DNA of 64,000 nucleotides, taken from the NCBI GenBank assembly GCA_963969365.1, contig OZ017753.1:930001-994000 (forward strand), written 5' to 3'. Positions within the stretch are counted from its first letter, which is position 1. Each line of letters begins with the position of its first letter. Source of the DNA: Asterochloris sp. CNOR1 (Eukaryota > Chlorophyta > Trebouxiophyceae > Trebouxiales > Trebouxiaceae). Below are positions 1 through 64,000 of this stretch, piece after piece. Made by a program: the position numbers and the translations under genes. Under the pieces are notes generated by a model. That model searched no databases, was not told where the DNA came from, and saw nothing but the letters and a program-made list of their open reading frames with translations.

Positions 1-1031
1 AGACAGGCTCTGCAACACTAAGTTGGTTGCCATGGTGCTCTCTCGCTCATCATTAAAGTGCACCATGTATTGTGCCGCAAAATTCAGAACCTGACGTGCT
101 GTGGGAACTTAGCTCACAAAGCAATAAGGTGGGTGGCACTATTGCAGCAATATGTACGTGCCTGCCTGAATTTTGTCAGCATGCTGCTTATGCATGGACA
201 TTGTTTCACACAATGCTGTCCATGTAGCAAAGTTTCAATTTCTTGTCTGTATGTGTTGAACTAGCTTCAACATCATGCCTGCAAGCGGCATTGGCAGTGC
301 AGCCTGAGCACTGACAGCCTGAGGACCTGGAGCACCAGCATGACATTGCTAGACCAGCATGGTGACCTGGCTGCCATTACAGAGTAGATGTTGAGGTCAC
401 CTGCCATGCTAGACCCACCAAGATGACCTGGCCACCCTCAGCCACCCCGCGCACATAGCCTGTGCCAGCTGGGACTGACTGCAAAGTTCTGCTGGCGCTC
501 CTCGTCTTCAGCCCAGCACTTAGTAGTGAAGATGATGAGGGTGGGCTCATTTCTGGGCCATCCAGCCCGCACAGCACGCAATGCTGCTCTCTTGTAATCA
601 AGCACTCAGGCGCAGCTTGAAGTCTGTCATGTCTGGGTATCTGCAAATGAGGGTTCCCTGCTTGCGCTGGTCTGTTGCCAGCCCCAAGTCAGGGCACTGA
701 GCCACATACTCTGTGGCCACTGGTCCTGCTGATCAAGTGACAGAAGCCATCCTGCAGGGGATGCTTGCCTTGAGGGTGCTGGCTACAGCCAATTTGACCT
801 GGCCATGAGACATCACACCTATCAGGCGGCTCGCCCAGCACCAGCTGCTCAGATGGTGCGCCACTGAGAGACCCATACACCTGAGCTCAAGCCCATCACG
901 CGCAGTCAGCAGGGCAGCCCATGGGACTGAGGCATCCGACAACCCCAGGCACGAATGTCAGTGTCTGCAGGGTGTCACATGGTGTAGTGACCTAGTGATT
1001 ATGTCAAGCATTGTCCCCCCCCACCACAAGC
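1..1031. other. Region without a recognised gene
   Basis: No reading frame here resembles a protein family I recognise, and the open frames are short on both strands. Degenerate internal repetition is visible around 326-430, where a unit close to 'agaccagcatggtgacctgg' recurs in altered form. The right end probably holds the promoter and 5' leader of the esterase gene that follows. The left part may be an intron or flank of a gene outside the window. Confidence 0.4.
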
Positions 1032-2984
1032 ATGCCCTTGCATGAACTGTGGCAGCAGCCTGAGCTCAACAAGCATCTCAAGGGTCTGACCTGGCAAGAA
1101 GCTCAAGACAGGTTTCTGGCACCCCACAGGTGCAGTCTGTCCACACAGTGCTGCCTGCTCCATGTGATTGCTAACTTGAGAAACTGCTGCTGCACAGGGG
1201 CTTCAGGAGTCAGATCAGCAACGTCCATGTGCAAAATGAGACGATAGTCGGACCTGACGGCAACAGGCTGCCTGTGCGCATCTACACACCTGCAGATTCC
1301 CAAGACAAGGCCCATCCTGTGCTGGTGAGGATGCATGTCCTGCCTCATATGCTATCACAGCTGATGCAGGTCAGCGCCTGGCCCTGTGTTAGAGCACAAT
1401 TTGGCTATGCTGCCAGCCTGACCTTCCCTGACAGCCTGTGTGCTTGACAGGTGTATTATCATGGCGGCGGCTATGCCTTCGGCAACCTGGACTCACATGA
1501 TGAGATAATCCGCAAGCTGTGTGTGAGATCTGGTTTCCTGATAGTCAGCGTGGACTATAGGTTAGCTCTTGCATGCACGATCCCAGCATGCCGCAAGATG
1601 CTGTCACAAGCGCAGCGCCTGAACGGCTGGGTGGGCCTGCCATGGGCAGCCACCAGCTCACAGCTCATGACCCACAACATGCACCTCTGAGGGAGGCTGC
1701 CAGCCTCTTGCTGGCCCTGCCTGCAGGCTTGCGCCCGAGCACAAGTTCCCAGCTGCCCACCGGGATGCATATGCGGCGGTCAGCTGGGTCGCAGCCCATG
1801 CCAGTGACTTTGGCGGTGACCACCGCCGCCTGGCTGTGGGTGGGGACTCTGCAGGAGGGAACCTGGCGGTTGCCGCCTGTCTGCAGGCGCAGGAGATGAG
1901 AAGGCCCCACATTGCCTTCCAGGTCAGCCTGCCGGGCTCTGGAGAGCCTGAAATCGTTGGCCTGTAGCACGTGGTTGGAGGTCAGGCCAGGTAGTATTTA
2001 CAGCGCACTGCAGCATGTGGTCGCAGACACCTCCAGTCTGTCTGAGGGTGCACTGCAGCCTGCGCCTCAGTTTGCGGATTCCTGACAGCTTCAGAGCAAT
2101 GGACTGGGGCACTGGGTTGCTGCCAGCCATGTGCTTCCTTGTCAGACTGCAGCAGTCTCAAACAACAGTGCCGCTGTCTGCAGGTGCTCATCTATCCAGC
2201 CACTGGTGGCGAAGAGCGCCAAAAGGGTGTGTTCAATGGAATGTTATAGACTGTGCCTGCTGGCTGCACAGCTTACATCTGGCTTGAGCTCCTACTGCAG
2301 CTGCTCTGTGCAGCCCTCAAAAATCCCAACTTTGCCAACACCCCCTTCCTGAACCACGATGACATGCGCATATTTGAGCAGTGGCTGCTGCCGGAGGCTG
2401 AGGATCCCCAGCTCATGCACCTGCGCAGTCCCAACCTGGCTCGCGATGTCTCGGGCCTGCCACCGGCGCTGATCTTAACAGCTGAGTTCGGTGAGTAATG
2501 CACTGGACCTCTGGCGGCATCATACTCAGGAGCCTTGCTCTGCCTCCTTCTGCTTGCTGGTGGCTGCGGCTAGGTCTGCAATGCTGACCGCATCCTCAGC
2601 CTGCTGCTGCCTTGAGCCAGGGCATTCTCCAGCCCTGTGAACTTGCTGCCTGCAGACCCGCTGAGGGGTGAGGGGGAGGCCTTCGCTGACAAACTGCAGG
2701 CAGCAGGTGTGAAAGTGGAACTCAAGCAGTATTTGAGCATGCCGCATGGCTTCATTGCTGTCACAACCTTCCTGCCCCTTGAGACTGGCGAGCAGGCCAT
2801 CTCAGACTGTGCAGAGTACATGAGGCAATCTGTGAGGCCGCTGCCCCCCTTCTGGGATGGGACACAGCACATCCTGGGAGTGCTGGCAGCCACGGCAGTG
2901 CTGGCTGCTGCAACAGCAGCTGTGAGAGCCCTGCTGCGCCGTAGGCAGACTCAGCAGTGTAGCAGAGACAAATTATTTGCATGA
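1032..2984 (+). CDS. HSL-type alpha/beta-hydrolase (esterase) with C-terminal membrane anchor
   Basis: Predicted carboxylesterase of the hormone-sensitive-lipase-like alpha/beta-hydrolase family (Abhydrolase_3). Conserved blocks occur in order on the plus strand: a leader near 1032-1115 (PLHELW...LTWQEAQDRF), VGPDGNRLPVRIYTP near 1250, the oxyanion-hole HGGGYAFGNLDSH near 1460, the nucleophile box GGDSAGGNLA near 1840, a block ending NPNFANTPFLNHDD near 2330, and the last exon from about 2656. The catalytic triad is visible: Ser in GDSAGG, Asp in the DPLRGEGEAF block near 2656, His in SMPHGF near 2745. After the catalytic domain come about 20 hydrophobic residues (ILGVLAATAVLAAATAA) and then LLRRR, which reads as a tail anchor with a basic cytosolic flank. 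The substrate is unknown. The first exon is uncertain; the ATG at 1032 is the first plausible one. The gene converges on the aminotransferase gene. Confidence 0.8.
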
Positions 2985-2998
2985 CTGCTCCGGTAATA

Positions 2999-3003
2999 TG
3001 TAA
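2999..3003 (+). terminator. Possible TGTAA polyadenylation signal of the esterase gene
   Basis: TGTAA, the usual poly(A) signal of green algae, lies 15 bases after the esterase stop codon. The motif is short and could occur by chance, and it would imply a very short 3' UTR. Confidence 0.3.
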
Positions 3004-3300
3004 CATGGGAGCTCCTTGCATGTCGTACACACTATCAGATACCCCTGCGTTGATGTACCTACAGATAGCAGTTGGGTTTGCAGCGCATCATTGTTGCAAG
3101 ACATTTGTGCCCTGCTGAGCCCCTGAATGACGTCAATGATTGAGTGTGGGAGGCAGCAGCTCGCATCAGTCATGGATGCATTCACAGGAGAGGTAGCATC
3201 AACAGCATCTGAAGCAGGCATTCTGAACCCGCCACAAGGCTGTGACTGACGAGCACAGACTAATGCTACAGAAGCTAGGCTGATGGGGAGGCGGCTACTG

Positions 3301-6300
3301 TCAAGCATGCACATTCTCAACGGCGTCCTTCATGGCCTTGGCCAGGTAGGGACAGGTCTTGGCTGACAGGCCAACCATGGAGATACGCCCATCAAAGGTC
3401 ATGTAGATGTGGTACTTGTCTGTCAGCAGCTGTACCTGCTCCTTGGTGAGGCCAGTGTAGGCAAACATCCTGCATGAAGGGCAGAGGGACTGTGGCTTGG
3501 ACTTGGCCTGGAGGCATGAAGGTGCATGCCACATGGCCCAGGCTGCACACTCATCCCTCAGCAGAAGCAGCTTGTGTGCCTTCTGTGCAGCCGCAGCACT
3601 CACCCGATCTGATCCTCGATGTGCTTCCAGGAGCCTGGAGCATTTATTTCCCGCAGGGAGTCGTGCAGCTTGGTCCGCATCGTGATGATGCGGTCAGCCA
3701 TGGCCTTCAGCTCAACCTGAACATAGCCAGCCAGCGGCTTCCATGTTGGTGCTACCAGTCACAGGCTGCATTAGCTTTCCAGCAGCCTTAGGGAACCCTG
3801 GAGTGAACGGCCAGAAGGTGGCATGCCAGAACGTCTCTCACCTTCCACTGACTGAATAGCTCTTTGTCAGACAGAATGGTGGTCACAATAGCTGAGCCAT
3901 GCTTGGGAGGGTTGCTGTACATGGGCCTGATCACCTGCAGCAAGCATGGCGATTGAAGGCCCAGTGCAGGCTAGCATTGGCACTGAGTGTAGGGCCAATG
4001 AAGGCAGCTGTGCAGCGGCATAATGTGGCGCCCTCGGTGAACATGCAGCTCAGTCTGGTCAGTAGAGGTGCTCAAGAGGGCAGGCCAAAATTGTTTCTGC
4101 TGGCAGCTGCAGCCATGGAGTTGATACACTCACTGATTTAAGTTGACTCTCGACCTTCCTGGCAACCTTAGGGTCTGATGTCACCACCGACAGGGCACCA
4201 ACACGTTCACCTGCAGGAGCCAGCAAGCAACGTCAGCACTTGCAAAAGCATTAGCTGCTCAACTGGTGTCTAGCAGCAGGGGAAGGCAGCAGAGAATTTA
4301 CCCACCATACAGCCCCATGTTCTTGGCATAGCTCTGCAGCACAGCACCAAAAGGTGAGACAGCTGCTGGGCCATGCAAAGGGTGCAACTATGGCAGCTGG
4401 TGGGGCAAAAGCGCCACTGCAAATCCTCAGAAGCGGCAGGTTGCAGGGCGGCAAGGGATGCATGATTTCCTCATGGCAATACCTGAGCCAGCAGCATTTC
4501 CACCCCTGCATCAGCAAACATCCTGATGGATTGGGCGTCCCTGTCCAAGTCTCCACTAGCAAAGCCCTGCAGCAGTGCAAGCATGTGAAGGAGCTTCATC
4601 TCAGATATTCAGTTAGCAGACAGGAAGGCTGCACTTTGTAAGTACAGATGCGTATGGGAGCATGAGCAGGTCCATTGGGTACAGCATGCACAGCAGCTGG
4701 ACGCAACGTCAGGACGCAGCGATGTGAAGAGATGAAGTACTGACAGACTGCAAGAGCCATGCCCAGATGTTGATGCACGTGAGTGGGCACCTGGTAAGCT
4801 GAGTCCAGGAACGGCAGCAGCCGCCGCTCTCTGACCACCTTTAGGATGCCCTGCCACTGCTCTGGGGTGGGGTCCACGCCTGTCTGCAGGGCAGCAGGGA
4901 GGCAATGAGCATCAGGTGCTGAATCCAAGGAATATGCATAATCGCTGGGCTTTGCTGAAATTGCAAGGTACAGGCAGTGCCTAGCACAGTCAACATTCTG
5001 CAGGGGATAGCGTGAGCATGCACACCTCTGCAGAGGCCTGATTTCTCACCGGATTGTGGGCGCAGGCATGCAGCAGGATGATGCTGCCACGGGGCGCCTG
5101 CCCCAAGTCCTCCAGCATGCCCTGCACCGCCATCCAGATGATCAGGTTTGCCATCCAGATGATCAGGTTTGGGCTTCCCTGCCCTCTTCACATATGCCAT
5201 GACAGGGCATGTCCAGCCAAAACGGTGGAGCTCTGCTGGCTGGACGATGGGGGAGGATCGCAAGCTCTCAAGCGCTGAGCTTCGAAAGAACTCACAGGTG
5301 CACCACCAGGTTGCTGCCTGTGCAACAAGGCCGCCCGCACCCTGTGCCCACCTTGTAGTCCAGCCCCACAGTCTTTGGGCTGAAGTAGCGGTACCGCCGG
5401 ACCTGAATGCCTGCATCAGCATGCACAGCGCTGAGCTGCAGTGTGACTTTGAGCTGTCCAGACAGCACTGCCACTGCGTGAGCTTGCTGGGCACCAGGTC
5501 TGTGCAGCAGGCTGGCAGCTGGCAGCTTTGAGACACTGCCACCCGGCTCTCAGCGTGCAGCAGCACTGGCATCTTTGTGCGCCTGCAGAGCCCGCTGCAG
5601 GCTGCCATTGCTCAGCAGCATCTGCCAGACTACCATAGTTTACACTCTGCAGCTCACCAGCAGAGCCCTGCAGAGTACCCTGCATATGCCTGGCTGCCAC
5701 CCTCAGCAACAGTCGCACCCTGCTGCCAGGCAGCACATGCCTGGGCATCGACAGCACCCACCTGGCTGCCAGCATGCTGCAGCATCAGCCACCCCTGCCA
5801 GTCTCGCAGCACATGCCCACGCACCTGCTAGAGGGAAGATCTTCAGGTGATTGGCCCAGGTGGGGTTGGGGATGTACACCAGATGCACTGGGTAGTGCAG
5901 TTTCAGGAACTCCGCTCCCACGCGCAGAGAGCCGGTGCCGGAGAGACACTGCATGGTGGCATTCCGCCCCTCCTTGAGGACCAAGGAGTCATCGCCAAAG
6001 GCCAGCCGAGCGCTCAGCTTGGCAAAGGCGGGCTCCCCAGCAATGCCCAGGTACTCCTGCAGGAGGTGGTGGGCTCTGTTAGCAGGGGCAGGTGACTTGA
6101 GCAGACTGAGGCCCGCATGAGGCTGCCTGTGGCGGGATGCTCAAGCACTCCTGCAGGCAGGCAGAGCCCCTGCAGGGGCAGGCTGAGCGATCAGGGCCCA
6201 GGCATGCATTGGAGACACGCTGAAGATGGCACAGCCAGCTGGCCGGCAATGCCCAGATGCTCCTGCACGAGCTGAGGTGTTTGCGGACATGCAGTGGGCA

Positions 6301-7468
6301 GGCTCTCAGCACTGATCAGTGGGCACTCTTGCTTGTAGTGAATGCGGCGAACAATTGATGAATTATCTGCACAGGCTGGCTCCCCTGCAGGGGCAGATGG
6401 CCAGGTAGAGGCAGGCACCGACGCAACAGTTGCTGTCAGTGCTTGCCCCCTGGAGCAGCCCTGCCTGTGCCCTGCAGGAGTCGCCGCTTTGGATGCTTGA
6501 TCAGCCAAAGGGTCCAGAGCTGTGCTGTCACATCAGAGAATATAGTCTGGACATGCAATGCTGCGCTGGGTTGGGCCTGGCACGAAGTGCCACCTGCCCA
6601 TAGGCATGCTGCGGAGCAGAGTGTGGTCGCAGACACACTCGTAAGCAATGCATGTGCAATCTAGCACCAAATCCCAAGTCTCAAGCCCCCAGGGTGGAGG
6701 GCTGTGAAGCAGTCTTCCCACGGATGACCTTGTTTTGCTGTGGATCATTGATGATTCTCTGCTCGGCCTTCTTTACCACATCCAGAACAAGGGGCTTTCC
6801 TTCCTGCATAGCAGATTCTTTGTCATTGTGTCAAGGGAACACGGTCTGTGCCGGTCATGACACCATGCACCCATGCAGCCAGAGGTGAGATGCACACCAG
6901 CACACCAGGGCCGGTGCTTGCGCTTGCACGGCAGTTACTTGTTCAATTGTAATTTCCCAACATGAAAGCCGCCCATACAGTGTTATCAGGTCCTTGCCTC
7001 TGTCCTGTAGGCTCCCACACCCAGGTTCAGCTTCTGGGGGCTGGTGTCCCTCTTAAATGCCTCTGCAATGTTGCAAATTAAAAAGCTTGGAGCAGGGCCA
7101 GGCATCTTGCGGAAGCGCCACCGGTTGTTCAAGTTGAGCAAACACACAACCACCTGTGATGCCCAAGATGGCATCTGGAGGTGCCTGCACAGCAGAGCAG
7201 TGTAGCGCTTGAGACAGCTGCATTGCTGCAGCATGCACATGACTGTCAGCTGCTGCCAGCCTGGCAGGACACATAAGCATTGCAGTCTGGATCTCGGAAG
7301 TGCTTTGCTCAGCCGCAGCACCTGGGGAACATCATGCCACACGCTGGGCTCTGCTGAGCAGTCGCTGCGCATGAGCTGCACATGAGCTTGGCCGGCATTC
7401 TCATTGAGGGTCAAGTGCTGGTGCAGGACCAGCAGTCTCTGCTTCCATGTGCTGGAAGGGGCGTCCAT
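3301..7468 (-). CDS. Aspartate aminotransferase (class I, PLP-dependent)
   Basis: Transfers the amino group between aspartate and 2-oxoglutarate (EC 2.6.1.1). On the minus strand the family blocks follow in order: SVWHDVPQ at the end of exon 1 (near 7325), [10 protein letters not shown] near 7155-7180, [15 protein letters not shown] from about 7062, [16 protein letters not shown] near 6770, [11 protein letters not shown] near 6050, the [12 protein letters not shown] and [11 protein letters not shown] blocks near 5950-5850, [14 protein letters not shown] near 5380, [11 protein letters not shown] split by an intron at about 5050/4885, [15 protein letters not shown] near 4550, the PLP-lysine block [10 protein letters not shown] on a 28-base micro-exon (4306-4333), [16 protein letters not shown] near 4180, and the last exon with [11 protein letters not shown], which carries the substrate-binding Arg. 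Several splice junctions restore the frame exactly. The start is the ATG at 7468. The roughly 40 residues before the domain are not a strong transit peptide, so the compartment is open. The fatty acid hydroxylase-like gene diverges from its 5' end. Confidence 0.93.
4306..4333 (-). other. 28-base micro-exon with the PLP-binding lysine
   Basis: On the minus strand an acceptor ending ctgcag is followed by codons for SYAKNMGLY plus the first base of Gly, then a gtgggtaa donor. The flanking exons end ...EMLLAQ and begin with the rest of Gly then ERVGALS, so the frame closes exactly on the aminotransferase consensus. The Lys in this exon is the internal-aldimine residue of the family, so skipping it would kill the enzyme. 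Confidence 0.8.
5130..5171 (-). repeat. Exact 21-base tandem duplication at an intron end (aminotransferase gene)
   Basis: The unit from 5130 to 5150 is repeated without change at 5151-5171. It lies just upstream (in gene sense) of the exon encoding [13 protein letters not shown], inside the preceding intron. The perfect identity suggests a recent event. Confidence 0.95.
6011..6270 (-). repeat. Duplicated exon edge [11 protein letters not shown] (aminotransferase gene)
   Basis: The exon start at about 6011-6065 has a diverged copy at about 6218-6270, some 206 bases upstream in gene sense and inside the intron. The functional copy reads [11 protein letters not shown] and the intronic copy reads [11 protein letters not shown]. 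Confidence 0.8.
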
Positions 7469-7635
7469 TGCTACAGGCAGCTGCTTAATCTATTGCAATG
7501 GTTGACCTATCTATCGTCCCATGTTTGTGATTGAGATCTTGCCAGCCCTTCCCAGCTCCAGCTTACACATGGGTGTATGATCACCTTGCAGGTGCTGGCA
7601 GGAACACCAATTGCTCATCAGCTTGAGCAGCATCA
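7469..7635. promoter_or_regulatory. Short divergent intergenic region, likely shared promoter
   Basis: These 167 bases separate the start codons of the minus-strand aminotransferase and the plus-strand hydroxylase-like gene. I see no clear core promoter element. Inference from layout only; an extra 5' exon of the right-hand gene may also lie here. Confidence 0.4.
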
Positions 7636-8783
7636 ATGCTAATAAGGTGCCGCAATGTGCAGGGCGCCCTACTGGTGGTGCTGTTGGGAGCCATCTTTGG
7701 TGGCCTCAATGTGGCAGCAGAGTCAGCAGCATTCGCGGCAGGGCAGCGCCTGGAAGCCAAGGGCATTGTGAGGCGCCTGGCACCCCTTAGGCCCATGCTG
7801 CAGCAGCGCCACGGAAGGAACTTTCTCACCTATGCAGTGCCATGCACTCTAGGCTTTACAGGAGGTAGGTGCCATCCCTGCCGCTAATACAAGCCACACC
7901 TGCCTGCTGCACAATTTCAAGGTTGAGCACGCTTTGATGCTGCTGCAGTTGCCTGGGCATGGCCTGAGCTGAAGGAGTCAGCCCAGCTGGACTTCAACCC
8001 CTTGCGCATCTGGTGGGTGCTCTGCAGCCAGTCTCTCCCCTGCACCACGCGTGCTGTGACACCTCCTCTGACATGCAGTGTGCTGCAGGCTGTTTGTCGC
8101 TCTCATGTTCCTCGCCCACGACACATGTGAGGGTGCAGTCAGCCCCCCTCCTTCCCTCACCCACCCAAGCTGACTGAATGGCAGTAGTGCTGCAGCACCA
8201 TCTGTCTCAATCGACATGATGCTCCACTGGGTCATGCAGGGTTCTTTCTGGTCCACACCACCTTTCACGGCTGTACCGGGCTGTACCAGATGTGTCACGC
8301 CAAGCACCACAAGCTTGGCGGCAATGTTTCTGCCCTGGGTGAGCCGAGGAGTCCTTGCTGCTGTCTTGGATTGCCCAACCTGCTTGGTCTCGCTGCACGC
8401 CTGCTGAAACATCTTGATGGCATTGCATTGCAGGCACAGGCATGCATGATGTGGCTGACAGCGTGCTGTGCTACGGTGTCTTCTACCTCATGCTGCTGCA
8501 AGCACTGCTGACGTGGGGAAGTTGGAACCCTGTGGCAATCAGCTTGGGCGTCTTCCATGAGATCTGCCTCAATAACATGGGCCACTGCGGGTATGCCCTG
8601 CCGGCCTGGTTGGAGATGTTCTGCTCCTGCGGCGTGAGTGTGCTCCCAAATTTTGCCTCCTCCAAAACGCACTTCATCCACCATCTGGATGGGCGTTGCA
8701 ACAGAGGGCTGTTCTTCTGCCACTGGGACTGGCTAGCTGGTACCTTAAGGCGCGAGCACCCTGCAATAGACCCTGCTTGCTGA
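7636..8783 (+). CDS. Fatty acid hydroxylase / sterol desaturase superfamily membrane protein
   Basis: Di-iron membrane oxidoreductase of the family that hydroxylates or desaturates lipids and sterols. All histidine boxes are present: HTTFH near 8252, HAKHHK near 8292, HEIC with NNMGHCG near 8560-8590, and THFIHHLDGRCNRG near 8670. The last is followed by LFFCHWDWLAGTLR, the usual family ending. Exons are about 7636-7863, 7949-8018, 8089-8130, 8240-8340 and 8433-8783, and the frame holds across each junction. Hydrophobic segments include GALLVVLLGAIFGG at the start, LFVALMFLAHD, and SVLCYGVFYLMLLQAL. The protein should sit in the ER or plastid envelope. The exact substrate cannot be read from sequence. 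The start at 7636 is the first ATG in the exon, but an upstream exon ending before an acceptor near 7657 is possible. Confidence 0.82.
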
Positions 8784-9025
8784 TCTCACACACTCCCCTG
8801 CTAATCAGTGCACTGCCTTCACCTAATCTGTGGCCCTTTTTCTAAGATGTGATTGCTGAACTGAACATGTTGGATCCTGCTGACAGATGCAGCAGCGGTC
8901 TATCAGTACGTTACGTTGTGTCATTGACTCAGTTGGAGGTGGGCAACAAGCTCAAGGCCAGCCTGGGCATCTTGAAGAGGGCTGAGCAGGTGGGCAAGCA
9001 TTTGGGGGTGTGGCATCAGAGCAGT

Positions 9026-12000
9026 TTATGTTTGGAGGCTGGGGTTGGCCAGCTGCTTCTGGGCCTGTTCTTTTCTGGTAGACTCAAACTTATCATTGGC
9101 AGTATGCAGAGCCTGCAGCACTGTGGAGCCTGAGTGGGCAGGCAGTGGAATTACAGACAGCATGCAGGTCAGATCCAACCCGCATTGGCTCACGTTTTCG
9201 AGGGGCTTCAGCAGCTGCCGAATGCAAAATCGCTCTGTCCCTGTCGAGCTGTCAGACATTGCCATGATCCTGCAGAAATTGCTCACTGTGAGACCTTGAC
9301 TGTGCGACAACAGTGGGAATGAATGTCGCTGTGCCCTATCACTGCAGGAAGCCTAGGGCAAGTCTGTGCTATGAGAGCATTGCAACATCTCTGTGCAGAA
9401 TAGCCCATGCTCAATGGTAGCATGGCAGACCTGTCGTAGTGGCTGGCAAGTGCCCGGTCTAGCTTGGCTGCCTTGTCTTCACGCTGCTTGGATGTCCAGG
9501 GAAAGCTGGCCCAGAAGTGGCGGAGCATCTCATTGCCAGTCTGGCACACCCTGCGGCACTCCTGCACAAAGATGAACAGAAAAATTTCGCAGACGGCAGC
9601 AGCGCTGCCAAAACGACAGACAGTGGCTGCAGGGCAAGGCCATACAGTGCTGGACACAGAAGCACACACAGAAAGGCTGCAGGCCATGCAGCCTGCATGT
9701 CAAATGGTAAAATTGCACAGTAAGCTCAATGGGCCTGTTGGAGCCAGGCCAATGCACAGGATGGGTTTAGGCACCATGAGGGAGCCTGCTCGCCACACAG
9801 CTCACCTCCTGAATCGGCGCAGCCAGGTCTGTGGCAGGATTGGTGCCCACAGTGAGGCCTGTCTCATCCAGGCCCATGGTGGTCTGCTCAGCATAGAGGT
9901 CCTGCATCACCTGCTAGCACGAAGATAGCAGATGAGATTCAACAAAAAGCTGACAGCTCAGAAGGTTGAATTAACAACAGTCATGCTGTGAGGTGGCCAT
10001 GCAACAAGCAGCAACAACATGGACACTGGATGTTTAGCGCAGGCTGCTGACCTGATAGGTGAGCTGAGGTGTCATGCCATGCTGCAGCTGCGCCAGATTG
10101 ATGCTGACCAGGGCCTGCTGCCAAAGCACAGCAGGAGGGGCTCCGTGTACCTGAGCTTGCTGACTGCCATCTGCCGCCACCTTGCCCTCAAAGAAACGGC
10201 GAGGGTCCTGCAGCCAAAGGCATAGGGAGCTGGAAGGGCACAAGGGCAGAGCAGAGGCTGCCAGACAGCCAGATTGCCTGCCCTCGCGGTCTTGGACGCA
10301 GCACCTGCCAATGTGATGGCCAGGCTACACATTCCGGAAGATGCACGTGACCTGTGCACAGGGTTGCAGCAGCGCTTATTGCTCAAGTCGTCTGTCTCAG
10401 ACACACCACACGCAGGTCTGACATGCGCAGCGCAAGTGCCCACCCCATGTGTGCTCAGTAAAGAGGTCTGGTATACCCCCCAGCGCAGCATTCAGGCGCA
10501 CCGCAGCTTTACGATGAGCTCGACCAATGGTGGCTGGCCCACCAAAGCACATCTGTCCAGTACCCCTGCTCATGGCATGTGCAGCCTACTTCAGTGCGGC
10601 TGCAGCACAGTTACTCCTGACAATGCTTGAGCCTTACACACAGCATGCCAAGGAGACAGCCCCAGAGCGCACCCTGATGTTGAGCTCCACAAACTGCTGG
10701 TGGTCCTCTGCCTGCAGGTCGCCCAGGGCGCCATCTGCCCTCATGCGGAATGCCCTTTGCTCCTCAGCAGTCAGGTGCTGATCAGTGTTGCCTCGCCCAT
10801 TCCTTTCAGCTGCAGCCTCGACCTGCACAGACCAAGGTGCAGTGGGGACTGTGTGTGGATCTCTGCTGACCAGTCTCAGCAGAGCCTTGAGCCTGTCGTG
10901 GCCGCTTGAGCGTGACAATGCGACACAATGGCCAGAGGAAAGAGATGCTACAAGCAAGGCACAGCATGCCAGACCGCCCATTCGACCCAAGATGGGCCTG
11001 CTTCGATCAGCAGGAAGTTGTAGCTAGCCTGGCCAATCCAGCATCCAGGCATGCTCTGCATGTGTATCTTCCCAAGGTCTGAGGATGCCACTAACCTGTT
11101 GTGCCTCCCACATGGCCTGTGCCAAGCCCTCAGTGTTGGCGCTGGTACCCACACTGATGGGCAGACCCTGCAGGACCACGTCCGCGTGGCGATTGAGCTC
11201 GCTAAGCAGGTGTTTCCCTACACCCTCCTGGACCACAGACGGGTCCACGTCCTGCAGAGTCAGCGCACAGGGTGGCTCCACTTTTGGGTGCTCAATTGCC
11301 ATGCAAGGCTGCAGGTACAGCCACATAAATGAGTGGATCACATTTGCTGCAGCAGCTGCAGGGGCTGCCCAGCTGGTCCAAATGACGCGGTCAATACCCA
11401 CAAAAGCGCAAGCAGCATTGCTACACAAGCATGTGCGTGCAGGCCTGGCGTGGTACTAGCTCAGCCTGCCGCATCTTATCCGGGCTGGCCATCTGGGTAC
11501 AGAGGAAGACACCCAACAAGATGTGAGTCACCTTGGCTGGGTCGTGCTCCAGGCCGAAGCCATGCGACCATCGGTCAAAGCTGTCAGCCGCCAGGTTGAC
11601 CGTGGGGTCCACCCGCCGCACTTTGTGGCGCTGCTGCAGCTCCTGCTCTGCAGCATCCCCTCTGTTCCTGAACAGCTCGTCTTCATCGGCCAGCTCCAGA
11701 GCAGCTGTCTTGTCACCTGCCTTGGCCTTGCGCCGTAAAGCCTGCAGGCAGGAAGGCAGTGTGAGGATCCTTGTGCAGTCGATTTGGGCAGCCACTTCCT
11801 TGCCTGCCTTGGCCTTATGCCGCACAGCCTGCACACGTCAAAACAGCTTGAGGACGTTCCTGCTGCAGACTTGGCAGTAAGTGGATGCCTGTCATAGCCT
11901 TGCCTGCAGAGCCTGCAGACATCAAGGCTATCCAGCTAATGCAAGAGCCTGACTCTTTCTGCTTGCTTCAGGCAGCCCCATCAAATGTGCAGCAGATTGC

Positions 12001-13854
12001 ACAGCTGTTCTGAGAGTCTCGATCTGCAGGTGCAAGCAGCAGCAGCATCAGGGAGGGGGCCATGCAGCAGAGCTTGAAAAGCTTAGACACGGGTTGATTT
12101 CCTGCTCGCAAGGGCGCCAAGCACCCAACTTATGCACGTTGCTGCAGAATGCAGCAGGTGGCTTATTGCTGGGCATCCAACTGAGTCACTGCTGTGGTTG
12201 CGCAGGGCACCAGATGTGCAGGATGCGGCATCAAAGCATGCAGACAGGTTTTGCAATGCAGCACTGTGGCTCACCCGCATCCTGAACTCATTTTTGAAGT
12301 AGCGATCCCAGAAGGCGGCCTCTGTCAGGTTGTGAGGCACATTGTCCAGGAAGGCTTTGTGAACATGGGGCTGCTCAGCAAAGATCTGCTGGATCCCCTC
12401 GGCATTCAGCTTGAAGGTGACCTGCAGAGGGATGTGCAGCCGGAGCGCTGCAGCAAAGCAAGTCTGATGTGCTGTAGGCTGCTTCCCAATGCTCTACAGA
12501 ATGCAAATAGCGCAGGTCTGCTTGCCACAAACATGACAGCGTTCACTGGAGGCCACAGATTGCAAGGCTCGGCACAAGGCCGTAGAGCACTGCTGTCCTG
12601 AGGACAGTTGCTGCTGGTCAGTGCATCACTGCACATGCACTTGAAGGCACCTGACCTTGTTCTGCTGGCCCTTGGCATCTGTTCCCCGCGACAGCAGGGC
12701 ATTGCTGATGCCTGTGCGCTGCTTGGCAGAGCCTGTGGGGCCCTGCGCCTCCCTCAGGAGGTGCACGCGCTGCTTCCAGAACTCCCCCTCGCTGATGATG
12801 CCATTCCTGACCAGCTCATCAAACAGGTGGCGCAGGTCCCTGCACCACAGCGTTTGTTTTCTGCGTGTGGACATTCAGCTGCTGACGCAGGTACCTGCAC
12901 AGCACCCACATCAACTACAGACCACACCAGGCTACAAGAAACACATGTCGCCAGTAGCTGATCATCAATCCCTGGGGCCCCAATATGTGGACATGTCAGC
13001 AGGTGTTGCAGGCCCCTGCAAGTAGCACCCCACTTTCTGTCAGGGGGAGGGTTGTCAGGGGGAGGCAGCAAGCAAGCTGGTTGTGGTGTTGCATCTGCAG
13101 TCGTCAAAAAGAGGGTGGTGGGCTGGCAGGGTGCTGTGGAGGCGGAGGCAGGCCTCAGCAGATGAGAGATTCAGGAAACAGGGCTCCCTGTGGCCATACA
13201 GGGGCTACAAAGGTGACTGCAAAGCCTCTCACTTGTCCTTCTTCAGCAGCTTGCTCTTCAGCGCCACAAGAGCAGGCGGGCCAGTCAGCTGCGGGGCCGC
13301 CTGCTGAGGAGCTGCCTGTGCAGGTTGGCCAACTGGCGCCTTGCCCTTGTCCGCAACCTGCAAGCAGGGAGAGCACAATACGCATAGCAGACATGTGAGG
13401 CTCCTGGCTGTGACAGATGGACCTGGCAGATCTGAAACTGCAGTCACGCTGCGGCAGGGCACTGCTCACCTTCTTGACAAGGGGCGTCAAGATGTCGACA
13501 ACCTCATCTCGCTCTGGCATGCTTTGAAACTCCAGGGTGACAGCCCCACCCCTGGTAGGAATGCGCACCATGGGGCTCTTCTTGGAGCGCTGCAGCACCC
13601 CTGCTTCAGCATAGGTGTGTAAGGGCGTCTGCAGTTGGCATCATCGACATCCAGACTGCCATCTACAAGATGTCCCATGATCTACCTGTGACACTGCTGA
13701 GCTGCACAGACACCGGCTGGTGGTCGCTGCTGTGCATGGGATCCCATCGCAGCTGGAGAGTGGCCACCTGTAGTGTTCCACCCAACTTGGCCTTGGACTC
13801 TGCTAGCAATGTGGCAGGCTTGATCAGCAGGACATTTCCAGTGTTCTCCTCCAT
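9026..13854 (-). CDS. TFB1: TFIIH core subunit p62 (TFB1/GTF2H1)
   Basis: Subunit of the TFIIH core complex used in RNA polymerase II initiation and nucleotide excision repair; it binds activators and XPG/TFIIE through its N-terminal PH domain. Exon 1 starts at the ATG at 13854 (MEENTGNVLLIKP) and, with the exon at 13600-13470 (KSPMVRIPTRGG, EFQSMPERDEVV), forms the PH-like domain. Two BSD-like segments follow: LRHLFDELVRNGIISEGEFW near 12820 and LTEAAFWDRYFKNEF near 12310. Further exons include LADEDELFRNRG (near 11680), LLSELNRHADVVLQGL (near 11190) and TEEQ/LTAEEQRAFRMRAD (near 10750). The C-terminal part has LRHFWASFPWTSKQRED near 9500 and the last exon LQALHTANDKFES, which matches the helical end of p62. 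The spacing of blocks agrees with the family. It diverges from the TMEM115-like gene over 147 bases. Confidence 0.9.
11700..11833 (-). repeat. Duplicated exon start (TFIIH p62 gene)
   Basis: The acceptor and first codons of one p62 exon (11700-11746, ALRRKAKAGDKTAAL) have an upstream intronic copy at 11788-11833 that still reads AVRHKAKAGKEVAA after an acceptor-like cag. The spacing is about 88 bases. Confidence 0.85.
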
Positions 13855-14001
13855 GCATGTTGTGGTCTCTGCACTGCAGAGGGCGCAATGCCATTTTCAT
13901 TTGATTTGTGAAGCAGCCTACCTGAGAATTGATCTGTATGCTGAGCTCGCCCCTCTCTGAGGCCAGTTGTGGTCATAGTGAGCGAGGCCGGTGCACTTTA
14001 G
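13855..14001. promoter_or_regulatory. Divergent intergenic region between p62 and TMEM115-like genes
   Basis: These 147 bases between two head-to-head start codons are expected to carry both promoters. No specific element was recognised. Confidence 0.4.
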
Positions 14002-15745
14002 ATGGATGGGATCGCTTCTGTCTTCCAGTTCACCAAGCTGAGCAGGGCCATTGCTGTGATCCTGGCAGCAGGTGATTCCAGTGCTTGGGAGGGATGCGTA
14101 GGTTTAGTGTGCTGGCTTGCTGGGGCATGTGCCCCTTGATGGGCAGGTCTACCTGCCTCCTTGTTGACGCCCTTCAGCAGCTCCTCATATTGCCATAGCA
14201 CCAACAAGCAAGCCCAAAAGCAACATCTAGTGGATCTGCAGGATATGTTGCACAGCTTTTGGCACCATCAGTGAGGGAGTACGCTGCTCTGGTGCCGGGC
14301 AGAACACTGCCATGTGTCTGGAACTTCTTCACAGCAGGCCTCCTGGAGGTTCACATCCTCATGGCAAGCACAAAAAGACATTGTTCTTGCTGTGCTTGCA
14401 CCTGAGTCATGATGCTGACTGCTATGACCCCTACCTGCAGCTCCTGCTCAACATGGTAGGCGTGCTACTGCTGGCAAAGGTCATTGAGCCAATCTGGGGC
14501 TCGCGAGACTTTGTCAAGTTTGTGGCCATCGTCAATGCGTGTACTGGCTTCTCGACCTTCGTGCTGCTGTATATCTGCTACGCCGTCACCATGGACGGAA
14601 CCATACTGTAAGCCGCTTGGCTGGAAGGCATGCCGATCTGACTGCTGCTTGTCACTGCTGGAGGCACACCATCTGCACTCAAAAGCTGTGACCGGTCACA
14701 GTCTGCCGTCTGCAGATACAAGCAGGTCTGCGGGTTCCATGGCATCTTTGCAGGCCTGCTGGTCGCGCTCAAGCAGGTGTTACCTGAGAGTGAGGTCACT
14801 CTTGTTGGCTTCCTAAAATTCAGAGCAAAGGTGATGCCTACCTGGCTGCTCAGAAGCAAGCAAGATTTGCCCAAGAGACTCCTCACTGGCATTCTCACTC
14901 TCCTGCCTGCAGCACCTGCCCGCTCTATTCGTGCTGATCAGCACAGCTGCTGCCGCCTTTTACAAAGACATCCTGGGTAATGTGCCCTTCATAATGTTGG
15001 GGACCTACACTTCTTGGCTGTACCTACGCTTCTTCCAATGGAAGCCAGAGCTGGGCCTCAAGTGAGCGCCAGGCCTGTGGGCAGGGTCTGCAGCTGTCCC
15101 ATGCAGCACTCTGTGGCGCTGGCCTACCCAGAATTGTTGCTGATCAGCCTCTGCGGTAGCACTTGCTTAGTGTCCTTGCTGAGCTTCCAGGAACTTTTGT
15201 CCTGCTTGATGGCGGTGCTGCACAAAACATCGAGGCCATGGCAAAGGCAGCACTCCATGTCTGCCCACATGCTGCCTGCAAGGCTCATCAACTGCTGACT
15301 TGCTTCAGGGGCGACCCCAGCGACGAATTTAGGTTCGCCACCTTCTTCCCAGAGGTGCTGCGCGGCCCAATTGACATGGTGGCACATCTGTTCAGTCGCG
15401 TCTTCAGACTTGGCCTTAGGGAAGCCAATGGCCAGCCCCACAGCAGGCAAGGATTCAAGCCTGGGAGTCAGCCCCTCCCAGGCTCAGACACAGCTGAGGC
15501 TGCCAGAAGACGGTGCGTTGCTGTACCCCTTGCTGGACACTCCCTGCTATCGTCAGGCATACAGCTTCTGAGGCATGGCTGATGCATCATGCAGAGAGCG
15601 CGGTGCCAGAGCCCTGGAGGAGAGACTGAATCTCAAAAAGGCCTCTACAAACAAGCCTGGCAAATCAGATTCGCCCAAGGCAACACCACAGGTGGCCACA
15701 GATATTGAAACAGGACAGCCTGAAATTGAAGATGCATCGCAGTAG
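14002..15745 (+). CDS. TMEM115/At3g07950-type rhomboid-like membrane protein (DUF1751)
   Basis: Multi-pass protein of the TMEM115 family, catalytically dead rhomboid relatives of the Golgi linked to retrograde transport. The ATG at 14002 opens an exon reading FTKLSRAIAVILAAG. Later blocks match the family in order: LVPGRTLPCVWNFFTAGLLE near 14300, NMVGVLLLAKVIEPIWG and FVKFVAIVNACTGF near 14450-14560, CGFHGIFAGLLVALKQ near 14740, LVGFLKF near 14805, FYKDILGNVPFIMLGTYTSW near 14965, and SDEFRFATFFPEVLR near 15330. The last exon (from about 15588) is hydrophilic and ends DIETGQPEIEDASQ. The catalytic Ser/His pair of active rhomboids is not expected in this family. The stop is 37 bases from the stop of the convergent Nudix gene, so the two 3' UTRs must overlap. 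Confidence 0.88.
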
Positions 15746-15781
15746 TGCTCAAAGCAGTCCAAATTAAATAGCAGTACAAGT

Positions 15782-16666
15782 TCAGCTGGGAGTTGGGCCA
15801 GGTGCTCTCCACGTCAAGCGGTCTTGCTGAACACGCAGCTCAGTGTAGGGAATGGAGCCGGGGGTGTGGGCCTCAAAGGCTGGCTCCCTGCCGAGCGCCT
15901 GCTGTGCCACCTCGATGAGCATGGCAGCAGTGAGGCCCCACACCAGAAATGTCCTGCCATTGGCGAGGTGCTCAAAAAAGTGCAGGCGATATTTGAAGCC
16001 CTCCCAAGAGATATCCTTCCACGTGTGACTGGGGCAGTCCTCCAGGAAAAATTTCAAAGGCATGTCAAACACGTGGGCCACCTCGTCTGGGTTTGGCCGC
16101 AGCGCCTCTGGGGGAGGAATGATGCCCACGACTGGCGTCACAGACAGCCTGTGCTTGGACAGGAAGGGTGGCAGCTGGGCCAGCACCTGGACGCTGGAAG
16201 GGCCAATGCCCAGCTCTTCATGTGCCTCCCTCAGGGCTGTGTCCACGTCTGAGGAGTCTGCAGGATCACGCTTGCCTCCTGGCAGGCAGACCTCCCCTGC
16301 AGCATGGGCGAGGGCTGCAGCACGTCTCCTGCCAGGCGTCAAATTATGGAGGGATGCATGACCTGTGCTTCTCGCAGGCAGACCTTGGTGACTGGAGAGA
16401 TTGGCTGAGCGCTGGGTCAGCACACAGCGGACTTGGCCTTCTCCATCCTGAAAGTGGCATGAGCAATACTACTTGCTCACTGGAGCTCAGGGGACAGTAG
16501 CAATTAGCCTCACCTGAAATAGCGGCACAAGCACAGCTGCTAACTTTGAGCTGACTGGGGCTGCTGCCTTCTGTGGAAGGGCAGACAGCCTTCCAATGAC
16601 CTGCTGCAGAGTGTCAGATTCCTTGTGCCCTGCTGCTTGGATTGCAGTATCAACAGCTTTGGACAT
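15782..16666 (-). CDS. Nudix hydrolase, CoA-diphosphatase type (NUDT7/8-like)
   Basis: Predicted to cleave CoA or acyl-CoA to 4'-phosphopantetheine and 3',5'-ADP. Three exons can be joined with exact phase: exon 1 from the ATG at 16666 to 16514 (MSKAVDTAIQAAGHKES...AAVLVPLFQ), exon 2 (DGEGQVRCVLTQRSANLSSH) at about 16450-16386, and a long exon 3 from about 16304 to the stop at 15782. The Nudix box reads LPGGKRDPAD, then TALREAHEELGI, with the Gly-rich strand and RExxEE intact. The Asp in place of the first Glu is usual for the CoA group. A second family block is LPPFLSKHRLSVTPVVGII. The total is about 255 residues, the normal size. There is no clear targeting peptide and no evident C-terminal peroxisomal signal (it ends PGPTPS). 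Confidence 0.9.
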
Positions 16667-17183
16667 TGGGGCTTTGCATGTGGGGCTGGCGTGACAAGTC
16701 TCGCTTCCTAGTCAGAATTTAGCATATGCCCGAAGGGTAAAGTAAGTGGCATTTGGGCATTTAGAGGTGTTTTTCTTTGAGAATCAAATAGTAGATCTTT
16801 GACTTTAGAACAGTCACAAGTAAACTCAAAGTCAATTGATTGCTGACTGTAGCTCCAATACAGGCAGGCAGCACTGGACCTTACCTGTGAAGTGCATCGT
16901 CTGAGGCAGGCTTGGTGGTGTTGCTGTCAGCAACCCTGAGTGTTTGATTGCACTGTGATAGACTTGATCAAGATGCTGCAACATCAGGAGTACTGCATTG
17001 GCCCATGCACTTGCCATCCAGCTTGGCTGTCAAATCGGATAACCATTTCTGATTGCGTGACAGCTTGAGCTACAGCACATCCGACAGTGAGTCATGAGAC
17101 GAGCTGACAGCTCTGTTGCTTGTCTTGGCCTCCAACTGTCTCATCACATGCATTGGGTGGATCCCTCAAGCTGTCCACGGGAG
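16667..17183. other. Intergenic region between BOP1 3' end and Nudix 5' end
   Basis: About 520 bases with no supportable coding exon. It looks more A/T-rich than the flanking coding sequence around 16720-16850. It should hold the BOP1 poly(A) site and the Nudix promoter. No distinct element recognised. Confidence 0.5.
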
Positions 17184-20100
17184 CTAGTTGCTGAACAAGC
17201 AGATGGTGCTGTCAGCTCCTGCGCTGAACACCCAGGGCTGAGTTGGGTGGAAGGTGCAGTCAAAGACGCCTTCCATTTTGTGAACTGCCTCATGGCCGTG
17301 CAGGATTTTCACGGGGACAATCAGAGGGTTGGTCATCAAGTCCTGCATGGCAAGGCACAGGGCTGTCCAGGCAGAACTTGGACAACATGTGCAGGCGCAA
17401 CACCTTGGAAGTCAAGCCCAGCGCCAGCTGCTGCAGCTGAGTGTACCATACCCCTATAGGGTTCCATGCACATGCCCATTGACGGGCAGCTGCTGCCTGT
17501 GACCCATGACTGCCGCGGCTGGGGGAGCATACCTGGTAGACCATGCCATGGAAGACCTGGATGGTGCCATCGTCTGAAGCAGAGGCAAACAGCGGGTAGC
17601 TCCTGTGAAAGGCAACAGCCCGCAGCGCAAGCTGATGGTACTTCAGCGCCTTGTAGGGCTTGGTGGACAGGTCCAGGTCATACCACAGCACCCTCCTGTC
17701 CTGCAGTCGGCAAAGTGAAAGTCCTTCAGCAGCTGCAGTGCATGTTGGGCTGCTGATTCAGGCTGAGTGTCTCGGTGGCAGTCATGCTGGCGTGCACCAC
17801 TTATAGACCAGCCACCAGGAAAGGTGGTGGACACGGAAGCTTGCCTCAAGCAGTATCCACAGACACTACCCAGGACAGGCAGCCTTGTCATTACTGCAAT
17901 TGTGCAGGTTCCATCAGGGCCGGTTTGCAGGCAGCTGGCCAGGATGTAGCAGCCGCTGGAAAGCACAGGCACGCTGGTAGTGCCTGAGGACCCCCCATAA
18001 GCTTTGTGATCAGCCAGCCTGAACAGACCCCGTCATGGGGCCAAGTAGACGGCGCATAAAGCAGCAGCCCGTGGTCCCAGTGTGGTTCGCTACCGGGCTG
18101 GCAGTGACCGAGACGCGCCCAAACTCCACTCACACAGCTAATGCTCGCCTCGGACAATCCAGGCTAGGACATGCTGAAGTCAATGTTCGGCCCCGGCCCG
18201 GTGCTCACCTCACAACCCACCAGCACATGGTCCCCGCTGGGGTGCACCGCCATGCTGGCAATGCCTGAGGCCCCCATAAGCTTCTTGGCCAGCTCCTGCT
18301 TGGCCAGATTGTAGATCCTGACGTGGTTCTGTGTCGCCACAAAGAGGAAGGGCTTGAGAGGGTGGAACAGGACGTGCACCACGCGGCCACGGTTCTTTCT
18401 GAAGGGATTCTGGCTGGAGCGCTTGGACAGCTGGTGCACCTGCACAGCCTGGGTGTTGCCTGCAGGCAGGAGAGCAGGCATGAGGGCAGATTCCTGGACT
18501 GGGGGCATGGACGCGCTGTCCAAGATCGATGAGTAAGGGGCTGTCTTGCGCCTGCAGGGAGAAAGCAGGTTCTGGCCAGAGTAGTTGAGCAGCTGGCGGA
18601 TCTGCCCTGCCTGATGTGGCCCCTAAGCAACGTTGTTGTAAAGACATGCAGGTACTGGCTGCTGCAGAACCTTGCTGCGGCTTGCAGGACATGCAGGGTG
18701 AGGCCTGCCATGTGCAAGCTTCAGCATGCAGGAGAGGAACGACGTGGCCAGTCACTGTAAGCTGGTGGGGGACCCAGTCAGCAGTGCGGTGAGGCGTTAT
18801 GCTTGTTGTGCTGCAAAAGCACAGCAGAGGGACAGTTGCTGAGGGCTGTGACACCTACAGAACAAAAGTGCAGCATCCAGGACAATGGCTGACAGTACTC
18901 TCGAGCACCCAAGACCCACCTGTTGGGGCAACAGAAGCAAAGTAATCCCCCCTGCTGTGCCACGCCACATGAGTGACGGGGTGCTGGTGCACAACCTCCA
19001 GGCCCTCCCCATTGGGGCGTTGCCTCCAGGCAGCCACAGCAGCGGTGCCGGCTGCAGCGGCTGTTGGCAGCTGCAGGGCTTCTGCTGTCGCAGCGCGCAC
19101 CTCCTCATTGCCCAAGCCTGCATTGCAGCTATGAAAATTGGCAGGCAACTTCTAGCTGTAAAGCAGGCATTGCGGCGCGGTGGCACTGTCCACGTGCAAG
19201 GGCTGCAGGCATGGGCACAGCACTGGGCCGAGGACGACTGCAAGTTTGGCACGGGATCCAGACACAAATTGCCCTGCCTTGCTCCCCAGCAGGTCCACAG
19301 CAGCAGGAAGGCAACAGGGCACACACCAAAACTCACACAGCCACGGCTTGAGGCTGGCCACGCTGTCTCCCCAGTACAGCGCACCAGCTGCAGGCCACAG
19401 CCCATCTGGTGCCTGCTCTGACTCCCGCTGCATTCCAGCCAGTGCTTTCAGCTGTCCAAGCCTCACCTGGGGAAAGGAGGACGACACTGCTGCCAACAAC
19501 GACCGCCAGCAGCTGTACCCCACTGCTGGGGCACCAGGCCACACTGTGCACGGGGGCCTCCAGGTCCCAGCTGCGCAGGCAGCGCCCGGTCCGCACCTCC
19601 CATAGGCGCAGCGTGCCATCGTCTGAGCCTGATGCGAGGTGCTGCCCTAAGGCATCTGGGGCCACGCTGCGCACCTGCAGGCGCCACACGGGACACCTGG
19701 GCAGCTGGAGGCTGCTGGAGGGTCCAAAGAAAGGCGGCAGGCATGCAGAGGGGTTCTTAGATCCATTGCTGATCTCAGCCACAGCAACAGTCACAAGTGC
19801 ATGGCAGGGGGCCACAACAGGCAGCTAAGAACAATTTGGGTAGAGCATCCAGCCACCCACAGCCCTGTCTGGCCACCATCCCTGCCTATGCAGCCCGGAT
19901 CTCCACAGCGGCTCTGGTAGCGCCCTACATCCCACAGCGAGACAGAACCCAGCAGTGCTGCTGACCACTGACCCTGCCTGAGTCAGCAGCTGCATTGTGG
20001 CTGGATTGGCTCAGCAGGCAGAGGCGATAGCAACACATCGTGCATGCACAACATGTCGTCTCTGCTCACCCTGCCTGTGTGGCCAATGTATCTGAGCAGC

Positions 20101-23100
20101 AGCGTGGTGGGGAAGGGCTGCAGATCGGCTGGCTTGGGCAGCCTAGGCACCAAGGACTCCGGATCAATGTCCAGCCGCTTCTTGCGTGTGCGAGGGCACA
20201 GGTACAGGTCCAGGCAGCGCTCAAAGCGCTCATTTATGAAGGACGCATAGGCAGGCACTCGGCGCAGGCTGTCAAAGGAGATGGGGACGAAGGCCGCCTT
20301 CTCGTCACCATCGAGGAGCTCGTTGGCTGCACGCTCCTCCTGCAGGGCAGGGGGTCCTTCAGTGGGCAGCAGTGGGCACCAGAAGGGAAGCCAGGTGCAG
20401 GGGCAGACAAGGCAGGCCACCAGGAGCCCGTCAACAGTGCATCCCCTCTGCAGGGTAGGAGGTGTATCTGTGCAGCAGCAGGGAGTAGCTGCATCATGAA
20501 AGCTGCTAAGCAGTGTGCTCAAGCCAGGACGTGAGACAAAGATCACTGGCTTGCTGTCCCATCAACAAGATTCGTGAGTCTTGCAGACCTCACTGCTGGC
20601 AGCTGCGTACAGCAGAGTCGATGTGCAGAAGAGCTCTGCCAGTTGTGCCGGCAGAGGGTGACCTGGGCTTCCATGCTGCCACCGCACCTGACACCAAGAT
20701 GCAGACCACAACACCTGTCAGCTGCTGCCGCATGCACCTCATCCCTGTGCACAGCAAGACCCTGACGGCTGACGCCCCCCCCGGCAGTGGGGATGCACAG
20801 CAGCCTGCTGCATTCTGTGCGCAGCAGACACGCCTTGAGGTCTTGGTACAACCCCTCATGCCCCCAAGCAGGTGGATCAGGCAGGCCTCAGAGCAGCAAC
20901 TTCAGCAGCCCTTCTGCATCTGCTTGCCACAGCAAGCAGCACGCCTCTGGCGGCAGATTCCCCACGAGAGCTGCACAGCTCCTTCATGCCCCAGCAGCTG
21001 AGGCAGGTGCGCTCTTGCATGATGGAGCAGGCCAGTGGATGGGCACATTGGACACTGCCTGTCACCCGGCCTGCCCTGGACGCAGCTGCTGCCCTGCCGC
21101 ACTTAGCTCACCTGTTTGGGCAGGTACTTCTTGGGTGGTGGCTGATGCATGCAGCTGCTGCCACAGCTCTCTACAGCGAATTGTAAGCAGAGAAGCATGT
21201 CAGGGGCATCATGCTTGCCGCTGCTGACTCAATCCACGAGGGCTCACCTCTGTGGGCAAGTACTCCTTGGGTGGGTTGTATGACTCCTCATGCCCCGGCA
21301 GCTTGGGCTTGGGGGCTGGCACATACGCCAACCCTGTTGCCGTCTTGCCAGTGGCCTGCCCGTCGTCTGCCCACAGCAGGTAGGGCTTGGGGTCCTCGTC
21401 CACAGCGGGCTTGTCCCGCTGGATCCAGCCCTTGCGCAGTGCCCGTACGAGCTTGACAATCCTGTACAAGCAGGCACACTCCATTGTACTGACGGCATGC
21501 TGTTCCAGGCAGGAGGCAGAGAGTTGGGCATGAAGGAGTGCCAATCTGCACCAATTGGCCAACATAACAGGACGTCAAAACCCAGATGCGGAGTGACAAG
21601 GCCTGGACGGCACGTGCAAGCGCCTGTGGTTCCTGCCAAGGTCAGCTGGACTTGTCCTTGCCCAGGGCCTCAGCTTTACTGCCGCTTTGATTTTGACTGG
21701 CAGTGGCCAGGCCTGCAGCTGGCAACCAGCACATTGCCAAATGGGATAACTCACTTTTTCTCCTCCCACTGAGAGGGCCTGAAGCGCCGCTTGGGCTCTG
21801 GCCTGGCAGACAGCGGCATGAGCTGCTTGTCGTTTGTGTACCAGTGCGTCTCAGGCTCAAAGGGGTTGACCTGCAGCGCATGCAGGGACTGACATGGAAC
21901 AGCACGGTCCCCCCAAGAGAGCAGAGCGGTGCACATCCTAATTGCGCATCCTGCCCTGTTGCAGACCCATCATCACAGATGTGACTCCAGCTGGGAATCG
22001 CATTGCCAGCAGCCTGTCCCGGAGGAAGCACCTTGGCAGCTGCTGAATCCCTTGAGCACACCACATGGGGATGCCGCAGGCCATCACGTCAGGAGAAGCA
22101 ATGTCAACAGGGTATCCTGACACCTGGCAATGGTGCCCATGCCTGACAAACAGCAGCCACACCCGGGGGGTTGCTCTTGCGCGTCCGAAACCTCAACCTG
22201 GTTGTCTCACCTCCACGTGGGGAAAGCGCCCCTGCCTGATGCGCTGGATGAGTTGCAGCTCCTCCTTCGACAGCTGGATCTCGGTGTCGTTGTACTCATC
22301 ATAGATGACGGGCAGCTTGAGGTCATTGCGCTGCAGCAGGGCGTCCAGCTGGTCCCGACGCTCGCGCTTGAGCAGCCTGGCGCCCTCACGGGAATACCTG
22401 CAGGAGGTGCGTCAATGTGGATGCTACTTGGCTCCCTCTGCAGTGGGCTTTGAGCAGTAGTGGGGTGAATTCTTCAATACTAGCAGGCTGCCTGCCTGGT
22501 TGCTGTGTTGCATCCTGCTTCACAGCACTAGGGTCTGGGGAGCTGCTGTGGCAGTGCAGGTCAACAATGACCAGCACGCTGCTGAGCCGCAAAAACAGCG
22601 GTACCCAACCTCCACCCACTCCGGCTCTGCATCGCTGCAGCATCACAGGGATGCCTGCTTGTGCAGTGGGGGCTGCACACAAATTGTACAGGTGAGCTCG
22701 CAGATCAGCCACAGGTCTTCAGCCAGTCACTCATGTTGTCCCAATCGACTGAATGTTTGCCTCTGTCCCTGTACCAGCAAACATGGTCAGCTGCCAGCAG
22801 TCCACCTACCCAATGTGCTCCTCGTCCTTGTACCAGCGCAGGGGCACGTCCCCCACAGTGTTGCGGGGCTCCCTCTCGTCCTCCGAGCTGTCACTGCCCG
22901 CGTCCAGCTGCATGATGGGACCCAGCTGCTCTGCGGGACTGCACAGGGAGGTGGCAATGACATGAGCTTGCGCACCTCCACCCAGGCGCAGTCCAGATGC
23001 AGGCAGCAGCCCCTCTTCTTTCTGTGGCGCACGTGGCTGGCCGCCACGCAGCACTGCACTCTGCTGGGGTCAGGATGGTGTGGACACTGGCATGAGCGCG

Positions 23101-23692
23101 GGGCCCAGGCATCAGCACCATGGGCCCTACTCACGCCTTGCACAACCAGTTGTGCCTCCAATCACCTGGAGGCGGCCGGCGTCGGCTGCTCCCTACCAGA
23201 GGTCTCCCCTGGAGCGGAGCGAGCTGCAGCCTCCTGGGCATAGTCCACAATGGCAGCATCCACCTCCTCATCTGTGGCCTGCACCAGGGCGTCGCCATTG
23301 ATGTGGCAGGGGAGGCAACACACTTTTCTTGCACAGGTACAGCTTGAACTGCTTGCTCTGTCTACACCAGTCAAATCTGCTGAGTCCCTCATGCAGGCCT
23401 GCTTTGCTTTGCAGTGCAAAACAGATAGTTTGGCTACCTCATCAGAATCCTCTGTCTCCTCATCCTTTTCCTCAGCAGACTCAGGTCCAAAGCCGTCATC
23501 AGAACCCCCGCCTTCACTGTCCTCCTCAATGTCTACCTCACTGCCCACGTCTGCGTGGTCTGCTGTCAGGTCAGATGAGGGGCTGGCTTGTCCATCATCC
23601 TGCTCTGTGGGGGCAGCCTGCTGGAGTAGCAGTTCTGCATCCCCTGCGTCCACTGCCTTGGGTGCACCCGTCTGGGTTCTTTTCTTGCCCAT
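17184..23692 (-). CDS. BOP1: BOP1/ERB1 ribosome biogenesis WD-repeat protein
   Basis: Component of the PeBoW (Pes1-Bop1-WDR12) complex needed for 27S pre-rRNA processing and 60S assembly in the nucleolus. It starts at the ATG at 23692 ([15 protein letters not shown]), followed by an acidic stretch ([11 protein letters not shown]). BOP1NT blocks follow: [16 protein letters not shown] near 22840, [15 protein letters not shown] and [11 protein letters not shown] near 22290-22210, [11 protein letters not shown] near 21865, [15 protein letters not shown] near 21790, [13 protein letters not shown] near 21260, and [20 protein letters not shown] near 20230. WD repeats follow: [16 protein letters not shown] near 19630, [19 protein letters not shown] near 18960, [17 protein letters not shown] near 18370, [18 protein letters not shown] near 17570, and a last exon (from about 17342) ending [14 protein letters not shown]. 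Block order matches the family throughout. An ATG-less upstream extension of the frame is not needed. Confidence 0.93.
17971..18297 (-). repeat. Duplicated exon segment (BOP1 gene)
   Basis: The exon stretch at about 18252-18297 (coding for [11 protein letters not shown]) has a decayed copy at about 17971-18020, 281 bases further on in the intron. Both share the tract around ccccataagctt. The copy has lost its frame. Confidence 0.8.
21105..21280 (-). repeat. Duplicated exon end and donor (BOP1 gene)
   Basis: The exon end at 21241-21280 ([10 protein letters not shown] followed by gtgag) is repeated at 21105-21145 as [10 protein letters not shown] followed by gtgag. The copy lies 136 bases further on in the intron and still looks like a usable donor. 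Confidence 0.85.
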
Positions 23693-23982
23693 CTGAACAA
23701 CGGGAAGTGCGGCCACTTTCAGAGCATTGGCACAATAGTGTGGCTACTTCAGTGCCTGACCCCTTGGTGCAAATCGCGTTCAGGCAACTCGTTCAGCAGA
23801 AACTACTTAGATGTTGCACTCGAGTGCCCGCCTGCAAGCCTCTACTACCCCTGCGCTGAACGACATCACATGAATATGCTGCAGCTGCGGCTTGGCCATG
23901 AGACTGGATACTGCAAGCCTTTGGCACCGCATGCATCGCCCCGCTTGACAACACTTGTGCCATTGTGATCTTCACGGCAGTC
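23693..23982. promoter_or_regulatory. Divergent region between BOP1 and the OFD1-like gene
   Basis: These 290 bases separate two head-to-head start codons. A shared or overlapping promoter is likely. I see no recognisable element. Confidence 0.4.
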
Positions 23983-26900
23983 ATGCCTGCCATTGACAGG
24001 CATCAGCCTGACTGCCATTCCTGCCGCGAGGCCATGGCACAGCTCAGCAGCGCGCTCCTACCAACATCTGCTGCTGAGAACGGCAGCATGTCAGCAGCAG
24101 ACTTCAAGGCCAGCCTGTATGCCCAGCTGAAGACTGCAGGTGTCATGAATTCCATCAAGGTGAACGCTGACATTGTGTATGCCATCCATGTTGAACAGCA
24201 GCAGGCAAAGCTCTGCACATCCTCTTCCTTGCTGATTGAATTTCATATGGCCTCTCTCTCACACTTCTCCCCATGCTGGCATGGGCAGACCCAGCTGCGG
24301 GCACAGGTGTTGTCCAAGCTGCAGCATAATAGCCCTAGCGTGGCGCCACCAGAACCCGGGGCAGATGCCCTCTTCAAGCGGGCACTCAACAGCATCATTG
24401 CTGAGTACCTGTCGGCCTGCCACATGCATTACACCCTGTCAGTATTCCAGCCGGAGAGCGGGCTGAGTGGGACAGTGCACCTGTCTCATAGCGAGCTGGC
24501 TCGCGTGCTGGGGCTGAAGCCAGGGTCGCTGCTGCATTCTGCCCTGGCGCGGCGGGGCATGGCAGAGGGAGGTCACAGCAAAGGTGAACGAAAGGTTCAC
24601 ATGAGCTGCAACATGAGCCTGTCTCGACGTGTTGTGCCTCGTCAGCGGTGCTGCCTGTACACTCGGCCTGCGCCCGACGTGGCGATGGCCAGATCTGGTT
24701 GCATTTTGCTGTCTCAGACATGGTGCCTACACCAATGCAGGCTCACATTGATCTACACTGTTCAGGGGGCGCTGTGCATGCAGGTGCTGCCTGCTTTGGG
24801 CTGGCCCTGCTGGAGGCTGTGGAAGAGGTCAGTTCAGGGACAGGTTTAGTGCTAGATTTGGGCCCGGAGGACGAAGGCGAGCACCTGAGCCAGGTTTGTT
24901 GCACTTCTGCTGCCTGAAGGCTTTGCCATCAGCAAGTGACTTGACTGTGGACACCCTGCTAGCTCAAGGCCATGGGTGGGCTCCCAGCAAGTGTGATGGG
25001 AGAGACCATGGGGCACACCGCAGCCACCACGCTGGCCTTTCTCAGGAGCCTGAGGCTGGGTGGCCTGCAGGAGCAGCATGTGATGCAAGCCCTGCTCTTG
25101 ATTGCCCAAGTATGGTAAGCCTTTTCAATGGGCAGACTTTCAGAACATGTCCTGACAAGCTTGGTGGGCTGTAGGAGCAGCGGGTGATGCATGCCCAGCT
25201 GACAGCTGCCAGGCAGGAGGGCGAGGCGGTGCAGCGCAGGGTGGCTGCTGCAGAGCGCGCAGAGCTAGCTCAGCAGCATCACCAGGAGCTGCACGCAGTG
25301 CAGCAGTCGCATGAGCAGGTGCAGTTCAAGCACCTATAGGTCAGGCAGCCATCACATCAAGTCTGCAAACAGCTGTTGCATGCAGCACTGCCAGGCGGTG
25401 TAGAAGCTGCATCGTCAGGTGCAGCAGCCTTCAAACAGCTCTCCTCTGCACAAAAGTGGTGCCGTGATGCTTGGCATGCAGCTGATTATAAATCCCATTG
25501 CAGCCCTACACGCTGCTGCTTCCCCCACAGGATATGCGTAGGCTGCTTTATGTCTGTAAGGCTTTCGCTGCAGGCCATGTACATTTTGAGAAAGCAGCAG
25601 CATGAGCTGGAAGCAGAGTTGGAGCACCAGAGGGAGCGCCTGCACTTCGAGCGCCAGCACATGCAGGCAGCCCAAGAGGAGCAGCACAAGGGCCTCGCCA
25701 ATCAGCAGGTGCCCGCCCAGGGTGCTAATTGGGAGCCTGCGTGCAGCTGCCAATTTTGCCGCACCGTATTCATGGGAGCATGACCAGCCTGTCCTGCCGG
25801 TCAACTTGTGGGCCCGGTCGAGAAACCCATCCCATACAAATGGGTGGCACTAGGCCAAGTTGATGGAGGCTGGCGCAGTACCCAGGACTTCGTGTGGTTG
25901 CCGTGCGCACAACGTCTTCTGCCACTGCATTGAGTGTCTCTCACTAAGCGGAGTGCGCGAGCGCAATGCAGAGGGATCAGTCAGTGCCAGCCTGCTGCAG
26001 GAGCGCCTTCACGCCCAGCAGCTGGAGCTGCAGCAGCACTTGAGTGCAGCACAGCTGCGGGAGGCGCAGGCAGCCCGCAAGGTGGCTGAGGCCAGTGCCG
26101 AGCTGGCTGAGGCGCGGGTGACTGTACGGCATGAGGTTGAACAGGAGCTCTTCGTGCAAAAGGAGGCCGTGCGGCGGGACCGGCTGGCTCTGGAGTCTGA
26201 AAGGTGGGCCTTGTGGAGGGGCGGCCTGCCTGCCAAGGCTGTTGCTGGCATTGTGGCCAGTGTTGTGCAGCATGATTGAGGCTGCTGTATGCGTGTAGCC
26301 GCAGAAACTACCAGCTGTAGTCCCTTGCGACTGGTGACAGCTGTCAGCAGTGTCTGCCACGGGAAGGGAGTGGCTGCCCTCTTCTGAGGTGGGCAACCCA
26401 TGTGCAGGGTGCTTTTGTGCCGCCACATCTTGCAACATTGCCCGAGCAGCTCAAGTGCCTCCTGATACTGCACATACGTCAGAGACGCAGAATAGGACAT
26501 GGAGCAGCTTGGCAACCACCGCGCCAGCCCTATGCCGCAAGTTCCAGGGACTCGCTCAGGGGAGCTAGGCAGTTAGGACAGCTGTGCCCTGCCATCTGTT
26601 GCCACCCTTTGCCACCTGAGCATGGACTTCCGCAGGTCATTTGCACAGAAGGATGTGCCAAGGCAACTCGGCATATTAGCTTGCTGCAGGTCGCCGCGCC
26701 AAATGTATAGACCAGTCCCTTATCCCTGCAGGTCTCAGGTGCTGGAGCTGAGGAGCCAGGCGGCAGGGGACATCAGTGCCCTGCGCATTGCCCAGGAGCG
26801 CCTGCGAGCAGTGGAAGGCAGCCTGGCGGATGCCCAGCGACGGGGGCAGGCTCAGGCTGCCACCATTGAGACGCAGGGCCTGCAGATGGAGCAGTTGCGG

Positions 26901-29900
26901 GTGGCGTTGCAGGTGTGTGCTACCTCAGTATCTGCCTGGCCGCCCGATGTGCTGTTTCCAAACAAACAGGACTTGCAGGTGAAGCAGCTGCGTCTAGCTG
27001 TGCAGGTGGCCGATGCTTCATGTTGCATATATATGCCGAGAGATTGTCGTCCATTCAGACAGAGGGCCTGCAGATAAGGCAGCTGCGGGTGGCGGCGCAG
27101 GTGGGTGATGCTTCATGCTGTATCAACAGCATGCGGGGAGCTGCTGCATACTATGCCCTCCACCCCCCCAGTCATGCTGCAAGTGCCATTCCAGCGCCCC
27201 ATTGCGCAATGACATCTCTGTGCCTCACTGAATCGCAGGGGTTTGTCTTAGTTCAAGTGGTCTCAGAAGCCACAGTCCTCTGTCTGCTGCAGGCAGCGCA
27301 AGCGCAGGCGCACAGTACAGCCTTCCACACTGGAGCAGCAGGTAGGTAGTGTGCCTGACAGAATATGTGTGCCCCGCATGCCTCGCCTAGCTGACACATG
27401 CCTGCAAGCTTTGGTGTCACATCACGCCTCCTTCTCCCAGCACGGCCGAGCCTGGTCCATCAGCAGTGCTGTGCCTGCAGGGAGAGTGCAAGACCACCCC
27501 ACTGACCGGCGGCTGAGGCAGGAGCTGCGCAAGCTGAGCTCTGCCCTTGACAAATTGGGGCTCAAGTGCAGGAGGCAGGGGCTGCAGCTACAGGCCAGTG
27601 CTGCCCGAGAGCAGTACTGGAAGAGCCTGGCTGTGACGCGGCAGGCAGGAGTAGAGCAGGTAGGGCTGCCGTGCGTGCAGGCTGGCTGGACCATTCTGCA
27701 TCCTTCTCTGTCAGCTATGTCTTCCACCAGCCATGAGCATGGCAGACAGGCGCAGGGCAGGTGGGGCAGCCGATGCTGAGGCGGCACCTTCCCTGAGCAG
27801 TTTCTGTGCTGCCTGCAATGCTTTCAACATGTCCTGCCTGGAATCAGCCATAAGATGACATGTTCATGACCTCACGACCTGTGGACCTTGCCTCATCACC
27901 CTTGCTGTGCCTTTTGGTAAGGTCTGACCCCTGGTCAGAGCGTGGTCCAGCATCAAGGTGAATTTTGTTGCCAAGTGTCTGTCATCGTGCCCAGAGATAG
28001 ATGTACATGACTGAGCTGGGCCACTGTGCAGGTGCTCAAGGGCCAGGAGGGAGCCCTGCAGCAGCTGGAGGAGGCAGGTCTGCTCCTGCAGGCAGCTGAG
28101 CGCACCCAGCAGCAGGTGTTGGGCGGGCTGCGGGACCTGCAGCGAGGCCTGGCGCTGGAGGCAGGCACGCCAGGTGGGCGCCTGAGCTGTGGCTCAACGA
28201 CATGACCACGCGGAGAGGATCTGTGCTTTGCATTTGAGATGATGAGCATCCTCATGTCTGCCGTGTCAAGTGACTAGATTGCATGCCTGGAGTCCGCAAC
28301 TATTGTTGCCAGTACTAGCAGCAGCTGACCAAGTCCAGTCCACTGTGCTTCAGTAGTCCCGACTCCTTCCTGCCCTGCTGACATGTATCTGCGTACACCT
28401 GCCCAGCCACCTGCAACAGAGATGTATACTGCTTGGTTGCCGTGTTGCGCCCCCCTCTCCATCCACACTACATTTGGCTGCTGCTTCTGTGCAGGTGGCT
28501 CCCACCTGTCCACTCCTACCAGGAGTCACCGGGCGGCGCCACCAGTCAACTCCTCAGCCCTTGTGGGCCTTGCAGGCCTCCTGCACACTCACTTCCCAGC
28601 CAGCAGCGCCGCATCAGGCAGCCACCTGCTGCAGAGGTGAGCAGGCTCTCAGCCATGCACTATTCTGCACTTGCTCTGGCCCAGCTAGCCCTTGCTGAAA
28701 CGCAGCGAGCACCCAATGGTGGGGTGCTACACTCTGTGCATGCAGCAGAAGTCCTGCCAAGCTTTCCAGTGCATGTTTGCGGTGTCAGCACCTGAGCTGC
28801 AGATGTAGTCACCTATGCTTTCTGCCTCTGGGCTTGACCTGTGCCTGAGCCTTCTGCAGGGTTCAAAGTTTGAGGTTCCATGCGGATGAGCTATCTGCGG
28901 GAGTTGTGGAGGCACGTCGGAGCATGGCTGCAGCTTGCAACGCTGCTGCTGAGCGCTACAGGGCGGCCGTCCGCACTCTGCAAGCAAGTGCGAGGGACAG
29001 CACAGACACCAGCAGCAGCTTCACTGCAGGTGGGCATGCGCACAGCAATCCTTGTTTATTGCTTGATACAAGTGTCTGTGCATGTGCTTGCCTGCGCAAT
29101 GTCCCAGCACATCAGGTTTCCTGTTGCAAACCGACTGGTGTTGAGGCACACACCCGCTGCCTGCAATGCTGTGCTGTGTTCACAATCAACTGCTGATGTG
29201 CCGCAACTGCCTAGCTGCCAGTTGATTTGACTTTCAGTGCCTGCAGAGGGATCAGAGCTGAGCATAGAGGTGGACGAGGCCTTCATCCCTGCAGCAAGGC
29301 TGCCCACAGCAGCCAGCCACCGCCTGAAGCAGCCACTGGGGGGACCAGGCCTGGGGATGCATCCATCTGGCCCCCTGCTGGGCAGTCATGCTGCAGCTGC
29401 ACCCTACATGGAGCCTGCATGGCAGTCAATGCACATGCCAGGCGGCTCAGCCCAGCAGGCTTGGCTGCAGCAGGCAGCCGGCAAGACCCACATTGGCGGC
29501 ATGCCTGGCGGTGAAGGGGCTGCTGCTGCGCATGGCATTGCTGCAGGGCAGTATAGTGGCTTCCCTACTCCTCCCATGGGAGGTCTGGGCAAGCAGCAGC
29601 CAGCCAGTACTCAGCAGGCATGTAAGCCGGAAGGGGGAACTCCAGCTCGACCCCTTCGCCCCGCCCAGGCGCCCAGAGAGCTGCAGCAGGTGGCACCCCC
29701 AACAGAGCCAGCAGCCTGCTCAGAGCATGAGGCATGGGGTACCCTGGGGCGGGAGCGCAGCAACATCGACGCTCTGCTGCAGGCTGCCCCTGCCAAGCCA
29801 GTGTTGGGCCCTGCCAGCCAGGTCGTGTCCCAGGCAGGCAGCAGATACAATGCTGCCGAGCTATCAGATGATGGCGACCCGCTGGCTGTGGCATTGCAGC

Positions 29901-32900
29901 CTGGCCCCCTGCAAGGCCCCGCAGGCAGCGGGAGGCACTCCAGTGGAGATACAGTTGTGCGGTTGTTGGGCCCAGAGGTGCGCCCTGCGGCTGAAGGCAG
30001 CACTGGCCTGCAGCCTGGCCCTCTGCAGGCCGGCAGCTCGGTCTCTGCTGCAGATGTCCACCAAGCCAACCTCAATGGAGGCCATGAACAGGGGATGGCC
30101 CAAATGGGCAGGGAGCCAGCAGAGCCTCCAGAGGATCAGGATGCCAGGCATGCCCACACACTGGCCCCAACAGCAGCAGGGCCAGGCATGCTGCAGGAAC
30201 CTGGCGTGCCAGCAGAGCCTCCTGGAGAAAAGCCACCACCTCTGGCCTTGGGGCACCTGTCGCCGCTGTCCAGGCCGCCAGTGGCTGCCCTGCGTCCAGC
30301 AGCACTGGCGCCCACCACTACCTCCCAGCAGGCCCGGCCTGCTGAGGCAGGTGTGTTCAGCAAAGAGCCCATTACTGACGAGGTCGTCTCTGAGCAGGCT
30401 GGGAGGAGCCTTCCTGAGCGCACGCCTGCTGCTGGACCAGCTGGGACCCCTGGCACCGTGCTAGGAGCATCAGCGAGTGAGGAAGCTGCTGCCTCGTCTG
30501 CCCCTGTGGACCATGACTCCCGGCAGGGAACTGCCGTGCTGCAGCCTGACCATCTCGATGCTCAGAGCATCCAGGCACGGGCGGTTGCTGCTGAGCCGTG
30601 GGAGCCTGGACGGCTGCCTGCCTCCGGCAGCTCCCTCAGCACTGCAGACATCAGGGTGGCACCAGGTGCGCCTGGGGTGGAGGCTCAGGCCAGGCCTGAT
30701 GGCGGCCAGGCTGCACTGCCTCAGCTGCGGACCCCGGTGGGAGCCAGCCCTGGCCACGCTGCAGACCGTGCAGCGGCAGTGGCCCAGCTGCACCAAGGGG
30801 AGCGGGGGCTGCCTGGCCCAGGTGTGCCCAGCGTAGCCAGGCAGCTGCAGTTTCAGCAGCCTGTTGGTGCACCAGCAGCACCTAACCTGTCGGCAGGGGC
30901 TGCCCTGCCAACAGCAACGGCGCCGCCAGCTTCAGAGGTGGCACAGGAGCAGGCAGCAGTGGCAGTAGCAGCAGTGCCTTCAGCTGCTGAGGGGAGCGAG
31001 GCTCAGCTGGAGCTGCCAGGCGAGTCTCAAGCGACAGCAGCCGAGGCTGCAGCTGTGGAGGGGAGTGGGGCACTGTCTGAACACATGCTGGCTGGCGACA
31101 CGTCCGGGCGGCATCTTGGGGACTGGCCGGCGGTGCCTGGTGCAGAGGCCCCTGCTGGGGCGATGGCTGAGCCACGACCGCACGCATCAGAGGCCAGCAC
31201 TGCAGCAGGGGTGGTACCTGATGTGGCAGCTGCTGCCCTTGCGGCAGCTGAGGGTCAGCCACCTGCAGCCAGCTTGAACATGCTGTTGTTGTCAGGGCGA
31301 CTTGCCAGTCCTGCAGTTGAAGGTCGTGTTGGTCAGCCCAAAGAGGCAGCAGAGCCTCAGAGTGTAGGCCTTGCTGCTGCCCATGCTGCACCTGTCAGCA
31401 CAGCTGTGGGGTCACCTGCATCAGCTGCCACCCCAGGCGCTGCATGGCCGTCCGACCAGCAGCATGAGCCTAGGCATCCCCCTACAACCACCTCAGCCCT
31501 ACCTGAGGCTGTGCAGCACAGGATGGAGGGGTCTGGCATGCTGCCCAAGTCTGTGCAGCTGAGCCTCGAGTTGCCAGCCTCGCTGCCAGCGTCCCAGCCC
31601 ATGACTACACGCCCCCTGGCAGAGCAGGCAGGCACGCCTCTGGACGAGAAAGTACTGCAGCCAGGCAGCCCAGATGGCGCCCACCTGGTTGCTGTGCTGG
31701 AGCAGCACGCGCGAGAGCAGCAGGGTGTCCGGCAGTTGGGGCAGCTGGTGCAGGAGCAGGGTGGCACTCCTCCCAGCAGCAGGCAGCTGGGAGTGGCCCA
31801 GGTGAGGTGCCTTTGTTGGGTGGCAATGTGCGTAAGAGTGCATCGCAAGCTTCGCATGCAGCAGACCAGAGTGACCAAGAGCGTTCAGCCATGCTGCCTG
31901 CACCTTCTGACTTTGTGCACCAAACAGGCTGCCGGCAGCGTGACTGATGAGTGCTGCCCTGTTCATTCAGCTTGCAGCAGTGGTCTTGGCAGCAGGCAGC
32001 TGGGCGTGGACCAGGTCAGAACTGCGGTGATTGTGTTGTAGGCAGCATCGCGCATGCACACAATGCAAGATCTTGCACCACAAAGATCTGCGTAAGCGTG
32101 CAGCCAAGAGCCCTTGTGCTGGTGCAGTTGCAGGTCACAGAGGTGGTGCAGCATTCAGGAATGGCAGCTGAGGCTTCCACACACGGCACAAACCTGCAAT
32201 CTGATGCTATGGCCGCACTGGTTCAGCCCTGGCAGCTAGATGGGCATGGGGGTGAGTGCAATGTCTGCGTGCAGCAGCCTCATTCTGTGAGTCTCTTCTG
32301 CGGTCTGGCTGCCAGTTGTGCTCCACCATGTGCCACTTGGGCTTGTCAGGCAGGCCTCTGCAACTCCTCTGTTGCCTCCCTTTGGTCATCTTCAAGCCAC
32401 ACACAATGTACGGTCTGCCTCACAATACTAATGCAGACCGCAAAGTGACAACACTTCACAAGGCCCAGCCAGTAAGGCAGGCCTATGCACGCTGAGTCTC
32501 AATGTCAAGTTGTGCATGGGGGCTGGCGAGCACGCCACCAGAACAGCCTGCTAATTCTTTGAGGCAGGCTGTGTGGTCACCAAGGGAGTGTGCACTGCAG
32601 ACACAGTCGCTGCGCTTCCCGTAGAGCATCAAACAGTCGTGATGCAACCTCTTTGGCCATATAGCTGCAGCCAATCCTCTGCCTGCCGTAAAGGCACCGC
32701 CACATCGCTGCCAGCAGATCGCGTGGGTCTGTGGGTGCAGGACTGAGGGCCACCTCTCTGCTGGTGGCATGGTAGACGCTGTGGTCAGGGAAGGTTTCTG
32801 GCTTGCAGGCGGCGCCGCAATGCCAGCGGAGCGAGCTGAATCTGCGGAGGCAGACTCTGTGGCCAGCGAGCTGGAGCGAGTTGACTCCGCTGAGCTGCGA

Positions 32901-33658
32901 GCAGCCGCCCTGGCAGCGGAGGGCAGCGCAGTCAGCGCCAGCGCTGGGCTGAGCGTGCTGGGAGTGGACCCTGCACATGCTGCTGCATCTGAGCCGAGGC
33001 GGGAGGCCCCTGGGCATTTGTGAGTATGCCGAGGGCAGCTATTGCCCCGTCCTTTGGTTGAGGGTGTTGACTGCGGGTGCATTTGAACCCGTAGTATGCA
33101 TGCGGCTGCATTACAGCCAGATCTGTTGACCTGCAACCACAGGTGAGAGGGGTGCTTTGAAATGCTGCACACTTCTGCTGGGACTCTGGAGAGGGCGGCA
33201 GCTGGACGGAGTTGCAGGCCACAGCCCTGCAGTCAGTTTGCGCTGATCAAACTACCTGAGCAGGGACAGGAGCGGCCCTCCAAACGCAGTCGCTGGTGCT
33301 GTTTCGCTCAAGGAGGTCCCACATGCCTGCAGCATGTGCAGCATCAGGACAACACATGTGCAGTTCTGCTCAGGCTCCATGTTGCACAGGGTGCTACTAC
33401 TTTGAGCATGCTATTCAGGCTCAGACGCTTTTCAGCTTCAGACATGTGACATGCAGGCCCTTGCAAGACGAGTCCCCGTCAGCACTGGACCTGCCCAGCA
33501 TGTACATGAATGACGCCTACCTTGACAGTCTGGAGGAGCCCCTGCCTGCTGAGCTGCCAGAGGTGGATGACACAATGTCACTGGGGGATGTCTCTGTTGG
33601 GGAGGCCCCAGACATGGAGCATCTCGGCCCCTCAGAAAGCTCTGATAGTGTGTTCTGA
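23983..33658 (+). CDS. OFD1-like centriole/basal-body coiled-coil protein
   Basis: OFD1 caps centriole distal ends and is needed for distal appendages and ciliogenesis. The first exon (ATG 23983) ends FKASLYAQLKTAGVMNSIK and the next begins TQLRAQVLSKLQ, the N-terminal OFD1 signature. A LisH-type block follows: LNSIIAEYLSACHMHYTLSV then FQPESGLSG, and then LARVLGLKPGSLL. Downstream exons are Gln/Glu/Ala-rich heptad coiled coil, e.g. ILRKQQHELEAELEHQRERL (25580), LLQERLHAQQLELQQHL (26000), ELRSQAAGDISALRIAQERL (26740), TDRRLRQELRKLSSAL (27505) and EGALQQLEEAGLLLQAAERT (28050). A giant exon (29237 to about 31800) is low-complexity Ala/Pro/Gln/Gly. The last exons are acidic (LDSLEEPLPAELPEVDD) and stop at 33658. 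N-terminal identity is solid. The 3' extent is inferred from continuous coiled-coil/disordered coding on one strand; a second gene starting near 28-29 kb is not excluded. Confidence 0.75.
25056..25196 (+). repeat. Duplicated exon segment (OFD1-like gene)
   Basis: A stretch at 25056-25092 recurs at 25160-25196 with about 104 bases spacing. One reads GGLQEQHVMQAL and the other, near the exon encoding EQRVMHAQLTAARQE, carries a stop before that point and so lies across an acceptor. Confidence 0.8.
26871..27120 (+). repeat. Triplicated mini-exon with flanking intron (OFD1-like gene)
   Basis: Three copies of an exon end plus donor occur at about 26871-26912, 26963-27006 and 27057-27100. They read GLQMEQLRVALQ, DLQVKQLRLAVQ and GLQIRQLRVAAQ, each followed by gtg. 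Copies two and three also share the next intronic bases (gatgcttcatg). Each later copy has an acceptor-like cag before it and is close to 36-39 bases long, so each could be a heptad-adding exon. Confidence 0.88.
29237..31800 (+). other. Very long low-complexity exon in the OFD1-like gene
   Basis: An uninterrupted open frame of about 850 codons in a region where other exons are 60-300 bases. It is dominated by Ala, Pro, Gln, Gly, Ser and Leu with recurring short motifs such as QPGPLQ (twice near 29900-30010) and PAEPP/PGEKPP. No folded domain is recognised, and it is predicted to be disordered. The frame is entered after an acceptor just before PAEGSELSIEVDEAF and leaves at a gtgagg donor after RQLGVAQ. 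Confidence 0.65.
31775..32019 (+). repeat. Duplicated exon end and donor (OFD1-like gene)
   Basis: The end of the long exon at 31775-31806 (RQLGVAQ, then gtgag) has a copy at 31988-32019 (RQLGVDQ, then gtcag), 213 bases downstream. Both could act as donors. Confidence 0.85.
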
Positions 33659-33850
33659 GCTCTCATGCCCTGAATGTGCTAAACTATTTGATCCCCGGCG
33701 GTGCCCTTTACATGCCTGGCCACAATGCATAAGCCAGGCCAGCAGCCCATTTGGAAGCCCTAATCTTCCTCAAGTGATCTGAGGAATGACTTTGACCAGC
33801 CTATGTCGCATAGCCTACAACCTCAAAAAGCGCTGACTTTGGACCATCAA

Positions 33851-35369
33851 ATGCAGCCTACCTGTAGCCATTCCGCCAGGCTGGCAAGGTGGCCGCCAGC
33901 ACCCTGCATGCTTTCGTGTCACAAAGCTATTCTTCGCCACAGGAGTGCTGCAGGCCAATGCGGCCTCCTCCAGCAGCAATTGATGCAGTGCAAAAGGAGT
34001 AAGGTTAGGCAGCACCAGCCTGCAGTGACTTGCCAGGCCAGAGGTTTTGGCACTCCTGCCCGCAGCAAGAAGCAGGTCAGCCGGCAAAAGCTGCCGTCTT
34101 TGTGCTGTCAAGCCATGAATACCAGACGTACTTCCCAGACCACGATGCACACAGCAGCCATTACACCACAATTGAGTCTGCAAAGCAGCACTTCTCACAG
34201 CTGTTCTCTCCCAAGCCTGATGTAGAAGAGGAAGCGTGACAGCACCTGGATTGGCGTCATGAAGGTCACAGAATATCCCACTGACAGGGAATGCAAAGCG
34301 GTTGTGCTAAAGGTGTGTGCTAGCCTTTAGTGAAGTTGCTGTTTGGCTGCATCTGCTGTGCTGACTCAGCTTTTCTTGTGTGTGTTGCAGGACAAGTCCA
34401 CAGTTGTGATCTACCAAGTCAGGAATAAGGAGACCCAAGAAGAGGAGTGGTTCTGCAGTGATGCAAACAGCACAGCCTACAGTGCGCTCCTGAGCGGCCT
34501 TTTGCTGCAGCATTGTCCAGGTCCAGCTGAGGGGCCCACAATGTTGCCATGCAGAGTATCCGCTGGCAGACGCGTCAGTTTTCACATCCTGGAAGGGCTC
34601 AGGCCCAGCAGTGCAGAGCAAGCTAGATGGGACAGTGTACAGTCTCGAGACTGGTGGGGTGCTTGAGTGGTGCCCCAAAGACACTTTGCTCCGAAAGATC
34701 CTTGGTAGGCTAGCCATCTGCATGAGGCATCGCCCATGCACATATCTCATGTTCAGTTGTGGAGGCCTGAGACTCAACATGACGCCCTGCAGGCACCCTG
34801 AAAACTGCTCAGAATCCTGTTCCCCTGAAGGTTTACCCCACAATGGCAGAGAATGGCACCATTTACTGCAGATTTGCACCAGGGTCCTGATCCACAGCGT
34901 GTACCCAGGATAACTTACAGAGAGACACTCAGACAAGCTTCAAGGCTCTCCAAAAGAGGGAGGCCCTCATCTCATGCTGTACAATGCAAAACAATGGCAC
35001 TTTCCAGCAAGTCCAGAGCAGTACAAGAGTGGTTATCCCTCTGGATATTACAGTCTTGGGAAAGGAGTGAAAGCCAGGCTGGTGGGCACTACGATGCGGG
35101 CTGACAGGTGGACAGCTCCAAGTCGACAGCTACTGGGAACCACACATGGCATGGCTGCCAGGCAGCCGTCAGTGAGACGAGGTGTTGCTGCTTTTGGGAG
35201 ACACAATCTGCCACTCCTCCTCGTCGTGGCTGGTGTCACCTTGCTCTGTACAGCACCCAAAGTATCAGCCAGAGGCAGCAGAAGTACAGAAAGCAACGCA
35301 GAAGGTGCAATGAAGGGTACCACTGAGCAGCGCGCCATTATTGCAGAGTCAAGCCACTCACCGCAGTGA
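33851..35369 (+). CDS. PSB33/TEF5-like plastid Rieske-type domain protein
   Basis: The N-terminus from the ATG at 33851 (MQPTCSHSARLARW) is Arg/Ser/Ala-rich, as in a chloroplast transit peptide, and ends near RGFGTPARSKK. Mature-domain exons follow: DSTWIGVMKVTEYPTDREC near 34240, then STVVIYQVRN and WFCSDANSTAYSALLSG near 34400-34490, LDGTVYSLETGGVLEWCPKD near 34625, and VPLKVYPTMAENGTIYCRF near 34820. The order and the pattern of the last two blocks resemble the Rieske-like domain of PSB33 (Chlamydomonas TEF5), a thylakoid photosystem II-associated protein that lacks the iron-sulfur ligands. No CxH...CxxH pairs are visible here either. A hydrophobic span (NLPLLLVVAGVTLLC) near 35200 fits a single thylakoid segment. 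The frame between 34920 and 35060 is ambiguous. Family assignment is from memory of the domain and is moderate. Confidence 0.58.
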
Positions 35370-36017
35370 GCGGCATCTGCCACTGCGCCAGCCACATCGG
35401 AGCCAGAGGGGCGGTGTACAGATGACTGGCGGGGACTGTCCAGCAGCTGCTGCTCATGCAGAGAACGCCCCATGCTGGACTGCACTGAAGGAGCCCTGGA
35501 CACCTCTGCAGCATTGGGACACTGGCTCGAGGAAGTGCCTTTACAGCAGGCAGGATGACATCACTGCTCAGGGTGCCCAAATGCTCTGTGCAGGGCCGCA
35601 GGCCAGCACTGCTGGGGCTGTGCCACTGCTGCTAGCCAGCAATGTGCCTTGCCCGAGGAGTGAACGGACACACGCCCAGCTGCCTCATGCCTTTCCAAAT
35701 GCAGCCAAACAAGGGCAACACAATGACCAGGGGAGCGGCTTTGCCCCTGTGGCCCCATTCAGCAGAGCTCTGGCTGGCTCACGATGCTGCTGGCAGCTTG
35801 TTTGGTGCCAGGAAAACCCAATGTTGCATTCCCTGCACAACAGACGCTGCGCGCTATGTGAGCAGCCCTGCGCGTAGGCCAAGGCCCACCATGCATGAAT
35901 CAGCTGATTGCTGTTAATTTTGCCCCCCTCCCCCCCCCCCCCCCTTCCCCCATACCCTTGCCCCTGGCTCAGCAGGTCATTGAGCAGGCTTGTAAGTATC
36001 CCACACCGAGCGCAACA
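35370..36017. other. Convergent intergenic region
   Basis: This lies between the plus-strand plastid protein gene and the 3' end of the minus-strand coiled-coil tail. Open frames exist on both strands but none resembles a protein. It contains a C-rich tract at 35923-35951. No other element recognised. Confidence 0.45.
35923..35951. repeat. Poly-C tract
   Basis: A pyrimidine run with 15 consecutive C at 35930-35944 and further C runs either side. On the minus strand it is a G-rich tract that could form a G-quadruplex-like structure. Confidence 0.95.
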
Positions 36018-39000
36018 TCACCCACCATGTGCGCTGAAGAAGAGCAGGTTGCTGTCATCTGCAGCCGCGCCCTCCACCGCGCGGTCATGGCACAGCAGGT
36101 CCTCAATCAGAGTGCTGTTCAGGCCGCTGCTGCTGCCGTTGCCAGCCACAGAGACCTCTGGTGCAGTAGTAGCAACTGCCAGCACCGCGTTGTGCACCAG
36201 GCTGCCCACAGCAGGATCGCCGCGGGGACTTCCCAGGGGGCTGCCCACGCCAGATGCGCCCATGGCTGTGGCGTGCATGGCACTGCGGGGGCTGAGCAGG
36301 CCACCTGCAGGCAGAAGGGGCAGGGGCTGAGCGCTCTCATTCACATGAAACTGCACCAGCCACTACAGACATGCAATGCGCAACAGGAAACCAACAGGCC
36401 ACCTGCGTGCTCAAGAGAGGCAGGGCTAAGTGCACACGAAAAGTTCAGCCCAAGTCCCGCAACAGACCTTCACCGCTGCTGTACGCATTGCGCAGCAAGG
36501 GCTCAGCCTGCCATGTGCAGGCAGGAGGGGCAGGGGCTGACTGCTCCGTGTCAGGGAAGCTGGGGTGCCCATCCCAGGGAATTGTGCAGTGTGGGCCCGG
36601 CATGCTGCCTGAAAGTACATGATGCGTGCCAGTACCTGGCAATGAAGGTACATGATGCATGCCGATACCTGGCAGCAGGGAAGATGGGTGCAAAAGAGCA
36701 GATGCGCTCACTGCTGCATGGTACATCAATTTGCTGAAAAATCATGCTCTGGGGGCTCAGCAAGCCCCCTTGAACGAGGCACAGAGTGCCCTCACCCATG
36801 GCCTTGCAAGGGCACAAAGCCAGTCGGCCAGTAGAAGGAGACAATGCAGCTTGGCTGAATCAGCTGAAGTGCAGAAGCTCTCTTGCTTATCAGCCATGCT
36901 TCATGACTGATGCAGGCCAAGGCATGGAGCCCATGCCTGACACCCTGGACCCACTGCACACCCGTCTCACCTGCAGCCCACCTGGCACCGTCAGCACCAC
37001 CTCCTGCTTGTCCTTGCAAGCCCCACACCCGCCGCAAGCCGAACAGAGAACATTGATGCAGGGCATTGCTCACCGTCAGCAGCACCCTCCTGCCCAGTGC
37101 CAGAGGCGTCCCGGAACTCCTGGCTGGCCACAGGGACCGCCACAGCCTCCTCATCGCTGTCGGAGCTCCCCAGCTCGATCAGGACCTGTGTGAGGCCAAC
37201 GGGCTGAGACTCGCCGCCGCTGTCAGGCCCGCTGTGCTCAGAGCACAAATGAGACGTGGCACAGCCGGCACCCATGGGCTGAGCACCGCTCGCGCCGGGG
37301 CACACAGCTGTGGTGTTGCTGGCAGAGTTGGGCTCATCGGCATCAGGGCCAGCCAGAGATGGCGCCACGCTGGGGGCTGCTGCCGCCTGCTTTGCCTGCG
37401 CAGCCTGGTGCTCAGCTGCCAGGGCCTGGGCCCATTGAGCCTCCACAGCTGCCTCCAGTGCTGGCCACTCCGCTGCCGCCTGCTCTGTCTGCAGCTCAGC
37501 CGCAGCCGTCTCACTGTCAGCACTGCCCTGCGCCTGCAGAGCCTCCTCATGGTGGCGAGCAGGTCCTGCGTGCGCCTTAACCACCTCCTGCTTGGCCGCC
37601 TCCTCTGCTGCAGCCCGCTCAGAGACCTCTTTATGATGCACATGCTCGAATTGTGCCTGGAGGGCCTGCTCACGCTCACTGGTTGCCCCATCACGCATCA
37701 CAGCAGCCGCCGCAAGCGCCTGGCTCCTGGCCTCAGCAGCATCTGCAAGTGCCTGCCTGCGCTGCTGGGCAGCACTGGACAGAGCAGCCTTGCGCTGGCA
37801 GGCAGCCTCCTCAAATGCCAATCGGCGCTGCTCTGCAGCCACAGCCAGGACTGCCTCGCGGTTGCGAGCAACATCCTCAAGAGCTTCTGCTTGGGCCTCT
37901 GTGACGCTGCTGGCCTCAGACTGCCTACAGGTGCAAGATCAGACAAGCTTGACATCTGAGCTATCAGGGCAGCTAGATACTTGCAACAAACATGATCCTG
38001 CCTGCATGAAGAACAATACGCCTTTGCAGCATGGTTTGAATGCTCCAGTGCCTGCCATCGGGCGTGGCAGGCCGCTCAACCTTTGACTGAAGCCTGCATA
38101 GTGCACAGCATGCGGCCCACAGCACATGCCCAAGTGCCTGCCTGCGGGCAACATCTGCGCGGAAGCGCCACTTCTGAGTGTCGCGCTGCGCCTTTCTGAT
38201 GGCCCTGCGGGCTGCACCACCCAATGATCTGGGGCCCTCCAGAGCCTCAGAATGCCTGCAGCAATGTCTGGCAATCTGTCAGGACCAGAGAAGGCATGGT
38301 CACAATCCTGACATGCATGACACGTGGTCAGCGCCACTGTCAGGGCCTCAGGCCGCCTGCAGGAGCCCCTTGGGAAGCATTGAAAATGGTGTCCATGCAC
38401 AGCAAGTGCTCTGGGCACAGCAGCAGAGAATCTTCTCCCCTAGTGCAGTGAGATGAGAAGCTGTGAGCTGCCAGCACATTGTCATCTCTAGACACTCGTG
38501 CAACACTGACCTCCACTGGACTGCCAGCATGGCACCACCCAGCACAGTGTGGCGCTGCTGTGGCATGCAGACTTTGCACCGGCAAGTGCCTGATCCAGGT
38601 GGGGCACAGCCATCAAGCTGCGCTGGCTGTAGTCTGCGCACAGAGCTTCCACAGCTGGTGGGTGTTGCAGGGCCTGGGCTCATTCACACCTGTGGACCCC
38701 TGACATGGACAACGCCAGCAGAGGCACCACATCATGGTAATATACATTGTGAAACCTGCCAGGTCACACAAACTGTGTTGACTCAGACTTGTGTGAACAA
38801 CGCACACGGCATGCATCCCCATGAACCCAATACAGCTGGTGCTCCTGCCTGGCTGCCCTCCCCCAGGCTTGCTGAGGTCACCTCACTTGTATATGAACAT
38901 TGCAGCCTGGTGCCCCTCACCTGGCCTCGTGCTCCTGCCTGGCTGTGCCCCGCAGGCTGGCATTTGCCTCCTTCAGCATCCTTGCCTGCTCCTGGAGGCA

Positions 39001-40872
39001 GCGCTGCAGGTCGTTCTCTGCCATTCCCAGCTCCCCTGCCACGCCCAGCAACTGCTGCAGGTCCGTCTCAGGCCCCGCCATGCTCATGCCCTCAGCAGCA
39101 GCAGCAGCTGAGGGGCTGCTGCTGGTGCCGGCTTGCATGCTGCCTGCCATTGAGCCAGCGGCTGCGCTGCCCAAGGTGCCAGCAGCAGCCTGGGCATGTG
39201 TGCCATTGCTGCTGCCGGCGCTGGCCTGCATGCCCTCCATGGCCTGGAGCAGGCGCTGCTGCCCCGCAGTGAACTGCTGGCGAGCAATGTCCACCAGGCT
39301 GGCCACAGGGTTGGGGATGGCAGCAGAATCGTGGTCTGCAGCTGTGGCTGCAGCAGAAGCACCTGCAAGCAGAGTCAGACGCCTCCAGAGATCTGAGGTG
39401 GCCATAGGCTTATGCTGGCCCAAGAACAACTGGTTAGCCCCAGTTTTACTTGCGCCTCCTGGCATGGTGTGGCAGAATGTGGCAGACCATTACCACTGCA
39501 GTAAAGCGCTATATCTGCGCTTGCATGCATGCTTGCAGCCTGGACAAAGGACCTGATGCTGCCCAGGGCTCGCAGTGCCGGTCCCAATCCCTGTCTGCTC
39601 ACCAGCACCAAACCCTTCACTGACACCAGCACTCACCATGTCACTCACATTCATCTGCTGCCCCAGGCTCAACTCCTCCCCTAGGACCCTCCTTCACACC
39701 CACACAGTCTGCTGCCCCGATGCTGAGCATGTTGGCATCTTGGCTCAGCTGCTCACTTGCACTGTTCTCCTCACCTGCTGCCCTGGGACTCAGGCTTCCA
39801 GCCCCTGTGCCCATCTGGAACACATCTGGGTAGGGAGCGTATCCTGTGGCGCCCATGTCAGCGGCCAGAGGGGCAGAGGGCTCGGCTTGGGGGGCCCTTG
39901 CCGCGGCCTCCCCATTGCGCCTGCGCTCCACATCCTCCTGCCAGGAGATCAACATGGCCTGGGCCAGCTCGCTGTTGGGGTCCACATCCTCTGGCAGGCA
40001 GAACTCTGCAAGGCAGGGGTGGGAAGCAATACTGTTGGTGTAGAGAAGGTGTCAGGGCCACAACTGAAAAGCCCAAACAGCTGACGCCCCAGAGGTGCTG
40101 CAGGCACCATCTGCAGGCAGAGTAGTACAGGCGCATGCTCTGCGCAGAGCTTGCAGCGCCGCAGTCCAGGCAGGAGCACCGTGTGGTGCATGTGTGCATC
40201 AGAGACAGCATCCTGCCGTGTGATGTACAGACTGGAGTCAACACTTTGAAGTGACCTTGCCCTCAGCTGGTTGTCCCTCACAACAGCAAAACAGAGGTCA
40301 CAGAAAGGGCAACTGCTCACCTTCATCAGCTGCAGCCTGTTTTGCTTGAGCAAGCAGGAAGGCAACACAACACCCAGAGAGAGACCATTGCTCACCTTCC
40401 TCGGCTGCAGGCTGCTGTGCCTGTGCTGGCGCTGGGGGAGTCACCACTTCGGGGTGCTCCTCTGCCTGAGCCTCCTGGACTGCAGCCAAAGCCGGCTGCA
40501 CCTCCAGGCGGGGCCACATGGCGCTGTCAGTCAAACTCCCAAAATTACCCGCAGGCCAGGCCCACTCCTGAGCAGCAGCAGAGGCGCTGGGCGCCTCTGC
40601 TGCCTCTGGGTCAGCCACAGCAATGGGCTGGCTCCAGACCAGAGTGGCCTCAGCCTCATCTGCTGCTGCAGTGGCAGCAGCCACAGGGATAGCAAGGGGC
40701 AGCTCCCGACCTGGTGCCACCCCAGCCTCTTGCACAGAAGCCTGCCGGGAGGGGAGGGCGGCTGCGTAAAAGAACTCGTTGGACGAGCCCTCAGAAGGTG
40801 GCGCTGAGTGGGGATCGGCGGCTCCCACCAGCAGGCCCGGCTCATCCAGGGGCTCCTCACTGCAGGCACATG
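36018..40872 (-). CDS. Ala/Gln-rich coiled-coil tail, probably the 3' part of the dynamin-like gene
   Basis: A run of minus-strand exons without a clear start codon of their own. The first, at 40872-40397, begins in phase to follow the ...PEDFDA exon of the dynamin-like gene (AG joined to T gives SEEPLDEPG). Next is 40010-39640 with a ubiquitin-interacting-motif-like helix, SELAQAMLISWQEDVERRR. Then come 39361-38925 (SLVDIARQQFTAGQQRLLQ; LGMAENDLQRCLQEQARML), 38250-38141 (RRAIRKAQRDTQKWRFRAD), and 37930-37075, a long Ala/Glu/Gln coiled coil (EAVLAVAAEQRRLAFEEAA) ending in an acidic stretch (ELGSSDSDEEAV). The last supported exon is near 36310-36018 and ends LLFFSAHGG. No enzyme domain is seen. 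Whether it belongs to the GTPase or is a separate gene is unproven; phase agreement alone has a one-in-three chance. Confidence 0.5.
36276..36545 (-). repeat. Three diverged copies of an exon start
   Basis: Units of about 62 bases at about 36276-36335, 36369-36433 and 36484-36545 align along their length. In gene sense they read GGLLSPRSAMHAT, a degraded middle copy, and HGRLSPCCAMRTA. Only the first keeps a long open frame downstream. Confidence 0.8.
36611..36676. repeat. 33-base tandem duplication
   Basis: The unit at 36611-36643 is repeated at 36644-36676 with five or so mismatches, in an intron of the coiled-coil tail. Confidence 0.92.
40309..40425 (-). repeat. Duplicated exon end and donor (coiled-coil tail)
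   Basis: The exon end at 40381-40425 (QPAAEE, donor gtgagcaatgg) is repeated 77 bases further on at 40309-40351 (QAAADE, donor gtgagcagttg). Either donor could be used, and both are in the same phase. Confidence 0.87.
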
Positions 40873-41237
40873 CCAAAGATCAGCATGGACGCTGCAAAGA
40901 CAGCAACTCTCTGGCCCCAATATGTTTGCCTTGCAAGGGATGCCCACTGTGAGTAAGTGCCGGTTGTTGGAGCACACACCAGGTCTAGCACACACAGCTG
41001 CTTCAAAGTTGGAATGACAGCCATGGCAGGCCTGTGCCTCAGCTCTGTTGAGACAATCAAGCAGGAAGGTCTACAATACAAGCATGTGTCCAGTGCCACC
41101 AGTTGCAGTGTGAGCAGCCTGCAGGAGAATTCCTTTTTCAAACAGGTGATGGGGCAGGCTTTGAGACAACTACTGTCCACAGCAGCCACAAGTCGATGAT
41201 AAGGGCTTGCCACCTGCAAACAGAGCAAGCAATCTGC

Positions 41238-41391
41238 GTCACCCTGGCATCAAAGTCCTCAAGAGCGCAACCACAGGTGCGCTGTAGGGCAGGCAGTTTC
41301 AGTGACAGCTGCTGTCCACCAGTGCAATTCATGCAGACTGCAGCCCACCTGGCATCAAAGTCCTCAGGGCGCGCCTGCAGGTCGCGCGGCA
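41238..41391 (-). repeat. Duplicated exon end EDFDAR (dynamin-like gene)
   Basis: The exon end at about 41344-41391 (ARPEDFDA, then gtgggc) has a copy at about 41238-41283 (ALEDFDA, then gggtga), 105 bases further on in the intron. The copy has lost the GT donor at the matching place. Confidence 0.87.
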
Positions 41392-44300
41392 AGCTCCTCT
41401 CTGCACGTCGCACAATGCCCCGCACCTCAGACTGCAGCTGGGCAGTCATGGCCAGGTTGGCTGTCGTGGCAGCGAGGGCACGCTGCCGCACTGCCTCCCC
41501 TTCAGACGGGCCAGGCAACGTGTCAGCAATGGTTGCAGGGCATGCAAAACCAAAAGGGGATGCACTGAGTAGCAGGCACTATCACACCAGAGATGCTGTG
41601 CACAAGCAGCAAGCGGAAGTCACCCTCAGACAGATTCCATTCTGCTATTGAGCAGGGCTGCATCAGCACCCATGCAGAAGTGCTTTTCTGCGCGCAGCTG
41701 ACATTTGCCCTGGGACAAGACAATGAAGCAACCCACAGGCAAAGCCTTGCTGGCAGGCCAGTGGGTGCTGCCTGCCGGCCTCCAGCAGTTGAGGCGGCTG
41801 TGCGGCTGACAACATGACCGAAAGGGAGTACAGGCTGGCCCCTCTGGTCAAAGGTACCTGGTGCTGCCCCATTACATGAAGCAACCATGCTGGCAGGGCC
41901 CCTCATTTTGCTGATTGGCCCCCAAGCCACGGTGGGTGGGCAATCATATAAGGCCAAGCACACATAGCAGAGAGGGAGAAGGCCAGATGTCAACCCTGCT
42001 GGTGTGTAGTCCGCTTGCCCATGCCCAACAGTGCCCCCAAAGGCAGTAGAAGACACAAGGGAACGCAGGCTGAGGCCTCACCCTGCTGATTGGCCTCCAG
42101 AGCAGCAGTCATGGCAGCTGCAAAGCGCTCCCCATACTGAGCCAGCTTGGTGCGGGCCTCAGTCACACGCTGTGCCAGGTATTCGTGGACATAACCCCGC
42201 ACTGCACGCACACTGGTGTCCACCGTCTCCTCGACCAGAGAATGAAAGTAGGCCTGCGGGGCAGAGGTGTGCCTCGTTTGTGCCTCTCACACAGAAGCTG
42301 CTGTACCCAGGGGCTGCATCACTTTATGCAGCCCTGAGGCCCACAATTGCTGTGTGTGTGTCGCAGGGACCTGCTGGCTGATCCAGCAGCGCTACTGCTG
42401 TCTGCTGAGTAAAACAGACGTGACCTCATACCACCTTGAGGCTAGAACGCAGAGCTGTTGCCAGCAGCACGCTCAGGCAGGTCATGCCTGCAACATTGGC
42501 TCCATGTGTGCTGAACCACCCAACAAGAAGCCAATGCGTGCAAGCCCCACAGGGCCTCAGGCCCCTCACCCTGCCCCATACTTAGGATGCAGCCTGCTTC
42601 GTCAAAGCAGTCCTTCATCTGGAGCTGTTCCCCAAGCTTTGTGCAAAAAGCCGAGGTGCCATGAGTCACCAGCTGTCACTAGCCATTGCAGCAGGAGACC
42701 ATGACAATCCCTCACCTTGATGTTGTCGGGCCTTGCCTCATACTTGTCCTCTGTGTAAGCCTCCGTGACCTCGCGCTTCACCGGGCGCCCAACAAAGTGG
42801 GCACCTGTCTTGCACAGGCTGTTGCGGTACCTGGACAGCACAGAGGGTGTTGCTTTGCAAACCCCAGGACGCTGTGCTTGTCAAGGAACATTTACGCGCC
42901 ACACCGAGCGCTTGGGCGCCACAGTCAGGTTGCAGAGGGACATGCTGCCGACCAGCAAGCTGCTTGGCAAGCTGGGGATGCAGAGCTGGTGCAGCAGACA
43001 TGGCCGCCAGGCTCACCTCTTCTCCCACACTGTGTGCTCCTCCTGGCGCACGCGAGTCTTGGCCTCAGATCGGTGTTCAATGCCTGCAGCCAGCAGGAGC
43101 AGCAGGTGTCAGCTGGCGAGGGAGCTTGTCAGACTTGAGCAGCGCCGTGCTGTTGGGTGCAATGACTCTCACAATCAGCTGTTTCTAGATCACGAGCATC
43201 TCAGGCCTCTGTAGCAAGCAGCGAAAGTGCCCTTAGCTGCACTTCAAGCACTTACACAGCCCAAACAGGATGACTGGATGCGCATTACCATACATGCACA
43301 TGTCTGCCAGTGTCTGCCAGGCAGCCAGTGCAACGCAGGACCGCCTTCTGTCGTCAGCAGTTGACCCACAATTCGCAGCACTCACCTATTGCAAACAAAT
43401 CGTCTAGTGTCTCGTGCCACTGCGCAGCGCTGGGTTGCTCAAGCCCAATGTGGGCCTCCTCCAGCTGGATGTCCAGCAACTCCCCCACAGTGGCCTCAAT
43501 GGTGTGGCTGAGGGCAGCCAGGTGCGCATTCATGGCGCCCAGCAGGACCAGCTGGCGCTCGTTGGTGGCAACCTCCAGCAGCTGCCAGAAGTCATTGACC
43601 TGCCATGCATGGGGGGGAGGTCCGAGCATTTCAGCAGAGCAGGAAGACTGCTTGTAATCAGTGCTTCTAACAGCCAGCCAGCAGTAAGCTGCAATGCACA
43701 AAGTACAGCCCTCAATCAGCTATTGTAAAGAGTCCTTGCAATGCACAGCAAGTCAACAATGTAAGCAGGGCGGAGTACAGCAGATGGACCAGGGCACCAA
43801 GGCAGGCTCGCTGGTAGAAGTTGCATGTGAAAGTGAGAGATTGAGCAGGCTGCCCAGCAGAGGCAATTGAGCGCCACCCATCTAGGAGGCTGCTGAGCAA
43901 CTGAGCACATCTGCTCAGCAGCCTCTGCATTGCATGACGGCCACTGCCTGACATCACACCCCACAAGGCAGTAAGGAGACCCTCCACATTCACAACAAGC
44001 TGCCAGCGGGGGTGTCCTGGCACCCACCTCCTCGGAGATGCTGGCCTGGATCGATGCATGCAGGTCGCGCAGCTTGGCCTGGAGCTCCTCCAGGGGCACC
44101 TGCTGATCGGCGGCGCTGCGACGCTGCAGGAATCGCATGCTGTTCTCCCAAACCCGCCTCCACCGACCCTGCCATGTGCACAAGACCAGAGTCAGACAGC
44201 AGCTGCATTTGCAGTACCTTCAACAACCCCCGCCCGTAGCAAAGGCCCTCAAAGTCACCGTTGGGAATCGCGATGATGCATGCTGCATCCTGCAGTTGGC

Positions 44301-47300
44301 TGCAAACACTGCCAACGGCAAGTTTTAATCGTGGCACAGCCAGGGCGCCTGACAGAAGGTGGGACAAGCAACGCAGGTCTGCATAGGTAAGTGAAGACCC
44401 CAGGAGCAGCAAGGCTTTATGCAAGCCACAAATGGAAGCGTTGTGGCCCACCTGCCCGTAGCGCGCAGGCAGCTCATCTGCTGGGGTCAGGACTGCATCG
44501 ATGTGGCGAAAGAGGTCTGTCTTCAGATGTGCCATACGGTCTTGCACCTGCAGTCAGCAAGGTGGTGCAGGGTCACCGCAGCCTATAGGCACAGGCCAGG
44601 AGCAGTGCAGCAGCACTGCCGACATGTTGCCAGCACAGAGCATGGACATCGATGGGCTCAAAACACTTGAGCTTCCTCCTGCTCACCCATCAACCTTTTG
44701 CTAGCATGCTCACACCAGCAGGGCAACCCCCAGCATACCTCCAGCATGCTACACAGCAGCTGTTGGGCATCTTGAGCAGGACACACATTGCAACATTGCA
44801 GAACAGAAAGGGCGGCCCGTTCATTGCACAGATGTCCAACTGTAACTGCCATGCCTTGAGACGAGCACTTTTGTGGATACCCAAAGCGAGAGCCATGGCA
44901 ACATTGAGATGGACTGACCTCTTCCACGACGTCTTGCTCCACACAACGAGCCTCAGCCTGGATGCGATCAAAGTCGGCCAGCGTGCTCTCCAGCTGGCGC
45001 TGCAGGGTGGCTGTCTCAGCTTGCAGCTGTACCACATCCTGCCGTAGAGCAGCCTGGCTGGTAGCTGCCACGTTGTGCACCTGCAGTCGACATGTGCTGA
45101 GTGACGATGTCTCAGCTGCAAACCTGCAGTAGCAGGAAGAATAGCGGCCAAGCTGCTAACTAGGGTCGTGAGCAGGCAGCCCCAATGGGTGACTGCTGTC
45201 ATCTTGAGGCAGACAGCTGCAAGCAGCAGGTCCCAGCAGCTCTAAGATGAATTCTATCGGCCAACACCTCAACAAGGCGGCTACCTGCAAAACAGGCCTG
45301 CACTGATGTTCCCACCTCATCACCCAAAATCAGCAGCAGGACCAGCAGAACCAAAGGTTTTATTTATTTTTTGGCCATGTCACCATAGAGGCAGACACAC
45401 CTGCTGCCAGACATCAGCAGCACCCACCTCCTTGAGCATTGTCATCAGGTCATCCAGTAGGGCCAGCAGCTTGAGGCTGCCCGCATTGCTGAAGAGGAAG
45501 CTGAGCACCTGCTCCTCCAGAGCAGTGATGTTGCTGGTCTCCAGCAGCTCCTCGGCGGCTGCAGCGAACTGAGCACCTGAATATCGGCTGGCATTCCTGC
45601 ACAGCACAGATTCCTGTTCTGAGGCAGGTCAAAGGGACTGTGCATGCACCTGAAAGGGTGAGGTCAATCTGACTGGTTGCGCACCAGCACCAAAGTAATT
45701 ACTGCAGAGCACCAGAGTGCTAAGGGTGGTGACCGGCAGGCTGCCTCACCTGCTGCGGCTGCCAAAAGCCACCCTGGCAAATCGCCACTTCTGCTCCTGG
45801 TCTGCCTTCCCAGACAGCACCAGCCTTGCTAGCAGCGCGTCCTGAGCAGACACCAGCAGCACCTGCAGGCAGCAACTGCCAACTTTAGGCTTAGCCTGCC
45901 TGAGGCTGCGCCTGATACAGACTCACACAACAAATCTGCCACTTGAACCACAAAGCCTCTCCGCAGTCCTTTGGGTGTACCCCTGCCCCTCGTCACTGCC
46001 CTTAGCAGTGCACAGATCAGTGCACCAGCAGATGAGGACAGCACGCACAGCCAGCCCTCCTGCCCACACAGCCAACTCGTCTAGAGTGCAAAGCTGCACC
46101 ACTGGACTGCACTTGAAAGTGATGGCATGCCAGGCCGACCCTGCCCAAAAGGCACTAGTCCTCGAGTGAGCAGCCGACCCTACCTGATCAGGCTCCAGAC
46201 GAAATCCGTCCCCCTCCAGCTGACGGGTCACCAGGTCGGCCACATACTGCTTAGTCTCCTCAGAGCTCAGCCCTTCGGTGGCCTCGATCTGGTCAGCCTT
46301 GTTCACCTGCAAGACCACACCAGGTCACAGTGCTAGCAGAGGACTCTCCACAAAGATGGGTTACTTGGTGAGGTACTGGCTGCGATCTAGCATGTCTGCC
46401 CAAGGACAGCAGCAGCACAGGACAAATGGCTGCCTCAGTGACAACAGCAATGCCCACAGAGTGGACATGAGGAGGCTCAGACCAAGATATCGCTGAGGTG
46501 CTTACTTGACATCCACATGGCTGGGGGCGTTGGAATGAGTGGCTAACCACAAGAAGCAGACACTTGCTCATATGCTTCTGACACCAGCAAGACAAGCAGT
46601 GATCAGCAGGCACATGATGAAGTGACCTCACCCAACCTTGAGATGCTGGCCAAGGTTTGCCTGACAGCCAGATGGTGCAGCACGATACAAGCTCAGCTAT
46701 GATGAGAATTTGCCGAGCTCTTCCATGGAGACCTGGTTGCATCGCACCATATCAGCTGTCTGATCTCAGGAACGACATGCTTACCACAAAGAAGAGGCGC
46801 TTGCTAAGGCGCTTGACGAGGCGGGGGTTAAGTTGTCGCAGCTTGCCAAAGATCTGTGCCTCCTCGGTGGTCTTCAGTTTGGTGTAGTCCAGCAGGTAGA
46901 TGATCCCATCGATCTCACTCAGCAGGCGCTCAACCTGCAGGATGGCATGATGTTTGACACTGTGAGTTTCACAGCTTAGCCCACATGGCAGCAGCTCGTT
47001 ATGCACAACAGCCCGCTTTGTCTGCAGGGCACTATACACTGTTGGACTGACTGCATACGTCAAAGGGGTCTGCAAAGCCCTGAAGACTGCATGGAACACA
47101 CCGCTGGGCAGGGATAGAGCACATCTTGATCGACCCAACACTGCTGCCAAGCTCACTGCAAGCAGCTGTGGCTTCACAGCATGTCACTGCTGCACAGCAT
47201 GTCACATAATAACAATCTGTAAGGTGCAGAGAGCTTGCCAGGCTTCGTCATCCAGCATACAATTGCAGGGCTGTATGGAGCAGCACACTGCACATGGCAT

Positions 47301-48643
47301 GAAACACCCACGAAAAGGGCCACATCACAGCTTTGAAGAACACCATGCTCAGCTTTGAGCACAGCTGCATATGCCTAGCAGCTCACACCTCAAAATGAAA
47401 GGCTTTGGATGCACAGATAGCAGTACCAAGTGACAAGACTGCACCTGAGCCCTGAGATTCTCCTCTCCAGCCTCGTTGGGCCCCGGGGTGTCCAGCAGGC
47501 ACACATTCACGCCTTCTGGGCTGTTGCCCGAGCTGCTGAGTGCAGCTATGGGGGTGCGAAGCTCCAGAGCCTGCTCGCTGCCTGCCACCCGTGAACGTGC
47601 CTGCAGGGCAAGGAGGCGTCATCGGCTGGGTATGCCTGATCGCTGTTGGGGGCATCGGCGCTGTTAGGGACAATGCAGATCTGTATGCCACTGATCTGTA
47701 TGCCAAGTGGTATGATTGGATGTTGGCTGGAGCCTGCACAGGATCTTTTGTGCCTCGAAGCCACCAGCCATAAGTTGTGCATTTCAGTGTTACAACCGCA
47801 CAGTTTGTAACCCAAGAGGTGGACTGGTAGCACCATGCAGAGGCAGCAGGAGGACTGCTGCAACAGCCTGTCAGCAGCTCAAGACCTGCATACCCTCCTC
47901 AGGCTAGCAGCAGCCTGGCTGCAGAGCTTTGCATATAGCCCAGGCGCCAGCTGTGCATGGAGCTATATCTGGGGACAGGCCGCACCTCACTGTTGACAAT
48001 TTTGATGTATTCCCTCACAGCGCGCTCTCCAGTGATCACTGCGCCTGTGGAGCGATCTGTGAGCTGGGGCTCGGACTGTGAGGCGTCCGCAATGATGCGC
48101 ACGATACGAGCAGACTCTGGCACATTGTTGGCGGGCAGAAGGTTGGCACCAATCAGGGAGTCGAGCAGGGTGCTTTTGCCTGCAGGAAAAGCCCAAAACT
48201 TGAGATCAGCAACTCAGGACATGGCCTTCAGGCCAACAGGCTCAGCCACATAGAGCCTGCTGCAGGTTCACGCCTAAGGCCCCCTGGCTTCTGGCAAGGT
48301 CCCTGATTCTGGAGTTTGGGTCAAAGCCCTTGTCTATGCAGGCCAACAGCCTGCGCTGGCAGCGTGTCTGCTGTGCAAAAAGACTGTCTTGCAACCGGCT
48401 TCCCCAAGCTTCTTAGGCACGAGGCATACTTGGCTCACCAGATTTGGTGAGGGCCAGCACTGCAACCTCCAGGCGCTGGTTGCCATGCCTGCTCCTAATG
48501 GCAGCGTGCTTCTGCCACCAGGGGCCCAGCTGAGCATCCTGAGTGCTGCTAGAATTGCTTGCATCGCAGAGGTTCCCTAGCAGTTTTGAAGCCCCATTCA
48601 CCACCTGCACCACGTCTCGCGAAAGCTGCTGATAGGAATCCAT
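41345..48643 (-). CDS. Dynamin-like large GTPase
   Basis: The ATG at 48643 opens MDSYQQLSRDVVQVV. GTPase motifs follow. G1 spans the exon 1/2 intron (48439/48179) as ALTKSGKSTLLDSLIG, then ANLLPANNVPESARIVRI as the switch I region. G3 is CLLDTPGPNEAGEE near 47480, and G4 is NKADQIEATEG near 46290, with LSEIDGIIYLLDYTKLKT before it. This is the Dynamin_N arrangement. The first Gly of the P-loop is Ala here, an oddity against GxxxxGKS. Helical exons follow, probably a stalk: AAAAEELLETSNITALEEQV (45560), LQRQLESTLADFDRIQAEA (44990), VPLEELQAKLRDLHASIQ (44090), LVLLGAMNAHLAALSHTIEA (43550) and YAYFHSL-type to YVHEYLAQRVTEARTKLAQY (42200). The last supported exon ends near 41345 and joins in phase to downstream Ala-rich exons. 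No pleckstrin or GED block is recognised. Membrane target unknown. Confidence 0.75.
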
Positions 48644-49383
48644 GAAGGGACACCTCGCCACTGCGCGAGTCTAGCTACAAGGGAAGGCTGGGTGAGATGA
48701 GGCTTGTCAGATCAGCACGACAGCGCCATTTCTACCTCCGGTACTCTGTGCAAAACAGGACAGTGATAAATGACTTAAGAGTGGCTGCGGGCCATCGGTG
48801 GGGCTCCACAGGTGTAAACCCACAGCTGTTTTGGCGTAAATGTCTGATGCCAAGCAGGCACGACAGAAGTCACAATCGCGTGCAGGAGGAGGGATCGGCA
48901 GACAAGAGCGACATGATAGAGAGCTGCAGCAGGAGAGAAGCGGTCAGGCAGATCTTGCCACACTACAGCAGCAGACAATGAAGGCAGGAGACTGACAATG
49001 AAGGCAGAGGGGGAGGTGGATGAGCATAAGGTCTTCCTCAGGCAGGATGTTGTGAAGGTTGTCAAGCCTTGTGGAGTAATGTATATGGAGACGCAGACGT
49101 TGACGAGCACCTGCTGCTCTCCCTCAAGCAGCTGTTGAAGAGGCACCAGCTCTGGCTGAGGTCCAGGGGCCTAAGAAAGCAGGCTATGCCTCAATGGAGG
49201 CTGGAAACCTGAGACTGCAGGGATAGGAGTCTGTGCTAAGCTCACAGCAGCAGGCCCCTCTGCCACGACAAGGAGTTGGCTTGTTCGCCACTGAGCAAGT
49301 GAGCTTCAGAAGTCTTCATGAACAGCTACAGAAATTCTCATGGGTTGGCAAAGCAAGACTTCATGCAGATGTTGAAGGGGCGG
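48644..49383. other. Intergenic region between exchanger 3' end and dynamin-like 5' end
   Basis: About 740 bases with no recognised exon. A short direct repeat, gacaatgaaggcag, occurs twice near 48974 and 48992. It should hold the 3' UTR of the exchanger and the promoter of the GTPase gene. Confidence 0.45.
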
Positions 49384-52300
49384 TCACTGCCATCCAAGGT
49401 ATGTGTCAAGCAGGTACACCGTCAGCAGGGAGGCTGGCCAGAGGGCGAGGGCAGGGGCAGCAACATAGGCCGGAAACTGGTGCTTCTTCCATGATAGCAG
49501 ACCAAACGCTATGGTTGGCAACACGATAACAGTAACCTCGCTGCTGTACACCCAGTCCAGCTGGTTGCGCCACACCGAATACAGCAGCAGCCCCAGGACA
49601 AGGGAGTTGTTCACAGTGACTGCGCCTGTAATCTTCAGCAACACAGAAACACCTCGGTCCTCAGCATGCTGTTCTGAGGCAAATGCAGCAGGGTGGCTCA
49701 AAGAATCTGAGTATCTGCTGGAAGTCAGGTCAGCAGAACAGTCACACATCACCGCACACAGGTGCAGTTTGGAGACTTGCCTGACTGAATGTGAGGCTGA
49801 TATTTCGTCTGGTTTTCCCCGCCGCAAAGGACAGGGACGAAACCATCTCTGATGCATTGGAAGCAAGGGGGGCTAGAGCAAAAGCCACAAAGAAGGGAGC
49901 GATGTTCAAAGCCTTGGAAAGGCTGTTGAGGGCATCCACTAGGGGGTCACTGAAGATAGCACAGATTGCAACACCTGCAGGGGAGGAAAGCACCAATACG
50001 GGCTGCAGCAGCTTGTTGCCGCTGACATCCTGAAAGGTGCACATGGGCAGCACAATGGAGTGCCAGCAACGCTTTTCAAGGCTAAGATCAGCTAGCACAC
50101 AAGCATTGCGTTGCAAGCGTTGAGCTGTAGGGCAGTGCAATGTCCTGTGGTCTGGATGAAGAGCCCACAATATCAGGCTTCTGAAAATGACTGATGCAGC
50201 CAGCTTGCCTGCTGCAAGTTTTCCAATGGAGCGAATCCATATCTGGGTTTCGCTGTATTCCTCATCATCATCTGAGTCTTCATCTTCTTCATCTTCTTCT
50301 TGCCTGCACATGGCACTGCAAGGATCAGCTGCAGCAATGGTCTCTGCCCGGCATTGGCGAGAGTGGCCAGCCACGTGCACTATCTGGTCCGGGCAACAAA
50401 CACGTGCGATCAGAAAGTGATAGGCCAGTGCCATAAAGCTGAGCTTAGAAATTGATAGGCCAGTGCCATGAAGCTGCAGTGCTTGCCTGGACGGCTTTGG
50501 CATCGGTATGTCGTAGAGAAGCCCGGCAGATGTGCCAGCAGCTGAGTGACCTTGCCGCTTCAAAAGCTTCTGCTTCTCACCGACCCACCTGCAGCAATAA
50601 AATTATTTTCCATGGGACCCTTGGGATGCAGGCTGATGCAAAGTGTGAGCCAATGCAACTGCAGGTTGATGCAGCTTGGGCTTGCATTGAATAGTGCAGG
50701 CTTCCAGCGATGCCTGTGGCATAAAGAGCAAAACAGTGTGGGCATTGAGCACCAGGTGCATGCGCTTGGGAATGCTAACTTCTGGTCCGTTTCCGATTCA
50801 AGCGAATTGCCAAAAGCACATGCAGGGTGACAAATGTAGCTTGCACTGGGCCGTAGTCAAACACACAGGGAGACGGGCAAAGCGATGACGCAGTCTGCAA
50901 CCTGGTGAGCGTATGACTAAACTCCTCCTCGCTCACAACGTCATCTCTGCTTTGGTCAAATTCCTGCACCAGTCAGCAGATGTATGTCGGCCTTGTGTTG
51001 GCTGGCTGGCACCCATTGCAATTCTTCGGTTCCTCTGCTTGGCCCCAGTGTGCTCGTCTTTACGCCTAGGCAGGACAGTAAGATGCCAGCTAGCCCACCT
51101 TAGAAGACAGCCCACCTCAGAAAGCAAATCGTCGCCCACAGATGTCATGGACTGATCAGCAACATGATTCCATGCACTGCAAACTACAAGGCCATGGCCA
51201 CCATTGTTAAGTAGGCCTTGCACCCTGTTGCTGACTGCTGTGTGTTGGCTATCAGAGTGTAGACATTGAGAGAGGACTGAGGGCAAGGTTTCCCACAGAA
51301 GGCCAGCAGTCATGCTGTGGCCCACCTTCATCCAGTAGGCCATGTCTGTTTCACTGTCTGCCGCATTCTCGCTGGTAAGCGCCAGCCCCAGAAGCAGGCC
51401 AGCAAGCTCCTTGCTGCTGATGACTCCATCGCCGTCCGCATCGAAGTTGGTGAACAGGGAGTGGACCGCTTCCTCGTTCAGCCGCCCCTGCCGCATAAGG
51501 GATCCATAGGGCTCTGACTGCCGCGCCATGGCGCTGACAGCCTGGGAGCGCAGCCTGAAGCAGGGCAAATTGTTGCTCGCAAGGACTCTCCTCACCTGAC
51601 AGGCCTGCTGAGCATGCTCCCTAAACTTGCGCAAGCACAGCAGCTAAGGCAGCTGCGCCCCATCGCATCAAGGGCTCGGGACCACAGCGTGCAGGAGAGG
51701 AGAGTAGGATGCATCAAGCAGGTGCAGCAAGACTCCAGGCACCCATGGCCACGCAACCGAAGCTTGCACAGGCAGGTTTGCTGCGGAAGCCATGCAGCAG
51801 TAGTACACTGCTGAGAGCAACGCCTGCAGTGGAGTAGCTCCTAGCCTGTGTGGCCAGTGACCAGGCCAGACCTAGCAAGTATGCTTTCAGGGCTCAGGTG
51901 CTGCAGCTGCCAGACACAAGGGCTGCAGCCCCAGGGTGCCACCCGGGACAGCTTCAGTGGGATTCGCTGCCTGGTGCTTGTGCGGCAGCAGACATGTGCA
52001 GACCCAGGCTCATCTGGTCACCTGCGTGAGCTGCCCCAGTAGGGGGCTGGGCAGCAATGCATGGCACCAGATGCCCTGTGAGCAGATCAGGATCTCCACC
52101 TGCACGGCCCCTACTTCTGGATGTCTGTCTGTAAATCAGACTTGAGCAAAAGCAAATTCTCAAGACAGACCCATACATTGCAACGCAGCTGGGCCTCGAC
52201 CGCCCCAAGCCCGTCTGTGCTCACCACCATGCCAATACTAAGCCTACCCCAGTTGCCACATGCCCTGGCAGATCCCCGGCATGCATCCCAAGCCCTCACT

Positions 52301-54799
52301 TCCACTGCCCACCTGTGCCGCCGTGCCTTCTCCATACGCTTCTTTTGCATCTCAGGGTACAGCACCTGGGCCACGCAGTAGGCCACCAGGGTGACTTCAC
52401 AGACAGCGCACCCCAGCAGGGCGGCCTGGGGGTCTTCAATGTCCCCCAGGAAGGCAGGCACCTGCAGGGCAGGGGAGCTGAGTGTGTGAGCGCTTGGCTG
52501 ACCGGAGGTGCACAGGATTGTCCCACTTCCAAGGGAGGCAGAAACCCGGCAGGGTCGGGGGCCGCTGAGTGTGTGAGTCCTTTGTGTAGAGACAGAGGTA
52601 CTTGCTGGGAGATCCCCAGTGTCCATCATGGCAGGTATCTGCAGGGCAGCTTCACCAGGGGGTAAACAACACAAACTCTCCAGTGCATTTGACAGGCTGC
52701 TGAGGGTTCCAGTGAGGCAGTTGAGTCAGTGCACGGGGAGCACTGCCGAGACACTTCATGGTTCTACTGCCCAGCAGGGGCTGGCTGTAGAGCTGCAACC
52801 GCCGCCAGCAACATAAGCACCTGCAGGGCACCGGGGTGTGCGTCAACGAAAAGCAGCTCAGCCTACTCGAGCATGGGTCTTGAAGAGGTGGAGGAATTAT
52901 GTTGCCATCAAAGGCAAGGCAGCTCCTCGCAAGCTTACCCACCTTGCTTTCAGAAAGGGCCATTGAGGATCCTTGACTTGTTGCTGGTGCGACGCTTTAG
53001 GATGCGATGCTGCAAGTTGTGGATGTCAAGACTGACCACTAACGCACAGTCAGAGACGGAGGGCAAGGGCAGGTGCTGCCAGAAGATTCAAGATGACACC
53101 TTTCCCTGCAGGGAGACTCAGAATCCAAAGGGCCGCCGCACACTGTGGCTGCGTCCCTTGTGCAGGCTAAGGAACAGAGGCTTGATGGATGGCAGAGGCT
53201 TGATGGATGGCAGCCTGAGCTCACAATGACGCTGGCAGGGAGAGCCTTCTCACAGTGAGAGGCACACCTGGACAAAGCCATAAAAGAGTGCTGTCAGGGC
53301 CATCAGCAGGGCACCCTGGGACGTGCCGTTTTCCAGGGTCACTCCAGTCGAAAACCAGTCCCCCCGCCTCGTCAGGGTCTTGTTTCTGGCCCTTCCCTGG
53401 TCATCAAAGTCGCAGCGCCCCAGCAGGATGGAGCCTCCCCAACCAAGGCTAAGCAGCAACACGTTGCTGCCTGCAATACAAGGGGCATGACTATGGGCAT
53501 GCCAGGCACTGCTTGGTTGGCAGATGGAGTCCTGGCAAGCCAGCATGCCACTACAACAGGCGAGCAGGGCACATGAAGGCGCACTGACTGTGTTCTGTAA
53601 AACGCTGGCAGCAGGTGTTTGTCTGCTCGACTCTGTCAGGGCATCTAGGCGACAGGCCAAGCTGACCGACGCTGGCAGGCAAAGGACGCCTGCGCTGTGC
53701 TGTGCATTGTTTAGCAGCCTGCAGCACACCAGACCTGCCAGCGCGCCAATGCCCACAGCCACCTCCTCCTGAGCTGCCTCCCGGCTGGAGGCAAAGGCTG
53801 ACACCCCAACAATGAGGGCGTCAGGCAGGCCACCTAGCAGAGGCAGCACCAGCCCTGCAGCAACAAGAGCTTCTGCTGGAGTTGGGCATTGCCCCGGGCG
53901 CCCAGCAGAGGCAGGACAAGCCCTGCAGCAATGGTGCACCTTGTTGGGCCTGAGCAAGCTTCTCTGCATCGCGCTGCTTCACAGCAGGGCAGGTGCATCA
54001 GTGGCAATGCTGCATAAACAGCAACAGCAGCAGGGCCCCTTGCCGGGCCTCAGCAAGCTTCGCCGCCTGCAGCTGGTCTGCGGTATGCCAGGCAACAATG
54101 CAAAGTCACTGCCAGGTGTCTATGCGACCAAGATGCCAGATGTGCTGCATGCCTTTCGACTCGAGTGCAGCGACACAGCCTGCTGTGCTGCAGGCAGCCT
54201 GCTGTGCTGCCTACCCCCAATAAGGCCAGGATTGTCCAGGACTTCTAGCAGGCCCTCGCTGCCATCAGACAGCAGCTTGGCCCCTTGAAGCAGCAGGTAG
54301 CCATAGGTAATGGTCTCCAGTGCGGCCCCAGACAGACTGGTTGTGCTGCAGGGCACACAGTGCTGCAATCTCTGCAGCTGCTCTGCTGCATTCCCTGACC
54401 CACTTGGATCTGCTGTGACATAAACACCATCAAATTCTGTCTAAAAGGCTAACGGCGTCAGACAAGTCCACCAGCAAGAGTAAGCAGCAGCATTTACACT
54501 CACTGCCTGGCCTGCCATCAGGCAAGAGTGCTGCAGCATAGAAATCCCAACTATGCAAAAGACAGATTCATAACATCACCAGCAGAACCAGTGGGCAGCA
54601 GCCCTGCAGGACTGCACCTGACATCGAATAGGTCGCCCAGGACTCGTGCTGGCGACACCAACAGCGCAGTGCCCAGCAGGAAAGCTGCTGCCACTGCCCA
54701 TGGCCTGATGCGGCTCTGCAGGCTTTTGGACTCCTCCCCTGCCTGGGTCTGGACAGGCAGGGGCTGCAGCACCAGCCTGCCGTCCTTGAGCACTGCCAT
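49384..54799 (-). CDS. NCL-type EF-hand Na+/Ca2+ exchanger-like membrane protein
   Basis: Cation/Ca2+ exchanger of the plant/algal NCL group, with two alpha-repeat halves and EF-hands between. The likely first exon (ATG 54799) carries a signal-anchor (PWAVAAAFLLGTALLVSP) and joins in phase zero to an exon reading TEFDGVYVTADPSG, then CVPCSTTSLSG. Then come YGYLLLQGAKLLSDGSEGLL near 54300, alpha-1 GLVLPLLGGLPDALIVG near 53850, and NVLLLSLGWGGSILLG near 53440. EF-hand 1 is FDADGDGVISSKEL near 51430 and EF-hand 2 is FDQSRDDVVSEEEF near 50950. An acidic Asp/Glu run is near 50290, alpha-2 is FVAFALAPLASNASEMVSS near 49850, and the last transmembrane exon ends LLDTYLGWQ. Probable site is vacuole or plasma membrane. 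The EF-hands suggest Ca2+ gating. The first exon also resembles the MinC last exon next door, so the true start needs transcript data. Confidence 0.86.
50277..50308 (-). repeat. Trinucleotide-like tract coding for an acidic run
   Basis: Plus-strand repeats of tcttcatct/tcttcttc type encode EEDEEDEDSDDDEE in the exchanger's loop between the EF-hands and alpha-2. Length variation is likely between strains. Confidence 0.8.
50418..50478. repeat. 26-base near-tandem duplication in the exchanger gene
   Basis: The unit at 50418-50443 recurs at 50453-50478 (35 bases apart) with about three mismatches. It lies in an intron. Confidence 0.9.
53831..54068 (-). repeat. Nested partial duplications at the alpha-1 exon (exchanger gene)
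   Basis: The alpha-1 exon start (53831-53864, AGLVLPLLGG) has a copy at 53898-53932 that still reads AGLVLPLLGA. A second pair (53939-53969 and 54038-54068) shares a different unit (gcctnagcaagctt). All extra copies lie in the upstream intron. Confidence 0.82.
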
Positions 54800-55043
54800 C
54801 TGGGCTGTGCCGGCTGACTGCGCACTGCTATTGAGCTCCAGGCCTGCAGCAGGGCTTGCTCATGAGGACAGGCTGCAAACGGGCAGCACCGGCCTCAAGC
54901 ATCAGCCTGCCACCTGGGCTGTGCCGGGCGCCAGCATGCCGCTGTTGCATGCCTCATTTGCAACAGGACACACGTGTATCAACTGCCAGGCATTGCAACA
55001 TCAGCCTGCCATTCATGAGCACTGCCATTTGGGCTGTGGCGAG
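54771..55043 (-). repeat. Three copies of a MinC-tail-like exon
   Basis: Copies at 55000-55043, 54901-54928 (shortened in the middle) and 54771-54815. The outer copies read AQMAVLMNGRLMLQ and AQMAVLKDGRLVLQP in the same sense. The first ends the MinC-like frame; the last sits in the exon taken as the start of the exchanger. Confidence 0.88.
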
Positions 55044-55784
55044 GCCCGCAACTTGCCGTCCTGCAGGACATGCAAATTGTACCAGGCAGGGCTCCAATTC
55101 CACCCCTGCCGTTCCACTGTGCATGGCCCTTTGCAATGCTCAGTGCAGCCCAGAGTTCGCTCTTGCAGAGTTATTGCGGCCGCATGTGTGCCTGCGGACA
55201 AATGCAGCAGCCTGCGGGGTGAGGGGGCCATGCAGGGCACACGTGCGCGTGTACAAGGCAAGCCAGGGCAGGTCAGGCAGGTGTTGCGACATCAATGCAG
55301 CACTCTCACCTGCATCGCCAATTTGCAATGCCTCAGGCTGCATGCCCAGTGCCAGCACCAAGGCTGATCCAGAGCCATTGCTGCCTGCGTGCACTGTCCC
55401 TGCCAGCCTGCACAATTTCCATTTGTGGCAAAGAGGCATGCAGCCAGCATGCATCTGCTTAGTGTTCCATGCACCACCGCACCTCCCAATCACAATCACA
55501 TCTGCGCCGGCCGACAGCTCTGCACCCTTTTCCACATCGCCGTAGATGATCACAGTTCCTGTGCCATGCACCTTTTGCCCAGCATGCACTGAGTCCTTGA
55601 CATACAGTGCCTGCTGCTCGTTGCTTCTTTGCTGCAGAGCTCCATCGCCTGAAATACCCTGTGCTGTTTTCTGGGCAGATGAGGCCCTGGGTCTGCAAAG
55701 AACTGCCTTTCGGGCTGTCGAATGGAATAGTCGGGCTGATAATCTAGGTGGGATGGCATGCCTGCAGCCAAGCAAGCCGTTCAT
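54954..55784 (-). CDS. Plastid MinC-like septum-site protein (C-terminal domain only)
   Basis: MinC restricts FtsZ ring placement; the C-domain binds MinD. Exon 1 from the ATG at 55784 begins with an Arg/Ser/Ala-rich stretch (PPRLSARLFHSTARK), likely a plastid transit peptide. It goes on to VKDSVHAGQKVHGTGTVII and YGDVEKGAELSAGADVIVIG, the right-handed beta-helix pattern of MinC_C. Exon 2 (about 55405-55315) completes GRLAGTVHAGSNGSGSALVL and LALGMQPEALQIGDA with exact phase. A third exon gives VAGLATAQMAVLMNGRLMLQ and stops at 54954. The total is about 165 residues. The MinC N-domain is absent. The alternative last exon (copy at 54771-54815) would give a different tail. The start codon faces SelU 57 bases away. 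Confidence 0.78.
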
Positions 55785-55840
55785 GAGGCTGTCGGCCTGT
55801 ACACATCTGCCACTTTTGACTGGTCACAGGCTTGACGAGC
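55785..55840. promoter_or_regulatory. Very short bidirectional start region (MinC / SelU)
   Basis: Only 56 bases separate the proposed start codons of two divergent genes. Either the 5' UTRs overlap or one true start lies further in. No promoter motif was recognised. Confidence 0.35.
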
Positions 55841-58800
55841 ATGCATGCCTTGGGGCTCACAGGTCTTGCATGCTCACGCCTGAGAGTGCCCATGCAGGCA
55901 AGGCATCTGCAAGTGGTCATTGCCAGCTCCACATCACACACAGCAACACATTCTGCTCAGTCCCTGCCTGTTGAAGACCAGATGTACAAGCAGCAGCGCC
56001 TTCGCAACATTCAGGCCTCAGACAGCATCCAGCAGGCTGGCAGGCAAAAGCTTGTCCAGCACCTTCAAGCAGACCAGAAGCCATTCACAGCTGCTCACTT
56101 GGCTCATGGAAGCAAGCGGCGCAGGCTGGACTATGCATCCGGCCACAGAGCGCCCCAGGTGCTAACCCCCTCTGCTGGTCGAAGTTGCCAATACGGGCTT
56201 GCCAGCGTGGACTGCCCCTGTTGCTGCAAAGGCCTGCTGGCATGCACACGGCTGCCCTGCCCCTGTACATAGTTGGCCAGCCTACACAACTGTGTTCAAG
56301 ACACAGGTTTTGCCTGCTGCCCCTGCACAGGTACTGGACCCTGAGGAGGAGCTGCTGGACCCTCGGGATTGGGATCTGATTTGTGATGTGAGGAGCCCCT
56401 CAGAGTATGAGTGCGATCATGTTGTCGAAGCCATCAGCACTCCTGTGCTCAACAACGCCCAGCATGCAGAGATTGGCACCCTGTACAAGCAGAGGTGACT
56501 TGCCGAACGGAGGATCTGCTGTTCCTCAGGCCTGCCAGTCATCAGGATTGTGTTGAGGAGCAGAATGCGTCTGCTGCTCAGGTCAACAATTATCGGTATC
56601 GTGCTCCTGCCAGCAAGCCGCACAGCAGTGGACGGCTGCCCACAAGCTTGTAGACATGGTGAAAGCCAGGCCCACACTTGACAAGCATGCCTTGCTCCTG
56701 CAGCCAACATGCTGCCAAGCGCCTGGGAGCTGCCTACATATCAGCCAACATTGCCGACATCCTGCACCAGCACTTCCAGACAGCTGAGAAGGAGACGCGC
56801 ATCTTGGTGCGTGGCCTGCACAGCTCACTGCGTGTTGCAGTTGAGCACCTGTCCTGGGATGGGGACATCTCAAAGATGGAGGACATTTGCAAGTGTCAGA
56901 TTGCACGACACTTTCAGTGCGAAAGCATAAAATGGCGCTGCCTGCACGCAAAATGACAGGCGACGAACGATCCAAGGAATACAAATGCATTGCTGCAGTC
57001 AAGCACCTCTGTGTTGACCTTCAGAGGTGACGTGTGCCCGGGCATGTGACCCCCACTGGTACAGCTAAATCATGTCAGCACATGCCTGTGAAGAGATCCA
57101 AGCCTACGTGGATAATCCTGCATGTCTGTGGCAGCATGCCACAGGTTGCTGCAGCTATCATATTGGCTCTTGACAGCTCAACGAGTGCATGCTAGCCCTC
57201 AGCCATCCATGGATGACCTTTGCTGCAGGTCTATTGCTGGCGAGGGGGCAACCGCAGCGCCAGCCTGGCGCATGTGCTAAGCCAAATTGGCTTTGATGTG
57301 GCTGTGCTGAGCAGGGGCTACACTGGGTACAGGAAACAGGTGATCGCCACTGCTTCCTCAGGCAGAGTGGAGACCCCAGCACCAGACTGCCGTCTCCCAG
57401 GGTGACACATGTTAGTCCTACCTCCAGCACAAGCACAGCACCCAGAGCAAGCTGGTGTCTTCTAAAGTGAGGCTACGGATGGGCCTGCTGCTGAACACCG
57501 CCTAGGCTGCTGTCGACCCTAAGGGGTTACGCTTGCTAGTGTGGCCAACACCAATCCCCTGCTGTGTGGTCCAGGTGCGGATGTGTATGGAGGCTCTGGG
57601 CCGCTTTGACTATCACATCATCTCCGGGCAGACTGGCTCTGGGAAGGGCAAGCTGCTGGACGCCCTGAGAGACCAGGGCGCTCAGGTGTGCTGCCGAGAA
57701 AGACCTGTGGCTTGCAGCTGCCTGCCATGCTGCATGCAGTCACGTCACCGAGGTGTGCAGCACCTGCCAGACACCCTAAGTGCAGCACCTTGACATCAAG
57801 CATTGCTGCCCCGCAATGGTTGCATTCAAAGTCATGTTACTGATTTAGCTGTCTGATGCATGCCCTCTACGCTGTATGCAAGCTACGCTGTGCCTGCTGC
57901 AGGTGGTAGACCTAGAGGGCGCAGCCGAGCACAAGGGTAGTGTGCTAGGGGACAATCCTGACAAGCCCCAGCCGCCGCAGAAGATGTTTGAGTCCCTGCT
58001 GCTGGCCCAGATGCGGCACTTCAGCGTGCAGCGCCCCGTCTGGATTGAGAGTGAGAGCGCCATGGTGGGCCTGAGGGACGTACCCAGGTGTCTGTGGAAG
58101 GTGAGGGCCTGACTGCTTGCCCAGCTGTGTGCTCTGGTGCCTGCGAAAGGTGATGTGCATGTAACGCTACATGTTTGCACAACAGAGCCAGCAGCTGCAG
58201 AGGTTGACGTCACTCGTCTGTGCACTCCCTTCCTCTTGAGAGCGCCTTGGCAGCATCATTGCAGGCCTCCTTTGCTGCAGCACCAACTGATGTGGCTCCT
58301 GGTGTTGCTCCCATATCCTGGGACTGCTGACCAGCCACCAACACTGCCTGTGGCCCTGCAGGCCATGCAGCAGCCGGAGCACGTGACTGAGCTGCAAGTG
58401 CCCATGGCTGCTCGCGTGGCCTGGCTGAATTGCCAGTACACCCACTTCCACCAGCACCCCGGCAAGGGCGAGCTGCTGAGGAAGCTGCAGAAGCTACGCA
58501 AGATCATTGGCGGGAAGGTGAGGAGAGGGGCCCGGCCTGCCAGACACTGCAGCCAGCTTGATGCCAGTCCCTGCCAAGTATGCATCATCTCTTTTCTACA
58601 TGGTGCACTTGCAAGACATAGGTGCATCACTGGCTGTCTGCTGTGGGTGCTTGATGCACACCTGCAGATGCAGAGCCAGCAGATGGAAGGCCCATACCTG
58701 TCACAGTCCAGAGCGCCAATTGAGCTTGCCAGCATTACCATCTCCTCCAGACTCTGGCGGCCTGCTGTGTGTGCATCACGCCGGCTGCCTTCAAACCACT

Positions 58801-59297
58801 GCAGCGCAGCTCAAGGCCACATCTGCTTTGCATTGCTGCCAATATGCATTGTCAAGGTCTTGATCAGACTTCTTTGTGTAGTCTGCTGCAGACTGCTCAA
58901 CCTGACATAGTCTTACTCTGCCTTGCGTCAGGCAGTGAACTCTCTGTGTGGTCTGGCTGAGGCAGAAGACTGGAATATTTTTGTTGAGCAGCTCCTCCTT
59001 CAGCACTATGATGCCGCCTATGAAAAGGCCAAACGACGCCATCAGCAGGCGGCAAGTCAGCAGCGGGCCAAGCACCCAAAGCGGGAGGATGACTCAGATG
59101 CAGACTCGTCCGCAGGAATGAACATGAGCCAGTCAGTCTCTGAAGCATCTACACCAATCACACCTAGTGACTCTGACTGTTTTGTGCAGCCTAACATGCA
59201 TCTCCTGTCTTTACCCAACATGGATGATGATGTCTTCTCAGAAGCAGCACTGAACCTTTTGAGGACTTACGATCCTGCAGCTTTGCAGATTGGGTGA
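55841..59297 (+). CDS. SelU: tRNA 2-selenouridine synthase (SelU/MnmH, rhodanese + P-loop)
   Basis: Converts 2-thiouridine to 2-selenouridine at wobble U34 of tRNAs through a geranylated intermediate, using selenophosphate. The first exon runs from the ATG at 55841 to about 56157 (QMYKQQRLRNIQASDSIQQA), a non-conserved leader. The rhodanese domain follows: DWDLICDVRSPSEYECDH (56360), then IGTLYKQ joined in phase to SQHAAKRLGAAYISANIADI (56700), and the active-site CWRGGNRSASL (57230) with LSRGYTGYRKQ. The P-loop domain is DYHIISGQTGSGKGKLLDAL (57610), VVDLEGAAEHKGSVLGD (57905), QKMFESLLLAQM, and RPVWIESESAMVG (58040). The last exons are ARVAWLNCQYTHFHQHPGKG and FVEQLLLQHYDAAYEKAKRR, then an acidic/basic tail ending at 59297. 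The Walker A reads GSGKG: the usual Ser/Thr after Lys is Gly. Confidence 0.88.
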
Positions 59298-59484
59298 ATG
59301 CCTTCACGATGCCCTGTATATTGCTGCAGCTCTAAAAACACCCCTCTGGCTCTCTGCCAATGGAAGCGGAATGGGTTCAGCTGATGACCTTGCTCTTGGC
59401 TGGAAATCTGGGAAGGCTTCTAGGTCCTGCCATCGCCTGGGTTCAGGGAAGGCTCTATCAAGTGCAGCAGCAGCATTGAAGTCA

Positions 59485-62400
59485 TCAAACAGGGAGGTCA
59501 ATGTCACTGAACATGTCATGACGCTTACGGCGTCGCTTCTGCTTGCTTCGGGTGTACAGCTTTTTACTGCTGCTGAGAAGCAGGCTGCCGATGGCAGTTG
59601 CAGGCACCTCTGCAGGAGGGCCCATCGCTTCCCGCAAAAGAGACGCCTGCTCTTCAGCGCTGGCTGCCTGCACCTGCAGGCATACTCAAGCAGGGTGACA
59701 TTGTGGCACAAGACCTGCTGGGTCTGGCATGTTGCTGTTGGGCTCCAATACCTGCTTTGAGGTCTGAAGCCAAAAGCCAAGTTGGGCGGGGCGTCATCAT
59801 CATCAGAACAGCCTGTCAGACCCCTCACCTCAGCCGCCTGTCACTAGACGCTATGAGGCAATATGTCTGGGACTCATACCAGTGTTCTGGTCGAGCCCCT
59901 CCCCTCACCTCAGCAACCTGCTGCAGGCGCCTTGTCAATGGGCGGGGCGTGCAGTCCATGTACAGATCATCCCGTCACCTTGGGAGCTTGCTGTTAGCGC
60001 TTCTGCCAGCAGAGTAACGTTCAGCGCAACCACACTTGTGAGTGTGTCTGACCCCCTGTTCCTCACCTCAGCAGCCTGCTGCTGGCGCCTGGCCCGTGAT
60101 GCCTCCATCTGGGCCCTCTCCAGCAGTGACTGCAGCTCCATCCGGGTGGTCAGCAGGGCCTCTCTCTCGCTGCGTACTGCTGACAGCTGCACCTGAGCCT
60201 GCACGTCAGGAGCCATGTTGTGGAGCGCAGAGCAAGCACATCTCTAGCCTGCACAAGGACAGGTAAAATTCATGACAGTGTAGCTCCAGCCTGGCTACGT
60301 GCAGACCTGTCTTCCTCTTGCTGCGCCTTGCTGACAGCGGTGCCTGGGCCTCTACTCAGTGAACTACTCAGTGATTGTCTTGCTTGACCGGGCCTCAGTC
60401 AGCCTGCTGGCAGCCAGGTCCAGGCTGTGGCAGAGGGTGAAGGACGCTGCTCAACAATGCTCTGTCATAATGGAGATGCCATGAAAGCATGTGAGAGGTT
60501 GACCTCGCTGTGCAGAAAGACTGATGGTTCTGCAGCATAATGCTGAGTTGGGCTCCAGACCCCTGGACAATCCCTTGTAGGGGCCCTGATTAGGCTGCGG
60601 CACACACCCTCAAACATGCACAGGCAGCAACCTTGCTTTTGACATTGTTTTTGCATTCGCCCACTCAGAGAGCCCGAGCAATACCTGGGCCAAGCCATGC
60701 TGGGCATCATCAGCGGTCAGCTCTGCCATCTGAGCTGCCTCCTGGGCTGCCCGGGCCTCAGCTGCCAGGCGGTCCTGGTCCTGGGCTGCCCGTTGCAGCT
60801 GCTGACGCAGGTCTGCCACAGCTGCCTCGCTGACTGCCAGGTCCCTGCAGATTGGGGTGGTGAGGCATGGGCTCCTGGTTCCTGTCAGGCATTGTCAGCA
60901 TTGCTGGGCGCACACCTGGGAAGCATGCACAGCCGAGCGGCATCTGCTGTGCTGACAGTCAGCACTCTGGGTTGGCAGCTTGCTTCTGCCTTTGCAAACA
61001 TAGACTGCTCCAGCACATACAACAGACCTTTCCAGGGCCTGCGTCCTGACTCCAGCTGAGCTCGCAGCCTCCTCCTCAAGCAGCGCCCTGCATGCAGAGG
61101 GCCAAACACAGTTCCTGATGTTCCAACAGGCACCCACAGATGTAGCAGAGCACAGTCTCCCTTGTCACAAGGCCAACGCCGGTCACAGGAAGCAGCTTGT
61201 GATTCTGCCAGCAGACCAGGCAAGTTGCTCTGCAAAAGCAGGTGGTTGATCCACAGTGAGGACGCCTGGCATCTGAGTCCACATCGGTGTTTGCTGCAGC
61301 TGCAACAGCAGCTGCGTGCTCTGAGTCTCTTTGACCCGCCGTCGACTGTCACATGTGCAAAGACGCAGTAGGCTGCTGGCGCCCGCGCTGCATGCATGGG
61401 CGCCATCAGGCACCTGCTGTGGGTCTGCGGTTGCGGGTGCAGGTGGCAGACTCAGATGTGAAGCAGGCTGCTGCATGGAAGCACTAGGGTCAGCAGTGGA
61501 TGCCCCTGAACCTGCTGGCGTCTGCAGCTGCCCCTGCCCGCCACCTTCCAGCTGGCAAAGATCATGCACCTGCTGTGGACACCCTGGTCCTGCTGCTGCC
61601 CCTGGCGCAGCTGCTGCTGCAGGGCGTCCGCCTGCCCCTCCGCCCGCTCCAGGCGCCTTCGCAGATCGTCGCCCTCGCTGCGCAGGGCTGCAGAACCCTC
61701 AAGGGCGTCTGCGCAGCGCCGCCGCAGCTCCACAATGGTCGCCTGAATGGGGCAACTTAGCATGGAGTTCATGTCTGTATTAGTGCCTGTGGGTTCCCTT
61801 GCGTTTGGTGGCATGTGGTTGCTATGCTTGAGGGCAGACGGGCAGGTAGGGTGGGGAGCGCACATGGTGCAGCAAAGTGGAATTCATCCATGTTTGGCAT
61901 TGATGATGCGGGAATCAGGGTGCTGCCCAGCTGTGGAGCTGCTCGCGACCAGACCAGAACAAGTACTTCAGGCAGCCTGAATGGCGCCTGCACTCTGCTG
62001 CAACCAGCTGGTGCCATGGCCTCTCAGCAAACATCAGTATTCTGCGGGGCCACACCTGCATGTGCTGCTGCTGCTGGTCCTGGCGCCGCCCTGCCTGCTC
62101 AGCAGCCAGCTGAGCAGCCTGCAGGCGCTCCACAGCAGCAGCCCTGGCCGCCTCCGCAGCGGCCACCTGCACAGGCAGCAACCCCTCATCGGCTTCACTG
62201 CGAGCTTGAGTCAGCAAATTCCCACAGTTTTCTGGCAGCGTTAAACAGAAAGGTGTTTTGCCTCCAGCCAGTGTAGCACCGCATTGCTTCCATAATGGTG
62301 CAAAGCTGCACTTTTACTAGCCTTATCGAAATGGCTGATAAACTCTGAGTGACAGCTACTGATCTCAGCTTGGCCTGCCAACCCCCCTGCCTTGCATCCA

Positions 62401-64000
62401 CAGCTTTGCTTGAAAATTCCTCATTGACTCACCTGGTCGACTGCCTTCTGGGCAACTGTGAGCGAGGCCAGATGGGCCTCTGTGCGAGCCGTGACCACCT
62501 CTGGGGACCCATAGTGCTGCCGCAGTGCATCCAGCTCATGCTGCAGCGTCTTGCAAGCGGCAGCGCCCTTATCCAGACTGGCCTGCAGATCCTCAGCCTG
62601 CATGGCCAGCAGCACTCATCACGAAGGGCACCGCCGCTGTGGAGCGTCCATGCTGGAGTGTTCTGCAGATTGCAGCAGCCCTGTCCTGACTGGCTTGCAG
62701 GTTTCCAGCCTGCAAGGGCGCTACCACTGTATCCTTGTAGAAACAACCTGTAGTATGCACTGCTACTGATCTGCCAGCTGCACGTGTCCAGCAGTCAGCT
62801 CATGAACAGTGTATTGAAGCAGAGTGCTGCAATCTCAATGTACCGCAGCGCTCCACAACATAGCGAGCACAGGGGCACCAACATTTGTCCTGTGAGCAGG
62901 CAGCACAGCTTTTCGTGTGTCTGATTGCCCCACCACAAAGCAGCATGGGTACAGCTTGCAGCGGGCAGCACCTGTGCCCGCCATGAGGCCGCCTCCCGCT
63001 GGGCTTCCAGCTGTGCCTGCTGGGCATGAGTAACCAGCTCGTCAGCTGCCACCTGCGCCTCCCGAATCTGGGCCTGATGTCCCTTGGCGGCATCCACAGC
63101 AGCTGCCTGGCTGTCCAGGCGCGCCTGCAAGTCCAGTCTTACAGGTTGTGAGGGGCTCTGACTGCAGCTGTGCTCAAGTGCTTGGCTGCTGAGGCTCTGA
63201 GCACTGCTCTATGATGTCTGCAAGGCTGCATGACTGCACACTGCATGGGGCGGATTGCTTGATGCATGTGAAGGACTTGAATTGCACCTCATCTCTGCTT
63301 TCAAGCCCATGACTGCATCTGCACCCACCTGCAGCTGGTGCACAGCTGCCTCCAGATCTGCATCGTGGGCCACCAGGGTGTCCCTGGCATGGGCAGCCTC
63401 CTCAGCTGCCCCTGCTGCCTCTCTCAAGCACTGGTACACCTGCACGCCACCAATGGCTGCTCAACATATCTGCAGTTGCCCTGCTGAAATTCCCTGGAAA
63501 AGTATGGGCCCACCAGTTCTTGGGGCCTGAGAGTGAGGTTGCTCAGCCAGCTGCTCTGCTGTGCTACCAGGCATTGCCCACTAGGGGTGCGAAAAAGGCC
63601 GGTTATTAGCCTGGCAGAGCGCTTGACAGATACCAGAGCTCTGCCAAGTTAGTGCCGAGACACACTACACGTTCCACCTATGGAGCGACGCTGCAGGGCA
63701 TCATCCAGCAGGGCAATCTGCCTGGGGTTTTTCTGCCGCAAACAGCAGACCACTCGCCTGCTCGTGCCGCCGGTCAGCATGCAGCAGGGCAGCCTGACTG
63801 GCCTGCAAGGCCTCCTGCAGATCCTTGGCCTCTGCTGTGACAGCTTCAGCTGCAGCGCTGGCCTCCTGCTGTGCACGCTGAGCATTAGTCAGCTGTGCAC
63901 GGCATCTGTCCAGCTCTGCCTGCTGGCTGCCGTGCTCATGCTGCAACCTGCTGTGAGCGTCCTGCATGCAGGGAAATGCAGTCACTGCGCAATGCTTGCT
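59485..64000 (-). CDS. Unidentified long coiled-coil protein (5' end outside window)
   Basis: A series of minus-strand exons, all Ala/Gln/Glu/Arg-rich heptad sequence. In order: LQHEHGSQQAELDRCRAQL (63940), EAAGAAEEAAHARDTLVAHD (63410), LDSQAAAVDAAKGHQAQIRE (63110), EDLQASLDKGAAACKTLQHE (62600), AAAEAARAAAVERLQAAQLA (62150), ELRRRCADALEGSAALRSEG (61730), ADLRQQLQRAAQDQDRLAAE (60800), and LSAVRSEREALLTTRMELQS (60180). Then come a short acidic exon (CSDDDDAPPNLAFGF, 59800) and a last exon ending KQKRRRKRHDMFSDIDLPV at 59485. I recognise no family. The Lys/Arg cluster near the end could be a nuclear signal. Such proteins are often centrosomal, Golgi-tether or nuclear-scaffold, but nothing here decides. 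It converges on SelU with a 187-base gap. Confidence 0.7.
59821..60100 (-). repeat. Three copies of an exon end and donor (coiled-coil gene)
   Basis: Copies at 60055-60100, 59901-59945 and 59821-59848 read ARRQQQAAE, TRRLQQVAE and a shorter form, each followed by gtgagg. The first is the exon end; the others lie further on in the intron and keep intact donors. Confidence 0.87.
62538..62718 (-). repeat. Duplicated 70-base exon segment (coiled-coil gene)
   Basis: The exon start at 62538-62608 (LQASLDKGAAACKTLQ) has a copy at 62649-62718, 111 bases upstream in gene sense, now in the intron. They align along the whole length with scattered mismatches. Confidence 0.88.

What the first reader, a model, noticed from the sequence alone, without database searches (positions are those of the whole stretch)
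5130..62718. Pervasive tandem duplication of exon-intron borders across unrelated genes
At least 14 places in eight genes show a 25-70 base exon edge copied nearby, about 35-280 bases away, with one copy in the exon and the other decaying in the adjacent intron. Many copies retain a splice site (gtgag donor or cag acceptor). Identity ranges from perfect (5130-5171) to heavily worn, so the process looks continuous. Tandem duplication of exonic sequence containing an AG/GT site is an established proposed route to new introns. Here it may also supply alternative donors, acceptors and mini-exons. I know of no description of such density in one 64 kb algal segment, but I cannot search.
Basis: partly seen in the sequence, partly recalled or inferred. 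Interest (0 to 1): 0.85.

Follow-up and report, generated by a model that had tools for sequence, protein, structure and literature searches.

The report
Old tandem duplications litter algal introns
Short stretches of this lichen alga's DNA were copied close by across the sampled genome, mostly long ago; copies that crossed an exon edge stay readable because the gene keeps the exon side intact, so they look like traces of intron growth rather than of a special machine at exon borders.

Summary
Local direct repeats (offset 15-400 bases) number 25 in the window at score 17 or more, against 0 at nine distant offsets and 0 in 12 block shuffles. It is not special to the window: 18 samples of 10 kb, one per chromosome, give about 30 per 64 kb. 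The alga is an Asterochloris. Inverted copies show no clear excess. Offsets have a mode at 65-139 bases. In 304 kb, 57 of 105 pairs with offset 60 or more join an exon or exon edge to a non-coding copy, 53 of them inside a predicted intron.

Random tandem duplication, with coding insertions rejected and copies aged to divergence 0.35-0.65, reproduces exon share, scores and identity together. With uniform ages an edge excess of 1.0-1.4 fold remains, depending on the gene model. The non-coding copies look dead as a class, and 0 of 53 host introns have the length expected of a duplication-made intron: existing introns grew. The 'perfect' example, 5129-5171, lies inside an intron. 'Continuous' is contradicted: young copies are scarce. 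That scarcity and the unit length are unexplained.

The parts
5129..5171 (-). Perfect 21-base tandem repeat inside an intron of the aspartate aminotransferase gene, just upstream of the acceptor of exon 5026-5121; not an exon edge
   Evidence: Tandem Repeats Finder; exon table and sequence; exon continuity in homologue 1ama
6037..6274 (-). Acceptor edge of exon 5825-6056 (copy 6037-6068) with a relic in the upstream intron (6243-6274), offset 206
   Evidence: EYLGIAG stretch aligned to 1ama
11716..11833 (-). Exon-exon pair 11716-11746 / 11803-11833, offset 87
17953..18275 (-). BOP1 exon stretch 18234-18275 with intronic relic 17953-17994, offset 281
   Evidence: human BOP1 alignment; Astpho2 protein P0001
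21106..21274 (-). BOP1 donor edge 21242-21274 with relic 21106-21138 that keeps a CAGGTGAGC donor-like site, offset 136
25055..25200 (+). Acceptor edge copy 25159-25200 with upstream relic 25055-25096, offset 104
26863..27124 (+). Three decayed copies, period about 94, in a gene with coiled-coil-like protein (my reading of the translation, no family search); exon 27074-27100 is doubtful
27640..27772 (+). Donor edge 27640-27671 with downstream relic 27741-27772, offset 101
31776..32019 (+). Two exon ends alike, 31776-31806 / 31989-32019, offset 213 (exon-exon class)
36275..36546 (-). Acceptor edge 36275-36336 with upstream relic 36485-36546, offset 210
36610..36674 (-). 33-base tandem repeat in an intron (short-offset class)
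38836..38945 (-). Exon stretch 38926-38945 with intronic relic 38836-38855, offset 90
40314..40426 (-). Donor edge 40389-40426 with relic 40314-40351 that keeps AAGGTGAGC, offset 75
41243..41366 (-). Donor edge 41348-41366 with relic 41243-41261, offset 105, donor lost in the relic
50412..50476 (-). 35-base tandem repeat within an exon (short-offset class)
53175..53213 (-). 18-base exact tandem repeat in an intron (short-offset class)
53833..53931 (-). Acceptor edge 53833-53863 with upstream relic 53901-53931 that keeps CTGCAGGG, offset 68
53936..54061 (-). Intron-intron pair, offset 99
54753..55041 (-). Exon-exon duplication (offset 229) with a third partial copy at 54907-54927, in the model that begins with a MinC C-terminal domain
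59821..60090 (-). Three copies of a donor-edge motif (offsets about 80 and 158); only the 59903/60061 pair reaches score 17, and it is classed 'mix'
60164..60351 (-). Acceptor edge 60164-60200 with upstream relic 60315-60351, offset 151
62537..62717 (-). Acceptor edge 62537-62605 with upstream relic 62649-62717 that keeps TTGCAGGC, offset 112

Best explanation
These are relics of short direct tandem duplications that struck the Asterochloris genome without regard to gene structure, with a most common unit of about 65-139 bases. A duplication wholly in coding sequence is usually rejected. One that crosses a splice junction is tolerated, because splicing can keep using the exon-proximal site, so the extra copy is discarded with the intron and the intron becomes longer. 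The coding copy then stays under selection while the intronic copy decays, so exon-edge pairs stay recognisable after intron-intron and intergenic pairs have faded; this concentrates visible pairs at exon borders. Most visible pairs are old (modelled neutral divergence about 0.35-0.65). Shown: local direct copies across the sampled genome; the offset spectrum; neutral behaviour of the non-coding copies as a class; fit of the neutral model at old ages. Inferred: that the exon-proximal site is the one used in each case, and that the original units were strictly head to tail.
For: Excess at short offsets only, in window and samples. No clear excess of inverted local repeats in 264 kb: 4 against 3 in control at score 15, 3 against 1 at 17. 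The best-preserved copies abut head to tail over nearly the whole unit: L008 117 columns for offset 119, L005 104 for 106, L013 68 for 68. Edge and non-edge pairs share an offset distribution (KS p = 0.27). One age range, divergence 0.35-0.65 with exon rate 0.1-0.2 of neutral, reproduces exon share (modelled 0.58-0.80, observed 0.63), mean score (22-26, observed 23.8), share scoring 40 or more (0.01-0.08, observed 0.077) and identity (modelled 0.83-0.84; observed 0.838 over 91 pairs). Stops and codon positions in the non-coding copies are as expected for dead sequence. Host intron minus offset has median 273 bases, so the intron was there before. Human and Astpho2 BOP1 carry the two exon copies once and lack the intronic ones.
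Against: With uniform ages the model underpredicts exon-involving pairs: 43 of 64 and 42 of 65 independent families against 0.476-0.514 expected with two gene models (p 0.002-0.035), though 33 of 62 against 0.505-0.526 with the third. The fit therefore needs old ages, and why young copies are scarce is not explained. Aligned length is often well below the offset (median 0.67 of it for offsets 60-139), and identity just beyond the match falls to background quickly (0.32-0.36, then 0.27; simulated old tandem copies give about 0.33 then 0.30), which short non-tandem copies would also give. Gene models are unverified except in a few genes.
Confidence: 0.78

Rival explanations
1. Intron creation by tandem duplication of an exonic AG/GT site (Rogers model): the intron is itself the duplicated unit, so its length equals the offset and both ends mirror the flanking exons.
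For: Established elsewhere (PMC3443670, passages). Splice-like sites lie at many copies. L013 545-748 looked like a case, with three 68-base copies bounded by CAG/GT.
Against: 0 of 53 hosted pairs have an intron length within 5 bases of the offset; 45 of 53 exceed it by 60 or more; the nearest are -8, 11 and 16. At L013 the stretch after the array encodes VCGGNAG, also present in P0121 and P0134, and the stretch before it is absent from P0134; P0121 has some residues there, perhaps from an annotated intron. So the array most likely sits in an older intron as a triplicated acceptor region.
Confidence: 0.05
2. Functional duplicated exon edges: intronic copies serve as alternative donors, acceptors or mutually exclusive exons.
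For: 31 of 43 splice dinucleotides are still present in the non-coding copy. In-frame stops are somewhat fewer than expected (6 against 10.4), within the null range.
Against: Identity of about 0.84 per base would leave roughly 0.7 of dinucleotides intact by chance. Codon-position mismatches show no second coding constraint. BOP1 in Astpho2 contains neither intronic copy.
Confidence: 0.08
3. A splice-site-directed duplication mechanism (for example transcription- or splicing-linked breaks) favours exon borders.
For: A 1.26 to 1.41-fold excess of exon-involving families over the uniform-age model with two of three gene models.
Against: No excess with the third gene model (1.01-1.05) and none needed once ages are set to match scores and identity. 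Intergenic and intronic pairs have a similar offset spectrum.
Confidence: 0.07
4. Dispersed elements (Introners or other transposons) rather than local duplication.
For: Introners occur in green algae (PMC9860276, passages only).
Against: Of 105 repeat segments searched against 304 kb, only 2 distant hits at E 1e-4; copies are tens to over 100 bases, not 3-9 base target duplications.
Confidence: 0.02

Closest known systems
Tandem genomic duplication crossing one intron-exon boundary (potato RdRp gene, PMC4974935; passages seen)
   Same: A tandem duplication that spans one intron-exon border and copies its splice signals; the same gene also has an 83-base tandem duplication inside an intron.
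   Different: In potato a new intron resulted. Here, as a class, existing introns became longer, and the events are dense, spread over the sampled genome and old.
Internal gene duplication (Gao and Lynch 2009; cited inside, not read)
   Same: Local duplication within genes across eukaryotes.
   Different: As I recall it, that work concerns duplicated exons and intron creation; here the visible copies are mainly dead relics.
Microhomology-mediated or nick-pair tandem duplication (recalled; no paper read)
   Same: Produces direct head-to-tail duplications of tens to a few hundred bases.
   Different: Breakpoint microhomology could not be read from such worn copies.
Short slippage repeats (microsatellite or minisatellite-like)
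   Same: Some offsets under 36 bases here, such as 5129-5171 and 53175-53213, are exact.
   Different: The 65-139 base class is separated by a trough at 36-64 and is more diverged.

Membership tests
Rogers-type intron gain by AG/GT tandem duplication | Intron length equals the duplication offset | tested here: not met
   0 of 53 hosted pairs within 5 bases
Rogers-type intron gain by AG/GT tandem duplication | Relative lacks the intron | not testable with these tools
Tandem genomic duplication crossing an intron-exon boundary | Direct local copies spanning a splice junction | tested here: met
   57 of 105 pairs at offset 60 or more join exon or edge to non-coding; 43 splice sites lie inside the exon copies
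Tandem genomic duplication crossing an intron-exon boundary | Copies head to tail | tested here: inconclusive
   True for the best-preserved copies; older copies align over only part of the offset
Tandem genomic duplication crossing an intron-exon boundary | Breakpoint microhomology | not tested
   Most copies too diverged; the sequences of seven arrays were only printed
Introner | Many similar copies at unrelated loci | tested here: not met
   2 distant hits for 105 segments, within 304 kb only
Mutually exclusive or alternative exons | Coding constraint on both copies | tested here: not met
   Stops within the null range and codon-position pattern as for a dead copy
Mutually exclusive or alternative exons | Splice junction reads at both copies | not testable with these tools
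   No RNA-seq
Templated insertion by end joining (both orientations, recalled) | Inverted as well as direct local copies | tested here: not met
   Inverted local repeats 4 against 3 in control at score 15, 3 against 1 at 17

The most novel reading that the evidence does not exclude
A past wave of tandem duplication with a characteristic 65-139 base unit, now largely silent, hit the Asterochloris lineage and built a sizeable part of its intronic and intergenic DNA (roughly a tenth or more, my extrapolation from the detection rates), leaving decayed copies of exon edges in about 9% of introns (43 of 497). The unit size and the scarcity of young copies would point to a repair or replication process that has since changed; copies born already diverged by an error-prone polymerase are not excluded.
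Probability: 0.3. Interest if true: 0.55.

Novelty: new member of a known kind. Interest (0 to 1): 0.38.

Why it matters
It gives a quantitative null for claims that exon borders are duplication hotspots: random tandem duplication, selection on the coding copy and old age are enough. It also offers a genome in which intron growth by tandem duplication can be counted, and in which cryptic splice sites are supplied in bulk. The scarcity of young copies and the preferred unit length make a testable case that the rate of a basic mutation type changed within one algal lineage.

Tried and rejected
Gene finding: the first self-trained model collapsed to one gene per sequence and the second still merged genes; hyperparameters were changed and three settings were compared. 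Searches carried a strand-mask bug that dropped plus-strand pairs and miscounted intergenic ones; replace them, and the first apparent perfect agreement (49% observed against 41-50% modelled) is withdrawn. Searches used the same faulty list for their observed sets; their simulated figures stand, and the observed figures were redone.

Rows dropped before counts: exon-exon, mixed and other pairs (14 of 105) were left out of the exon-share test; linked pairs were collapsed from 105 to 78 families. Leaving out L013, whose exon label is wrong, gives 54 of 81 exon-involving, a little further from the uniform-age model.

Intron creation at L013 was considered and rejected after the protein alignment. 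Inverted copies and dispersed elements were looked for and not found in excess. An E. coli 50-kb stretch gave 0 pairs at score 17 and 2 at 15; it is a weak control because it has no introns. Density in other algae was not measured. Rfam gave no hit in the window at gathering thresholds. Papers: searches (listings seen); passages only of PMC6652019, PMC3443670, PMC4974935 and PMC9860276. I saw no report of this pattern for Asterochloris in those listings, but only the listed papers were seen and the library lacks most subscription journals.
Full report
WHAT IS THERE. I compared the window with itself at every offset from 15 to 400 bases, scoring ungapped matches +1/-1.5. At score 17 or more there are 25 pairs. 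Nine sets of distant offsets give 0, and 12 shuffles that keep dinucleotides within 500-base blocks give 0. Eighteen 10-kb stretches of the same genome (positions 500001-510000 of contigs C1-C18) give 84 pairs in 180 kb, about 30 per 64 kb, against 6 in their own distant-offset control, 5 of these in one stretch, L013. The pattern is real and widespread, so the window is typical. An intron-free control, 50 kb of E. coli, has 0. Inverted local repeats show no clear excess: in 264 kb 4 against 3 at score 15 and 3 against 1 at 17.

WHOSE GENOME. The genome is 56.4 Mb in 21 contigs. The BOP1 protein predicted at 17184-22632 finds as best hit a JGI Astpho2 protein that matches at all but two of 589 aligned residues, apart from a stretch my model wrongly included. 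The published Asterochloris glomerata genome is 56 Mb, with on average 9 introns per gene and GC of 56-62% in 98% of it (PMC6652019, passages). The alga is therefore an Asterochloris, probably this species or one very near.

GENE MODELS. I had no annotation or RNA-seq, so I trained a small gene finder on the window and the samples. It converged on a CAG|GTGAGC-like donor and a CTGCAG|G acceptor. Across 304 kb it gives 497 introns, median 242 bases. Aspartate aminotransferase and BOP1 were checked against solved structures: exon copies at 6037-6068, 18234-18275 and 21242-21274 encode residues present once in the homologues. Known errors: an insertion in BOP1, a false exon at L013, and a 40-exon model at 35169-56107 that carries MinC, Na/Ca exchanger and dynamin-type domains and is probably several genes.

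CLASSES OF PAIRS. In 304 kb there are 119 pairs, 105 with offset 60 or more. Of the 105, 57 join a copy in an exon or across its edge to a non-coding copy (53 of these inside a predicted intron), 19 are intron-intron, 15 intergenic, 10 exon-exon, and 4 mixed or other. In the window, 15 of all 25 are exon/intron.

OFFSETS AND AGE. At score 17, 57 of 127 pairs with offset 15-800 lie at 65-139; 13 are under 36 and only 2 at 36-64. At score 15, offsets 36-64 hold 6 pairs and 65-94 hold 35. Simulated detection, about 0.4-0.6 for units of 40-60 against 0.7-0.8 for 70-100 at divergence 0.3, does not explain that step; at score 13 the step is smaller (22 against 54). The pairs at offset 60 or more are old: aligned identity exceeds 0.9 clearly in 4 of 105, all from the L013 array, and 58 of 105 lie at 0.70-0.80. 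The best-preserved copies abut head to tail.

ARE EXON EDGES TARGETED? I simulated duplications at random, rejecting those that insert coding sequence, letting non-coding copies decay and exon copies decay more slowly. With uniform ages the model predicts 0.476-0.526 exon-involving pairs. Independent families show 43 of 64, 42 of 65 and 33 of 62 with three gene models, a ratio of 1.01 to 1.41. With divergence set to 0.35-0.65 and exon rates 0.1-0.2 of neutral, the same model gives exon share 0.58-0.80 (observed 57 of 91, 0.63), mean score 22-26 (observed 23.8) and share scoring 40 or more 0.01-0.08 (observed 7 of 91), with identity 0.83-0.84 (observed 0.838). No edge targeting is needed, though the age range was chosen to fit.

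ARE THE NON-CODING COPIES ALIVE? Their in-frame codons hold 6 stops in 605, against 10.4 (5-16.5) if mismatches fell at random. 43% of mismatches lie at codon position 3, which my own estimate puts near 43% for a dead copy against a constrained exon. Splice dinucleotides survive in 31 of 43, near the 0.7 expected from identity alone. As a class they are relics; single ones may still be used.

INTRON GAIN? A duplication-made intron should be as long as the offset. Of 53 hosted pairs, 0 are within 5 bases and 8 fall below offset plus 60, the nearest being -8, 11 and 16. The host intron exceeds the offset by a median of 273 bases. The tempting case at L013, three 68-base copies bounded by CAG/GT, is most likely an acceptor region triplicated inside an older intron: the residues after it recur in an Astpho2 paralogue and in Tetrabaena, and the residues before it are absent in Tetrabaena. 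So the duplications lengthened introns. Some 43 of 497 introns host a visible relic.

WHAT REMAINS STRANGE. A constant birth rate should leave many near-identical copies. The model gives about 0.85 of detected pairs scoring 40 or more for divergence under 0.2, while 7 of 91 observed pairs do. For offsets 60-139 the count is 6 of 52, against 0.48 expected with uniform ages (P about 3e-8) or 0.36 with very frequent indels (P about 6e-5) (expectation; linked pairs not collapsed). Loss of young copies by recombination cannot cause this at constant birth, since survivors can only thin out with age (argument, not a test). Either the rate fell, or copies are born diverged. The preferred unit length also has no explanation here. 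Identity beyond the match drops fast, so copies shorter than the offset remain possible.

KNOWN OR NEW. A tandem duplication crossing one intron-exon boundary is described in a potato gene (PMC4974935, passages), and tandem duplication is a listed mechanism of intron gain (PMC3443670, passages). The kind is known. What may be new is the density, the age peak and the unit length in this alga; whether other algae share them was not measured.

Noticed in passing
L013 545-748 (genome C12 about 500.5 kb): Three 68-base tandem copies at up to 99% identity, each ending in TTGCAG|GT, so one intron seems to have three candidate acceptors in a row, in a gene whose relatives carry PF01637 (ATPase) domains.
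   Followed up: yes
54753-55041: In the model that begins with a MinC C-terminal domain an exon stretch is duplicated in frame at offset 229, with a third partial copy between.
   Followed up: partly
36610-36674, 53175-53213, 50412-50476: Short tandem repeats with offsets of 33, 18 and 35 bases, at 88-100% identity: a separate, younger-looking class.
   Followed up: partly
35169-56107: The single 40-exon model holds MinC, Na/Ca exchanger and dynamin-type domains and an EF-hand-like stretch (recalled, not in the search result); it probably merges several genes.
   Followed up: no
G000 contig C20 (110,056 bases): Length close to the Asterochloris mitochondrial genome as printed in PMC6652019 (given as 11,0932); likely the mitochondrion.
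   Followed up: no
L013 whole: GC 0.538 and 5 of the 6 distant-offset repeat pairs at score 17 seen in 18 samples; possibly a repeat-rich or gene-family region.
   Followed up: no
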